Part shown: piece by piece, positions 1-64,000 of the stretch
Layout: each line of letters starts with the position of its first letter
How positions within the stretch are numbered: the first letter of the stretch is position 1
NCBI GenBank assembly: GCA_037447655.1
Contig: JBBHKE010001956.1
Location: forward strand, 363,251-427,250
Direction of reading: 5' to 3'
Origin: Zygnema cylindricum
Lineage: Eukaryota; Streptophyta; Zygnematophyceae; Zygnematales; Zygnemataceae
Length of the DNA: 64,000 nt
The notes under the pieces: model-generated
The model's database searches: none
Told to the model about the DNA's origin: nothing
Seen by the model: only the letters and a program-made list of their open reading frames with translations
Translations under genes and position numbers: made by a program

Positions 1-108
1 AGTGTAAGCATATTTGCGACCGACATTTTTTTTTCAAAGATCCAAATTACCATAACCAAACAATTAGAATGTATGATTTTTTCCAAAATTTTCAAATTCT
101 TAAATAGC

Positions 109-175
109 GTACACCACGGTAATTATTTTTATACGCTAAAAAAACTTACACGCTAATAACGATTGGCGGTGTACA
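109..175. repeat. MITE-like remnant
   Basis: A short segment begins TACACCACGG and ends GGCGGTGTA, with an internal ACACGCTAATAACGATTGG. This matches the terminal pattern CACCGYGWATCGCTATTAGYGTTA seen in complete MITEs at 15.4-17.9 kb. At about 65 bp it is probably a deleted copy or a chance pairing of two ends. Confidence 0.35.
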
Positions 176-1404
176 GTACTGTAGCCAATAGCCAGTAAAT
201 GCAAAAGTAGGTACTAAAAAATAAAGTGCGGACATTCAAATAAAGCCTTGGCAGTTGCCACCAAATACAGACGGTTGCCGTCCAGGCTGAAGAATGACAC
301 GTGGCCGACCGTACAAAATAAACTGTACCTTTCCAGTCACACCCCCTGGTCTACATCTCAAACCGTACAATACTGTACTGTAGCGCCTTAGCGGCCAGCC
401 GTACGGACTCAAATTTGTTGACGGGGTTGGTTGGTCACCTCTCAAAAGTAAAAACTCAATAGGGTCCCCTGAAATCGTACACTTTCGTACGGATTCTTTT
501 CGGGCTGCCCGTAGCAGTTTGGCGTGTCCAAAGTACAAAACGAAACGAAACGACAAAACAGAAAACAAAAAAACAGAGAAAAGACTTCCACGGACCGTGT
601 TGAGTCTTCCTACTATCTTTTTTCCTATCTTTTTTTTTTTTTTTTTTGTTTTTCCTTTTTTTTTGTTTTTTCTTTTTTTTTGTTTTTTGTTTTTTTTTGT
701 TTTTTTTTTTTTTTTTCTTTTTTCTTTTTTTTTGTATGTACATATTATTGATACCATTTTAGGTTATCTTTCACTCGTGAATCGCCATCCTTCACAGCGT
801 TTTATTATTATAAGATAATAAAAACGTTTTTATTAAGAGTTTAAACAAGAGATTTTGACAAAACTTTTTAATATATTTTCTTCTCAACAAGTCTACAGTG
901 GCTGTAAAAACTAAGACGGGTACGTTTACTTTTTTTTTTTTTTTTTGTCGTTTCTGATGGTTCTCTGTCTTCCTCTCTCCCTCTCTCCCCCCCCCCCCTG
1001 TCTCCCTCCCTCTTTCTCTTTCTCCTCTCCCTCTCTCTCCTCTCTCTCTCTCTCCCTCCTCTCTCCGGTTTTGTTAACCGTCAGAATTGTAATTTTAGAC
1101 ATGGAAACTTGATACATTAAAAATATAAACTTTTTTGTTAATTTGTAGAAATATTTTGAAAAGGTGATCCTCTTTTTTGTTCCTTTTTTTTTTTTTTTTT
1201 TTTTAGGGTTAGAATTCTCGTACACCTTTTTCTTTTTTCTTAGGGCTTGTCACTGGCTTTCTGCCTAAGGTTTTTAGGTCTTTTTATCGTTTTTTAGTGT
1301 TTTTTAGGTCTTTTTTTGGCGTTTTTAATCGCTTCGCAGAAAACTGTGCGTTTGTTTTTTTGATGTGCGATTAACAAAATTGCATTGTTTTTTTTTTTGC
1401 AGAC

Positions 1405-1570
1405 AAAAGATTCTCCGATTCGCCGATTCTCTGACGCCTTCCATTCTCCGAGTTTTCGGATTCAGAAACTCTGCAGATTCTGCAATTCGGAGATTCTGCA
1501 GATTTTGAGATTCTGCAGATTCTGAGATTCTCCGATTCTGCGGATTTTTCTGCAATTTTGCGATTCTGCA
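1405..1570. repeat. Degenerate 9-bp minisatellite (AGATTCTGC)
   Basis: The motif AGATTCTGC and variants such as CGATTCTGC recur almost head to tail. On the minus strand this gives Ser/Ala/Glu-rich open frames that look like repeats of AESQNLQN; these are repeat translations, not evidence of a protein. Confidence 0.6.
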
Positions 1571-1740
1571 AAAAAGCAAGTGCTCCGCAATTTTTTGCGT
1601 TTTTGCCGATTTAATCGAAGGGACGAGGCTGGAAGCAGGAGCAAAAGAAGGTACGAAAGCGCACAAATGGATATAATTTTCACTCGGTTCATGAAAAAAA
1701 TAAAACCACACAGTGAATGAAAGAAAAACATTCTATTTTT

Positions 1741-2104
1741 GACAAAAAACCACACTATTGAAGACAAAAAACGTCACTATTGAAGACGAATAATCAGCTG
1801 ATGGAGCCATATTATTTTTTGACAAAAAACCAACGATGAATGACAAATGTCGCACGATTAATAGCAGAAAGCCACGGATATGAATGACCTAAAACCATAC
1901 TGTTAAAAACATAAATTTACATCGTTAGCGACAAAAAACAATATTGTTAACAGCAAAAAACCACACTATCAATGTCAGAAACCACACTGCTAACGACAAA
2001 AAACCACACTACTAACAACAAAAAACCACACTACTAACGACAAAAAATCCACGTTATTAATGACAAAAAACCACACTACTAACGACAAAAAACCACACAA
2101 TTAT
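1741..2104. repeat. Minisatellite, about 20-bp unit ACAAAAAACCACACTAYTAACG
   Basis: The unit GACAAAAAACCACACTACTAAC recurs more than ten times with decay at the 5' side (CACTATTGAA variants) and good conservation at about 1,975-2,104. No coding signal is seen. Confidence 0.75.
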
Positions 2105-3264
2105 TGAAAGTCAATCACAAGCAAAAATAAAAATCAGAGCGATGAAAAAGAAAGCAGAGGGAAAAGTGAAAATACGTACGAAAGCAAATGGGAAATACAA
2201 GGGGAAAAAGTAAAAAACAAGAATAAATAAAAAAAAAAAACCAACAAGAAACAATTTTTATTGAAACATTTGTATTTATAACCAGTTTTCCACTCAACTT
2301 TTTTGTAGTATTGAATTTTTACAGCTTGTTAGGGTTTTTATATACATGGACTATAAATATTCAATTTTTTAGGTTAAAGTGTCATTTAATTGGATATAAA
2401 GTTGAAAAAAACTGAACTGCTGGAAATTTAAAAATATAAGTTGCAAAAAATATACCACAAAATGTACATTTTATACATAAAATTATAACTTTTCTTCTCT
2501 CTGTACTCCTTTTTCCTTTTCTTTTTCCTTTTCATTTCCAGATCCATTTAATTTTTTTCATCATTAGGTTTTTCACTTTCGAAAATGGTCGTTATAATAC
2601 CTTTTTTGTACATTATATATAAAAAAAAAAAACAACAACCAGATGAAAATTATTATTCTAATTATTATTTCAATTTGGTTTTGTTTCGACATTCATTCAC
2701 TTCATTCACTTTTGCAAAAAATAAGTGCTAGACTTCCGTAGATTTTTTTTTTTTTTTCCTTTACTTTTCCATAACATGTTTTTCACTGTCGCAGTAGTAT
2801 TCACATCACAGAAAATATCACATTTTTTTGAAAAACTCTGAACTGTTTATTTTTATTAACATGTACAAAACCCACTCGACACTTTCTTTTTTTTTCTTAA
2901 CTTTTCAATAACTTTTTCTTTTTCTGTTTTGCAGGGATATTCGCAATCTAACGAGAAATCGAGATCTATTCTTTTTTGATTTTTTTTTTTTTTTTTTAAC
3001 TTAAAGTTACATAAATTTTCACATTCTAGGAGATATCTACGCCAATAAAAGTTGGAGGAAGAGCAAATCAAAATTAGGTGGTTAAAAAAACTGGAAAGGA
3101 CAAAAATATTAGTTGTCTCTGGAAATACAAAAAAGTAAAATACAGTAGGTGAATCACAAAAAAAAATAAAAAAAAATAAATAAAAAATGGGTGTGGGAGA
3201 AGGAAACGGATATATTACTGTTGGGGAGCCCTCCTTTTCTGAATATCTCGGTAAAACTCCCTAA

Positions 3265-4680
3265 CTCCCTTCCTTCTCCCTCCCTCCCTCCCTCTCTTCC
3301 CTCCCTCTCTTCCCTCCCTCCCTCCCCTTGCCCTGCTCCCTCCCTCCCCCTCACCCCCTCCTTCCCGCTCCCCCATCCCCTCCTTCTCTGCCCCTGCCCC
3401 GCTCCCTCCCTCTCCCTCCCGCCTCCCTCCTCTCCCCCCCTCCCTCCCTCTCCTTGGCCCACCTCCCTGTCCCTCCCTCCCTGCCCCTTCCTCCCTCCCC
3501 CTCCCCGACCTCCCTCCCTCCCCCCCCCTCCCTCCCCCCCTCCCTCCCTCTCCCTCCCCCCCCTCCCTCCCTCTCCCTCCCCCCCCCTCCCTCTCTCCCC
3601 CTCCCCCCCCCCCTTGGCCTCTCTCCCTCCCCCCCCTCCCTCCCTCCCTCCCTCTCCCCTCCCCCCCCTCCCTTCCCCTCCCCCCTCCCCCTCCCCCCCT
3701 CCCTCCCTCCCCCCTCCCCCTCCCCCCTCCCCCCTCCCTCCCTCCCCCCTCCCTCCCTCCCCCTCCCCCCCTCCCTCTCCCTCCCCCCCCCCTCCCTCCC
3801 TCTCCCTCCCCCCCCTCCTCCCTCTCCCTCCCCCCCTCCCCCCCCTCCCCCCCCCTCCCTCCCTCTCCCTCCCCCCCCTCCCCCCCCTCCCTCCCTCTCC
3901 CTCCCCCCCTCCCCCCCTCCCTCCCTCTCCCTCCCCCCCCTCCCTCCCTCTCCCTCCCCCCCCCTCCCTCTCTCTCCCTCCCCCCCTCCCTCTCTCTCCC
4001 TCCCCCCCTCCCTCCCTCCCCCCTCCCTCCCTCCCCCCTCTCTCCCTCCCCCCCCTCCCTCCCTCCCCCCTCCCTCCCTCCCCCCTCCCTCCCTCCCTCC
4101 TCCCTCCTCCCTCCTCCCTCCTCCCCTCCTCCCTCCTCCCTCCTCCCTCCTCCCTCCTCCCTCCTCCCTCCTCCCTCCTCCCTCCTCCCTCCTCCCTCCT
4201 CCCTCCTCCCTCCTCCCTCCTCCCTCCTCCCTCCTCCCTCCCTCCTCCCTCCTCCCTCCTCCCTCCCTCCTCCCTCCTCCCTCCTCCCTCCTCCCTCCTC
4301 CCTCCTCCCTCCTCCCTCCTCCCTCCTCCCTCCTCCCTCCTCCCTCCTCCCTCCTCCCTCCTCCCTCCTCCCTCCTCCCTCCTCCCTCCTCCCTCCTCCC
4401 TCCTCCCTCCTCCCTCCCTCCTCCCTCCTCCCTCCTCCCTCCTCCCTCCTCCCTCCTCCCTCCTCCCTCCTCCCTCCTCCCTCCTCCCTCCTCCCTCCTC
4501 CCTCCTCCCTCCTCCCTCCTCCCTCCTCCCTCCTCCCTCCTCCCTCCTCCCTCCTCCCTCCTCCCTCATCCCTCCTCCCTCCTCCCTCCTCCCTCCTCCC
4601 TCCTCCCTCCTCCCTCCTCCCTCCTCCCTCCTCCCTCCTCCCTCCTCCCTCCTCCCTCCTTCCTCTCTCCCCCCCTCCCT
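3265..4680. repeat. 1.4-kb polypyrimidine tract with a 7-bp CTCCCTC satellite
   Basis: The + strand is almost entirely C and T from about 3,265 to 4,680, with only isolated purines. The first part (to about 4,085) is an irregular mix of CCCTCCCT and C runs; the second (about 4,085-4,665) is a regular 7-bp CTCCCTC array with a few slipped units. Long open frames run through it on both strands (Pro/Ser/Leu on +, Gly/Arg/Glu on -), because such DNA lacks stop codons. I do not regard them as genes. Mirror-symmetric homopurine-homopyrimidine DNA of this length can form triplex (H-DNA) and G-rich single strands. Confidence 0.9.
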
Positions 4681-4689
4681 TCAGCCCCA

Positions 4690-6225
4690 CCCCATTTTGC
4701 CCATTTTTCCCATTAATTTTGCATGTTTTTTTTCTTTTTTTAGTTTTCAGTCTTTTTGGTGACTTTTTTTTACTACTTTCGAATCTTTATAAACCACTTT
4801 TATTGATTTATTTGTTTTCTTCAAATTCATTTCGTTTTTTATTCTTTTTTTTTATTCTATTTTTTATTTTATTTTTTATTGTTTTTGGGAAGTTGTCTTT
4901 TTGAAAAAATCATACAATTTTGAAATTTAAAATTTTGAGATTAAAAAAATTGTCAGTTTTTGTCAATAACATACGGAAGTTTTTGGTTTTTTTTTTTTTA
5001 GAAACAAAAAGTTTAAAACAACTTGAAACGTAAGGAAAAATCAAAACACGGGAAACAAAAAAACAAAATGTATCAAAAAGAACGAAAATGTATAGAAAAA
5101 CAAATCGAATTGGAAATAACGAATCATACGGAAAAAACAAACAGTATGAAAAAAAGGGAATGTACAAAATGTACAGAATGTGGAGAATGCAACAGAGATT
5201 TCGTTGGGTTTTTTTTTTTGTTTATCTTTTTTTTTGTTGCAGGTGTCTTTTGTCATTTCTTCGGTTTTTTTTTTTTTAAGGTTAAAACACCATACGGTTT
5301 CAAAAGACAAGTTGACAAAACCTTTTACTTGAGATTGAATCTACAGACCGAAATAATGAAATATTTTGGAAAAAAATAAAATAAAATAATAATTAATAAT
5401 TATTATTATTATTATTATTTTTATTGGTGGAAAAGAAGTAGTTCGTATAGTAAATATAATTCTCGCCTTTTTTTTTCTTGTATTTCATCAGCTTTTTTTT
5501 GGTTCTTTTCTTTATTTTTCTTTGAAATTTTCTTGATATTTTTTCTTTCTTTCTTTCTTTTCTTTTTTGGTGTTGGGGGAGGGGGCGTTAGATGCAAATA
5601 ATGATTCTGTTTCAAAGTCTGGGTAAGTGTGGTTTTACCCCTCCCCTCCCTCCCTCCCTTCCCTTCTTTTTCTCCTACTTATTTTTCTGGTAAAGGAGGG
5701 GCAATAGTTGTTCCTACTTTTTTTTATGTATGGTCATATGTTAATTTGTTAATTTATGTATCAATGTTTTAAAAAACCTAAAAAACCCTAAAAACTCCTA
5801 AAAAAACCCTAGAGAACCCATATGTTATCTGGTAAATTTCATGTGTTCCATGGCTTCATATCATATGTTAATGTTTTGATGTATTGATGTATGAATGTTT
5901 TTGTAGTAATTTGCCAATGTGATTGTGTTTTCTTTTGTGTTCCTCATTTGACCTGTTGTTTTCTATTCCACGTTTGTCATCTCCATTCTTATTTTCCATT
6001 CTTATTTTTTGTTCTTATTTTCTATTCTTATCTTCCATTCTTATCTTCCATTTTTATTTCCCATTCTTATTTCCCATTCTTGTTTTCCCTGCTTATCTTC
6101 CATTCTTATCGTCCATTTTTATTTCCCATTCTTATCTTCCATTTTTTTCTGCTATTCTTATCTTCCATCCTTTTCTGCCATTCTTATCTTCCATTCTTAT
6201 TTTATTTTCCTTTCCATTTTCCCAG
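4690..6225. other. AT-rich region and likely intron upstream of the SSUH2-like exons
   Basis: I recognise no exon here, although the missing 5' exon(s) of the SSUH2-like gene should lie in or above this stretch. Visible are T-rich runs, a short ATT repeat near 5,397, a C/T tract near 5,637-5,665, a telomere-like CCTAAAAAACCCTAAAAA stretch near 5,777-5,815, and a degenerate TTCCATTCTTATC repeat at about 5,973-6,206 just before the acceptor. Confidence 0.5.
5973..6206. repeat. Degenerate minisatellite (CTTCCATTCTTATTTT)
   Basis: The words CCATTCTTATCTT and CCATTTTTATTTC recur many times. The array is pyrimidine-rich and ends about 20 bp before the splice acceptor of the first recognised SSUH2-like exon, so it may act as the extended polypyrimidine tract. 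Open frames across it (FHSYLPFLF repeats) are repeat artefacts. Confidence 0.6.
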
Positions 6226-6560
6226 TGTTCGAGCTTTACAAGAGGAGGAATTGCGGGAAGAACTTATCATTTATGTCGGAGACCGATGTTGTCGAGCCAT
6301 GCGCCCGGCCCGGACTTGGAAATTTCGAGAAATAACCGAAAGTCAAGCTCTCGTGGGAAAATTAGAAACGTTTGTCGAAATTCGACGAATTCTTCGGCTT
6401 AGAGAAGTGCACAAAGGACAAAAATTGGACAAATCTTCGTTGTCTAATGGGGCGCCGGATATTTGGGATATTCCGGCGGAAAAAGAGGCTCCATCGACTT
6501 TCGAGAATCGAGAAACGACGTTTAAAGTACCGAATACGGAGACGTTGGAGGATTGCGAAG
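6226..6560 (+). CDS. SSUH2: SSUH2-like exon a (N-terminal conserved block)
   Basis: The acceptor is TTTTCCCAG before 6,226 (codon entered at its third base) and the donor GTAAAA at 6,561 leaves one base of the next codon. It encodes VRALQEEELREELIIYVGD and continues to TETLEDCE. The family block with paired cysteines (DRCC) is present. An upstream exon must supply the first two bases of the split codon and the start. Confidence 0.8.
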
Positions 6561-9500
6561 GTAAAAATAAAATATAAAAATAGAGGGAGAGGGAGAGGGA
6601 GAGGGAGTTGGAGTACTCATTGCGAAGGTAAAAGCGAAATACAAAAACAGAGGGAGAGGGAGAGGGAGAGGGAGAGGGAGTCGGAGTTTTCATTGCGAAG
6701 GTAGAAGCAAAATACAAATACAAAGGGAGAGAGAGGGAGAGGGAATTGGAGAGGGAGCTGGAGTTTTGAAGGGGAGGGCTGTGATTTTAGAATTTTGATA
6801 GGGTTTTGATTGTTTTAGGTTTCGAATTGGATATTGTACGGTTTTGCTGTTGTTGTTTGAAATTATGTAAAATTCTGGAATTTCGGAATTGAATTTTCAC
6901 GATTCGAATTTGATTTTTTTTTTTCGGACTTGAAATTTTACGACTTGAATGAATTTTTATTCGGATTTTTTTTTTTTCTTTTTTTCTCCAGAATGCGACG
7001 GAAGAGGAGGAGTTCCTTGTGGAGCTTGTTTGGGTGGGACTAAAGGGGGTATATGCAAGAAATGTGGAGGATTAGGGCAAGTCTTGGTTAATGGAGAACC
7101 TACCAGGTAATTAGTAAAACCCTGAAAACCCTAATATTTTTCTTCCCTTTTTTTCTGTATATACGATACATATATGTATGTATATATATGTATATATTTA
7201 GATGCATATATGTATTTATGTCTATATGTACATAGTGATTTGCGGTGTAGTGTTGCTCATCGGGTGGTGAGTCACAGCCGATATGTCAACAACTAACGAT
7301 TGATTATCGACCCATTCAATTACCCATTCTATCGATTGTCGACCGATTCAATTACCAATATTATAGATTATCGAGATCTAGTTACCCATGTTATCGATTA
7401 TCGACTGATCCAGTTACACATATTATCCATTATTGAGTGATTCGATTACCCATATTATTGATTATCGATCGATCTGGTTACCCGATATTATTGGCTGTTG
7501 ATCAGCAATAAACTACTTCCCGTACCATTGCCAATAATCGATAACTATCGGCGATATAATTATCGGTACACTTGTACTATCGCACTGCGGTATACTAAGT
7601 AGCCACAAAAGTAATATTTTTAAAGTAATAATTTTAAAAAACGTACCAAGAAAACGACTTCGAAGCCCCTCACCATCGGATTAACGTAAATAGAGACATC
7701 AGATTCACAAAGAATATACCGAACTGCTCTGTACCGGCAAGGCAGTAACCGTACTTTGACTCACAAACTGTTTTGTAATTACATAGTAGATACCGTTCTC
7801 AGTTACAAAACAGATACCGTTCTCAGTTACTGTTCAGTAGTAACAGAACAGTTTGCACAACATTTACTGTTGACTTTCTGTAGTTACAGAACAGTTTGAG
7901 AGATAGAGAGAAGGGGGAGGGGGAGGGGGAGGGAGGGAGAGAGGGAGAGAGAGGGAGGGGAGGGAGAGGGGAGGGAGGGAGGGAGAGAGGGAGGGAGAGG
8001 GAGAGGGAGAGGGAGAGAGGGAGAACAACAACAATTATACATTGCATATGGGTTTTGTAAGGTCCTATTATGTATTAAAAAAACAGTTATTATTGACCAC
8101 TTTGAACTTCTTTCTTTCCCTGAACATTTTGTAGAATCAGGAATATATGGCAGATGAAATATAATCTCCAAAATTTGCACTTTTAGGGTTTGTTTGGGTT
8201 TTTTGAGAAGTAAAAGTATATAAAAACTTCCCTAAATACTTGGTAATGTTGAGGAAGCTTTCAATGCTTTTGGATGAAAAAAAAAATATTTAACTATTTA
8301 ACTATCTAAGTCTTTTAACTTTTTATTTATTCGAGTATTTACTTTTTAACTAGTGTCATATTTACTAGTGTTATATTCAACTATTCACCTAGTGTTATGT
8401 GCTCACCACGGACTCCTCTCCCTCTCCCTCCCTGCCCCCCCTTTTCCAGGTGTGAGCTGTGTGAGGGGTCCGGCCAGAAGCTTTGTCCTGTCTGCAGCTC
8501 GGTGAAAGAGGTCCCTTGTTCCTTCTGTGGGGGGGAGGGAACGCTCCTCTCCCGAGAATATGTTGTAATCTCCTGGTGAGAACCGCCTCTGTTAAATTCT
8601 CCTGGATTTGTTAAATTCGCCTGGATTTGTTAAACTCTCCTGGTTTTGTTGAATTCTCCTGGACAGCGAGTGACCCCATTTTTCTTAGTGGGGGAGAGGG
8701 GTGATTTTATCTTTTCCTGTCCTTTTTTTGTCCTTTTTTTGCACTTACATTCGCTTCTGGTCATCTCATGCTTTTCTCTTCTTCCCGCATCTTCTCCCAG
8801 TTTTGACCACCAATTTTTCTCCCTCTCGATCTCCTTCTCCCTCACCCTCTCCACTCCCTCTCCCTTTCCCTCTCCCTCTCCCTCTCTGTCTCCCTCTCCC
8901 TCTCCCTCTCCTTCTCCCTCTCCCTCTCCCACTTCGAAGAATTTCTTTAATCTTCGTTTTCGAGGGTGCGTTTTCGGGCAGGATAAACATTGTTCCCAAA
9001 AAGTCAACCATGAGGACCCTTTGACCATGATTCCTCCTCTCCCTCTCCCTCCTACATCTCCCTCTCTCTCCCTCTCCCTCCTACATCTCCCTCTCTCTCC
9101 CTCTCCCTCCTACATCTCCCTCTCTCTCCCTCTCCCTCCTACATCTCCCTCTCTCTCCCTCTACCTCTCCCTCTCACTCTGCCTCTCTTTCTCCCTCTCC
9201 CCCTCCTTCTCCCTCCCTCTCCCTCTCCCATTTTGAATAATTTCTCTTATCTTTTTGTGCGTTTTCGGGCAGGATTAACATTGTTTCTCAAAAAGTCAAC
9301 CATGAGGACCCTTTGACCACGATTCCGGACGAGAAAATTTTTCGAATGCCTGGAAACGAAGTCCACAAAGGGGAAGATAATATTTTAAGTCCTTTTTACG
9401 ACTCGGAGAGACCGGAAATACAAGATTTATCGACGGGATTATTTCAACATCGAGACAAAATAATGCCCTCGAATGCTCGAATCGTGAGAGAGAGACACGT

Positions 9501-9669
9501 CATTAAAGAGGTACCGATTATAAAATGTGTACTCGAGGAAAATGACCAATGTTTTTTGTTTTATTTGGTTGGGACGCGACGGTCGGTGTATCTCGAGAAT
9601 TATCCGGGAAGGTGTTTACCGATATTTTGCGATTGTTGTAGTTGTTTTTTCGGGAATAAGTTTGTTTGA
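6226..9669 (+). CDS. SSUH2: SSUH2-like protein, 3' four exons (5' end not found)
   Basis: Four exons (6226-6560, 6992-7106, 8450-8575, 9273-9669) join in frame with phases 2/1/2/2 into about 323 C-terminal residues. The order matches the SSUH2 (Ssu-2, C3orf32) family: an N-terminal segment EEELREELIIYVGDRCCRAM, a conserved LETFVEIRR block, a PDIWDIPAEKE block, a VPNTETLEDCEECDGRG entry into a DnaJ-like cysteine-rich region with repeated CxxC motifs (CGAC, CKKC, CELC, CPVC, CSFC) and GxG turns, then the conserved C-terminal block (VRERHVIKEVPIIKCVLEEN and FYLVGTRRSVYLENYPGRC). The cysteine pattern suggests zinc binding; the biochemical role of this family is poorly known. The 5' exon(s) encoding the start were not identified, so the protein is partial here. 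Introns carry GGGAGA/TCCCTC tracts. Confidence 0.85.
6992..7106 (+). CDS. SSUH2: SSUH2-like exon b (first CxxC motifs)
   Basis: The acceptor TTCTCCAG ends at 6,991 and the donor GTAATT starts at 7,107. It completes a Glu codon and encodes CDGRGGVPCGACLGGTKGG, then CKKCGGLGQ. The spaced CxxC and GxG motifs resemble the DnaJ cysteine-rich domain. Confidence 0.8.
7107..8449 (+). other. SSUH2-like intron with degenerate ATTATCGA repeat and GGGAGA tract
   Basis: The intron contains a TATATG-rich stretch (about 7,155-7,235), a MITE end remnant (TAGTGATTTGCGGTGTAG near 7,238), a degenerate 38-bp class repeat of ATTATCGACCGATTCAATTACCCAT (about 7,290-7,480), and a pure G/A tract (about 7,899-8,023). 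Confidence 0.6.
7290..7480. repeat. Degenerate tandem repeat ATTATCGA..GATTCAATTACCCAT
   Basis: About five units of 36-40 bp carry the words TTATCGATTATCGACCGATTCAATTACCCATA with decay. It adjoins a MITE end (TAGTGATTTGCGGTGTAGTG) followed by CCGATATGTC, a combination also seen next to the MITE at 15,600-15,660. Confidence 0.6.
8450..8575 (+). CDS. SSUH2: SSUH2-like exon c (second half of cysteine-rich domain)
   Basis: The acceptor CTTTTCCAG ends at 8,449 and the donor GTGAGA starts at 8,576. It encodes CELCEGSGQKLCPVCSSVKE, then CSFCGGEG and SREYVVISW. The closing Trp codon is split across the intron. The exon is markedly more GC-rich than its flanks. Confidence 0.85.
8928..9033 (+). pseudogene. 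Decayed partial copy of SSUH2-like exon d acceptor
   Basis: About 50 bp of intron 3' end plus the first roughly 50 bp of exon d (GGGCAG, GATAAACATTGTTCCCAAAAAG, TCAACCATGAGGACCC) are duplicated here, 290 bp before the real exon. One base is missing relative to exon d, which shifts the frame to an early TGA, so use of this acceptor would truncate the protein. The copies are separated by a 29-bp C/T minisatellite. Confidence 0.75.
9033..9228. repeat. 29-bp pyrimidine minisatellite (CCTACATCTCCCTCTCTC)
   Basis: CCTACATCTC recurs at 9,051, 9,080, 9,109 and 9,138, with irregular CTCCCT repeats on either side. It lies between the decayed and intact copies of the exon d acceptor. Confidence 0.8.
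9273..9669 (+). CDS. SSUH2: SSUH2-like terminal exon
   Basis: The acceptor TTTTCGGGCAG ends at 9,272, and the reading frame runs to TGA at 9,667-9,669. It encodes INIVSQKVNHEDPLTTIPDE, a hydrophilic stretch, then VRERHVIKEVPIIKC and YLVGTRRSVYLENYPG. It ends with a cysteine-rich tail CDCCSCFFGNKFV, which could be palmitoylated or bind metal. Confidence 0.85.
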
Positions 9670-12600
9670 GTGAGGGAGGGAGAGAGAGTGAGGGAGAGAG
9701 AGAGAAAGGAGACCTCCATGTTCTTTATGTAAAATAAATTATAATAAGCACATTAGAAAGAAAAGGGGCATAAATGGGTACTTCTTTTTTTGCAAAGAGA
9801 TTGAATTGAAATAGATGAAACTCGACTTTTTTTCGTATGTCTATATTGAACCGTTTGACGTTGTCTTCGTCTATAACTATGGTAAACTGTCCTTTGCCCT
9901 CTCCCTCTCCCTCGCCCTCTAACTCTCCCTCTCCCTCTCCCACTCCTCCCCCTACCTCTCCCACTCCTCCCCCTCCCTCTCTCCCTTTCTTAGAGGAATA
10001 TTCATAGCATCTTGGAGTGAATCTTAAACCTATTTTTAGAAACATTTGAAAGTCAATAATGGTCCATTTTTTTTTTTTTAGTGGTTCAAACGTCTTTTTT
10101 GAGTCGAATTCGTTTTGTTCACATTGCAATGTTGAACGAAAAATTAGCGGGGAAAAAAAAAATGGAATAAAAAATGGTGCACTTTTTGAATCTTTCTTTT
10201 CTATGGATGTTTAACATTTGGATTGGATTTTTCACCTTGATTTCTATTATACTAAAACATCTTTGTATATTTTCTCAAGTAAACTTCTGTACGATCTAAG
10301 GAAAAAACTTTTGAAAGAATAGGGATCTTTATATTAGTGACCAAAATTTATATATATAACTTTATGGGTGGTTGTGTGCATTAGGTTTAATATTACTACT
10401 CTTACATTTCAACCATGTTCCTAAATCATACAATATTTTGTTGTCATAGTTTCCAACAAGGCTTTGAAAACTTATGTTTGATTAAAACTTTGTTAGTTTC
10501 ACATATCAAATCTCGTGTTGTTTGGTAACATGGTAGACCGTTTATTGTTATTAGTATGGAGGTATAATTATTGTGCGTTTTACATTAGTGCTATGTCAAG
10601 TTGGAATCTTAGAGTCTTGTGGGATGGAATATTGTTTCAAAATTTGAGACGTTGGTCGGGGCTCGGAACATAATAGAGGAATGGAAACGGAGGCATGGAA
10701 AGGAGCTTTTGGGTTCGGATCGTAGTGGCGATGCCGGACATACATCGTGGCTATACGGTCCATAAACTCTATGAAGAAACTAAGGAAAGTGAGGAAATGT
10801 AACTAGTTTACTGAGTAGTTTTTCATGTATGAAAACGTGGCTGGAAAGCGTTAGGTCGGCGAAATAATAGGGACCGCAACAACGTGGCATATTACCAATT
10901 AATGATGGAAAGTTCGCTTTTAATGTAAACAAAACACTATGTACAAAAGTAAACAATATTATTAACGCTATTTGGGGTTTAGGGAACCAAAGCTGACGAA
11001 ATGGCAACGCTAATCAACACACATAAACACTAATTCGGATATACATTCCCATCATGGTAGCTGTTATAGCATTTGTTAACATAGTCTGACATTTTAATAT
11101 GTCAAAACACGTTAGCATGCTTTTCTCCCATCTAATTTGATGAATCGTATCTTAGTACGCTTTCCAGTGTTTTTCTAACACTTTTTCTACTATTTATAAC
11201 AAATGAATAGGAAGTTACGAGCAGTTTCCGAACGGAATGACATATTTCGTTCACTAAATTGTTTAAATACCTCGCGATTCAAGAGTCATTGACACTACTT
11301 AAAAAGATGAATATTTTCTTACCAAAAAGACAGTGAGAACCATCAAAGTACAAAACATGATTGTAACTAAAAACTTTTGATGACCCTCTAAAGGTGAAAG
11401 ACCAAAATCCCGAAGAACTAAACGCACAACAAGTGTTAAACAACAATTAGAGCCTAAAAGGGGAAGCAAGTGCAATAGAATGAAAAACAAAATCCAAACC
11501 GTACGAACACTAAAAACTACCCTATACACTTATTGCAAAGAGAAAGGGGGCCGTTGGCCCAAAGCCTTAGACTACGCCACACTAAAAGTCAAAACTACAA
11601 ACTTCGTCTGTATGCGTCGAGTGACGAACTTAAGCCGTAAATCTATTAGCAAAAAGGAAAAAATAGTATTATTTGCTTTTCCTCCTGCACTATGCGACAG
11701 CTCCTACTTCCCGTAGCCATGTACCTCCGGATCTCCTCTATTTCGTCTTTTCCTCTTGCACTACGCGACAGCTCCTACTTCCCGTAGCCATGAACCTCCG
11801 AATCTCCTCTATTTCGTCTTTTCCTCCTGCACTCCGCGACAACTCCTACTTCCCGTAGACATGTACCTCCGGATCTGGCCCGCGGCCGCTGCCAACAGCA
11901 CGCACATCGGCGAAACCACAGGTGTGACTTCCCTGGGTCATCACTAGCTCCCCCGCCCTCCCCATGAAACGCTTGATTCCCCATCCCCCAATATAGCGAG
12001 TTCCAAAAATCATACGCACAAACGCGCACACACACACACGCATATAAATACAATCACTTGGAAAAATAAATAAATAAATCAAACATACATTTCTTTACGA
12101 CCCTCTCGGTGGACCTTTGTGTTGATATTTGAGTATTTTCTAGGTCTTTATAGAAATAGAGCAAAGGCAGTCTGTCCCTAACTCCCTTCTCCAAGCCCCC
12201 CACACTTGTTGTGGTCACTGGAGGCTTGATAGGGAGCTAGAGCCATGGCTGCCTAAGCTCACTAGAGAAGGCAGGGGGTGGATTAGGTGGATTTACCAAA
12301 ATATACTTGAAGAACCCAGGAGTTGATCCTGGTACCTACTGTCCGTCAAGTCGCCGTAGCCGTTAGCTTCAGCCGTTAAGTCTAGGACTAATACAACGTT
12401 GTGGAAGGTTTGATAAATATATAAATTGTCTTATGTTAATTAATTCGTTTAACGGCAAATAGATACGTCGTGCATAGATACAGTTTGAATTAGTACGCAG
12501 TACGGTATGGGGACAGAACGGATACCGCGCATTTGTTTCGATATCGAAACAAATACCACGCATCGAATTTCAGCGGCTAGGATTATAGCCGGTTTTGATC

Positions 12601-13225
12601 GGACGGCCGCGATAGGCGCCGCGATCACGGAAAAGGTACTTTTGGCGTTTTACGGTCTTTGCCACGTCAAATGACACATGGCGTGATAACATTGGATTAC
12701 GGGAATTCCGGAGATTACAGGAACTAATCCTGATTTGACACGTGTCGACATTTTGGTCATGTCGTACAATGGCCGTACAGAAAGTACACCGGCACCTGTA
12801 CTTTTCTGTACCATACAGGGTAGGTAGTCGCCTCTCCCAGAGAGCATCTTGTATAAATGGCAAACTTTGGCCAGCCATAACTATCAATTTACTTGACCTT
12901 TTTCAGTGATTCTTTTTGCTGCGGACTCAAAGGAGTCCAGGCTACACAGGGGTGTAGTCGGTCAGAGTTTTTGTCTGCCAGGGTGGATGCATTTCAAAGG
13001 GAAAGTCAAAGTGGGTGAATGTGTCCAAATCTCATATTCTAACTTTGCATTCTGTGGTGGAACTGACCACACAGAAAGTGTTATTTCACAGGGGTGAATC
13101 TATATTGGGATTGTGACTGTCAAGGGGTCAGTCATTTGGGTTTATATTAAGTTGGAGTCGGCACTATCTAGATAAGCTTCTTTTTGGATCTGCTTACTCT
13201 GAGGGCCAATGGAGGTCTCAGAGTT
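9670..13225. other. Intergenic stretch, no recognised gene
   Basis: The 5' part has G/A tracts and a C/T tract (about 9,895-9,990). The rest is mixed sequence with short open frames, two of them on the minus strand (10,780-11,007 and 11,299-11,529) with hydrophobic composition but no family I recognise. A 71-bp triplicate lies at 11,677-11,880 and a (CA)n stretch near 12,026-12,040. Confidence 0.5.
11677..11880. repeat. 71-bp tandem repeat, about 2.9 units
   Basis: Units begin TTTTCCTCYTGCACT at 11,677, 11,748 and 11,819, each continuing GCGACAGCTCCTACTTCCCG, TAGCCATGTACCTCCG, GATCTCCTCTATTTCGTC with few substitutions. The last unit runs into GGCCCGCGGCCGC. Confidence 0.85.
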
Positions 13226-14677
13226 TCACTTTGTTTGCCCTCGCCCATTACCGGGCCCTTTGTTCCTCCGCGGCAGCCTTCCCTTCTTGCCTTTTCCCTT
13301 CGGTCGTAGATGATACACACATTATTGGGCCCAGAGAACAAGTCGTGTTGGCATATGATTTTTTCAATGAACGTTTAGCTGAACTCAACCTTTCAGTCCA
13401 GCCGTCGAAGTGTGTTATTTGGTCTCCTCATGATATTCCACTTTCGTTTACTCCCCCTCCTGGTTTTCAAACCCCTTCTCCCTCCGATGGCATTCGAGTG
13501 CTTCGTTGCCCCTTTGGTTCGGATACTTTCGTGACCCAATTCCTTCACGATGCTTTACAGACAGATCTGGCCCAAGTGGACGATCTTCCTCGCCTTCCCG
13601 ATCCTTAAGTTGCTTTTGCTATGTTAACCAGGTGTTTTGCCCACCGCCCTTCTTACCTTACTCGTACTTCCCCTCCCAACCCGACATTTATCTCCTCCCT
13701 CTGGGATTTTGACGATCGCCTCATAGACATCCTCCACACTCTGTTAGGTCGTATGGTTTCAGACTGTGTGTTCGCCTTACCGACCTTCTCAAGGCGCTTC
13801 CCTCCGATTCTTCGCGTGCCCGTCTCCTCTCTTGTGGTGGACCTGGTTCTGGGTCTTGGCTTTTCGCCACACCTATATTGGCCACTCTCCGATTTTCACC
13901 TGCTCAATTCACCACTGCCCTCCGATTTCGCCTTGGCCTCCCCCTTCCTCTTTTACTTGGCTCTCTTGTTTGTGCATGTGGTCGTGTCTTGGGGCCCAAT
14001 GGTTTCCATTTGCTTCGTTGCTCTTATGGGGGAGATTTGATCCAGGCGCATGACATTATGCGCGACACCATTGCGACTATCTTCGGAAGGGGGCTTTTTC
14101 TGTGCGTCGAGAGGTTTCTCATATCATTCTCTCATGTCGGATGGATGTTGTTTTGCTTTATGGTGCCAGCGCATCTTTGGTGATATTGTTCTGGCAACCC
14201 TACTTCAGCACTTCAGCTACAGTTGTTGGTTGGTCAGGCGGCTCAACATGTTGGGGTGGCAGCTCGTGATGCCGCTAAGGCGAAGGAGCGTGATTATGCC
14301 CACCAGGACCCTCTGAATGACTTTATTCCGATGGCGGTCGAGATCTTTGATTGTTTGGGTGTTGCACTGGACGAGTTTCTCCGTACTGGTGCTCGACGTG
14401 CTTTCGAGCGTCGAGGACCTGGGAGCCCTCTCCTTCGGTCCTTACTTCGTTTTATCGTCAACGTTTATCGGTGGCTTTACAGCGAGTACAGGCTTCTATT
14501 ATCCTCCGATCGGCGGTTGGGGTTATGGATTGTCGCCGTGTTTCGGAACTCCCTCAACGTGCTCCCCCAGGCTGCGGGGACTTACGGGGTTGCTTTTCGT
14601 GGATATTTAATTGATTTGGGGTTGGGGTTGTATTTTTGGTTTTCTGAGTTGTCGTGCTTTTCATTTTGATTTTGGGT

Positions 14678-14678
<1 letters not shown>
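13226..14678 (+). mobile_element. Decayed LINE-type retroelement, RT to C-terminal nuclease-like region
   Basis: The 5' part encodes FALAHYRALCSSAAAFPSCL followed by FPSVVDDTHIIGP. I read this as the reverse transcriptase active-site region (xxDD), then LNLSVQPSKCVIWSP, an RT palm segment. After a stop near 13,605 the frame shifts, giving TRCFAHRPSYLTRTSPP, then CACGRVLGPNGFHLLRCSYG and an AHDIMRDTIA segment, which resembles the Cys/His and PDDEXK-like C-terminal region of some protist and algal non-LTR elements. The last part encodes AARDAAKAKERDYAHQDPLN and FIPMAVEIFDCLG. Several frameshifts and stops show it is inactive, and the 5' end is missing. Confidence 0.7.

Positions 14679-14728
<50 letters not shown>
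14679..14728. repeat. Poly(T) run of about 48 bases
   Basis: An almost uninterrupted T run follows the LINE-like sequence on the same strand. A canonical LINE tail would be poly(A) on this strand, so this is either an unusual 3' repeat of the element or the tail of a different, minus-strand insertion. Confidence 0.8.
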
Positions 14729-14730
<2 letters not shown>

Positions 14731-15411
14731 GTTCTTATGGCTCTTTTTGTTTTCTATTGTAGTTTTTCAGTTTTGGGTCATGCCACCTCTTTTGTACCCT
14801 GGACTCAGATGGGTTACCATCGTGCTTCTTAATTTATCATGCTTTTACTTTATTCATTATATGTTAGATTCAAGGGTCGTAATTTAGGAGCGCTGATAAA
14901 GTGTTTTTTTCAACACTAATAGTGATTTCCGCTGTACCGTCATATTGAAAGTGACGATGCCTTGGTAAGTTACCAAATTAATAAAATATGATAGATGGAA
15001 AAATAACGTCACGTAAGGACGAGTGACATTGTACGAAGACGGACAAAAAGAAAAGTCGACGTGACCGACTATCACAAAATTGTACTTTAAATGACATGTG
15101 GAAAGTTTTGCGGAAGACCACGTAATCCAATGTTCGTGTGAACAGAATCTAAAGGTGATCGTTTTCTGACGTCATATTTATTTTTTCCTCCATATTACAT
15201 TACTGTGCGTTTGACATTAATTGTCTCGATTCCGATGATCGTACGGCCGAATAACAACAAAAATTGTGAGTCAACTATTTCGGTCTTGAAACCAAAATTG
15301 GGGAGGATTTCTGGAGTTGTGAGCCGCCCTTATGTGAAACATATAAAGTACACAAAAAAACATTATTAGGATCCTTTGATATGGAAAGTATTATATCGTC
15401 CTTAATTTGTA

Positions 15412-15619
15412 CACCGCGAATCGCTATTAGCGTTAACAAATATTTTGTGTTAAAAAACATTTAGTGTGATTACCGCTAATCGGGAATTTGGGGATTTTCA
15501 AGGAAATCAGTCAGTCTAATTTGTTTTTTTAAATAGAATTAATCACTCTATTTAAGAATTTGGGTCAAAATTTTGGGGCGCCGAATTAGCGTGATTAACC
15601 CTAATAGCGATTCGCGGTG
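15412..15619. mobile_element. MITE family 2, copy A
   Basis: A 208-bp element lies between TA dinucleotides (15,410-15,411 and 15,620-15,621). Its inverted ends are CACCGCGAATCGCTATTAGCGTTA and the complement of CCCTAATAGCGATTCGCGGTG. The interior has AATTTGGGGATTTTCAAGG and AATTTGGGTCAAAATTTTGG. The TA duplication fits Tc1/mariner-type non-autonomous elements. Confidence 0.8.
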
Positions 15620-15753
15620 TAGCGTTGTGCATCATCTCTCTGATATCCGATATGTCTATTTCTTTAACATACCGATAACTGATTTATCGTTCTGGTAGGT
15701 CAGCGAGGATAATATCGCAACGCGATAGTGACACATTGCGATCGGCTACAGTA

Positions 15754-15953
15754 CACCGCGAATCGCTATTAGGGTTATTCACGCTAATTCGGCGCCCCTA
15801 AATTTTTACCCAAATTCTTAAATAGAGTGATTTAAAAAACCTTAAAAAACAAATTAGAGTGACTGATTTCCTTGAAAATCCCCAAATTCCCAATTAGCGT
15901 TAATCACACTAATTGTTATTTAATACTATATATTTGTTAACAATTCGCGGTTT
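15754..15953. mobile_element. MITE family 2, copy B (inverted relative to A)
   Basis: The reverse complement of copy A is recognisable along its whole length (GGCGCCCCTAAATTTTTACC, TTCTTAAATAGAGTGATT, CCTTGAAAATCCCCAAATTC). The left end CACCGCGAATCGCTATTAGG is intact after TA; the right end is decayed (TTCGCGGTTTACC). Copies A and B form an inverted pair with a spacer of about 130 bp. Confidence 0.8.
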
Positions 15954-15980
15954 ACCGTGCTGGTAGAGGGTCGATAACTA

Positions 15981-16198
15981 CACCGAGTATCGCTATTAGA
16001 GTTAATGTTTCTTTTGCCACTTAAAACATCTTTTCTCTGTACACACTTGTCGGATTGTGGATCCGCCGGTTAAGATTGAAAGGTAACATTATCAGCTTCC
16101 GATTGGCGATCTCAAACTGAATATCCGACAAAAGTGTACGGAGAAAATATGTTTTAAGCGGCGAAAAAATACATTAACACTAATAGCGATTCACCGTG
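15981..16198. mobile_element. MITE family 1, copy 1
   Basis: A 218-bp element lies between TA at 15,979-15,980 and TA at 16,199-16,200. It begins CACCGAGTATCGCTATTAGAG and has long inverted arms: CACTTAAAACATCTTTTCTC near the left and GAGAAAATATGTTTTAAGCG near the right. The centre carries TTGTGGATCCGCCGGTTAAG. Confidence 0.85.
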
Positions 16199-16200
16199 TA

Positions 16201-18640
16201 TCGTGGTGATTATTTTTTATAAGTATTTTTATTAACCTCGTACGATGGTACGGAATGGATTGTCATTTTTTTTTTAAAAGCCGCTCTCCTCCTCCAACCC
16301 CGCGAGACACCTGCGTACTTTTTCCGTACTGCAATGCACCCAATATATCGCTATGGTTTTTGCTGGTACAGTACCACAACGATATATCGAGCTTCCTCAC
16401 CGCCCCATACTGTAGTTCTACGTAACGATATTGTTTTTTTTGCGATATGAAATCACCCATTAATCAACACTATTAATGGTTTGGCCTTGTAACGTGATAT
16501 TTTTGAAGATCATTTGTTACGTTATTGTCAAAGATAAAAGGATGCCTTACGGCAGAGGTCACAATAGGGCACCTGAATCCGTACAATATCCATACAATAT
16601 CCGTACCTGACCGGTCGCGTCGGATTCGGAGCGAATTCGGATGCCAAATTTTGCGGGCCGGCCGGATTCGGGCGGGTGATTGAAAAATAAAATATATCGG
16701 GTACGGCTGGGTAAACAAAATACGAAAAAAAATGAAGGTTAATTGTACTTTGAACCACAAATTTTGTACTTATTCGGGTACCGTTAGTCGCGAGAAATAG
16801 AGTTTCGGTTAACTTTTTTTCCCGTAAAAGCGTACCGGGTAACAGTTTAGGAGCTTAGGAGGATAATGTCACATGACGCGGCCGGATTTCGGGTGTTCAT
16901 ATTTTGAAAAAAAATAAAAATGTCGGATTCGGGTATAAATATAATTTTGACTTTTGTGACCTCTGTCTTATGGTTAGGTTGAGCTGTCCCATAAGAAAAA
17001 GTACATAAGCTAACGTACGACATTTCCCCAAATTCCGCCAGAAATCGCGGGTTGTCGCACTTTTGGAAGCTTCGTTAGATTCGCGCCGCTTCACAATCTT
17101 GACCACAGTTCAAGTCATACGGTAATTTTGTTTTTTTGTGGACAAGATTGCTGGTCCGTACGCTAGCATTTTTGAAATGGTTGACCCGGGTCCGTTGGCA
17201 ATTTCTTATTGGGCCACGATCTTGGTCGTTTCATTTAAGTTTCCAATGATTGGGCTTTTAAAGACTGTCCAGATTAGAATCGTACTAAAAAAATCGTACG
17301 AAAATAAGCTGCCGGTCATTGGAAAGACTTGTTGAAATCTCCACGTAAACGGCCTACTGCGGCGTAGCTCTAACTGATTGCCGGCATTTTTTAGGACCAA
17401 TGAAATTGCAGATCTTAAAAGATCCTCCCACGAGTTTGGAAGCTGGCATGTCAAGCCTGCAAGCTTGACAGTTGTCTAAATTCATAGTAATGGGTGACAC
17501 GTGGCGTGAATTTGTTACTTGACCGACAGTAGTGTACACGTCTCGGTGTGATTTATTGTTTTTAGGTAATTATTATTATTACAGGAGGCAGGTTTGCGCT
17601 TCAAAATATCCGGGCTGTCACATATTTGATGACGGCCAAAAGAACGGCCGTCAGCACGGCCGTTATAGTTCTGGTTATTTTTTCGATACTACACCCTGAA
17701 TCGTTATTAATGTTGAAGTATTTTTCGCCACTTAAGACATATTTTTTCCGTACACTTTTGTCCGATTTCCAATTTTAAACCGTCAATCGGAAGCTGAGAA
17801 TCTTAACTTTCAATCGCAACCTTCAGATATAGAAACCGACACGCGTGTACGAAGAAAAGTGTTTTAAGAGACTAAAAAAACATCAACACTAATAGCGATA
17901 CACGGTGTAGTTTTTTCAATGTTGACGACGATCTTGACGACCTTTATTTCGCTGGACATTTCGACGAGTGATCGGAATCGTCCGATTCGCTCATTTCGAT
18001 TGGGACATATCGCATGTTTTTGGACGCAAGAATATCCGCTCGTCGTACAATCCCAACTACCGTAGTAGAAATGACCAATCACGTAAAATATAAAGTACCG
18101 TACTGTAATTTTCTGGGATTCTATGGACGAATCGCGTAGAAGCCTATTATCCACGTGTCGCGTCTCATGGTAAGTGAGTTTTTGCGCTTCCCACCTTGAA
18201 ATTTTCTCGAAGTCCATTATTGCATAGAGCGACGCACAAGGAACTGTCATACAAAAAAAAAGAACTTGTCGGCGACATTTAACGGTCGATAAAGATAAGC
18301 ACATAAAATTTTAGCGGCCGGCAAAATGTCCAACGAAATTCTTACTTAGATACGCATTAGCTGGATGCCGATCCGTACAGATTCGAAAAGTCGAATGAAA
18401 TTCCAACAGGTCTAATCTGCCATCGCTTGTTAAAAGGACAACATCTTTTTTAAATTTCAACCACTCTGGTTCATTCTAAGGCATACTGGAGCCGTACAAA
18501 ATGTCAAAATAAAAACCTCTTCTCTAGTTTCAGAGTCAAACCCTAATAGATGTGAATAGCGGATCTCCTTCACCTAAAACTGCCTCCATAGCCTTCGCTA
18601 AAAATCTTTTGTATAGGTGTGACGTGGCGAGTTCCCAGCC
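16201..18640. other. Intergenic region upstream of the LRR-protease gene
   Basis: No gene is recognised. One MITE (17,692-17,907) lies here. The 500 bp before the start codon at 18,641 should hold the promoter. I see no convincing TATA box in place; TTTTGTATAGG at about 18,608 is too close to the ATG to rely on. Confidence 0.4.
17692..17907. mobile_element. MITE family 1, copy 2
   Basis: A 216-bp element lies between TA at 17,690-17,691 and TA at 17,908-17,909. It begins CACCCTGAATCGTTATTAAT and ends ACTAATAGCGATACACGGTG. The inverted arms CACTTAAGACATATTTTTTCCG and GAAAAGTGTTTTAAGAG are present. The interior is in the opposite orientation to copy 1 (CAATCGGAAGCTGAGAATC). Confidence 0.85.
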
Positions 18641-18737
18641 ATGGCGGCTATCATAGTCATCTCTACTGTTCTAATATTTGCGTGCCACGTGGCGCTCGTA
18701 TCGGGAGTTTACAAGGGAGCCATGTCGAAGCCAGACA
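18641..18737 (+). CDS. Exon 1: signal peptide
   Basis: ATG at 18,641 opens MAAIIVISTVLIFACHVALV, a classic hydrophobic signal peptide with a likely cleavage after SG, then VYKGAMSKPD. The donor is GTTCGT at 18,738, a weak form. It leaves one base (A), giving Lys with the next exon. An in-frame ATG further on (18,722) would lose the signal peptide. Confidence 0.65.
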
Positions 18738-21700
18738 GTTCGTTTTTCCCTCCTTTACCCTTTTCTTCCCTCGCTATATGCCTGCAATCTTCTTCACACG
18801 TGCGAAATGTCTTTCCAATTCGCAGGCCAATATTTGTATGCACACATTCTAAATTTCTTTGCAAGTAGGAGACCAATGTTTGTCTTTGCACGTGCTAAAC
18901 GTCCTTCGTCTTCACACGCGTGAAATGAAAATGTCTTTTCGATCCGCCGACCAACTTTTGTCTTTACACGTGCGAAACGTGCTTCCTTTTACTCCTTTGA
19001 CACGTCTCTCTGACACGCTGCTGTACTGTTGCTGCAGAGACGGCTCTGGAGGCGGTGAAGGCGGCTGCGGAGTACCCGGAAAATTTTCCCGAGATCATAT
19101 GTGATGACTACAATTTTTGGTGTGACAATTCCGGTCGCGTGACGGACATGTGAGCTCTCATCGAAACGTTTTTTTCAAGATTTTTGAGGGTTTTTGTGTC
19201 TTAAGGAGTTTTTTGGTTGTTCTGGGGTGTTTTAGGGTTTACTAGGGAGTTTTAGGGTTCACTAGGGTGTTTTAGGGTTTACTAGGGTATTTTAGGGCTT
19301 ACTAGGGTATTTTAGGGCTTACTAGTGAGTTTTAGGGTTTTTAGGGTGTTTTAGGGTTCACTAGGGTGTTTTAGGGTTTACTAGGGTATTTTAGGGTTTT
19401 AGGGTTTTTAGGGGTTTAATTTCAACTATTCAAAAACGTATGGGAGGAGGGTGCAGAAATCTATTTGGTGTATAAAGAGAGAGGGGAGGGGGGAGGAGGG
19501 AAGGGGGTGGATGAGGGAGCTAGTTCAACAAACAATGGGGGAAGGGGGGTGCAGAGGTGCAGGTATCTAATTGGGGTATGTAGGAGGGAGAAGGAGGGGC
19601 AGAGGGGAGGGAAGGGGTGGGAGAGTATGAGGAATTCTGTTAGGAGAAAAAGGGGAGGGCGAATGAGGGGGGTTAGGGAGAAAATGGGGATTTAGTTAGG
19701 AAAGGAGCGGGATAGGTAGGTGGATGCGAAGGTGGAGGAACGAGATATTCAAGAGAGGGAGGCAAAAGGGGGAGAGGGGAGGGAGGATGGAATAAGGTGG
19801 TGAGAGAGAAAAGGAGACCTTATTAGGAGAGCGGGTAGAAATAGGGGAGTGGGGGAGGTGGGGGAAGAAGGTAAATCGTTTGGAGAGGGATGGGGAAGGT
19901 TGGAAGAGGAGGGGAGAGAGTGTGGCATCACATTAGGAGAGGGACGAGGGAAGAGGATGGAGAGAAAGGAGGGGGAGAAGGAAGGATCTCGCTAGGAGGA
20001 GATAGGAGATGCAAGACGAAAGGAGTTAGGGGAATGAGAGAACTTGTTAGGAGAGTGGGGGGGAGGGGGAAAAAAGAGGGTGGAGGGGCTGGATTTGTTA
20101 GGAAAAGGAGGAGGAAGTGAAAGGGGAAAAGGAACGGAGGAGAGGTGAGAGAGAATAGGAGATGATGTTAGGCGAGGGAGGGGAGGGGGGGACGGCGGGA
20201 TGCAAAGATTGAGGAATTTTATTAAAGGAGTGATGGTGACGGTTGAGGGGTAGGGAGGGGAGGGAAAAGGGACGAGAGGAGGGAATGAGACACTTTTATA
20301 AAGAAGGGAGAGGGAGGGAGAGGGCGAGGAAGGAGAGGTAGAAGGGGGAAATAAAAGAACTTGATCGGCGAGGAAGTAAGGAAAAAAAAACAAAAAGATC
20401 GAGGGAACTCGTTCAATGACCTGCAGGGTGGTGCAACCTCTTTGTTAGAGTATATCAATAAAGGAGGGTAGGGGGAGGGGTAAGGGGGGAGAGAGAACGA
20501 GCTAACTCGTCCACTGGTCAATAGGAGGGCCTCCAAAGATATCTTTGGGAACATAAAATGGGGTTGGGTTGGGGGAGAAAATGAAGGATCTCATTGAATG
20601 ACGTATGCTTAGAGGGTGTAGGGATGTAGGGGGGGAGAGAATGAAGGATCTCATTGAATGACGTATGCTTGGAGGGGTGTAGGGATGTAGGGGGAGAGAA
20701 TGAAGGATCTCATTGAATGACGTATGCTTGGAGGGGTGTAGGGATATAGGGGGAGAGAAGGAAGGATCTCATTGAATGACGTATGCTTGGAGGGGTGGGG
20801 AGATTTAGGGGGAGAGAATGAGAGATCTCATTGAATGACGTATGCTTGTGGGGGTGGAGAGATATAGATGGAGAGAATGAAGGATCTCATTGAATGAGGT
20901 ATGCTTGTGGGGGTGCAGAAATATAGGCGAGTTTGCATTTGGTGGGAGGATCGCGGAGGAGATTGGTAACCTTACACAATTGGAATACTTGTGAGTGAAA
21001 AAAACGATGCAGGACGCATCTCATGCGCGAGAAGCAAAAGAAACGGCATAAATACTTAATTATAAGAGAGAATGGGCTTGCGTATGTTAAAATTTGTTGT
21101 TTTGTGTTTTTTTTTTCCTCTTTTTAAGTGACAAAGTACTCTAATTTTCTAGAGTATTTTTGCCACCACCTGTCAGTTAATAAAATTGGGGGGGGGGAAG
21201 AGTCAAATGCATTAGTTAATACTTGAATCCAATGTAAACATGTTGATTAATGAGATGTTCGATAACATTTTTTAACATGGGCTTGCTAAACATTCAAGCC
21301 CAAATTTTTCTTTTGGTATAACCTTGTTGTGTACACTATTTAAGAGAACCTTTTGGGGGGGAGGGGGATATGGTGTGTTTGGGATGTCCGGTATCCCAGG
21401 GACCTCAATAAGAACGGGTTGAGTGGAAACATTCCATCGTCCATCGGTCAATTAAAGTTCCTCACATATTTGTAAGACACGTGACACTATGTTTATGTTA
21501 TGCATCAACATTGGTCTTAATGGTTATGTTTGTGATGGAGGAAAAGCTGAGGGGGAGGGAAAGGATTGTGAACAAAAGTGCAATAATTATTTGTAATAAA
21601 AATACTTATTAATAAAAATAACATTAAATGAATATACAATAATAATAATATGTTATAAGGAATATACAATAATAGTAACAAATAACATTTTTAGGTCACA

Positions 21701-24700
21701 CTAAATATTTATGAAAATATGTGAACAATGACATTATATTTTGATTTTTTTCATCAATATATAAGGTTTGGTTATTTAAACGTTTTCTTTTCTCTTGTTA
21801 AGTGACACTTTTTTCTCGTTTTTCTTCCTTTTAATTATTTGGAATGGAATGATTGATGTGAAGCAAGGGTGGAAAGCGAAAGGGAGGGGGAAGCGTGAGG
21901 ACAGAAACACACATGTATATTTACTTTTCATGTGGATTAGGTGTAAACGCCTGGATATCGATACCACAAGGGTGATGTAGTGGTTCGATCATGTATCATA
22001 TCGAGTGAAAGTTACGGTGGAAGTTGCAAGTTAGAGATATTAGGTTTAGTGCGTGTAACATAAGTGAGTCGTTTAAATGCCTGAATGTTGTTTGTTTTGG
22101 CATTTAGTGTTTGTCGCAAAATTCACAGTTTGGTGTATTTTACGACATATCCTGAATTAGTGAATTGTGTGCGGTATGGTATTGGAAGGTAGTTTTTGTT
22201 GTACTCTGTGTTTTATGACTTTGGAGATTGGCGAGAAGTTTTCTGAGCGATGTTTGTCACAAAGGTCAACAATGTTTCCATCGTTGTAATAACTATTTGA
22301 TGTCTTAGCCAACTAGAATGGCGGGAAGGTATTTAACGAAATTGACAAATTAGGGGGACAAGAATATTTCAAATTTACCAAGCCAATTGGAAAATGTTAC
22401 ACCTTAGACTAGATAATGGCCACTTCACGTCATGTAAACATTTACTATGTATGATGAATGTAATGGCGGTTCAAATAGTTCACGACACATCTATATCACA
22501 AACGTTGATGTCATAGAGGACTTCGGGAGTGAGGTTCGTTCGACTGGATCTTACCTTGTCCTCTGGATACTATGTACGTGGAGGTCACAAGAAAATGCCT
22601 ATGAGGTGAAGTGGGTTTTGTCAAACCGCTTTTCTATACCTAGTGGAACTAAAAGACAAGACATCGGACTTATGTGAGTGTGTTTCGTGGCGTATTAGGC
22701 CTTGTCGATGTCGATGTGTACTACGCCCAATGACTTCATTATGGGGTCTATAAGTTTGAATCAAATTTATGAGCTGAAATTTTATTTCAGGAAGCATTTT
22801 AAGGTGATGGACATGGAGTAGTGATGTATATTTGGGGATGGAAGCGTTAAAATATGTTTTTGGGGAACATCAGGTGAAGTTAAGATCAGTGTTGTAAAAA
22901 GGTGCTAGCAAGATTCTCATCGACAGATGATAAACCGCTTTCGACGCCTTTGGACTCAAATTGAGTATAGCAAGTTCGAGAATGTGGGGATAATGCATGT
23001 CCCATATAGAGAGGAAATCGGTTGCCTCGTGTACTTGAGTGTTCAAACTTTGGCCAGAACTTTGGCCAGGCATTTTGTTGCACATTTTATTGCACTTTTT
23101 GTTGAGCAGGTATTATAAGGCTCTTGAGAAGATTTATTGGGAAGAACTATTGTAAGGCTCTTGAGAAGATTTATTGGGAAGAATTGCCAGGTTCCAGGTT
23201 AGAAGTAACTTTAGATTGGTGTGTGAGTTGGAGCGTTGAAGTGTTACGGTTGTTGTGAAGCTGATCGGAGCAAAGACTTTAATGTCGAAAATTCTACCTT
23301 TAGGTGTGCCTTATTTGCGATGAAGCGGCTTGTTCGTGGAGTTTTTGTCTCTAGCCGACACGGGCGTGGAGTTCTAAGGAAGTCAAGTACATGGCGACAT
23401 GGAATGCTCTGAAGGTTACCGGATGAACAACATGTTAGAAAAGTAAAGAATCAATGTAGGGTGTACGAGTGTTTACCCAAAACATATCGAGTCTATTGCT
23501 TTGGTTTATAATCTTGTGTTTTATTATTATGGACAAAACACATTTGGATAACATGGCATTTTATGAGCGATTAGGTGAGAGGCAAAGAGTTGAGCTTTGT
23601 TTTGTTCTTATAGTCGAGGAAGTTGCTAATATGTTAACCAATGCATCCATGTTTGATGTCTATTGTTAAAGGCAGACCAAAGTTAGGCTTATTGTGACAA
23701 GGAGAGAGCATTTTTACAATGAGAGGGGGAATTATAGGATTTGGCATCGTGCGAATCATCGTATCGACAAAGTCTTCGTGTCCATATGTTGGTTTGGTTC
23801 CCTATGTCTAGTTCAGTATGGTTTCGTGCTTGTTACATTTCGTGGTACTATGCACGCGGTCCGGTCCAACGCAAAATTAGTTTCGACAATGTTTGGCTGA
23901 GTACGTGTAATCGTATTTGTCTCCTTATGTATTTCTTTGGAAGTTTCTTGTGTTAGTGGAAAACGTTTTGTTAGGTAATGTATTGTGTGTTCATATATAT
24001 GTTAAGATTTGAGTTTTGATTATGAGTATTATGTGGTAGAATAAGTGAAGTTCGTAAGAGTGAGAGTGAAGGAAAATGCTTTGGCTTATGTGTGTATTTC
24101 GCTCAAACTCTCTTACTGGTTATGATTACGTGTGTCTTATTGTGAGTTTTGTGTACATGCTTCCGGCTTGTCAAGTCGGTGTTGTGCAATCTGGTGTTTG
24201 AGTACTATCCTATCACGTAGTATGAAGGGAACATGTTACAGTTTTACCAAATTGGTTGCACTTTGTAGTCCTGTAAACATACACCTAGTAGACATACACC
24301 TAGTAGAAAGGGTGCAGGGAGAGTTTACGTACAAACGGTGCTGTGGACTGGTAGAATCGTTGTTCACTTGTCACTCGCTAACCATGTATATATTGACGTT
24401 AAGTGGATGATTGTCCACTGTAGCGTTTAATATACGCCTTTACAGTTGGCTATTGGGAATGTGGAAATGGCCCCATGGTATAATATATCAACTCCATTGA
24501 GCTTTAAAGGATCAAAACCCTTTCGATGTATTTATTAGAAGTGTACAGTGATTTTTTTTTTAACAACCTTGTAGCCAATAGCTTGGCGGCACTTAGTGGA
24601 TCGGATGGAGGGGAGGGAGGGTCGGGGCCGGGAATGGGAGGGGGAGAGTGCGGAAGTAGATAATAAATGGAAAAATAATATTGGATATTACGTAGTATTA

Positions 24701-27700
24701 ACAATAACAAAGAGTAAATAATAATAAGAGTTTATCTTTATATACTATTACTTTGTAACTTATGAATTCATACTTTTAACGTATATATGTATGTTTGTTT
24801 TTAAACGACTCATTTATAGTGGAAAACTTGTGTGATGGAATTTAGGCAAGTGGGGGAGGACGTGTATGCAAACAAATGCAATCTTGTGTAAGGAAATGAT
24901 ATTTTAACATCGTGTTTTTTTCCGTCTGTATTAATCCTTTTGACAACTATTTGTTTTTGATTTTTATATGTTATTCGAAAACATTTGGAACGGAATTTTC
25001 TATGTCAAAGGGTAGGGGGGCATGGCGAGATGCAGTAGTGAGAAAATATGACAACACTTATGTATATATGTTTTTGAAAAGGGGCGAAGTGGGGGGAGGA
25101 GGGGGGGAGCATCGATAAGATAAGTATTTCATGTTCTAAAATCTTATTTTTCTTGAATTTGAAATAGTCATTCGAAAATCTGGGATTGCTTGGTAAGGAT
25201 AATTCGGGGTGCTAATTTACTGAGAAGTCTTTTAAGGGTGGTTTTTTTTAGCAATTCCCGTTAGTTACATCTCCAATTTGCATGAAAATAAAATATTCTC
25301 CCAAAATCGACGTTTAAAAAAAAAACATACTTATTCCATAATAAAAGTACGCTGAACAGGTGCAAATCATTAACTGGATGTTTTGTAAGCAACCAAAACT
25401 TATAAAAAATATGCTTTTCTATTATCCAAGAACACAAAATTGCATAATGGAAGAAGTTTATAGTGTATGTGGTCTAATAATCAAGTAAGTATTATTTCAA
25501 TTCTTATAGCTCGATTGGGTTTGCAAAGACAAAAGATGCCCCGTAATATTGTTTTACACATTTCAATTTGTTAAAGATAAGGTAAAAACTAATCGTTGAA
25601 AACAAAATCTATTTAAAACTATAATTATCAAAATTTTTTATGAGGGTGATGGTGGTCAAAAACCCTTAAAAGATGTATTGACTTAAAAGTCACACTCAAA
25701 TCTTGTGTTTGACAACTTTGGAGCCTATACTGAATTGGAGGCACTTGGTGGGATGGGGGTTTTTTGGTGGGGGAGGAATACCCGGTGTTGCAGATATCTG
25801 GACAACAACATGTTGAGTGGAAGCATTCCATCGTCTATCGGTCAACTGGAATCCCTCAAAGACTTGTAAGTCACATGACGCTATGGTTATGTTACGAACC
25901 AAAAGTGTACTGTGAACGGTTATGTTCTGTGATGGAGGAACACGAATTTGTAATAAAAATGAGAAATTCTTAAAAATTACAATAATAAAAAAAAACAAAA
26001 AACAAAAAACAAAACAAAAAAAGAAAAACAAAATTACAAAAATAGAAGTAAATAACAAAAGATACAAATACATATAAGAAATTAATAATTCTTAACTTAT
26101 GTTAAACAACAATAATATTTATAAAATTTCATAACAGTGGTTACCAATATTAGTTTTTTTCGTAAGTATAATTATTAAAAGTAAAAAATAAGTACCTAAT
26201 AACGACGAGCTGATTTATAATAAAAAACAGGAAAGAAAATTACTTCCCACTTTTGTTTTTTTATAGTCAATATTTTTCGTTTTACCAAATTAAGCTTCCT
26301 TGTTTTTTTTTTGTTGTGTGAAAAAATCTAATAATGATAAATGAAATGACCTCATGGGAAAAGTGATGGAGGATGAAAACCATTTCGATGTATTAATTAT
26401 GACTGTACACTTAATGTTTTGTTTTTTCCATAACCTTGTAGCCAGCAACTTGGAAGCACTTAGTGGGTAGGTTAGTGGTCGGTGGGGTGGGAATTTCCGG
26501 TGTGTTAGATGGCTATTTGAAAACCAGTTGAGTGGAAGCATTCCGTCGTCCATTGGTCAATTGACATTCCTTCAAACATTGTTAGACACGACACAGTGGT
26601 GATGGTGTGCATCATAAGTGTACTCTAAATGATTATGGTTTGTGATGGAAGAAGAGGGGAGGAGGGGGGGTTGAGGTAGGAAGAAGGATTTGGGGAAAGT
26701 GCGGAATGGAAATCTAATATCACAAAGTATTAGGGATAGCAAATAGTAAACATTAATAAGAGTTTATCTTTTTATGATAATACTTTGTAACTCATGCATT
26801 CATGTTTACAATATGTATGTTATTGTTAGCAACTCATTTATAGTGGAAACATCATATGACCAATGGACGGAATTGTGAGGGGGGCGGTGTTGTGCATAGA
26901 AACAAATGGTTTCTTGTATAAGACGATCGTATTTCGATATCATGTTTTTCCCTCTATAGTAAGCTTTTTAATTCTTCTTGACGATAATTTTTTTTTTACT
27001 TACAGCTCTTTTTTTTTTAACATTTGGACCGAAATTATGTATTGGCGAGGGAATCTCTGGTGTCACAGGGATTTTTCAAGCAACCAGTTGAGTGGAAGCG
27101 TTCCGTTGTCAATTGGTCAATTGACATCCCTTCAAACATTGTAAGACACGACACAGTGGTGATGGTGTGCATCAAAAATGTACTCTAAAATATTACGGTT
27201 TGTGATGGAAAAAGAGGGGAGGAGGTGGGAAGGGTTCGGAGAAAGTACGAAAATAGACGATGAATGGATGTATAATATCACAAAATATTAACAATAACAA
27301 ATAATAAATAATATTAAGAGTTTATTTTTTTATGGTAATACTTTGTAACCCATGGATTCATGTTTTAAATATGTATGTTATTGTTAACAACTCATTTATA
27401 GTGAAAAAATTGTGTGACCAATAGAGAGAATTGTGGGGGGGAAAAGGCTATGTATAGGAACAAATGGTTTATGGTCTAAGATGACTGCATCGTGTTGTTT
27501 CCCTCTATATTAATCTTTTTAATAAGTTTTGATGATAATATTTTTTCTTGATTTATAACCATTTTTTTTAAACATTTTGAATGGAATTATGTATTGGCGA
27601 AGTAAGAGCACGGTGGAAAAGATAATTTTTTTTATGTGCTTTTTATTTCCAAAGGTGGGTGAGAGGGGGGGGGGAGATATTGGCTGGATAACTAATGTTT

Positions 27701-30700
27701 TCTCTTGAGATTTAAATTTTCCTGAATTTGAAAAGTTATTGAAAAATATAGGACTATGTTGTAAAGGTAATTCAAGGTGTTGATTTACTGAGGAATCAAA
27801 TACTCGTCCACCTACATTTGAATGTTTATATGGGTCATTCTAAGTTTCCGTGTTGCTCGTGGATTGTAAGATGTATCTCTGACGTTTTCAATTTGGTCGT
27901 ACGCAAAACTTTAGAGCTCGCTTAGACAACAGATCGACGAGTGTATTTCTATCAGTGTTACTGTCACACTAAATCTGATACATAAAATACTCAAAATATT
28001 TTCTAAGTCCTGAATCTCTCCCTCTCTCACGAAGGCTTACTGAGAGGTCAGTTTACGAAAAAAAACTCAACCTAAAATTTGGACTCTCAGTTACTTAGTC
28101 CACAAGCTTCCTTACAATAGGCCAACTTAGAAGCAGGTAATGCCTTTGCATGACTTTTATCATTTTGGAATTTGGCTGATAGTGCAATTTTATGACCTTT
28201 GAGAATAATTTTTCTTTTACAAAATGTAGTCTTGTATCCATATGTTTGCTTTTATAGTGATAACTCGGATTGGAGGCGATCGAGATGGCTACCTGGTTGT
28301 CACACCCGGCAACTTGTGCCCTTGTTTGTAGAAATCCTAGTTCATGCAAATGTGATTTAACCCATAGTAATTCTTTTATTGCAGCACTTGTTGCTTCACA
28401 CTGGTCGTATACCATTGGTACACGTGAAAAGGAAAAAAAATATCCACTTCGAACAAGCAATGAGAAGCGTACACGTCGTACAAGCCATGTGCCTTACGCC
28501 ACGGTGTATGCAAGTTGACCAAAATATCCTCGCACGCTCCTAATATCCGCTGTCCTTCAAAGTGTGCGGCGCCTTTTTGCAATTACGTTTCGAAATTTTG
28601 ATTTCCAATTTCAAAATTAAAATTTGGTCGCAAAATTTTCGTACGAATCATTAACTACCTTCCGCTGGTACAAATATTACCTACAGATACAAACATTACG
28701 TACATATTTTCATTTTGACGAATATTTTTAGATTTTTAAAATCTGAATACTAACCTACGTGGTATCTATCATGGTTGCAAACGGTTGTTTACTAGCCCGA
28801 CATAACGGAACGCCTTGCCACTAAACACTACAAAATTGAAGTTAGACGTCACACTACAAATAGACGTTAGGCGTCTCCTCATGTTTACTGGGACGGTCTA
28901 ATGGAATAGAGGCTTTATTAGTTGGGTTTGCAAAGACAAAGATGCCCCGTAATTCTGTTTTACACATCTCAATTTGTTAAAGGGAGTGTTAAAACTAATC
29001 GCTAAGTATATAACAAAAGTTACAGATAAATATGCTAAATCACTAATTCGTAATTTATGATAAATAGCAATAATTAATCATAATATTTCATAACAGTTGT
29101 TGCCAATATTAGTTATTGTCGCAAATATAATTAATAAATGTGAAATATAAGTTCCTAATAATGACTTGTTGAATTATAATAAAAAACAGGAAACAAATGT
29201 ACCTTCCTCTTTTGTTTTTTTATATTCAATGTTTTTTGTTTTGAAAGTTAAGCTTCCCAGTTTTTTTTGTTATGTTAAAAAATCTAATAATGATAAATGA
29301 AATAACGTGATCGGGGAAGTGATAGATGTTGAAAACCATTTCGATGTATTTATTAAGACTGTACACTTTATTTATTGTTTTTTCTATAACCTTGTAGCCA
29401 GCAACTTGGAAGCACTTAGTGGGTGGGTCAGTGGTCGGTGGGGTGGGAATCTCCGGTGACACAGAGTTCTAGCTAACAACCAGTTGAGTGGAAGCATTCC
29501 GTCTTCCATTGGTCAAATGACATCCCTTCAAGCATTGTAAGACGCGACACATTGGTGATGGTGTGCACCAAAAGTGTACTCTAATTGATTATGGTTTGTG
29601 ATGGAAGAAGAGGGGAGGAAGCGGGTTAAGGTAGGGGGAAGGATTCGGGGAAAGTGCGGAAATAGATGATGAATAAAAATATAATATCACAAAGTATTAG
29701 CGATAGCAAATAGTAAACATTAATAAGAGTTTATTTTTTTATGATAATACTTTGTAACTCATGGATTCACGTTTAAAATGTGTATGTTATTGTTAACAAC
29801 TCATTTATAGTGGAAAAATCGGGTAACCAATGGAGGAAATTGTGAGGGGGGGGGGGAAGGGTTGTGCATAGAAACAAATGGTTTCTTGTATTAGACGATC
29901 AAATTTCAATATCGTGTTTTTTCCTGTATTAAGCTTTTTAATTCTTCTTGGCGATATTTTTTTTTTGACTTTTAGCTCTTTTTTATTAAACATATGGAAC
30001 GGAATTATATATTGGCGAGGTAGGAACAAAAACATTTATGTGCATATTTTTTCGAAAGGGGGTGAGGGGGCGGGGGCGGGGGCGAGATATTGGTAGTACA
30101 ATTGGTTTTATCTCCTAAAATTTGATTTTTTTGATTTTAAAGTCATTGAAAAATAGCCGAATACCTGGTATAGATGATTCAGGGTGCTGATTTACCGAGG
30201 TCTTAAACTCATTTTTAAAGCAATTTGTGTTTATTCTTATGTTTCCCAAATTGCATGAAAATGAAATTTTCTTTCCAAATCTATATTTAAAAAAATATAT
30301 GTATATATATTTGCATACTATATTCTATAATAAAAGTATATGCAAAAGGTGTAAAATCATTAGCTAGATGTTGTATAAGAAACTAAATTCCTTTGTAACT
30401 ATGTGTTTTGAAAATCCAAAAATTCAAAACTGCATGATGGCAATAAATGTGATTTTACAAGAAAAAGCTCACGACATACACTACAACTATTCAATACTCT
30501 GGATATTATGTGGTCTACTGATCAAGTAAGTTCGTATTATTCAATTATTAGTTGGGTTTGCAAAGATAAAAGATGTCCCGTAATCCTGTTTTACACATTC
30601 CTATTTGCGAGTGGGAGTGTACGAAAATAAATTCTAGTTAAAATTATGATTATAAAATTTTTATCTGTTTGAAGGTGGTTAAAAACCCTTAAAGATGTAT

Positions 30701-33700
30701 TTACTTACAAGTCACACTCAAGTTTTTGTGGTTGACAACTTTGGAGCTCATACTGAATTGGAGGCACTTGGTGGGATGGGGGCTTTTTGGTGGGGGAGGA
30801 ATACCCGGTGTTGCAGATATCTGGACAGCAACAAGTTGAGTGGAAGCATTCCATCGTCTATCGGTCAACTGACATCCCTCCAATACTTGTAAGACACATG
30901 ACACTATGGTCATGTTACGAATCAAAAGTGTACTGTGAACGGTTATACTTTATGATGGAGGAACACGAATTTGCAATAACAATCAGAAATTACTACAAAT
31001 TCTAATAATATAAAAACAAAAAAACAAAAGTACAAAAACTAAAAATCGATTATTGCCCCACGTTGCTCTAAAAAACAAATCCACCGAAATAAATAGACGT
31101 AATCTCTTTTTGACTTTGAAGCTCCATAACGCTGTTAACAAGTTTGCTTTTGTTAATTTACACTGGATCAATATTCTTGTACTATTTGTGCCTGCCAAAT
31201 ATCAGATTTGTTTGCAATCTCATTTCTTGTCCACACTAAGTTGTGTGTTTGTTTTTGTTAATTTTTATACGTTTGTCCTTTTTTGCTAGAAATATCTGAA
31301 ATTTTGGTCACAAGTACTTCGGTGTGTCTTCTTTCATGCAACGAGAATTTGGATTTCTCCGTGAACATTTATAGAGTTACTTGGCGGAATATGGACTTAT
31401 TTGCAAAGTAAACCAAATAGTCTGATCCATTTATTTCTAGCTATAGTATTCATTACTTTTCGTTATTTTCTTATTCCTGTTTATATTTTCCCTTTAAAAT
31501 GGAATAATCTATGTGTAAAAATAGACGGAAGCCAAAGGTGAAAAGGTTGAAATATAGGATGTAAATATACATGTATATTTTTTATTCATATGCACATGCA
31601 TGTATAGAGGAGTCATTAGATGGACATACATCCTTTGTTTTTGAATTTATAATCATGAAAATTACTTTTGATTGTTTTGTTATCCATATCTGATACTTTT
31701 TCAAATTCTCAGTATCAACATGGTTTTATTGAGTGGTTATTACTATTTTGTGTTGTTATTTCTAATTGATTTTTAAAACTAGGAAAAATAAAAAGGTAGA
31801 GGGAAAAGGGTGGAGTGCACTCATGTGCACAACTTGTGTGTGAATATGAATCTCGTCATTAATAATACGAAATATATCCAAAAAAATGTTCATCATTTAT
31901 CCTTTAAGTGTGTCGGTGGGATAAATTCCCTTTAGATGTATTTTTTTGCTTTTCTTCTGAGTTTTTGGTTTATAGCTTTGCAGCCTATGTTAACCATGTG
32001 CCATTTGGCGTGGGAGGGGGGGGGGTTAATGGGCGCTCGCTTTCTCAGATGGCTATCTACAAACGAATTGAGTGGAAATATTCAGTCATTCATCGGTAAT
32101 CTGGCATCCTTGAAAGAATTGTAAGACACATGACACTGTGGTTATGCATGAAAAATGTTCTATAAATAGTTATGGTTTGTAATAGAGAAAAGAGGAGGAA
32201 AAAAGGGAGAGCGACGGGTAAAGGGAAGGGATGAGTGAAGACCATTAACAAAAATGTAATGGTAATTAACATTGAAAATAATAAATAACAGCAGTACACT
32301 TATAAATTTCATCATTACTCAAATAATATTAAATATAATTATAATAATTTATAACATTATAATATTAAATAGTGACTGCTGAGTGGAGAAAAGATTCTTT
32401 TTGAAATTTGGCACATACAAAATATCATGCAAAGTTCTCCTAACAATCTAGCCATTGATCTAACAATCCAGCTTTACACTACTCTAAGCATTTGACCCTC
32501 CAGAAGAGCCACAAGCATAGAAGATTTGATAGGTAGGGTTATATTTTAGATCTTTTAAAGCGGACTTGTTCCAGCACACTGCCGGAGTCCATGATCCACC
32601 CGAGGTCCTCCTCCCCCTCCATGAGTTTGGCGAGAGCAGAGAACTCGGTATTATTAGTTTTCGGAAAATTGACCACCTCAGATTTCTCCTCATTGTTTTC
32701 TTTCTCCGGTTCCTCATTTTGAAGTTGTTCCCCTTTGTCTCCATCCGGTACAGAAAATACCTGTTTCACAAGCTTTGAGAAAATAAGGCATTGTTTATAA
32801 AAATGGCGCTGAGCATAGCAATAGACACACTTGTCATATTGCTAAAAATTCCGAGTATTCTTAAATTTATTTCCTCTTGGAAACTTAGCATTAAAAGCTA
32901 CAGCTGGCTTTCCAAGCCTAATAGCTAAATTAGTAGTTTTTTCCTCAAGTACATATTCAATTGCCGTAGCTAGATTCTATAAAGATTTGTCTAGCTTTTT
33001 GAGATCGTCTGAGGCTCATTTATATTCTTCAGAAAGCCCCCTCATTAAGATCATGGACTGATAATAGGGAGGAAAATACCACCCGGAACATGCATTTTCA
33101 GCTAGCAATAATTTGAGACCATTACAATACTCTGACCATTACAATTCTCTGCCAGACTATCTCCTGCGTATTTATAATCCCAAATGTTTCCAGCAGTCAA
33201 AATTTCATGTTGGTCATTAGATCTTAAATAAGTATCCTTTAGAGATTTTCAAATTTTGAAAGCTTTTGTAATCTGAATATGTGTTATATGTAATTCTTTA
33301 AAAATCATTATTTTAATACGATGGAGGACCTACTCATTCTTTCTGTCCCAATTGGGATCAGATTCAACCATGGTGCCGTCGACCACATCAAAGAGTTTCA
33401 CTTGGGTGACGTAGGACTTCACTAGATCAGCCCAGTACAAGTATTTTTGTCCATCAAAAACCGGGATCCGTGAGGGTGGGCCTGTGACCTGTTGTTTTGG
33501 GACAACAACAGGAACTGAAAAAAAAAATATCAGTCGTCATCACAGAATTAGACAAGCTAGAAGCCCCACAGAAAGTTGGTTCAGACTCTAACTTCAACAA
33601 ATGATAAAGCATAAACCAGGCACACAATAGGCCTGCAAATCTACCACAATGTGAAAAACACAATGAGTGAAACCTATGCAAATTTACACAAAAAATTCTG

Positions 33701-36700
33701 AGAGATCTTCTCAAACAAAGTTATCAAAAATACAACATACTGTTTTTGATACAAACAAGTTCCTAACTCCAAAATTGTATAAGTCCTGCAAATCTCCCTC
33801 AATGTAAATAACACAATGAGGGACACATGCAAATTTACACAGAAATTTGGCAAAATGTAAATAACACAATGAGGGACACACCTATGCAAATTTACACGAA
33901 AAATGCAAATTTACACAGAAATTTGGCAACAAATCTGAGAGATCTTCTTAGTCAAAGTTATAAAAAACACAACATACAGTTTTTGATACAAACAAGTTCC
34001 TAACTCCAAAATTGTCTAAGTCCTGCAAATCTACCACAATGTAAATAACACAATGAGGGACACATGCAAATTTACACAGAAAATGCAAATTTACACAAAT
34101 TTGCCAACAGATTTGAGAGATATTCTCAGTCAAAGTTATCAAAAAGACAACATGCAGTTTTTGATACAAACAAGTTCCTAACTCCAAAATTGTCCAAGTC
34201 CTACTCATATACACAGAAGCCTACACTACTGGACGTACAGAGGCATACTAGCCGTACACTACCTAACACTTGACACTTCTATTACTGTGAGGATACCCGA
34301 TTAACACAAGGTATGTCATAATGAAATCATACTACGCTAATAAACTAATTACAAAAAGACAAACGTTTGTTTTCAAAATATTTACACCGACACGAGATTC
34401 TGAATGCTATGTAGGATTATCATGAATCTGGTCCTCCCCTCGTCAGCATTTGTCGACGGCCTCTGTCCGCCGTCCGCATATCAGACTCTATACCGTAGAT
34501 GAGCCTCCACATGTCACCCCTCAGGTGTATCCGTATACCCAAAAACGGATATTCTGGAATGTCTCCTCCCTAGTGACGATGCGTGTCTCGAGAGTGTACG
34601 CTTCGGTGTACTCCCTATTGTCATTGTAACACTAAATCTGGTTCAAATCTGGTTTATACTGAACCGGACTTGCCAGAAACATTCTAAATCCTGAAACCCT
34701 CTCTTTCTCCCCATACCCGAGGGAAAGAGAGGATTAAAGCTTTCAAAACAACACAAATTAAATAAGTTTGAACTATTCTGTTTTTATTAACCAATTGGGT
34801 TTTCAAAGGTAAAGTGTGTTTTGTAATCTTGTGGTACGTATTTTTATTCGTTGAATGGAACGTAAAATCTATTTGCTGAAAACAAAATCAGTTCAAAATT
34901 GACAATCTTTTTAGTAAATACCTTGCAGGATTTATTTAATAAGAATTCACACTCGTTTTTCTTTTATGACATTTGAGCCTACATTAAATTGGAGGCACTT
35001 GGCCGAGGGGGTGGGTCTTGGTGGGGGAGGAATACCCGGTATTGCAGACTCCTAAACAACAACAAGTTTAATGGAAGCATTCCATCGTCCATTGGTCAAT
35101 TGAAATCCATCAAATACTTGTAAGACACATGACGCTATGGTGATGCTACAAATCAAAAATGTACTCTAAATGGTTATGTTTTGTGATAGAGGAAGAGGGG
35201 ATGAGAAGGAGGGAAGGGTTCTCTAAAAAAATATTTCAATAATTTGTAATGAAAACACTAAGATAAAAATATTGCTGATGAAAAAACATTAAAAATAATG
35301 AAGAATACCAGCTAATAACTAGTAACTAATAAATAATACATATAACAGTAACATCAAATACTTGTAAGACACATGAATTTATGGTGATGTTATGAATAAA
35401 AAATGTACTTTAAATGGTGACGTTGCGCGACATCGTAGAAACAAACGCTCCGTTTGACGGCAAAGTAATTATTGTTAGGCATTTTTTGGGAACCCAAACA
35501 TTTTCAGCTTATCTCAACCGTTGGATTTTTCTTGAAAAGGAGCAATGCATGACAATTGAGTAGTGTTGGGTATTGGGTAATTTCATATCGCGATAATTTC
35601 GATATTCGATATCTCGAATATCGATCGAGCAAAGTCCTCGATATATCGTACCGAGACCAACATAATTTATCGCGATATATTGTACTTTATAAATTTAGTA
35701 TTTTATGTTATTACGTTGTTTTAGCGATAAAGACAAATTTTCTGATACGCGGCGTACGACGTGATTCTCGTTCCGTGACTTAAAGGTAACGCCGCAAAAT
35801 GTAACCGACAAAAAAGTACTAATACTGTAATTCATATAGTTAGTAATTCATAATTCATATAGTTACTTATTTAGTACGTACTACGTACAGAACTTCACAT
35901 ACGAAAATTTGAAATTTCACACTAATTTAGTCAAAGTATGATATGAAAAAAAAAATTCCAGACTGTTCAGGAAGGCAGGCATACGTACCAATCTGCAATC
36001 TGCAGGCAAATTGGTATGATTTTTTTTCTTGTTTTTAGGGTTTATTTTTTGAAGTGTTTGAAATGTGATTTTTTACTTTTATTTTTTATGAATTATTTTA
36101 TGAATTGTACAAAATGTGAATTTTATTATTATTTTTATTAATTGGAGTAGCAGTAGCTAGTACTACCTGCTGCAGTAGCACTGCCAGCAGCTAGTACTAC
36201 TGGCAGCAGTTGCAGCTAGTCCCAGTTGCAGTAGCACTAGTACTGGCAACAGCAGTAGGTAGTACTAGCAGCTGCAGTAGCACTAGTTCTGGCAGCAGCT
36301 GCACCTAGTACTGGCAGCTGCAATAGTACTAGTACTGGCATAAGCTAGTACTAGCAGCTGCAGCTAGTACTAGGTGCAGGCATAAGCAGTAGCTAGTACT
36401 ACCAGCTGCAGTAGCAGTAGTACTGGCAGCAGCAGTAGTATTAGCAGCAGTAGCAACTACCAAGATTTTTTTTTTTTTAAGAAGCCTCGATATATCGGCG
36501 ATATATCGCGATATTTTGATTTTCGATATATCGAAGCGATATATCGATTATCGGGTACCTGAAATTCGATATATATCGAATATCGGCAAATGGTCCTCGA
36601 TACCCAACACTACAATTGAGAATAAAAAATAAATTTGTGATGGGAATAAGCATCCTGTGTCCCCATGTTGGCTCCATCTATGTTGGCTATGTTCATGTTA

Positions 36701-39700
36701 TCCATGTTAGTTGCAACTCGTGGTGGTTAAACTTGCAGTGTACTAATATTAAGAAAGAATAAAGATTATTAATTATTAGAGATAATTGATTAAAATAATG
36801 TGTCGTATTAATAACGTTAATAAATTATTGTAATTAAGAATAGCAAACAGCTTGTTCTGAAAAACAACTTGATTTTTACCGGGGAAATAGGAATAAAAAG
36901 CGTTCTATTTATTGGTTTGGTTTTGTCAATATTTGTGTTTTTTTTTCTTTTCTTAGCTTGTATTTTCCTTTTGTAAGGTTAACACTAGAGCTAAAATTTA
37001 ATGAACAAAAATTTTCGGTTAACTAGGCAAATTTGTCCGTTTTGCACCTTTTAATATCGTCTTTTGTATTCATAGGAAAAATCCAATTTTTTTTACTATG
37101 ACAAAAATCACACCAAAGTACTTGTGGAAAAAAAATCGGCAAAAAGTAGTGAAGTTGTAGCCTTTCAAAGTGACTAATCACAAATGGACATTTTGGAATG
37201 TGGACAAAATATTAGACTCCGAGAAAATCTGAATTCTGGAAAGCATATTTACATTGTCGTATTTGTGAACTTTTAGGAGAGCGTAGCAAAAATCTCTTAA
37301 CTCATATTGCTTTTAAATAAATCAAATACGATGGGTGAGTGACGAAATGGGTAGGGGGGAAAAAAGGGCTGTGCAAACAATACATTTTTTTGTGGATTAT
37401 CGTTTGTAAAAATATAATCTAACTCTTTTTTTTTCAAAATTTTCTTTTTTTCTTTTTTAATTGCGTTATTGGAAAATAACCCTTTAGATGGGTTTACTTA
37501 GGTTTTATCCTTTTTTTTTATAGCCTTGCATCCCATACTTAGTCGGAGAAACTTGGCGGTGGGGTGGGAATGTTCGGTGTCACAGGGATCTATCTAATAA
37601 CCAATTGAGTGGAAGCATTCCATTATCTTTCACTAATTTCACATCCCTCCAAGAATTGTAAGGCTCATAATACTATGGTTAAGCTTTTTTTCAAAAGTGT
37701 ACTTTATATGATTATGGTTTGTGATGGAAGGGGTAAAGAGGGGGAGGTGGAGGGGGAGGTGGAGGGGGAGGGGGAGGGGGAGGGAGAAGATCAAAAACAA
37801 AAATATCAAAATACATAATATTACAAATTTTGAATTACAAGCAGTAATAATAGTGAATATATATTATATTAATAAATGGAAATTGTTAAGGTTATGTGCT
37901 AAACATTTTATTCTACATAAATTTTGCAAATTAGAAAAATTGAGTTACAGAGTGTAGGAAAAAGGGGGAAGAGGGGAGGGAGGAAGAGGTGTGTGAATCG
38001 TATTAATAACGTTAATAAATTATTGTAATTAAGAATAGCAAACAGCTTGTTCTGAAAAACAACTTGATTTTTACCGGGGAAATAGGAATAAAAAGCGTTC
38101 TATTTATTGGTTTGGTTTTGTCAATATTTGTGTTTTTTTTTCTTTTCTTAGCTTGTATTTTCCTTTTGTAAGGTTAACACTAGAGCTAAAATTTAATGAA
38201 CAAAATTTTTCGGTTAACTAGGCAAATTTGTCCGTTTTGCACCTTTTAATATCGTCTTTTGTATTCATAGGAAAAATCCAATTTTTTTTACTATGACAAA
38301 AATCACACCAAAGTACTTGTGGAAAAAAAATCGGCAAAAAGTAGTGAAGTTGTAGCCTTTCAAAGTGACTAATCACAAATGGACATTTTGGAATGTGGAC
38401 AAAATATTAGACTCCGAGAAAATCTGAATTCTGGAAAGCATATTTACATTGTCGTATTTGTGAACTTTTAGGAGAGCGTAGCAAAAATCTCTTAACTCAT
38501 ATTGCTTTTAAATAAATCAAATACGATGGGTGAGTGACGAAATGGGTAGGGGGGAAAAAATGGCTGTGCAAACAATACATTTTTTTGTGGATTATCGTTT
38601 GTAAAAATATAATCTAACTCTTTTTTTTTCAAAATTTTCTTTTTTTCTTTTTTAATTGCGTTATTGGAAAATAACCCTTTAGATGAGTTTACTTAGGTTT
38701 TATCCTTTTTTTTTATAGCCTTGCATCCCATACTTAGTCGGAGAAACTTGGCGGTGGGGTGGGAATGTTCGGTGTCACAGGGATCTATCTAATAACCAAT
38801 TGAGTGGAAGCATTCCATTATCTTTCACTAATTTCACATCCCTCCAAGAATTGTAAGGCTCATAATACTATGGTTAAGCTTTTTTTCAAAAAGTGTACTT
38901 TATATGATTATGGTTTGTGATGGAAGGAGTAAAGAGGGGGAGGTAGAGGGGGAGGGGGAGGGAGAAGATCAAAAACAAAAATATCAAAATACATAATAAT
39001 ACAAATATTGAATTACAAGCAGTAATAATAGTGAATATATATTATATTAATAAATGGAAATTGTTAAGGTTATGTGCTAAACATTTTATTCTAAATAAAT
39101 TTTGCAAATTAGAAAAATTGAGTTACAGAGTGTAGGAAAAAGGGGGAAGAGGGGAGGGAGGAAGAGGTGTGTGAACATATAAAACTGCGTACGGATAGAC
39201 CTTGTTTTAATATTGTTTTCTTTCACTTCATGTTCGAACCTTTTGATTCTTTTTGATAATTGGTTTTTTGGATTCATTGTTTTCTTTTAAATCATTTGAA
39301 ACATAATTTTGAAAAAAAAATTAAAATTTTAAGTTTCTTGATTCCAAAAAAGGAAATGATGTATCTAGGATTATAGGGGAAGGATCTTTTGATGTGCTTT
39401 TTTATTTGGAAATTTTTAGGTTTTCTTTTTTCGTCAATTACTGTTTATTTTTCCATTTTTGAATTGCACTTGAATTACATTAACATTCAGATAACATTAT
39501 TTTATGATAACAGTATCTTGGACAGGTGTAAAATCCTAAAATCTAGATGTTATATAAGAAACCAAAATTCCGAAACTAGGTATTTTTTTTTAGTATTCAA
39601 AGATACAAGATTGTCTAATGACAATAAATCTGTTTTATCACATACAATAAATTGTGCTAAATATTTTATTTCTCTTTTTACAGTAAATACGAATATGCAT

Positions 39701-42700
39701 ATTTATTTTAAAATTTTAGTGGAAATAAATAAATATGGATATGTGCGTGCGTTGTAAAAATATATTTAATATATTTAGACCTTCATAATTATGTGATCTG
39801 CAAATTGAGTAATTCTGCGTTCAATTTTTATAAATCAATTAGGTTTTCAAAGATGAAAGATGTCTTCTAAACTTATTTTACACATTTCAATTTGTTAAAG
39901 GGAAATTTAAATCCTTTCATTGAACATAAAAATCATGTTTACCATTTGATTCTTTGATCTTTTTACAAGTGTGATGGTGATTAAAAACCCTTAAGATATA
40001 TTTTATAACAATTCACTCTATTGTTTTCTTTGGTTTACAACCTTGGAGTGGGAGCGGTTTTATGGGGGAGGAATGCCATGTGTCACATGCTCCAACAGAT
40101 CCATGTTTAACAATAAATTGAGTGGAGGCATTCCATCGTCCATATTTCCAATGAAATCTCTCAATTACTTGTAAGATACATAAACTATAGTTAGTTAGGC
40201 ATCTCTCCCCCTCTCTCCCCTATAGTCTAGGTGAGTATATGTGAAAATTGAGGTAGAAGGGATGGGCAAAGAAGGGATCAAGAACAAAAATATAATAGTA
40301 ATTTAAATTAACAATATTAAATCATAAATAATAACAGTAACAAGCAACAAGCATGAATAATAATAATAATTATAGTCGATGATGATAATTTATAATACGT
40401 GATAGTAACAGTATTTTGCAATAATTCTAAATCATAAATAATAACGGTAATAGTTGTAATATGCTACAACAGTCGTAATGAATAATGATAACTAATAATA
40501 ATGATTTTCAATAGTTGCTAATAATATTTCTTATGTTTACAGTTAATAACAGGACTCAAGAAGTACTTAAATACAAAGGAAAAAAAGAGAAAACAAAACA
40601 ATTTTTATTGAATTGTGTATGCCATTTGTGTTTGCCATTTTGGCAATATGTTACTTCTCATGAAGTACTACTCGAGTGTCACTACCATGAGTATGAAACA
40701 GAATTCGTCGAGCGATCCTCTACACATTTGTCGACACATGGATAGAACCGCAAATCGACTCATCACACATAAAGGCCAGATTTTGATATAATCTCATCGG
40801 TGAATAAAATTCCTATCATTGGATAGATATACTTGGCTGCCACTGGTAAAATATTTTTGAATTCAAACCTTCAAAATCGGAGTATTGCTAGTTTACGTTC
40901 CTGTCGATTTTTCTCATACATCTGCAAAGGTACTTGACGATTTTTATAAGGTTGTGAGTCGTTGCAAGTTCAATAGTGTCATAGAAGATCACTCAAGTTT
41001 ACTGCAACATTGTCGTGTAAGCCTCTATTTAGACGCTAGTCCTTTTTTTGTAAAGTGATTAGAGCCAAGATTTACAAGTTATGCGTCCACAAGGCCACCT
41101 GGAAAGGTTTGAGGGAATGACCACCATATTTGACCATGTTTAAAAACAAAAAAGGCTGCCTAGGATTTGTGATTCAATCCACAAAAACAATGCAGGGTTA
41201 GCAAAGAAAAGATTGCGTAAAGATTGTTACTAGATCGATATAAATGATGTCGAGTAGAGGCCGTGTTAGAAGGAAAAAGTTTGCATAAGACTTGTGACTC
41301 AATCGAAATAGGGTCTCTTTCGATGAATCTAAATGCCCCTATGAATGATAAGAACAAAAAGATGACAACGATGATGGCCTCTTTGAAAAAAATCAAGTCC
41401 TATGACTAGCTGGCTCACTATGACCAGCTAACACACTATCGAGGCAAATTTATTTTGCCGTGAGAATTGCGTCGCCATCATGGCACGAACCATAGTCCAA
41501 TTCTTTCATTCAACGTCTCCATTATACTCTAGTGAACAAGGGGCAGTATATAACTGCCTTATTCCCCATTGCTTAAAGTAACCCTCAAACACAAAAAATT
41601 CTCTTTCATTGTCAAGCCGTACTACTTTCAATTTTCTCTCACGTTGTCTTTCGGCCATCACATGCCCCTCCCTCAATTTCTCAAACACATCGCATTTTTT
41701 CAGTAAATAGACTCATGACCACTGAAAATAGTCATCCACAATTACGAAAATATATCCGTTACCGCCTAGTCGTTCGGGCTTTACATGTCTAAAAAAACCG
41801 ACATATTGCTCCTCAACATGTTGAGCTCGCTCGTTATATGGCATCATTCATTAAATGGGGTTTTTAGATTTGACGCCCCTAACTGCATCCTCCACCACAT
41901 CCATTGACCTTCTCGACAGATGCGAGGACCATCCCACGAGAACACAACTTTTGTGTCATCTGCCTCAACTTCGCCTCAGATTTTTGACACATGCGATGGT
42001 GCCACTATATGAAGTCCCCCTCATCTCAAACATCTTATTCAAAACGTCGGCGAATTGGTCCCAACCCGTCAATCGCCTCCACATAAGAGGCATGTGCATA
42101 AATTCAGTCAGCACTCTGTCACCGATCACTTTCCGATTTGCACTTGGGATTTTGATTGATAAATCTCCTTTTGCGAGTACACTTCCGTCGACCCTTTCAA
42201 TTTGCGAGACGCTCCAAAACCGTCCGAAATATAAATTGTGTTTTATAACCTTGTCTCTGTAACATACTTCATGACGTACTCATCCCATGTTGGTAAGTAT
42301 AGCCGACCTGTCTCGACGGTAACAACCCAAACTACATAAATATTAGCCACAGTGATGCTTTTTGGCACCGTACGACTCCTCATTTCATCGAAATAAGTTG
42401 CATCTGTACAAATGTGATATATAGCACCCTATTAATAATCCATTCTTTTATGTGCTTCTCATTAATTCACAATGAATCCAACATTAAATTTAAAAGTGCA
42501 AAAGCCTAACCGTCGCCAAAATTGTCCCCATAATTCATACAGTTTCCTTGTCCACGGTCGTGATACAATCCACAACCACGAGCCCTTTTGTGACCACTTC
42601 CAAGGTCGCCCTGTCCACAACCTCTTACGAAACCACCATCACTTTTGTTATAACATTGTGAACTGATGTGCCCCCAACGGTTGCAGTAATAACATTGTTG

Positions 42701-45700
42701 GTCCTTTTCAAGGCAATTCATCGGTAAGTGCCCCAGAAATCCGCACTTATATCATTAACATGACTTACGTCCAATTGGACTCTTAAGAGTTCCACCTTGA
42801 TCCTCACCTCTTCCAGGACCCCTAAATGTACCTCAAGCGCCCTTTCCGCTGGGAATTCAGTTCAGCCTTGAGATTTTAAGAGGTATTATATTTAAGTTTC
42901 GTGTACAAACAGAACCTCGAGAGAAACTTCTGTTATTCTTCTCTTTTGTCTTGAAACAATTTACAGCAAATTCTAAGTTGTGTTTCTCCTTAGTTAATAT
43001 AATTTTGTTGACGTCTACAAGTTTTTACGGCGAGACGTTTAGAAAAATTGGGACCTTATCCTCTTCTTTTATGCCTATTTTATAATTGACTAACTGTTCA
43101 GGTAGGATATTGTATCTTTTGACAATGTCATCTATTGACCGATTAGACTTGATTTTAAACTGTAGAAAATCAGGGACACGTAGTGTCCCTTGTTTTGTAC
43201 ACCTTTCTCAAACTGGTTCTCAACACCTAACACTCTTGCGCAGTGTCGTGGGTTAATAAAGGGTCATGAACCGTTCAGGTGATGCTTTGCATGGGACCCG
43301 TGATTGTCCAGATGTCTTTACGTTCCCACATCTTTCGTGCCTTAGGATCCGCCGGTCTTTGTTCCTCGCTGCATATCATCTTCTAAAGCCAGTAGTTGTC
43401 TTTGGATGTTCTTCTAAATTGCGTGATTTGTCCCATTGATAAGAACGGTTTTCGCAGACATTTGAAGCTTTTTATTATTTTCAAGTTTTTCGTCGAAATG
43501 TGAATCACCATCTTCAACTTTTTGGTTTCCCTTTACGAATTTTTTCTTTCCTCCTCGTTCAGAGTTTTCTTACTTCTCTTCTCTCTCTTCTCAAACTGAA
43601 CTTCTTTTTCCACATAACAAATCAAGTGTTCGAACAAGTTTCACAGTTGATCACCCGAATTGCTCGCCCCTTTAAATCGATCTTATCCCAATGGTTTAGT
43701 AGGAAGTGATGCTTACAACTGATTGCCACTGAATTTGAACGCCTTTTCACTAGGTTCTTGTGAGTGCTCTTCGGGAGACAATTTTTTTTTCAAAAGCTCC
43801 GAGGAAATCTGGAGGCCCGCCAATGGAGGTGTCGGTTTCTTCTTCTTTCCTCCCATCACTCACCCAACCTCACTCTACAGAAGTATTAAGCTTGCTCTAA
43901 TATCAATGATAGAATTGATTACATTTGATAGAATCGATTTCATTACAATTTCACTCAGAGTGTGGATATCAATCACATAAGCGGAAGCATCTACATCGTC
44001 CCTTAAAAATTCAACCAAACATAATCATATGAAACCGAAGCTTTTCATCTCACAGAAGTCCTTCGCTCACTCAAACTTGTAATCCTCAATACGCTTTGCT
44101 GGTATTATGCAACAAAGGACTACGTTCCACTATATTTACTAAGACTACTTTCCAATCTCACTACAGCACAACGGCCACCGACCACACAACGTTCTCCGCT
44201 ACCTCACTACACCTGTCAAACGGTGCGGAAAACGGTGCTCTCCACTACCTTCTTACAGACACTAGGACGCCAAACTCCTAAGTATCAAACAAACCTTTCC
44301 AACGATGAAGAAATGATTTCACCGAAACTAATCGTGCGCTGGACAAGACACAATACCCGATACTACGCATGAAGTAACTCGATACATAAGAAACGTCCTA
44401 TACCATACATAGACGCAAACAAGGTTGAGCCGATTCGCACCTTGCATTCTAACAAAAATGAGCAATAATGTTGAATAATACGTCTTTTTGTGTTCAAAGT
44501 TGATCGTTATGCACTTGAAATCTTGAATTGACAATATATTGTACTTATATTGATGTGACGGCGAGAATTTGAGATGCACCCAAAACGTGAAAGTACATTG
44601 ATAGAGTCATGGCTGCGTGAACTAGTCATAACTAAACATTTCAGATTGCCAATTGGCCAAAAAATTTGCATGCATGCAGAAGGAAAAATCCACATACCTC
44701 CTAGAGGGCAAATTTATAGCGTTCATTTCTTTGTTTCTTAAATGTTCAATGGTATTAGTTAGGCAAGGCTTCACATATTCATTTTATTTGGCAAGGTATA
44801 TTGTCGTTGATACTTACTTCTTCTCTTTATAATTTGTTCTTGGTGCTTCTTTTTAAATATCTTTAATTCGTCATATTCAGTGCACGAAATTGCAAAATCT
44901 CGTATGTGAGCTACGTTGTGGCAGATTACTACAGGAAAAATAGGAACAAAAGGCCCTCTTCTAATCCTATTTCACCATCAAGTCCATGTTATTTCAAAGT
45001 CTTGTTCGACTTATTCTTTCAATACTCTTATGGGAGTAGACAAACATACTGAGGGAACCACATGACTGTGATGGTTTATTGGATACTTTTTACAGTCATC
45101 TCTGAGGTTGATCATCTCTGTTCTTCCAGTCTATATAGTTTCATTTGAGAACTTATATGATAGGCTAAGCTTCAAATACATCCAGCACTCAGCACTACCA
45201 TCCACCATTCAGCACATGCTCAACTTTAGATATATCCACCATTACAAGCAAATCATGCCCCTGAAAGAAGTTTTCCAAGAGCATTTTCCGATACAGGTAG
45301 TTGAAGCCATAAAAAATTGATATAGGGGCTTTTGGAGCCATCAAAATTTGATAAAGTGGCATGTGGGCCCATTAGCTGTGATTTTGTGCCATCCTCCATA
45401 ATAGTAATAACAACCCCAGCAGCACCCCAAACATCAAATTTCCCCACAGGTTCAATCCTGACACCAAAGTTTCCCACAGATTAAATCCAGGCCTTAAGCC
45501 CAACGTCAAGAGCTTACATAAGATATCCCCTACCTAAAAACTCACTGAGAATAACTTAGTAACACCACGAAGGAATTTAAACTTCCTATCCACACACGAA
45601 CTTCTACATCACACAGAACATCCGCCAACAACCCCACACAAAAGATCTAACTCCTGTGGAGTTCTACTCGCACAAGACAAGTATCTAGGTGGCACAGCCT

Positions 45701-47883
45701 TTGCCAGGGTGATCACCCCTTAAACCGGATCTAACTTGAGAAAACCGGATCTAACGTGAGAAACCGGATCTAACTTGAGAAAACTGGATCTAACTTTAGA
45801 AAACCGGATCTAATTTGAGAAAACCGGATCTAACTTTAGAAAACTGGATCTAACTTTAAATAACCGGATCTAACTTGAGAAAACCGGATCTAACTTTGCT
45901 TGAGAAAACCGGATCTAACTTTGCTTGAGAAAACCGGATCTAACTTTGCTTGAGAAAACCGGATCTAACTTTAGAAAACCGGATCTAACTTGAGAAAACC
46001 GCATCTAACTTGAGGAAACAGGATCTAACTTGAGAAAACCGGATCTAACTTGAGAAAACAGGATCTAACTTGAGAAAACGATAGGTGCTTGTAAACATCT
46101 AGATGCCAAACTATTGAACTGAAAAATAATCTGAACCAAGACTTCTAAAGTCTAACTTCCAATTTTTTTCAAGTGAAAGGTCAACACATACACCACAAAG
46201 TGTCGGATATTTTAATTACACATACATATTTATCTAAAATCCTGCAGTGGAAATAAAAAAATATGGATAAGTTTAGAAGTATAATAAATATAAATAACAT
46301 ATTTTAGTGCATGTGGTCTACAAATCTAGTACGTTTGTACTGTCAAATTCTTGTACACCAATTCGTTTTTCAAAGATGAAAAATCTTCCGAGATCTTGTC
46401 ATAAACATTTCGATTTTGTGAATGGAAGGTAAAATCCATTTTTTGTAAAAAAAACCCAATTGAAAACTATGGTTGTAAATCTTTTTACAAAGTATGAAAA
46501 ACCTTAAGATATTTTGTACTCACTTAAAATTCACACACAATTTTCTCTAGGTTTTAACTTTGTAGCCCATAATAAGCGAGAGGCGTTTGATAGCGAGGAG
46601 GGCTTGTTGGGGTGGGAATGCCCTTTGATACAGATATTTATCGAGTAACCAATTTAGTGGAAGCATCCCATCGTCCATCATTCAAATAAAATCTCTCCTA
46701 GTTCTGTAAGACACCTCTCACTATGGTTATGTTTTGAATTGTAAGTGTACTCTTATGGTTTGACGCATAATATATTTGGCTGCCTCGAAGGTTGTAAGAT
46801 TTGTAGTTCTTTAGTAGTTGATAGCTTGCAATTTAATTGAAAGTAATATATATAAAAATTATATATATTTATATTTATGTAGATAGAAAGATAGATAGAC
46901 ATATATATATATATACATCTTCCTTACTTTCTAGTCTTTTCCTTTTTAAAATGCTCGTTATTAGTGTTAGTGTCTTTCCCGCCACGTAAAACACCTTTTC
47001 TACGTGCACACTTGTCAGATTGTTGATCTGACGGTTGCGATCGAAAAGTAATATTCTCACCTACCGCATTGGTCTCAATAAGAAATCGGACATGAGGCAA
47101 TCGAGAGAAGATATTTCCAAGGCGAAAAATAGTAACACCATTAATGATACACGAAAAGTCTAATTCAATTATTGAGTTTTTTTTTTAATTATGTCCAGAG
47201 ATAGTAGAAGTCATGTTCACAATAATAATAAAAGAGGGAATGGATGGCGGAGGAGAGGAGGGGAGGGAAGTGGAGAGAAAGAGGGGGGGCAGGAGGAGGA
47301 AAGACGTGGGGGATGGGAGGAGGAGGGGAAATGGAGGGAAAGGAAGGCAAGAAGGAAATGAAAAATATAAACAAGAAAACGAATGGAAAGCAACAAACGG
47401 AATAACAAACAAAAAACTGGAATAAATAAATGGGCAAACAATAATAATGCTACAAATAATAACTACTAGAATTAATAATAAATGTTAATGTATAATAAGT
47501 AATGTAGTAACAAGTTTAATAATACTAATGATAAATAATGTGTAACGATGAGTACAAATAAATCGTTTGGCTAAATAATGTTAATAATAGTAAATAATAA
47601 TATAAAATAATAACAAATTATAATATTTAATTACAATGATTATTGTTTTAACTAATAAAAGAAAATATTTAACAACGATAATTTATACTATAACAAAAAA
47701 TAAATGATATTCGGTAATACAATATCTTAGATCCTGAATAACATCATTTTTATCTTTAATGAGGTGACAGGACTATTTTTTCTCTTTTCTTTAAATTGTC
47801 GATATTTGAGGTTTTTTTGTTATTAGTAATTTCCTTTTGTAAAGCTAATATATATATACATATATATATACACATATATATAA

Positions 47884-47932
<49 letters not shown>

Positions 47933-50900
47933 AAGGCAATTTCAATATAGAGATGTGATTGAGGAAGAAGGGGGCAAAGGGATTATCGTTTACATCGATA
48001 TGGTGTGGAAACATTAAATTTAACATTGTCTATTTTTCCTCCTATTTTTTTGCGGGTGTTTTTTTTAAATTGGTTTTGCGGATTTTTTTTTTTTTGATGG
48101 AAAGAAAGGCCGGAGGATGGTCACAAAAACCTATGTAGTTTGATTTTGTTTGCAACTGTAGTTTCCCTTCACTATTCTTAGGGGTTTTTTTTTCCTCGTT
48201 TTAGGGATAATACTTTTTGAGTTCTTTACTTTTTCGTTTTTCTAATTAATTAAAAGAGAATGACCCATATAAAGCAAGGGAGAGAAAGCAAAGGGGAGAT
48301 GGGGAGAGAGAATATAAACATCCATGCATAAAAATTATTCATATATGTATTTGTAGGTGTACATATAGAGAAGTGGCGAAATGGATATGTACCTTTTGTT
48401 TTAAAATTTGGCATGATTATAAAGATCTACTAATCTACGTTTTTGTATGGACCACTCGACGCAGCCATAGTTGTTGTATTTCTAATCGATTTTGGCGCTG
48501 TTTGTGTATATAGTACAGTCACTTGACCTTGTTTTAACTTTTAGTGTATAGGCGTCAAATTTTCTCATGGTAAAGTTGGAATTGGCCGTATTAGAGTACA
48601 GTACAGCGCTCCTATTATGTACTTAGGTGGAAAGCGAAGTTGTGACTATAAAGTAGGACTTAGATTTTTTTTAGGATAGCTTACTTAGAGAAAAGGTCCA
48701 CTTTAAAAAGAAGAAAGTACTACCAAAAAGGCAACTTTGAAGGCGAGTTTCTAAGTGATGATTCAATAATTTTGTTTTATTCTTTGATGCTTGTCTAAAG
48801 TGTTCTATAGTCTATTAAGTCATAAGGTTTGTAGCCAAGAGTCCATATTGTAGGAGGCCTAAGTAGTCTGAAAAGTGTATCTCTCGGGTACTATTTCGCG
48901 GTTTAGAGTTGTCTCAAAAGTCAAAGTCATCTATAGTGGGAAAAGAGATCTCAAAACTATAATTTAAATTGTAAAATGGAGTGAAGAAATGTAAGACAAC
49001 GGGGTCAAAGGAGTGGCGATATGCAAAAAAATATGATGTTGTATGTATCAGTTTTAACAGGTTTATTCAGAAAGTATGTTTATTATTTGTCTTATGTGTG
49101 ACGGTGGACAAAAACCTTTCAGATTTATTTCTAAGAGTTTGCACCCAATTTTTTTATTTTTTTATTTTTTTATTTATAGCCTTGTAGCCCATACTAACTT
49201 TCACTTGGCGGGTGGGATGGTGGTCGGTGGGGTGGGAATGTTCGCTATCACAGAGGTCTATCTAACAACCAGTTGAGTGGAAACATTCCATCGTCTATCG
49301 GTCAATTGACATCCCTTCAAGAGTTGTAAGACATGTGACACTATGGGTTTGATTTGTATGAAAAGTATACTTTAAATGGTTATGGTCCGTTGCGGATTTA
49401 TAGAATCAAAGATCGTGGATCGTCATTATTTACTAGTTGACAATTGGCACAAAAAATATGAGAGCGATGAATGCATTTTGTTATTTTATTTATTCCATTT
49501 TTTCATTTGGAAAACACAAATTTAAACGATTAAACGTTTAGAGGTTATTGTTTTACAAATGACTAATTAGGATCCTAGATAGTAGTAATTATTATAGGAT
49601 ATTACATAATAATAATTGTGATAAAATAAATAATACTAAAAAAAGCGAAAGAGAAAGGGAAAGGAAAATCAACATAAAAAAATAGGAAAAGGAGAAAAAA
49701 ATCATGTTAATAAGAATAGGATTTATATTAACAATCATAATAATAAAATTAACAAATATATATAATGACAATGACAATGAATATTGATATGAAATAAATA
49801 TAATGATAAGAAATAGTAAAAAACATAAACAATGAACTGTAAATAATAACTGTAATTGTAAATAACAAATAATAAATAGCTTGAATAACAATACTAATAA
49901 TTACGATGAGTAATAGCAAGTAATGAGTTCATTAATTATATTGAATCATATTTTTTTCTTTTACTCAACAAGTTAAATTGGAAAATTAGAGTGAGAAACA
50001 AACGAAAAGAGAGGGAGAGAGTGGTGTGTTTGCAAGTTTGATTGTGTGCAAACATGTGTTATAAGAGAGAATCAACTCAAAATAATGTTTATCATTTCTA
50101 TCAAGATGTGATAGTGGATAGATACCTTTTCGGTGTATCTTCTAAAACTTCATACTCATTTTTTTCTGGTTTATAACCTTGAAGCTCATATTAAATTGGA
50201 GGCACTTGGTGGGGGGAGGGGGCGTTACCTGGTGTCATAGATATCTACAAAGCAACTTGTTGAGTGGAAGTATTCCATCATCCATCGTTAATTTGACATC
50301 CCTCCAATACTTGTAAGACGCATCACACTATGGTTATGATACATAGTGTACTCCAAATAGTTATGGTTTGTGATGGGGGAAGATGAGTTGTGTCTAGAAG
50401 GGAGCCCGAATAATTACATCATAGTAATAATAATGGCATAACCATGTGAAGCAAGGAAGGTAAAAGGTAGGAGGCTGAGAAATAGGATGTAAATATGGAT
50501 ATATTTATATGCATATAATATATATGGGGGAGAGATTAGGTGAACATGTGTATTTCATTTAGTAATATGACTTGATTATAATGATTTTTTTTTGTCACGT
50601 TATTTTTCGAAGTTGTAAATTAGCTTGTTGAATGCATGTTTTTATCATTTCCATCATTAGAAAAAGGAAGTAGCCGAATGTAAGAAATCTGTGGGGAAGG
50701 GGGTGCGTTATGTGGTAGAGGGCGTGAAGGACTGAAAACAAATAAGATTTTTTGTGTATATTGTACGTGCAAAGGTCGTATTATTGATTATAACAAAAGA
50801 TCAAGACAATTGTGCGTTTCTCATTTTTCAATAAACATGTTGCCCTTTAAATATACTTACTAAATATTCACACTCGTTTTTTTTCTAACTTTCTAGCCCA

Positions 50901-53900
50901 TACTAACTCGGAGGCTTTTCTCCCTCTCTCTCCTTCTACCTCTCCATCTCCCTCTCCCTTTCCGTCTCTGTCGCCCTCTCCTTCTCCCTCTCTTTCCCTC
51001 TTCCTCTCCCTCTACCTCCCTCTCTCCATCTTTCTCCCTCTCCCTCCCCTTTTTTCCCTCTCTCCCTCTCCCTCTCCCTCCCCTTTTTTCCCTCTCTCCT
51101 TCTCCTTCTCCCTCTCCCTCTCCCTCTCCCTCTCCCTCTCTCTCTCTCGCTCTCCCACACTTGGCTGGGGTTCGTGGGCATGCCTGGCATCATAGATGGC
51201 TAGCGAAAAACCAATTGAGTGGAAGCATCCCATCATCCATTGGTCGACTGACATCTCTCCTATCCTTGTGAGACGCAAACTACTATGGTTATTTTACTTA
51301 TCAAAAGGGTATTTTAAATGGTTTTGTTTTATGATGAAGGAAAAGAGGGGTTCGTAAGAGTTCATGGCAAAAACTCCAATAATAAATAACAATAACAACG
51401 CTAATGAGATTTTTTTCATAACTCAAATTGTTGTAAGTTAGTTTTGTTGAGTTCATGTTATGTGTATATATGATCTTTTTCAAACAAATCATTTAAATGG
51501 GGAAGGAGCGAAAGGAATAGGGTTTTATGCGAGAAAAAGTGATTGCGTGTGGATACTTTGCAAAGATCGAATCTATCAGGTACAACACAAAAATTATATT
51601 AAAATTATGTTAATCATTTTTCTTAAATAAAAAAAGTGAATTTACTAAGAATTCATTCTTAGTTTTTGTTGATGGCCTTGTAGCCCCACACTAACTAGGA
51701 GGCATTTTTAGGGATGGTGTGGTTTTGGGGGTGGGGATACCCGATTTATTTTATTTGTCTTTAATATTTGAGAGTAGGTACACTAATTGAAAATATTATG
51801 ATTGTTTTTTTTTTTTTTTGGGGGGCGTTTTCATTTTTTTTAAATGCAATCCAGCTTTTTAATGTTTAAGCGATCTCATATGATAGTAATATATAATAAT
51901 AGAAATATTAATGTACATAGAATTTAGTTAATATAATCATAAAATAATGACAATAAGAATAAAATGGTGTTAAAAAAAATAATATTAACGTTTATTAAAC
52001 AAGTAATAAACAATAATAGCAAAGATGTAACATTAAATGATGATAAATGATAACAAGTAATAATGTAAAATAATTAATAGCAAGAAATGATATTTGAAAA
52101 ATTATCTTAACAAAAAGTAACAAATAATATTGTTTATTATATGATAATAAATATTTTTAATAACTGATAACAATAACTAGCAATTAATATCAATAAATAA
52201 CAACAATAAAATATATATAAAAAAATCATTGATGAATGGTAATAACAATGATATTATAATAATGATTGCAATCAACAATGAGAAAATTACAAACATTGAC
52301 ATCAAAAAATAAGATAAAGAAACATCGATAGCAAATATTAATGAGAATGACAGATAATAATGAGAAAATTTTAAATAATGATAGGAATAAATAATGATGG
52401 CAAATAATAATATTAATAAACAAGGACAAATAATTAATAAAAATAAGAAATAATAAAAACTAATAATAGCAAGTAAAAAGATAAACAACAAGAATTAATA
52501 AAAAAATTACAGAATAAATAATAACAACAATCATCACAATAACCATAATAAATAAATCACAAAATGTAACAAATAATATTAATAAATACTAAAAATAAAA
52601 AATATGGTGATCAATAGTACTAGTTAATGTTAAGAATTTAAGACTGTATAATTATGTTAATTTATAGGTCCTCAAAAATGACCTATTCACATTTTAATGA
52701 GTAAAAACACAATAAAGCAAATTTATGTTTCTGATTTTCTATCGTTATTGTTATTAGCTTTTCTTTTTGTTTCGGAAGTATTTTCCTTGTGTATATTTAA
52801 GCTTCTTTATTTTATTTTCGGCGTATATCTTAGAAAATATACATGTTGATATTTAAGTGGCATGATAGAGGAAGAGAGGGTGGGAGGGTTGTGATTGAAA
52901 TCATTATGGTGTGGAAACCTCAAAAAAAAAAAAACAAATAAAAAAAAAAAAAAGTATAAAACAGTTGGGTTATTTTTTTTATTTTTTTTTATCTAGGTTG
53001 TTTTCAGATGCTTATTTTTTTGTGGTAGGGTGGGGCATGAGGGGTGGGGGGTGGGGTGAGGGGGATGGTGACAAAAGCCATGCGGTGTGGAAACAGTTTA
53101 CTTTGCAATTTTTCTCTTTACGTTCTTTTGGTTTTTTTTGCAATAGATTTGCTGTTTTTTTCTTTTTTTTGAAATTATTTCGTATGGAATATTCGATAGG
53201 AAGAAAGGGAAAGAAGAAGACGGGGTCCAAAAGACACAAGACATAAACATAGAAATAAATTAAATATTTTTTTTTCGTATGTATATATGTGTATGGGGGA
53301 GAGATCAGACGAACATGTTTCATTTTTTTTCAATTAATATGGCTATAACCATTTTTTTTTGTATCCAAGTTTGAAATATCTCCGTATTTGAAAAAGCTAT
53401 AAATTTTTTGGCTGGGTTCATTTTTATTATATTTTTGAAAATCAATCATGTAAATTGGAAAAATCAAGTGATGTGATGTGAAAATCTCGAAGAGAGGGGA
53501 GAACACCGGGAAATCTATTGGATACTGCTTATAATTTCTTAATAGTGATGGTGGATTAAAAGCCTTTAGATGTATTTGCTAAGATTTCGGACTATTTGTT
53601 TTTAGTTCTAACCCTGTATTTAATACTAACAAGAAGGTAGAAGGGGGGGAGGGTTGGTGGTGTGGAAATGCTGGGGTCACAGATGGATATCTGACAACCA
53701 GTTGAGTGGAATTATTCCATCGTCCATTGGTCAAATCGCATCCCTCCAAGGAGTGTAAGACATACAACACTATGCTTACAATAAAAAGTGTCAAAAGTGA
53801 TCAAAAATGTGCTTTAAATGGTTATGTTGCAAAAAGTGTTTCACCTCGTCGGTGTGTGGAGGTCAAAGAAATTAGTTACAATAGGAAATTAATTAAACAT

Positions 53901-56900
53901 TCTTTATAAACTTTAGAGTGTGATGGAGGATTAATACCCTTTAGATGTATTCAGTAAGAGTTCTCCATTAATTTGTTTTTGGTTAAGAAACTTTGTATCT
54001 CACACAAAAAAAGAGGCACTTGGTGGGGAAGGAGGGTGGAAAACCCTAAAAAACCCTAAAAATCCACTTGGTGGGGTGGGAATTCGGTCACAGATGGATA
54101 TCTAACAATAAATTAAGTGGAATCATTCCATCGTCCATCAGTGAACTGATATTCCTCCAATACTTGTAAGACACATGATTGTATGGTTATGACACGTGTC
54201 AAAATTGTACTTCAAATGGTTATAGTTTGTTGTAGAAAATGTTTCACTGCATCGGAATGTAAGAATCATAATTATTTGTTAGTAGAGAGCTGGCACAATC
54301 ATTTAGAAAAATAATTTTTTGATAGTGATTTTATTATTTTTTTCTTTTCATTTAGAAAATGTAAGCTCAATTCTTGTTGTTTTTCAAATGTCAAAAAAAG
54401 ATCATAACTAACATTAATAATAGCAATAACAATAAACTAAAATAAAATAATTGTTTAAAATAATAATATCGATAACAAAAGAAAAAAAATAACAATAAAA
54501 GCAGTAAAAAAAAAACGATACAAATTAACAAAACATAAACAATCTAAACATAAAAGTAATGAAAAGTAATAAATACTAAGTAATGATAATAAGTGTTATA
54601 ATTAGTCGAACAAAAAATAATAGGAACTAATAAATAAGCATGAATTGTTTCGCTACGCTACATTTTTGATGTGCATGAAGCTTTTATGATTGATGGAGAG
54701 GAATGCCAATTTTTACTATGCATTTGTTGTTGCAGAGATATGTCATCTAACAAATTGTTGGGAATCATACCCCCAAGTTTCAGCATGCTTCAAAATTTGC
54801 AAGCATTGTGAGTATAAACCACTAACATTAGAAGGTTCATGGACCTAAGGCATTGACGGATCGCCATTATTGATCCTCGCGCTAGATATTCGCGATTTTT
54901 TAAAGCAATAAAGGATTCAAACATCGCGAACTTTGGGTCATATCAATCACCTTTCGCTACTTCTGGTTTCTTGTATCGCCCATCTTAGCCTTAAGATTGT
55001 AGGCTACCTTAATAACATGGTGGGAGCATAAAGGACATTCACACGACGGCTAACATTTTTCATCAAAAGATAGAAGGTGAAGGTGGTGACGTGGACACCG
55101 GGAAAGCATTTTGAGGAGAGCAATATCAAATTTACCCATGAGGACATCTATATCCATGAAAGGCAACCTAGATGTAGAAACATGCTTTTTTACATGTCAG
55201 TCATGTAGCCAATGTCACACTTAGCTAGAAGTTGACCCGTCCAACAGAACAAGCCGATGAATAACGCCTTTCGAATAAACTTCAGATTCCGGTACGCAAA
55301 AAATTACAAATTTTGATTGCACGTGTACCTTTTGGAACCAGCTTTCCACGCCTGTGAAAAGCCAGACTTTGTCCCAACTGGATTGTTACACCTTGTATCG
55401 CTATTAGCGTTAATGTTTTTTTTGCGAGTTAAAACATCTTTTCTCCGTACACGCTTGTCGGATTATGGATCTGAGGGTTGCGATTGAAAGCCAAAATTAT
55501 CACCTTTCCATTGGCAGTCTCCATGTGAAAATTGGACGTGTGTACGGAGAAAAGATGTTTTAAGTGACGAAAAAGTTATTAACACTAGAAAAAATTATTA
55601 ACACTAATAGTGATACACGGTGTAGTTGCGCCATGCGGCGAAACAAGTGTCCAAGATAGTATGGCCGCTCAATTTTAGAATTTTGCGGACGGCCAAGATC
55701 TTGGTCCTTGCACGTGCGGATTTGTACATAAGAAGTTGGCTAAACGATGAGTTTTAATGTCCGCGTAATGGTGATCGACCTTTTCCGGACTGTGAGCGAC
55801 CACATGGATGGATTATTAAATTTTGGCAAATCATAAAGTAGACGAGATTGGTCAAAGAAAACAAAAAACGACAAGATAAATAAATAAGTAACTTATGGAG
55901 ATTTGAAGTTTCAAATATAAAAAAAAACAATTTTTGTCTATTTCGGTAGAGTTTGATTTTTCACCAATGGTCCGAAAATACTTAATCCGCATGTTGTTAC
56001 CGCAAATTTTTGGTTTCTGACACGTTGACTTTTCTGTACTACTGTACCTTTCTGCAAACCAATAAAAGTGTTTAATCCGCCAACGTCTTATAATTTCCCA
56101 CGTGAGACACCAAGATTTGGGTCGTCCTCGAAAATAAAGATCAAACGGCCACAAATCTTAAAGCCAACATTACGCGTGTGGCGTAACTTGCCCCACCATA
56201 AAAGACAAAGATATGTTTTTACAACACCCACGGGTGTTTTATTTCTGGATTTTTTCCATTACCGAAATTAAAAGCTATTGAAAAAGAACATTTCTTTTTG
56301 ATTTCGAGCCTATTTTTTCTTTTTCTGTCAGATAGGTTCATTTCTAACTCTAGTGTTAATACTGTGAAACATTTTGTTTTGGATAAGATAGGAAATTTGC
56401 AACGTTTGTATACTCACACTTTTAGTTATGTTTGTTTACCAACGTGGTTTCAATTTCCAATTGTCACGTAACGATATCCTTCGTCATGTATATTGTGTTC
56501 ATATGTGCACAAAAGTCATTGTTAAACAGGGAAACAATTCTAACAAATAAATTTTTTTTCCAGGAATTTACGAAACAATTTATTGACAGGCCATGTCACC
56601 CTTCTTTTTCAAACTATAGGAAACTTAAGTGTGCAAGTGAGCAACAACTTTTTGTCAGGAACGACCATCATTGACAATGGCAAGCCAATATGTTTAAACA
56701 ACGCGAACAACTGTTTTGTTTCCAATTCCAACGAATCAATATGTTTTGCTAAAAATCAAACTCGAAGATCTATTACAGAATGCTCGGGATTTTGCAATGC
56801 ATCACAACCCGGGAGTGTCTGTGGAGGCCATGGCATATGTACCGCACTTGATGCGCCATGCATTTGTGATGAGGGATACTTCACGATTGAGAAAGGCAAT

Positions 56901-59900
56901 CCTTGCACTTTTGGTGAGCCCCAAGTGCCACGATTTATGGCATAGACATGTCTTATTCAAACATTAATACCATCAAATAAGTGTAAATGACTGCCACAAC
57001 CCATATAGACTTTAATGGAAGATACAAACGGACTTTGCATTGCGAAGATGCTCAGCCATTATCGCTAAATTTCAAAATTTATGTTTAGGGTACAAGCTAT
57101 AATTGCTTTGTTTCAAGGTGAATCCTTTTGGGTTGGTCAGCATCAATAGCATCAATACCATTGACGCTTTTCCACTGTGTGCTTCATATTTCAGACGATC
57201 GCGGTTTTGGGTTGGAAATGTCTTCACAAGTAGCTTCAAAGAAAATGAACAAATACTTCCGTTACGCGAGCTCGGGATACTTAACTCCCGATGAGGACAA
57301 CAACCCATCATGGATGGTGGCGACCAACTGGAATTGGGTGAAACGGCAAGCTGTTACAGCCATTAGGGACCAGCAAACATGTAGTACGTGGACAACCTAC
57401 CATTTTACTTGAGAATTATTATGAAAAAATTATGAAGTGTCTCTTCACCATTAGAGTTCGAAATTGACTGATTCGACCGGAAAGCCATTGAATTCGGTTT
57501 GGATCCAAACTGATAGCGCTTTTTCTAATAGCTTTAATTTCTGTACGCGGGAAATACAAAAAAAAATCCGCATGTGTGTTTTGGAATCAGTAAAGCGGCA
57601 AAAAACAGATTTATGTAGAGCATTTGTAAGTTACGCGGAGCGTCTTAGCATTGACTCCAAGATCACATGACCGTCCAATTTTACATTTCGCTTACGACCA
57701 AAGGTCTTGGTCTCCGCATGTGAGAATTTGCATACAAAAACGCTTGCGAAACAATGCATTTTTATTGGTTCACCAATCAGTAATATGGAAATTGAAGGTT
57801 CGCGTTCTGAACTAGAAAGAAAAAGAGGGAGAGGGAGAAAAAAGGAAGAAAGGGAGATATTGTAAACGAGAGAGAAAAAGGGAAAATAGGATTAACTTAT
57901 CCGGACTTACGTGACCAGATGGGACCTTTTTTTGCCGCGTCCGCCAAACAAATCGGCAAAAACTAATAAGCGAAAAATGCTTTTTTTTAATTGTTAGAAA
58001 CTTTCATGTCCTATTTAAATTATGTTTTTCTGTCTTTTTTTTTTTTTGACGTTGAGTCACATTATTCTTCTACAATTCAGATGTTTTCGTGGTCTTCTTT
58101 TTGTTTTGTTCACATTCCAAAATGTGCCTTTGTCATCTGTCACTTTGAAAGGCTATAAATTCACCGCTTTTTGCAGTAAAAATCTGTTTTTTTCTTGTCA
58201 CAAGTACTTTGGTGAAATTAAGGATTTTTTTCGTGAATACTGACCGAGATATTCACGGTGCAAACTGGACTGATTTGCCTAGTGAACTGAAAATTTCAGT
58301 TCATTCACTTCCAACTCTAGTGTTAAACCTGTTCATTGCTTTACTTGAGAATTGTTCATGAAGAGACAAGTAATTCTTTAAGCATTTGAAGGAGTGAAAC
58401 TGAAATGGAACCAAAAAAAAAAAAAAAATGGCTTTTTTTTGGAATGGATTTTTTTTTTTTTTCAAATCATCAACAACATAACGAGCAGTATCCATTTTCA
58501 AACACCGTAGATAACAGCTTTAGGCCGGTTGCATTCATTCCTCGACTTATTTCAACGGCTCCCTATATCCCTTTCCTCCACTGATTTCACCGTTACATTC
58601 ATGATCCTGATCTACTCATATGAATGGTTGTGTCTTAGCTTCTATATCTTCTTTGATCAAAAGTTTGTAAAATTTTATTTTGCTCTATTGTTCCAGACAC
58701 ATGCTGGATTTTTGCATCCGTTTCAGCGATCGAAAGTGCCCTCTACATCGCCGGAGCCGGAAACTCGCCTGTTCCCACCATTGCGGAAGGCCAATTTTTG
58801 AACTGTTCTAGCTTGAAGCTTAATTGTTCTGTTGGGGGCTGGCCTTCTCAAGCCCTCGACTATGCAGCCACTAACACTCTCATTTTGGCCTCTCAATACC
58901 GTCCAGGCATGTGTGGAGGACGGCAAGTAAGTTGCACTTCACATGGCTACCGTATTTAAAGCCAAAATCAAAAGACAAACTGAACATGGTTAAATGCTTG
59001 TGATGAACTTTCTTGATCCTTGTTTTTAAGCACGTCCATTTGGGTCTTTTCCGAAAATAAAATATTGAGTGGTTGTATGTGCAGGCTGGTAGCACTTTGA
59101 CCATAACATCTTTTGAGAGAATCTTGATGAACGGCTGGCTAGGCTTGCTTTTAGCTCTACAACAACAGCCATCGATTGTGAGCATAGAAGCAAGTGGAAG
59201 CAGTTTTTTGAATTATGATCCCAATATGGTAAGTTGATGAAACAGTAACGTCTGGCTCTATGGTTAAAACTGTTGTTGTGAGACAACTGCTGGTAACAAA
59301 GACGATGAAGAAGCAGCAGTAGTCATTTCATTTCAGACGTAAACAAGCAAGAAGCTTTTACTAAAAACTGATCGGAAAGCAGCAACTTCAACAAAAGATA
59401 AAACACAAATCAGGGACACAATAGCCCTGCAAATCTACTACAATGTTGATAACAATAAGAGGAACACACAAAATTTCACAGAATTTTACTCACAGATGTG
59501 TGAGATATTCACAAATAAAATTGCCAAAAACCTCACATACAGTTTTGCTACAAAAGTGTTCCTAACTCCAAAATTGCGTAAGTCCTACTCTTACACACTA
59601 AAGCTTCACTACTGAAAGTACACAGGCATACCAGCCGTACACAACCTACTTGACACAACTAATAGTGTATGTATACCCGAAAAACACAAGGTATGTCATA
59701 AACAGTTCAAACTACTCTAATTACCTAATTACTAAACGACAAGCGTTTGATCTACAAAATCTAATCTTACGCTAGTCAGCATTTGTCGGCGGCCTCTGTC
59801 CGCCGTCCGTATTTCAGATTCGGCACCGTAGATGTGCCCCGTATGTCACTGTGGTCGCAAGGTGTATCCGCGATCCACAGAGCAACATTCCGGAACGTAC

Positions 59901-62900
59901 GCTCCCTAATGACGACGTGTATCCGCGATCCACAGAGCAACATTCCGGAGCGTACGCTCCCTAATGACGACGCCTGTCCCAAGAGTGCCCAAGGAGTGAA
60001 TGATATAGTGAACTCCTATTGTCACCGTAACACTAATTTCGGTTCATACTAAACTTACCTTACCAAATTATTCTAAGTATTGAAACTCTCTCCCTCACAC
60101 CCGAGGCATGGAGAGGACTAAAGCTTTCAAAAACAACAAAAACCATGGGCCATTAGAGTCATCTCCCAAAAGATGCATGTGACGTTATGCAAGAGCTTAC
60201 ACTTCAAAAAAAAATCTGGGCGGAGATCAAAGAAACACCTTTTGATAAGCATTAGAGTCGAAAATGAAAGGTCATACTTAGACAAGAGACCCTTTAAGCC
60301 ACCTATATATATTTTGTAAGCTATTTTACAAATTTTACATGATTGTTTATGTTAATTTTTCTTTTTTTTACTTTGCCAGGACTAAAAGAAAATGCAAGTG
60401 GGTTTTGCAGGGAGTGTTTGATGACGAGGATTGTTTTGCAAACGGAGTGGATCATGTCGTCGTTGTCGTTGGATATGACTTGACTGCGACTCCGCCCTAT
60501 TGGCTCATCCGCAATTCTTGGGGCACAAAATGGGGAGACAATGGATATATGCGCATGAAAATCACAGGAGGATCAGGAATTTGCGGAATAAATACCTTAC
60601 CCGCCCTCATACCTATAGTGAATGCATCTGGTAATGTACATCATTTACTTTTGCTCACTAAAGCCAATGTCACAAAAACATATGTATTTATCACTGAAGT
60701 AAAAACAAATGTGTCTTTTTTTGTGAGATTTTATAAATAAACCTTTGCGATATGCAAGAAAATAACTATTAATCATGCAAAGTACTTTTCAGTACTAGAA
60801 CGACGCATAAACCTGATTCATTTTTTACTTTTTGCTCGTTATTGAAATTGATTAGTTCATAACTCGAGGATTTGTTTTGAAGAGCCTATAGAATTGATAT
60901 TGATGGTTGAAAATTTTCCTTTTGTGACATAGAGTACGCTTGGTTCTTTTTTGAAATAAGTTGGCTAAAAATTTTTCAGCTTATAAAATTGGAACGAAAT
61001 GTCAACCAAAACGTACCTATACTTATAGTGTCACACAAATAGGAAAATTGCCATATCCACACACCTTAACCCAACTTGCAATTTCTTACCGTGGGTGTTT
61101 TTATCTTTAGCGGATCCTTGCCGTGTCAAAAATTATGCGACGAACCAATTACAAGTGACAAATGGCCCGGGTGTCATGAATCCGTGTGGCAATGGCGTTT
61201 GTACCCCATTAGGCAAAACCAACACTTGCCAATGCAGCAAAAACTTTGTTCCCGTGACGAACACGGACGGCACCCAGACTTGTACACCAGGTTCACATGG
61301 AAAACTTCTAAAATCATGGAAACTTTATGAAATGCATCACAATAATGATCTTTATATGCAAGCCAAATAAAGTGAACAACAGATCATGTACCATAGATCA
61401 ACGGATATAGGTGTATCTCTCTATATTTTTTTTGCATTGTAAATAACTTGTGCACATCGATTTTACCGTATCGCTGTTTTTTATTTATGTTTTTTCTTTG
61501 CTTCGGCTTGTAATATACTTGTAGTGTTTTGTCCAACTACATAGATACTAATGCATAGATACTAATATGAAAGAACACGTGGCAATATGACAATGCAGGA
61601 AATCCTTGCAAATTCTATTCAAAAAATCCATGTGGTCTTGGCACGTGTGTGAACTCTGTAGTAAATCCGGGCTCATATCTTTGTATTTGCCCAATGGGCT
61701 ATTCTGCTTATGAGTCTGAAAGCCCTCTTACATGTGTACCAAGTAAGTAATGAGATTTAAAGCAACTCATGTCCCTCGTATTTGAAATAGGTGGGAAAAA
61801 TGAACTGGAAGTTGAAAAACATTTTTTTTCGTTCTACACTGCCCATTGTTTTTAGTGCAAGGAACTTGGCTGATTGTTGTCCACTCCCTTAAATATTTTT
61901 GTTAACACTATTTTATGATTTTCGGTCAACAAAAGTCACGACCAACTTAGTATTATTAACTTTAATAACAAATATTACAGCAGTCTTAGATTTTAAGCTT
62001 GCCATAATATCTTGTGTGAATCTCCTCTTTGGCATTGTTTTTTCCGAGAAGCCAAATTGCTCGTCTCATCCGATGTATTATTGCCCACTGTCTTGTCTTA
62101 CTCTTACAGGTAATATTCTTGGAGGACCAAGTTACTACATTGTGCCAGAAAATAGCATTGTGACATGTCGTGATATTCGAAATGCTTACGGGATACTTGA
62201 AGCTAACTTTACGAGTCAAAATCCGGTAATTTTTTCCTCTTTTAAGTATATGCGTAAATCTTTTTCTATGGTGGTCTTTCATGTCCACACTTGAAGCTTA
62301 CACCGTGAATCGTAATCAGCGTTAATGTTTTTTTCGTCTTTTAAAACATCTTTTCTTCGTACACAGATGTCGAATTGTGGATCTGACGCTTGCGATTGAA
62401 AGGTAAAATTCTCAGCTTACGATTGGCTGTCTTAAACTGAAACTTGGACAAGAGTGTACGGAGAAAAGATGTTTTCAGTGGCGAAAAAAATATTAACGCT
62501 AATTGTGTACCTCACAGAAATGGGTTTGTTTTTAGTGTTAACCACTTGACAACCCACATGGTCTATTGAGCATGGCAGAAATTTAAGTGCGATTCACCAC
62601 TGCCGGCAAAAACAAGGGTGGACGTGACGGCATATCGCAACTGTTCATTAATCTATTCCACAAATGAGGTCAGTGATTCAAAAAAAAAATGAGAAATCAG
62701 AAGCATATTGCAGGGCTGCCAGGAAAACTACAAATGCATTTGAAATTGCTTAGAGGACATGAGTGACGCTTGACACACCCGCTAGTCGTCTCTTTTGTTT
62801 CCGTTTTCAAAATGTTTGCTAAGGGTTATGGTCAAGACCACTTATTCCATCTTGGGTTAGCTTCTCCTTTGTTTTACAGGGTGACAGTTGCAAGTCGATT

Positions 62901-63008
62901 CAGTCTATGTTCAATTTGCCAAAAAACCTCTCTGGTTTGGGATCGCCTAATCCGGACCTCAACTGTTCCATTCTTCAACCATACCAACAGGTGCACGAAA
63001 TCCAATAA
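18641..63008 (+). CDS. Giant LRR-EGF-papain-EGF-EGF-LysM-LysM gene (31 exons)
   Basis: Thirty-one exons join without a frame break into 3,369 coding bases (1,122 residues). Residues 1-22 are a signal peptide; 23-69 an LRR cap ending CDNSGRVTDM-type; about 70-525 nineteen LRRs, one per exon; about 526-560 a last LRR; about 595-642 an EGF-like module; about 680-903 a C1A papain domain; 904-963 and 964-1011 EGF-like modules; about 1018-1068 and 1069-1119 two LysM-like domains; then TAA. Papain hallmarks: Gln702, Cys705, Cys708 (TCWIFASVSAIES), His845 (NGVDHVVVVVGYD), Asn865 (RNSWGTKWGDNGY). No I29 inhibitor propeptide is seen and no transmembrane segment, so a secreted product is inferred. LysM domains of other proteins bind GlcNAc-containing glycans. 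Exon model is by eye; the single-gene call rests on phase continuity and on a typical LRR cap at one end. Splitting into two genes is possible but less likely, because the last LRR and the first EGF share one exon. Confidence 0.75.
19038..19149 (+). CDS. Exon 2: LRR N-terminal cap
   Basis: The acceptor TTGCTGCAG ends at 19,037; the donor GTGAGC starts at 19,150, leaving two bases (phase 2) as required by the LRR exons. It encodes TALEAVKAAAEYPENFPEII then CDDYNFWCDNSGRVTD. The paired cysteines and SGRVT before the first repeat are typical of plant LRRNT caps. Confidence 0.8.
19200..19410. repeat. Interstitial telomere-like repeat (TTTAGGG variants)
   Basis: GTTTTAGGGTTTACTAGGGT recurs with a period of about 25 bp, made of TTTAGGG and CTAGGG words. 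TTTAGGG is the plant-type telomere unit; similar short islands are common in plant introns and promoters. Confidence 0.7.
20581..20918. repeat. 59-bp tandem array running into the first LRR acceptor
   Basis: ATGAAGGATCTCATTGAATG starts units at 20,581, 20,641, 20,700, 20,759, 20,818 and 20,877 (one 60-bp, then 59-bp spacings). Each unit continues ACGTATGCTTGGAGGGGTGT and AGGGATGTAGGGGGAGAGA. In the sixth unit this last part is GGGTGCAGAAATATAGGCGAG, which contains the acceptor and first bases of exon 3. Confidence 0.85.
20919..20990 (+). CDS. Exon 3: LRR 1
   Basis: Acceptor GGGTGCAG, donor GTGAGT. 72 bp, phase 2 at both ends. It encodes FGGRIAEEIGNLTQLEYL after NIGEFA and is the most divergent LRR exon of the 5' half. 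Confidence 0.8.
21400..21471 (+). CDS. Exon 4: LRR 2
   Basis: Acceptor GTATCCCAG, donor GTAAGA. 72 bp, phase 2/2. It encodes DLNKNG then LSGNIPSSIGQLKFLTYL, a plant-type LxGxIPxxI repeat. Confidence 0.85.
22250..23668 (+). mobile_element. Decayed Ty1/copia element D (+ strand) in intron 4
   Basis: The clearest part is the RNase H end: SKEVKYMATWNALK at about 23,373-23,416 (copia S-x-x-E-x-E-Y-M-A), and THLDNMAFYERLGERQRVEL followed by VEEVANMLTNA at about 23,538-23,645 (copia K-x-H-I-D ... ADxxTK). A possible protease-like DWIL near 22,540 is weak. Stops and frameshifts abound. LTRs were not located; the surroundings (about 21,900-24,440) are probably also of this insertion. Confidence 0.6.
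24510..24760 (+). repeat. LRR module that has lost its exon (unit between LRR 2 and LRR 3)
   Basis: The intron-end signature CTTGTAGCCAATAGCTTGGC, GGCACTTAGTGG is followed by a G-rich tract, then directly by GAGTGCGGAAGTAGATAATA and AATAAGAGTTTATCTTT. In intact modules (26.4-26.8 and 29.4-29.7 kb) the acceptor, the 72-bp exon and about 120 bp lie between these two parts. Here they are missing, probably by deletion between G-rich tracts. Confidence 0.7.
25794..25865 (+). CDS. Exon 5: LRR 3
   Basis: Acceptor GGTGTTGCAG, donor GTAAGT. 72 bp, phase 2/2. YLDNNM then LSGSIPSSIGQLESLKDL. Its module is closely similar to that of LRR 7 (30.8 kb), including upstream ACTGAATTGGAGGCACTTGG. Confidence 0.9.
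26509..26580 (+). CDS. Exon 6: LRR 4
   Basis: Acceptor TGTGTTAG, donor GTTAGA (weaker than the usual GTAAGA of this array). 72 bp, phase 2/2. WLFENQ then LSGSIPSSIGQLTFLQTL. The weak donor could favour skipping, which would keep frame. Confidence 0.8.
27069..27140 (+). CDS. Exon 7: LRR 5
   Basis: Acceptor GTGTCACAG, donor GTAAGA. 72 bp, phase 2/2. DFSSNQ then LSGSVPLSIGQLTSLQTL. Confidence 0.9.
27840..28460 (-). mobile_element. Decayed Ty1/copia element A: RNase H end plus LTR-like 3' part
   Basis: The minus strand (28,460 to 28,095) encodes ATSAAIKELLWVKSHLHELG, CDNQVAISIASNPSYHYKSK and HMDTRLHFVKEKLFSKVI, a clear copia RNase H C-terminus. Downstream (27,840-28,075 on +) the sequence CACACTAAATCTGATAC and CTGAATCTCTCCCTCTCTC resembles the LTRs at 33.5-34.75 and 59.3-60.1 kb, so this looks like the 3' LTR of the same family. 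The rest of pol is missing. Confidence 0.75.
29465..29536 (+). CDS. Exon 8: LRR 6
   Basis: Acceptor GGTGACACAG, donor GTAAGA. 72 bp, phase 2/2. VLANNQ then LSGSIPSSIGQMTSLQAL. Module flanks closely match those of LRR 4. Confidence 0.9.
30817..30888 (+). CDS. Exon 9: LRR 7
   Basis: Acceptor GGTGTTGCAG, donor GTAAGA. 72 bp, phase 2/2. YLDSNK then LSGSIPSSIGQLTSLQYL, close to the array consensus. Confidence 0.9.
32049..32120 (+). CDS. Exon 10: LRR 8
   Basis: Acceptor CTTTCTCAG, donor GTAAGA. 72 bp, phase 2/2. WLSTNE then LSGNIQSFIGNLASLKEL; the consensus IP is replaced by IQ. Confidence 0.85.
32480..33489 (-). mobile_element. Decayed Ty1/copia element B: Gag and protease
   Basis: Reading on the minus strand, FDGQKYLYWADLVKSYVTQV (ending with a stop near 33,333) is a Gag N-terminus of the copia type. 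Near 32,810 the zinc knuckle CVYCYAQRHFYKQC keeps C-x2-C-x4-H-x4-C without its glycine. The aspartic protease region reads GWIMDSGSV near 32,590. The element is cut off at about 32,480, with no integrase or RT. Its Gag frame runs up to the LTR boundary and I see no initiator-Met PBS there. Confidence 0.7.
33490..34753 (-). repeat. LTR of element B, enlarged by an internal tandem repeat
   Basis: The ends are TGTTG (33,490-33,494) and CAACA (34,749-34,753), identical to the ends of the solo LTR at 59.3 kb. The shared interior includes CCTAACTCCAAAATTG, GTATGTCATAATGAAATC and the CTCTCTTTCTCC end region. Between about 33,680 and 34,200 the block TTTTTGATACAAACAAGTTC, AATGTAAATAACACAATGAGG is present about three times, making this LTR about 1.26 kb against 0.87 kb. 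Confidence 0.7.
35048..35119 (+). CDS. Exon 11: LRR 9
   Basis: Acceptor GGTATTGCAG, donor GTAAGA. 72 bp, phase 2/2. LLNNNK then FNGSIPSSIGQLKSIKYL. Confidence 0.9.
35561..36612. mobile_element. hAT-like non-autonomous DNA transposon, 1,052 bp
   Basis: The ends are TAGTGTTGGGTA and TACCCAACACTA. Both sides carry the perfect 8-bp duplication CAATTGAG (35,553-35,560 and 36,613-36,620), the hallmark of hAT insertion. Subterminal regions are dense in CGATATATCG and ATATCGCGATA words. The interior has no transposase; it holds a GCAGTAGCTAGTACTACC-type repeat (about 36,150-36,465). The perfect duplication suggests a fairly recent insertion. Confidence 0.9.
36150..36465. repeat. CAGCAGTAGCTAGTACTACC repeat inside the hAT-like element
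   Basis: Irregular repeats of CAGTAG, CTAGTACTAC and GGCAGCAGCTG fill about 300 bp. Many CAGCTG and CTAGTACTAG words are self-complementary, so the strand could fold. Confidence 0.75.
37586..37657 (+). CDS. Exon 12: LRR 10
   Basis: Acceptor GTGTCACAG, donor GTAAGG. 72 bp, phase 2/2. DLSNNQ then LSGSIPLSFTNFTSLQEL. First copy of the duplicated module. Confidence 0.9.
38781..38852 (+). CDS. Exon 13: LRR 11 (identical to LRR 10)
   Basis: Same 72 bp as exon 12, with the same acceptor and donor, from the second copy of the duplicated module. Adding it lengthens the protein by exactly 24 residues without changing frame. Confidence 0.9.
40099..40170 (+). CDS. Exon 14: LRR 12
   Basis: Acceptor GCTCCAACAG, donor GTAAGA. 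72 bp, phase 2/2. SMFNNK then LSGGIPSSIFPMKSLNYL. Confidence 0.85.
41380..43906 (-). mobile_element. Decayed Ty1/copia element C: Gag, protease and integrase
   Basis: All on the minus strand. Near 42,690 the zinc knuckle reads CYYCNRWGHISSQC, an intact C-x2-C-x4-H-x4-C. Near 42,430 a protease-like region reads GAIYHICTDATYFDEM. Integrase core: KLKVVRLDNEREFFVFEGYF and LYTAPCSLEYNG at about 41,500-41,650, then KNWTMVRAMMATQF. Next to the LTR, TTGATATTAGAGCAAG resembles the usual initiator-Met primer site TGGTATCAGAGC. RT and RNase H are missing and many stops are present. Confidence 0.8.
43907..44287 (-). repeat. 5' LTR of element C, 381 bp
   Basis: The ends are TGATA (43,907) and TATCA (44,287), a 5-bp inverted repeat of the usual TG..CA form, and the primer-binding-like site adjoins at 43,906. 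No partner LTR was found at the low-coordinate side. Confidence 0.65.
44288..46633 (+). other. Rest of the intron before LRR 13
   Basis: Apart from the 20-bp minisatellite (45,724-46,080), I recognise only AT-rich intron sequence and, from about 46,200, the usual module sequence ahead of an LRR exon (GGTTTTAACTTTGTAGCCCATAA). Confidence 0.5.
45724..46080. repeat. Minisatellite AACCGGATCTAACTTGAGAA (about 20 bp)
   Basis: Roughly seventeen units of AAAACCGGATCTAACTTGAG occur head to tail. Variants include CTTTAGA for CTTGAGA and three longer units with TTTGCTTGAG. No coding potential is inferred. Confidence 0.9.
46634..46705 (+). CDS. Exon 15: LRR 13
   Basis: Acceptor TTGATACAG, donor GTAAGA. 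72 bp, phase 2/2. YLSSNQ then FSGSIPSSIIQIKSLLVL. It ends CT rather than TT; with the next A the split codon is still Leu. Confidence 0.85.
46955..47153. mobile_element. MITE family 1, copy 3 (ends decayed)
   Basis: The inner arms are recognisable (TTATTAGTGTTAGTG, CGTAAAACACCTTTTCTACG, TCTGACGGTTGCGATCGAAA, GGCGAAAAATAGTAAC, ATTAATGATACACG). The outermost TACACCGTG is lost on the left and the right end is GATACACGAAAAG, so the TA duplication cannot be checked. Confidence 0.65.
47849..47930. repeat. (TA)n microsatellite with ACATATATATA interruptions
   Basis: TATATA runs dominate about 80 bp. This is ordinary intronic microsatellite DNA. Confidence 0.85.
49254..49325 (+). CDS. Exon 16: LRR 14
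   Basis: Acceptor GCTATCACAG, donor GTAAGA. 72 bp, phase 2/2. GLSNNQ then LSGNIPSSIGQLTSLQEL. Confidence 0.9.
50241..50312 (+). CDS. Exon 17: LRR 15
   Basis: Acceptor GTGTCATAG, donor GTAAGA. 72 bp, phase 2/2. YLQSNL then LSGSIPSSIVNLTSLQYL. Confidence 0.9.
50920..51158. repeat. CTCCCT pyrimidine tract in the intron before LRR 16
   Basis: About 240 bp of almost pure C/T (CTCTCCCTCTCCCT) ends about 38 bp before the exon 18 acceptor. In other modules this position holds GGTGGGGTGGG-type G-rich DNA, so the tract is an inserted or expanded replacement. Confidence 0.8.
51196..51267 (+). CDS. Exon 18: LRR 16
   Basis: Acceptor GGCATCATAG, donor GTGAGA. 72 bp, phase 2/2. WLAKNQ then LSGSIPSSIGRLTSLLSL. 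Confidence 0.9.
51640..51780 (+). repeat. Second LRR module without an exon
   Basis: The module signature is present (TGGCCTTGTAGCCCCACACT, AACTAGGAGGCATTTTTAGGG, GGTGTGGTTTTGGGGGTGGGGATACCCG), where the acceptor and exon would follow within about 20 bp. The sequence instead runs into ATTTATTTTATTTGTCTTTA. No LRR codons are found downstream. Confidence 0.65.
51880..52630. repeat. AAT-rich intron block
   Basis: AATAATAA, TAACAAT and TAATGATAA words make up about 750 bp. Shorter equivalents follow several LRR exons (for example 40,320-40,510, 47,440-47,640, 49,560-49,920, 54,410-54,620), so they look like a standing part of the repeated module. Confidence 0.6.
53683..53754 (+). CDS. Exon 19: LRR 17
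   Basis: Acceptor GGGGTCACAG, donor GTAAGA. 72 bp, phase 2/2. WISDNQ then LSGIIPSSIGQIASLQGV. It ends GT, so the final Leu of the repeat is Val. Confidence 0.85.
54094..54165 (+). CDS. Exon 20: LRR 18
   Basis: Acceptor TCGGTCACAG, donor GTAAGA. 72 bp, phase 2/2. WISNNK then LSGIIPSSISELIFLQYL. Lying only 339 bp after exon 19, it has the shortest intron between LRR exons after LRR 2. Confidence 0.85.
54736..54807 (+). CDS. Exon 21: LRR 19
   Basis: Acceptor TTGTTGCAG, donor GTGAGT. 72 bp, phase 2/2. DMSSNK then LLGIIPPSFSMLQNLQAL. Its introns lack the module signature of the others, so it appears to belong to the older, unduplicated 3' end of the array. Confidence 0.9.
55250..55810. repeat. 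Repeat copy split by a MITE (partner of 57,500-57,790)
   Basis: Words such as TTTTGGAACCAG, CCGCTCAATTTTAGAATTTTGCG, GGCCAAGATCTTGGTCCTTGCA and CGTGCGGATTTGTACA correspond to TTTTGGAATCAG, CCGTCCAATTTTACATTTCGC, GACCAAAGGTCTTGGTCTCCGCA and TGTGAGAATTTGCATACA at 57.5-57.75 kb. In this copy a family 1 MITE (55,389-55,622) interrupts the element. No end signals were defined. Confidence 0.5.
55389..55622. mobile_element. MITE family 1, copy 4
   Basis: A 234-bp element lies between TA at 55,387-55,388 and TA at 55,623-55,624. It begins CACCTTGTATCGCTATTAGCG and ends ACTAATAGTGATACACGGTG. Arms: GTTAAAACATCTTTTCTCCG and GGAGAAAAGATGTTTTAAGTG. Near the right end AATTATTAACACTA is duplicated. Confidence 0.85.
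56564..56913 (+). CDS. Exon 22: last LRR, linker and EGF-like module 1
   Basis: Acceptor TTTTCCAG ending at 56,563, donor GTGAGC at 56,914, phases 2 and 1. NLRNNLLTGHVTLLFQTIGN is a decayed LRR, followed by VSNNFLSGT. Next comes a Cys-containing linker (CLNNANNCFVSNSNESIC), and then the EGF-like VCGGHGICTALDAPCICDEG with six cysteines in that region. One exon joins the LRR and EGF parts, which supports a single gene across the two halves. Confidence 0.9.
57195..57383 (+). CDS. Exon 23: start of papain domain
   Basis: Acceptor ATTTCAG ending at 57,194. Two donors are possible: GTAGTA at 57,381 or GTACGT at 57,384. I prefer 57,384 because it gives DQQTC then N-TCW, restoring the papain spacing Gln-x2-Cys-x2-Cys (Gln702, Cys705, Cys708). 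It encodes MSSQVASKKMNKYFRYASSG, a linker, then NWNWVKRQAVTAIRDQ, the usual mature N-terminus. The I29 propeptide is absent. Confidence 0.85.
57500..57790. repeat. Repeat copy (partner of 55,250-55,810)
   Basis: This intronic segment shares several 15-25-bp words with 55.25-55.81 kb in the same order and orientation, without the MITE. It is probably an unclassified dispersed element. Confidence 0.45.
58697..58926 (+). CDS. Exon 24: papain catalytic cysteine region
   Basis: Acceptor TTGTTCCAG ending at 58,696, donor GTAAGT at 58,927, phases 1 and 0. It holds the catalytic Cys in TCWIFASVSAIESALYIAG. QFLNCSSLKLNCSVGGWPSQ then ALDY matches the papain CxGG block that pairs with Cys705. It ends PGMCGGRQ. 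Confidence 0.95.
59085..59228 (+). CDS. Exon 25: papain central segment
   Basis: Acceptor TATGTGCAG ending at 59,084, donor GTAAGT at 59,229, phase 0 at both ends. LTITSFERILMNGWLGLLLA, then LQQQPSIVSIEASGSSFLNY matches the papain QPVSVAIEA..F..Y block. Confidence 0.95.
59266..60143 (-). mobile_element. Solo LTR of a copia-like family, with perfect 5-bp duplication
   Basis: The LTR runs 59,271-60,138 (868 bp) with ends TGTTG and CAACA. AAAAC flanks it on both sides (59,266-59,270 and 60,139-60,143). It is homologous to the LTR of element B, whose internal sequence sets the minus orientation. A 55-bp direct repeat (GTGTATCCGCGATCCACAGA) occurs twice at 59,862 and 59,917. It lies in the intron between exons 25 and 26 of the papain domain. 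Confidence 0.9.
60411..60630 (+). CDS. Exon 26: papain His/Asn region
   Basis: Acceptor GGTTTTGCAG ending at 60,410, donor GTAATG at 60,631, phases 0 and 1. A nearer AG (60,379) is ruled out because it would put a stop in the required frame. It holds NGVDHVVVVVGYDLTATPPY with the catalytic His and WLIRNSWGTKWGDNGYMRMK with the catalytic Asn, then GICGIN. Confidence 0.95.
61111..61290 (+). CDS. Exon 27: EGF-like module 2
   Basis: Acceptor TTATCTTTAG ending at 61,110, phase 1 at both ends. The donor GTTCAC at 61,291 is weak but of the same GTTC type as exon 1. DPCRVKNYATNQL, then NPCGNGVCTPLGKTNTCQCS and VTNTDGTQTC give a six-cysteine EGF-like pattern. Confidence 0.85.
61599..61742 (+). CDS. 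Exon 28: EGF-like module 3
   Basis: Acceptor ACAATGCAG ending at 61,598, donor GTAAGT at 61,743, phase 1 at both ends. NPCKFYSKNPCGLGTCVNSV, then GSYLCICPMGYSAY and LTCVP form a second six-cysteine EGF-like module. The 1-1 phase is typical of shuffled EGF exons. Confidence 0.9.
62110..62225 (+). CDS. Exon 29: LysM 1, first half
   Basis: Acceptor CTCTTACAG ending at 62,109, donor GTAATT at 62,226, phases 1 and 0. SYYIVPENSIVTCRDIRNAY, then ILEANFTSQNP fits the LysM pattern Y-x-V ... C-x-x-I ... N-P. Confidence 0.75.
62301..62507. mobile_element. MITE family 1, copy 5
   Basis: A 207-bp element lies between TA at 62,299-62,300 and TA at 62,508-62,509. It begins CACCGTGAATCGTAATCAGCG. Arms: TTTTAAAACATCTTTTCTTCG and GGAGAAAAGATGTTTTCAGTG. 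It sits in the 353-bp intron between the two LysM 1 exons and makes up most of it. Confidence 0.85.
62579..62668 (+). CDS. Exon 30: LysM 1 end and LysM 2 start
   Basis: Acceptor GCATGGCAG ending at 62,578, donor GTCAGT at 62,669, 90 bp, phase 0 at both ends. KFKCDSPLPAKTRVDVTAYR completes LysM 1 in the N-P-x-x-x-C-x-x-x-L form. NCSLIYSTNE opens LysM 2. Confidence 0.75.
62880..63008 (+). CDS. Exon 31: LysM 2 and stop
   Basis: Acceptor TTGTTTTACAG ending at 62,879, phase 0. GDSCKSIQSMFNLPKNLSGL, then PNPDLNCSILQPYQQ is a clear LysM core. The frame reads on as VHEIQ and stops at TAA (63,006-63,008). A possible donor GTGCAC at 62,991 could lead to a further exon beyond the window; I prefer the stop because LysM domains end near QQV. 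Confidence 0.7.
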   Translation, partial: GDSCKSIQSMFNLPKNLSGLGSPNPDLNCSILQPYQQVHEIQ

Positions 63009-64000
63009 GGCTGTTTAGGGTAATTGGGTTTTTTAGGGTTTTTTCACATCACATCACATTTTACAACTTGTAAGTATTTTACATATGAGCAATGCTTACA
63101 GACATACAAAATGGACTGACCCGTGCATATTAATTAATTATGACACCGGTCAAGCGAAGAAGGTTTAAATATATAGTTTCACGATCATTACTGAAGGCTG
63201 CCATAGTTCTAGCAGTTTAAACAGTTACAGATTGTCGAGATTACGCTACTATATAATAACTTTAAGATGTCCTTTAATGTTGACCCTATTCTTTTGGATC
63301 TTCGTACGGTTTCTATAAAACTGTTTCTCCCCCCCTTTTCCTCTTTCCCCAATGTCCCATTCTCCCCCTTTTCCCCACTTCCCGTTCTTTCCGTCTTCCC
63401 TTCTTCGCCTCTCCCATGCTCCCCTTCTTCCCTTTTACCCATTTCCCTTTTTACTATTTTTCCATTTTTTTCCTTCTTTAACTCTCCATCACTCCAATTC
63501 GGTCTTCTGCAACAATCACAGACTTCCACTTCCGTTTTCCTTTTTTCCCCTTCATGTTCCCTCTCTCATTTCCCTCTTTATCTTGCCTCATCCCCTTTAA
63601 TCACTTCTCCCTTTTAATTTTCTCCCCCTGCCCTCCCTCTCACCCATTTCAGCTTCCACCCTATGTTCCTTCCCTCCCCTCTCCCTATTCCTTTTTTCTC
63701 TTCTCCACTTCACCCATTTTTCCCTTTTCTCAAACTCACCTTCTTCTTTTATGGCCTTCTTCAAGATTCACACTCTCCCATGTTCCTATCTCTCCTTCCA
63801 CCTGACTTCTTTTTCCCATTCCTTCAATCCACCATTCTGTTCTTTTCCCTTTCCCTCCTCTCGTGACCTCATTTCCCCATACCATCCCACTATTTGCACA
63901 TCCTCCCCTTCTCCCTTTCTCCTTCTCTCACACTCTCTTCCCCTCACCTCTTCAACAGTTTTCCCATTATTGGACCGTCCCCCGTCCACCCCACCTTTCT
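63009..64000. other. 3' flank, pyrimidine-rich, no recognised gene
   Basis: The first part has TTTAGGGTTTTTT and CATCACATCACAT words. From about 63,320 to the end the + strand is strongly C/T-rich (TTCCCCCTTTTCCC type), an irregular counterpart of the purine-rich block at 19.4-20.5 kb. No polyadenylation signal was identified with confidence. Confidence 0.6.

Follow-up and report, generated by a model that had tools for sequence, protein, structure and literature searches.

A many-copy gene family joining LRR, EGF, C1A protease and LysM domains in a probable streptophyte alga

We describe a gene that joins LRR, EGF, papain-type (C1A) protease and LysM domains in one protein and that belongs to a large family in the genome of a probable streptophyte alga. 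The joined architecture, the intact catalytic residues of this copy, the constraint on its coding exons, the large copy number and the varying number of LRR exons are all direct observations. LRR and LysM are the two main ectodomain types of plant immune receptors, and in this many-copy family both are carried by a single enzyme. The gene lies in a window of 64 kb (the whole stretch of DNA analysed), which is the last 64 kb of its contig (C1470) in a genome assembly of 352.8 Mb in 2689 contigs.

We rebuilt the gene independently of the exon list given by an earlier sequence-only reading, scanning for open LRR-like AG-N72-GT blocks and taking the remainder from reading frames. The rebuild returned an exon set identical to the one claimed, with 31 exons in matching phases at 18641-63008 on the + strand, an ATG at 18641 and no stop or frame break within the exons. 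All 30 introns of this model have GT-AG borders, range from 158 to 6463 bp and keep the phases continuous. Read to the stop at 63006-63008, the model encodes 1119 residues. Eight pieces at 85-95% DNA identity align a close paralogue on contig C1318 (loci L032 to L029 and L024) colinearly with window 47931-63011, and the paralogue's counterparts of exons 16-31 agree in length, phase and GT-AG borders in 16 of 16 cases. The features are listed below with their evidence in brackets; P numbers refer to proteins from our database searches, and 'scan' to the LRR exon scan.

18641..18737, + strand: exon 1, start codon and signal peptide (rebuilt model; hydropathy peak of 2.64 at residue 2)
19038..19149, + strand: exon 2, LRR N-terminal cap, LRRNT-like (aligns with the LRRNT_2 region of P0003; similar exon in the close paralogue, E 2.7e-5)
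20919..20990, + strand: exon 3, LRR (scan, model)
21400..21471, + strand: exon 4, LRR (scan, model)
25794..25865, + strand: exon 5, LRR (scan, model)
26509..26580, + strand: exon 6, LRR (scan, model)
27069..27140, + strand: exon 7, LRR (scan, model)
29465..29536, + strand: exon 8, LRR (scan, model)
30817..30888, + strand: exon 9, LRR (scan, model)
32049..32120, + strand: exon 10, LRR (scan, model)
35048..35119, + strand: exon 11, LRR (scan, model)
37586..37657, + strand: exon 12, LRR, tandem duplicate of exon 13 (scan, model, self-comparison)
38781..38852, + strand: exon 13, LRR, tandem duplicate of exon 12 (scan, model, self-comparison)
40099..40170, + strand: exon 14, LRR (scan, model)
46634..46705, + strand: exon 15, LRR (scan, model)
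49254..49325, + strand: exon 16, LRR (scan, model; conserved in paralogue)
50241..50312, + strand: exon 17, LRR (scan, model; conserved in paralogue)
51196..51267, + strand: exon 18, LRR (scan, model; conserved in paralogue)
53683..53754, + strand: exon 19, LRR (scan, model; conserved in paralogue)
54094..54165, + strand: exon 20, LRR (scan, model; conserved in paralogue)
54736..54807, + strand: exon 21, LRR (scan, model; conserved in paralogue)
56564..56913, + strand: exon 22, last LRR(s), C-terminal cap and EGF 1 (model, relatives' alignment, paralogue)
57195..57383, + strand: exon 23, conserved pre-segment and start of C1A with the oxyanion Gln (model, relatives' alignment, paralogue)
58697..58926, + strand: exon 24, C1A with the catalytic Cys (model, paralogue)
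59085..59228, + strand: exon 25, C1A (model, paralogue)
60411..60630, + strand: exon 26, C1A with the catalytic His and Asn (model, paralogue, genome search)
61111..61290, + strand: exon 27, EGF 2 (model, relatives' alignment, paralogue)
61599..61742, + strand: exon 28, EGF 3 (model, Pfam EGF, paralogue)
62110..62225, + strand: exon 29, first part of LysM 1 (model, relatives' alignment, paralogue)
62588..62668, + strand: exon 30, end of LysM 1 and start of LysM 2 (model, relatives' alignment, paralogue)
62880..62990, + strand: exon 31, LysM 2, not the last exon, donor GT at 62991 (model, paralogue)
62991..64000, + strand: intron 31, unfinished at the contig end (contig edge, paralogue alignment)

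The window also contains several repeats. A long simple repeat of purine/pyrimidine type lies ahead of the gene (3154-4762), intron 2 holds degenerate copies of a TTTAGGG-like unit (19202-19418), and an interspersed repeat has two copies, 81% similar, within two introns of the gene (55386-55587 and 62298-62501). Broken reading frames at 13117-14669 look reverse transcriptase-like by eye, with no Pfam match at E<=0.01; a Pfam search of six open reading frames of the window besides the gene found nothing at that threshold.

The 3' end is where the earlier account had to be revised. It had ended a 44-kb gene with two LysMs at the stop at 63006-63008, and we rejected this TAA as the true stop: it is intron read-through, since relatives and paralogues splice after a Tyr-Gln-Gln (YQQ) and continue into LysM 3 and LysM 4. 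In the paralogue locus L024, exon 31 ends YQQ|GT, with a CAG|GT donor at the position equivalent to the window's, and exons for LysM 3 and LysM 4 follow. Alignment likewise shows the LysM 2 block of relatives continuing into two further LysMs, so that the family has four. Window 62701-63011 matches L024 at 93.6% identity, and the alignment resumes within that intron for window 63823-64000, at 96.7%; between them lies an 811-bp insertion (63012-63822), partly pyrimidine-rich, that is absent from L024. As both flanks of the insertion align to the L024 intron, the window breaks off inside intron 31 and the gene is longer than 44 kb. Reading on from the LysM 4 exon in six loci of the same genome meets a stop soon after, and this exon may be the last of the gene.

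Each of the 19 exons in the LRR array is exactly 72 bp long and begins in phase 2. With the LRR-like sequence that opens exon 22, the earlier count of 20 LRRs is a fair one, and Pfam LRR_1 matches the window protein with an E value of 6.1e-61. A fixed AG-72-GT LRR-motif scan of the + strand at 18001-64000 gave 19 matches, namely 18 of the 19 model LRR exons (exon 3 was missed) and a chance match at 24549. The same scan gave no match on the - strand of the window or at 1-18000 of the + strand. Antisense sequence from other loci gave one match over 233,726 bases, and 20 single-base shuffles averaged 0.2 matches. The number of LRR exons varies, with 19 in the window, six found in the close paralogue and at least seven on contig C784. 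A tandem duplication at 36803-39175, in which a 1.2-kb unit carrying one LRR exon (exons 12 and 13) is repeated at 97.8% identity, shows one route by which the array grows. An older similar pair also occurs in the window (26046-27050 and 29004-30020, 85%). We looked for selection for variety on the concave face of the LRRs and did not see it: positions there are more variable (mean entropy 2.15 versus 1.01), but across 18 window exons their pN/pS is no higher (0.53 versus 0.57), which gives no sign of selection for new recognition.

Pfam Peptidase_C1 matches residues 685-892 of the window protein with an E value of 1.3e-38 (133.7 bits, against a gathering cut-off of 20.7), and Pfam EGF scores 22.9 bits in the tail piece, against a cut-off of 21.5. 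The I29 propeptide, frequent though not universal among C1A peptidases, has no Pfam match at E<=1 in the window protein. In the model of relative P0004, 247 residues align to procathepsin K (7pck_A), compared with 211-212 to mature cathepsin K, so that some residues before the domain match propeptides, in a prediction whose AlphaFold input alignment held ordinary C1A proteins with propeptides. The LysM pieces of the window have no Pfam LysM match at E<=1; we assign them by alignment to relatives that do match, P0001 at 36.7 bits and P0003 at 36.2, which are sums of weak repeats (cut-off 20.9). A PDB sequence search with the LysM part had 5bum as its sole match (E 0.13). The PDB fold comparison had no LysM chain among the matches listed, because these were filled by the C1A domain. 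The predicted structure of P0001 is weak (pLDDT 63.2) and has beta-alpha-alpha-beta runs at the LysM positions.

Beyond the signal peptide, hydropathy gave no membrane span in the window model as far as the contig reaches, and P0001 and P0004 likewise showed none; in P0003 and in P0043, one hydrophobic window lies elsewhere than in the signal peptide. As for a receptor, neither a membrane span with a tail nor a kinase was found after the LRRs, with the window gene's own end lying off the contig.

A search of the genome contigs with exon 26, in which 150 of 161 candidates were scored, found about 100 matching places (identity of 59% or more across 65 or more of the 73 residues), 93 without an internal stop and seven with one, a count that may include alleles twice in this assembly. 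Five of the matches lie on contig C39 (57148, 103577, 120911, 158762 and 213080), a possible cluster. Among 20 stretches drawn, not at random, from the upper part of the Pfam list, 19 held a family exon (L009-L027) and the other, L028, resembles an ordinary C1A gene. All twelve queries from exon 22 to LysM 4 were matched in 13 of the 19 loci (E<=1, irrespective of order), and a 72-bp LRR exon was present in the short upstream part of 8 of the 20 stretches.

Relatives' transcripts and paralogues support the earlier proposal of a C1A protease that is secreted and bears an LRR arm and a LysM arm. The product would be soluble and secreted, running from a signal peptide through an LRR solenoid, an EGF and a C1A domain in which no I29 is recognised to two further EGFs and the LysMs, of which the family has four. 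We consider it moderately probable that the family makes multi-arm cysteine proteases held on GlcNAc-type glycans by their LysMs and aimed by their LRRs, probably at microbes. The LysMs may hold the enzyme on chitin or peptidoglycan and the LRRs may choose a protein substrate or partner; proteins would then be cut at those surfaces, where fungi, oomycetes or bacteria are the most likely contacts.

The same protein could instead have its role in the alga's own biology, either in sexual reproduction or in the loosening or maturation of the algal wall or mucilage. A role in the wall or in mating would give an identical sequence picture, and a Volvox C1A protease with chitin-binding repeats is reportedly induced by the sex-inducing pheromone. 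The available text of PMC6362431 reports C1A-LysM proteins with no immune test of them. The roughly 100 exon-26 places and the differing LRR number, however, suit a repertoire better than they suit a housekeeping enzyme, although this argument is one of pattern only, and we regard a role confined to the alga as possible but rather unlikely. The microbe-directed reading could be extended to an extracellular defence of some 100 different receptor-proteases, in which LRR and LysM ectodomains are fused to an effector and the LRR array is resized by duplication of intron-exon units, with no signalling step; this extension seems doubtful to us at present. For the question of how land plants' relatives deal with microbial or wall surfaces in the extracellular space, the gene offers a tangible candidate that can be cloned.

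We also asked whether the window gene might be a copy in decay, or one broken not long ago, within an otherwise working family. Compared with the paralogue, its exons have a Ks of 0.115 and a Ka of 0.022, giving a Ka/Ks of 0.19 overall, 0.28 in the LRRs, 0.55 in exon 22 (only three changes), 0.16 in the C1A domain, 0.02 in EGFs 2 and 3 and 0.30 in the LysMs. The 97.8% tandem duplication that added an LRR, the stops in seven of about 100 exon-26 places elsewhere in the genome and a 3' end beyond the contig would suit such a copy. The 31 exons are free of stops and frame breaks, however, and the overall Ka/Ks of 0.19 argues for constraint, though constraint on the other copy could give that value; decay is thus unlikely.

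The catalytic residues Gln, Cys, His and Asn are all present in the C1A domain of the window, as had been claimed. In loci of the same genome, every corresponding place that was found keeps the residue, which makes 16 places for Gln, 17 for Cys and 19 each for His and Asn. Elsewhere, Ser replaces the catalytic Cys in P0019, P0020 and P0006 (a 34-row alignment in which 31 rows cover the site), all from Closterium and with no LRR domains in their Pfam lists, and Glu replaces Gln in P0020 and P0043. These substitutions suggest that some family members may not cut, and papain-fold proteins without the Cys do exist (2b1m). Nevertheless, with the Cys kept in the window gene and in every one of the 17 own-genome loci having that exon, it is very unlikely that the C1A domain no longer cuts and that the protein is a soluble receptor or lectin.

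That the LRR and protease parts belong to one gene was also claimed at the outset, and rebuilt exons, relatives' transcripts and the paralogue agree that this gene is real. The end of the LRRs and EGF 1 share the open exon 22, so this join requires no splicing, and the EGF and C1A are in frame in the rebuilt model. The EukProt assembled transcripts P0001 (1178 aa) and P0003 (1041 aa) carry LRR, C1A and LysM in a single frame in the order of the window, and in a seven-row alignment the window protein tracks its relatives from the LRR cap to LysM 2. The whole order LRR-EGF-C1A-EGF-EGF-LysM occurs in one protein, with the window's LysMs 3 and 4 lying off the contig and present in L024. A wrongly joined pair of adjacent genes, an LRR protein and a protease, is extremely improbable: the unspliced frame of exon 22 does run on to a stop at 56945, but single transcripts of relatives carry both parts, the paralogue keeps exon 22 with its splice site and the next exon, and no start with a signal peptide is seen by eye in exon 23 or the bases preceding it. 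On the relatives' transcripts and the conserved exon 22, we rejected separate genes.

A first protein search returned 41 proteins. Domain lists place P0001-P0029 in the family or near it (Closterium strains, Mesotaenium for P0007 by the source's name, EukProt transcripts and one lgn entry); P0030-P0041 match over 17-43% of the searched part. A second search, with a profile of five C1A-EGF-EGF-LysM forms, returned 81 proteins. Its matches named as moss, liverwort or flowering plant (P0051-P0054, P0056 and P0063) span 30-32% of the query and have the Pfam domains of ordinary C1A proteases, most with granulin and I29. Both searches scored only about 8000 candidates sharing most words, so absence of the family elsewhere is weak evidence. 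A search of the assembly for rbcL gave no RuBisCO match, and the placement of the source as a streptophyte alga, probably of the Zygnematophyceae, is based on the relatives recovered. By Pfam, LRR, C1A and LysM occur together in P0001, P0003, P0012, P0013, P0018 and P0042, and P0007 is LRR-like by eye only. Several Closterium members have a legume-lectin domain beside LRR and C1A. This domain sits on the C1A in P0005, P0008, P0011, P0015, P0017, P0024 and P0027 (Closterium) and in P0043 (EukProt), and the sister forms either pair LRR with lectin or join lectin to C1A and LysM.

The available text of PMC6362431 describes an association of C1A with LysM in non-vascular Archaeplastida and states that vascular plants did not retain C1A-lectin combinations. 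PMC11096116 gives 209 domain combinations unique to Zygnematophyceae, with the LRR-C1A-LysM form not named among them in the accessible portion. The accessible portions of PMC11289646, PMC7289718 and PMC6027541 make no mention of this form, and neither did a term search of PMC10407611. A search of titles and abstracts that covered few subscription journals found no published description of an LRR-EGF-C1A-EGF-EGF-LysM family. The sequence-only reading knew of no named family with this order; that holds for the order as a whole, but C1A-LysM alone is published (PMC6362431, in its available text) and unnamed proteins with the whole order sit in public databases. The architecture seems undescribed so far as an enzyme family, and the gene is a form built on the known C1A-LysM kind, unusual in its receptor-like LRR arm and its many copies.

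Among known systems, the C1A-LysM proteins of algae and bryophytes share with the window protein a papain-type domain joined to LysM, but neither an LRR nor such an EGF order is mentioned for them in the available text of PMC6362431. Unnamed proteins of Closterium, Mesotaenium and EukProt (P0001, P0003, P0007, P0012, P0013, P0018 and P0042) are of the same family as the window protein. The plant C1A enzymes ficin, papain and ervatamin have the fold and catalytic residues in common with it; they possess an I29 propeptide and no recognition arms, whereas the window protein has putative recognition arms and no recognisable I29. The pheromone-induced Volvox protease is a secreted C1A enzyme with chitin-binding repeats, which resembles what is predicted for the window protein, but it reportedly has an extensin-like spacer and neither LRR nor EGF. 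With plant LRR receptor-like proteins and kinases, the window protein has in common the LRRNT-like cap and plant-type 24-residue LRRs; in place of a membrane span or kinase, neither of which was found, it has a protease after the LRRs. This comparison raises the question of whether older combined forms were common to plant receptors and secreted proteases.
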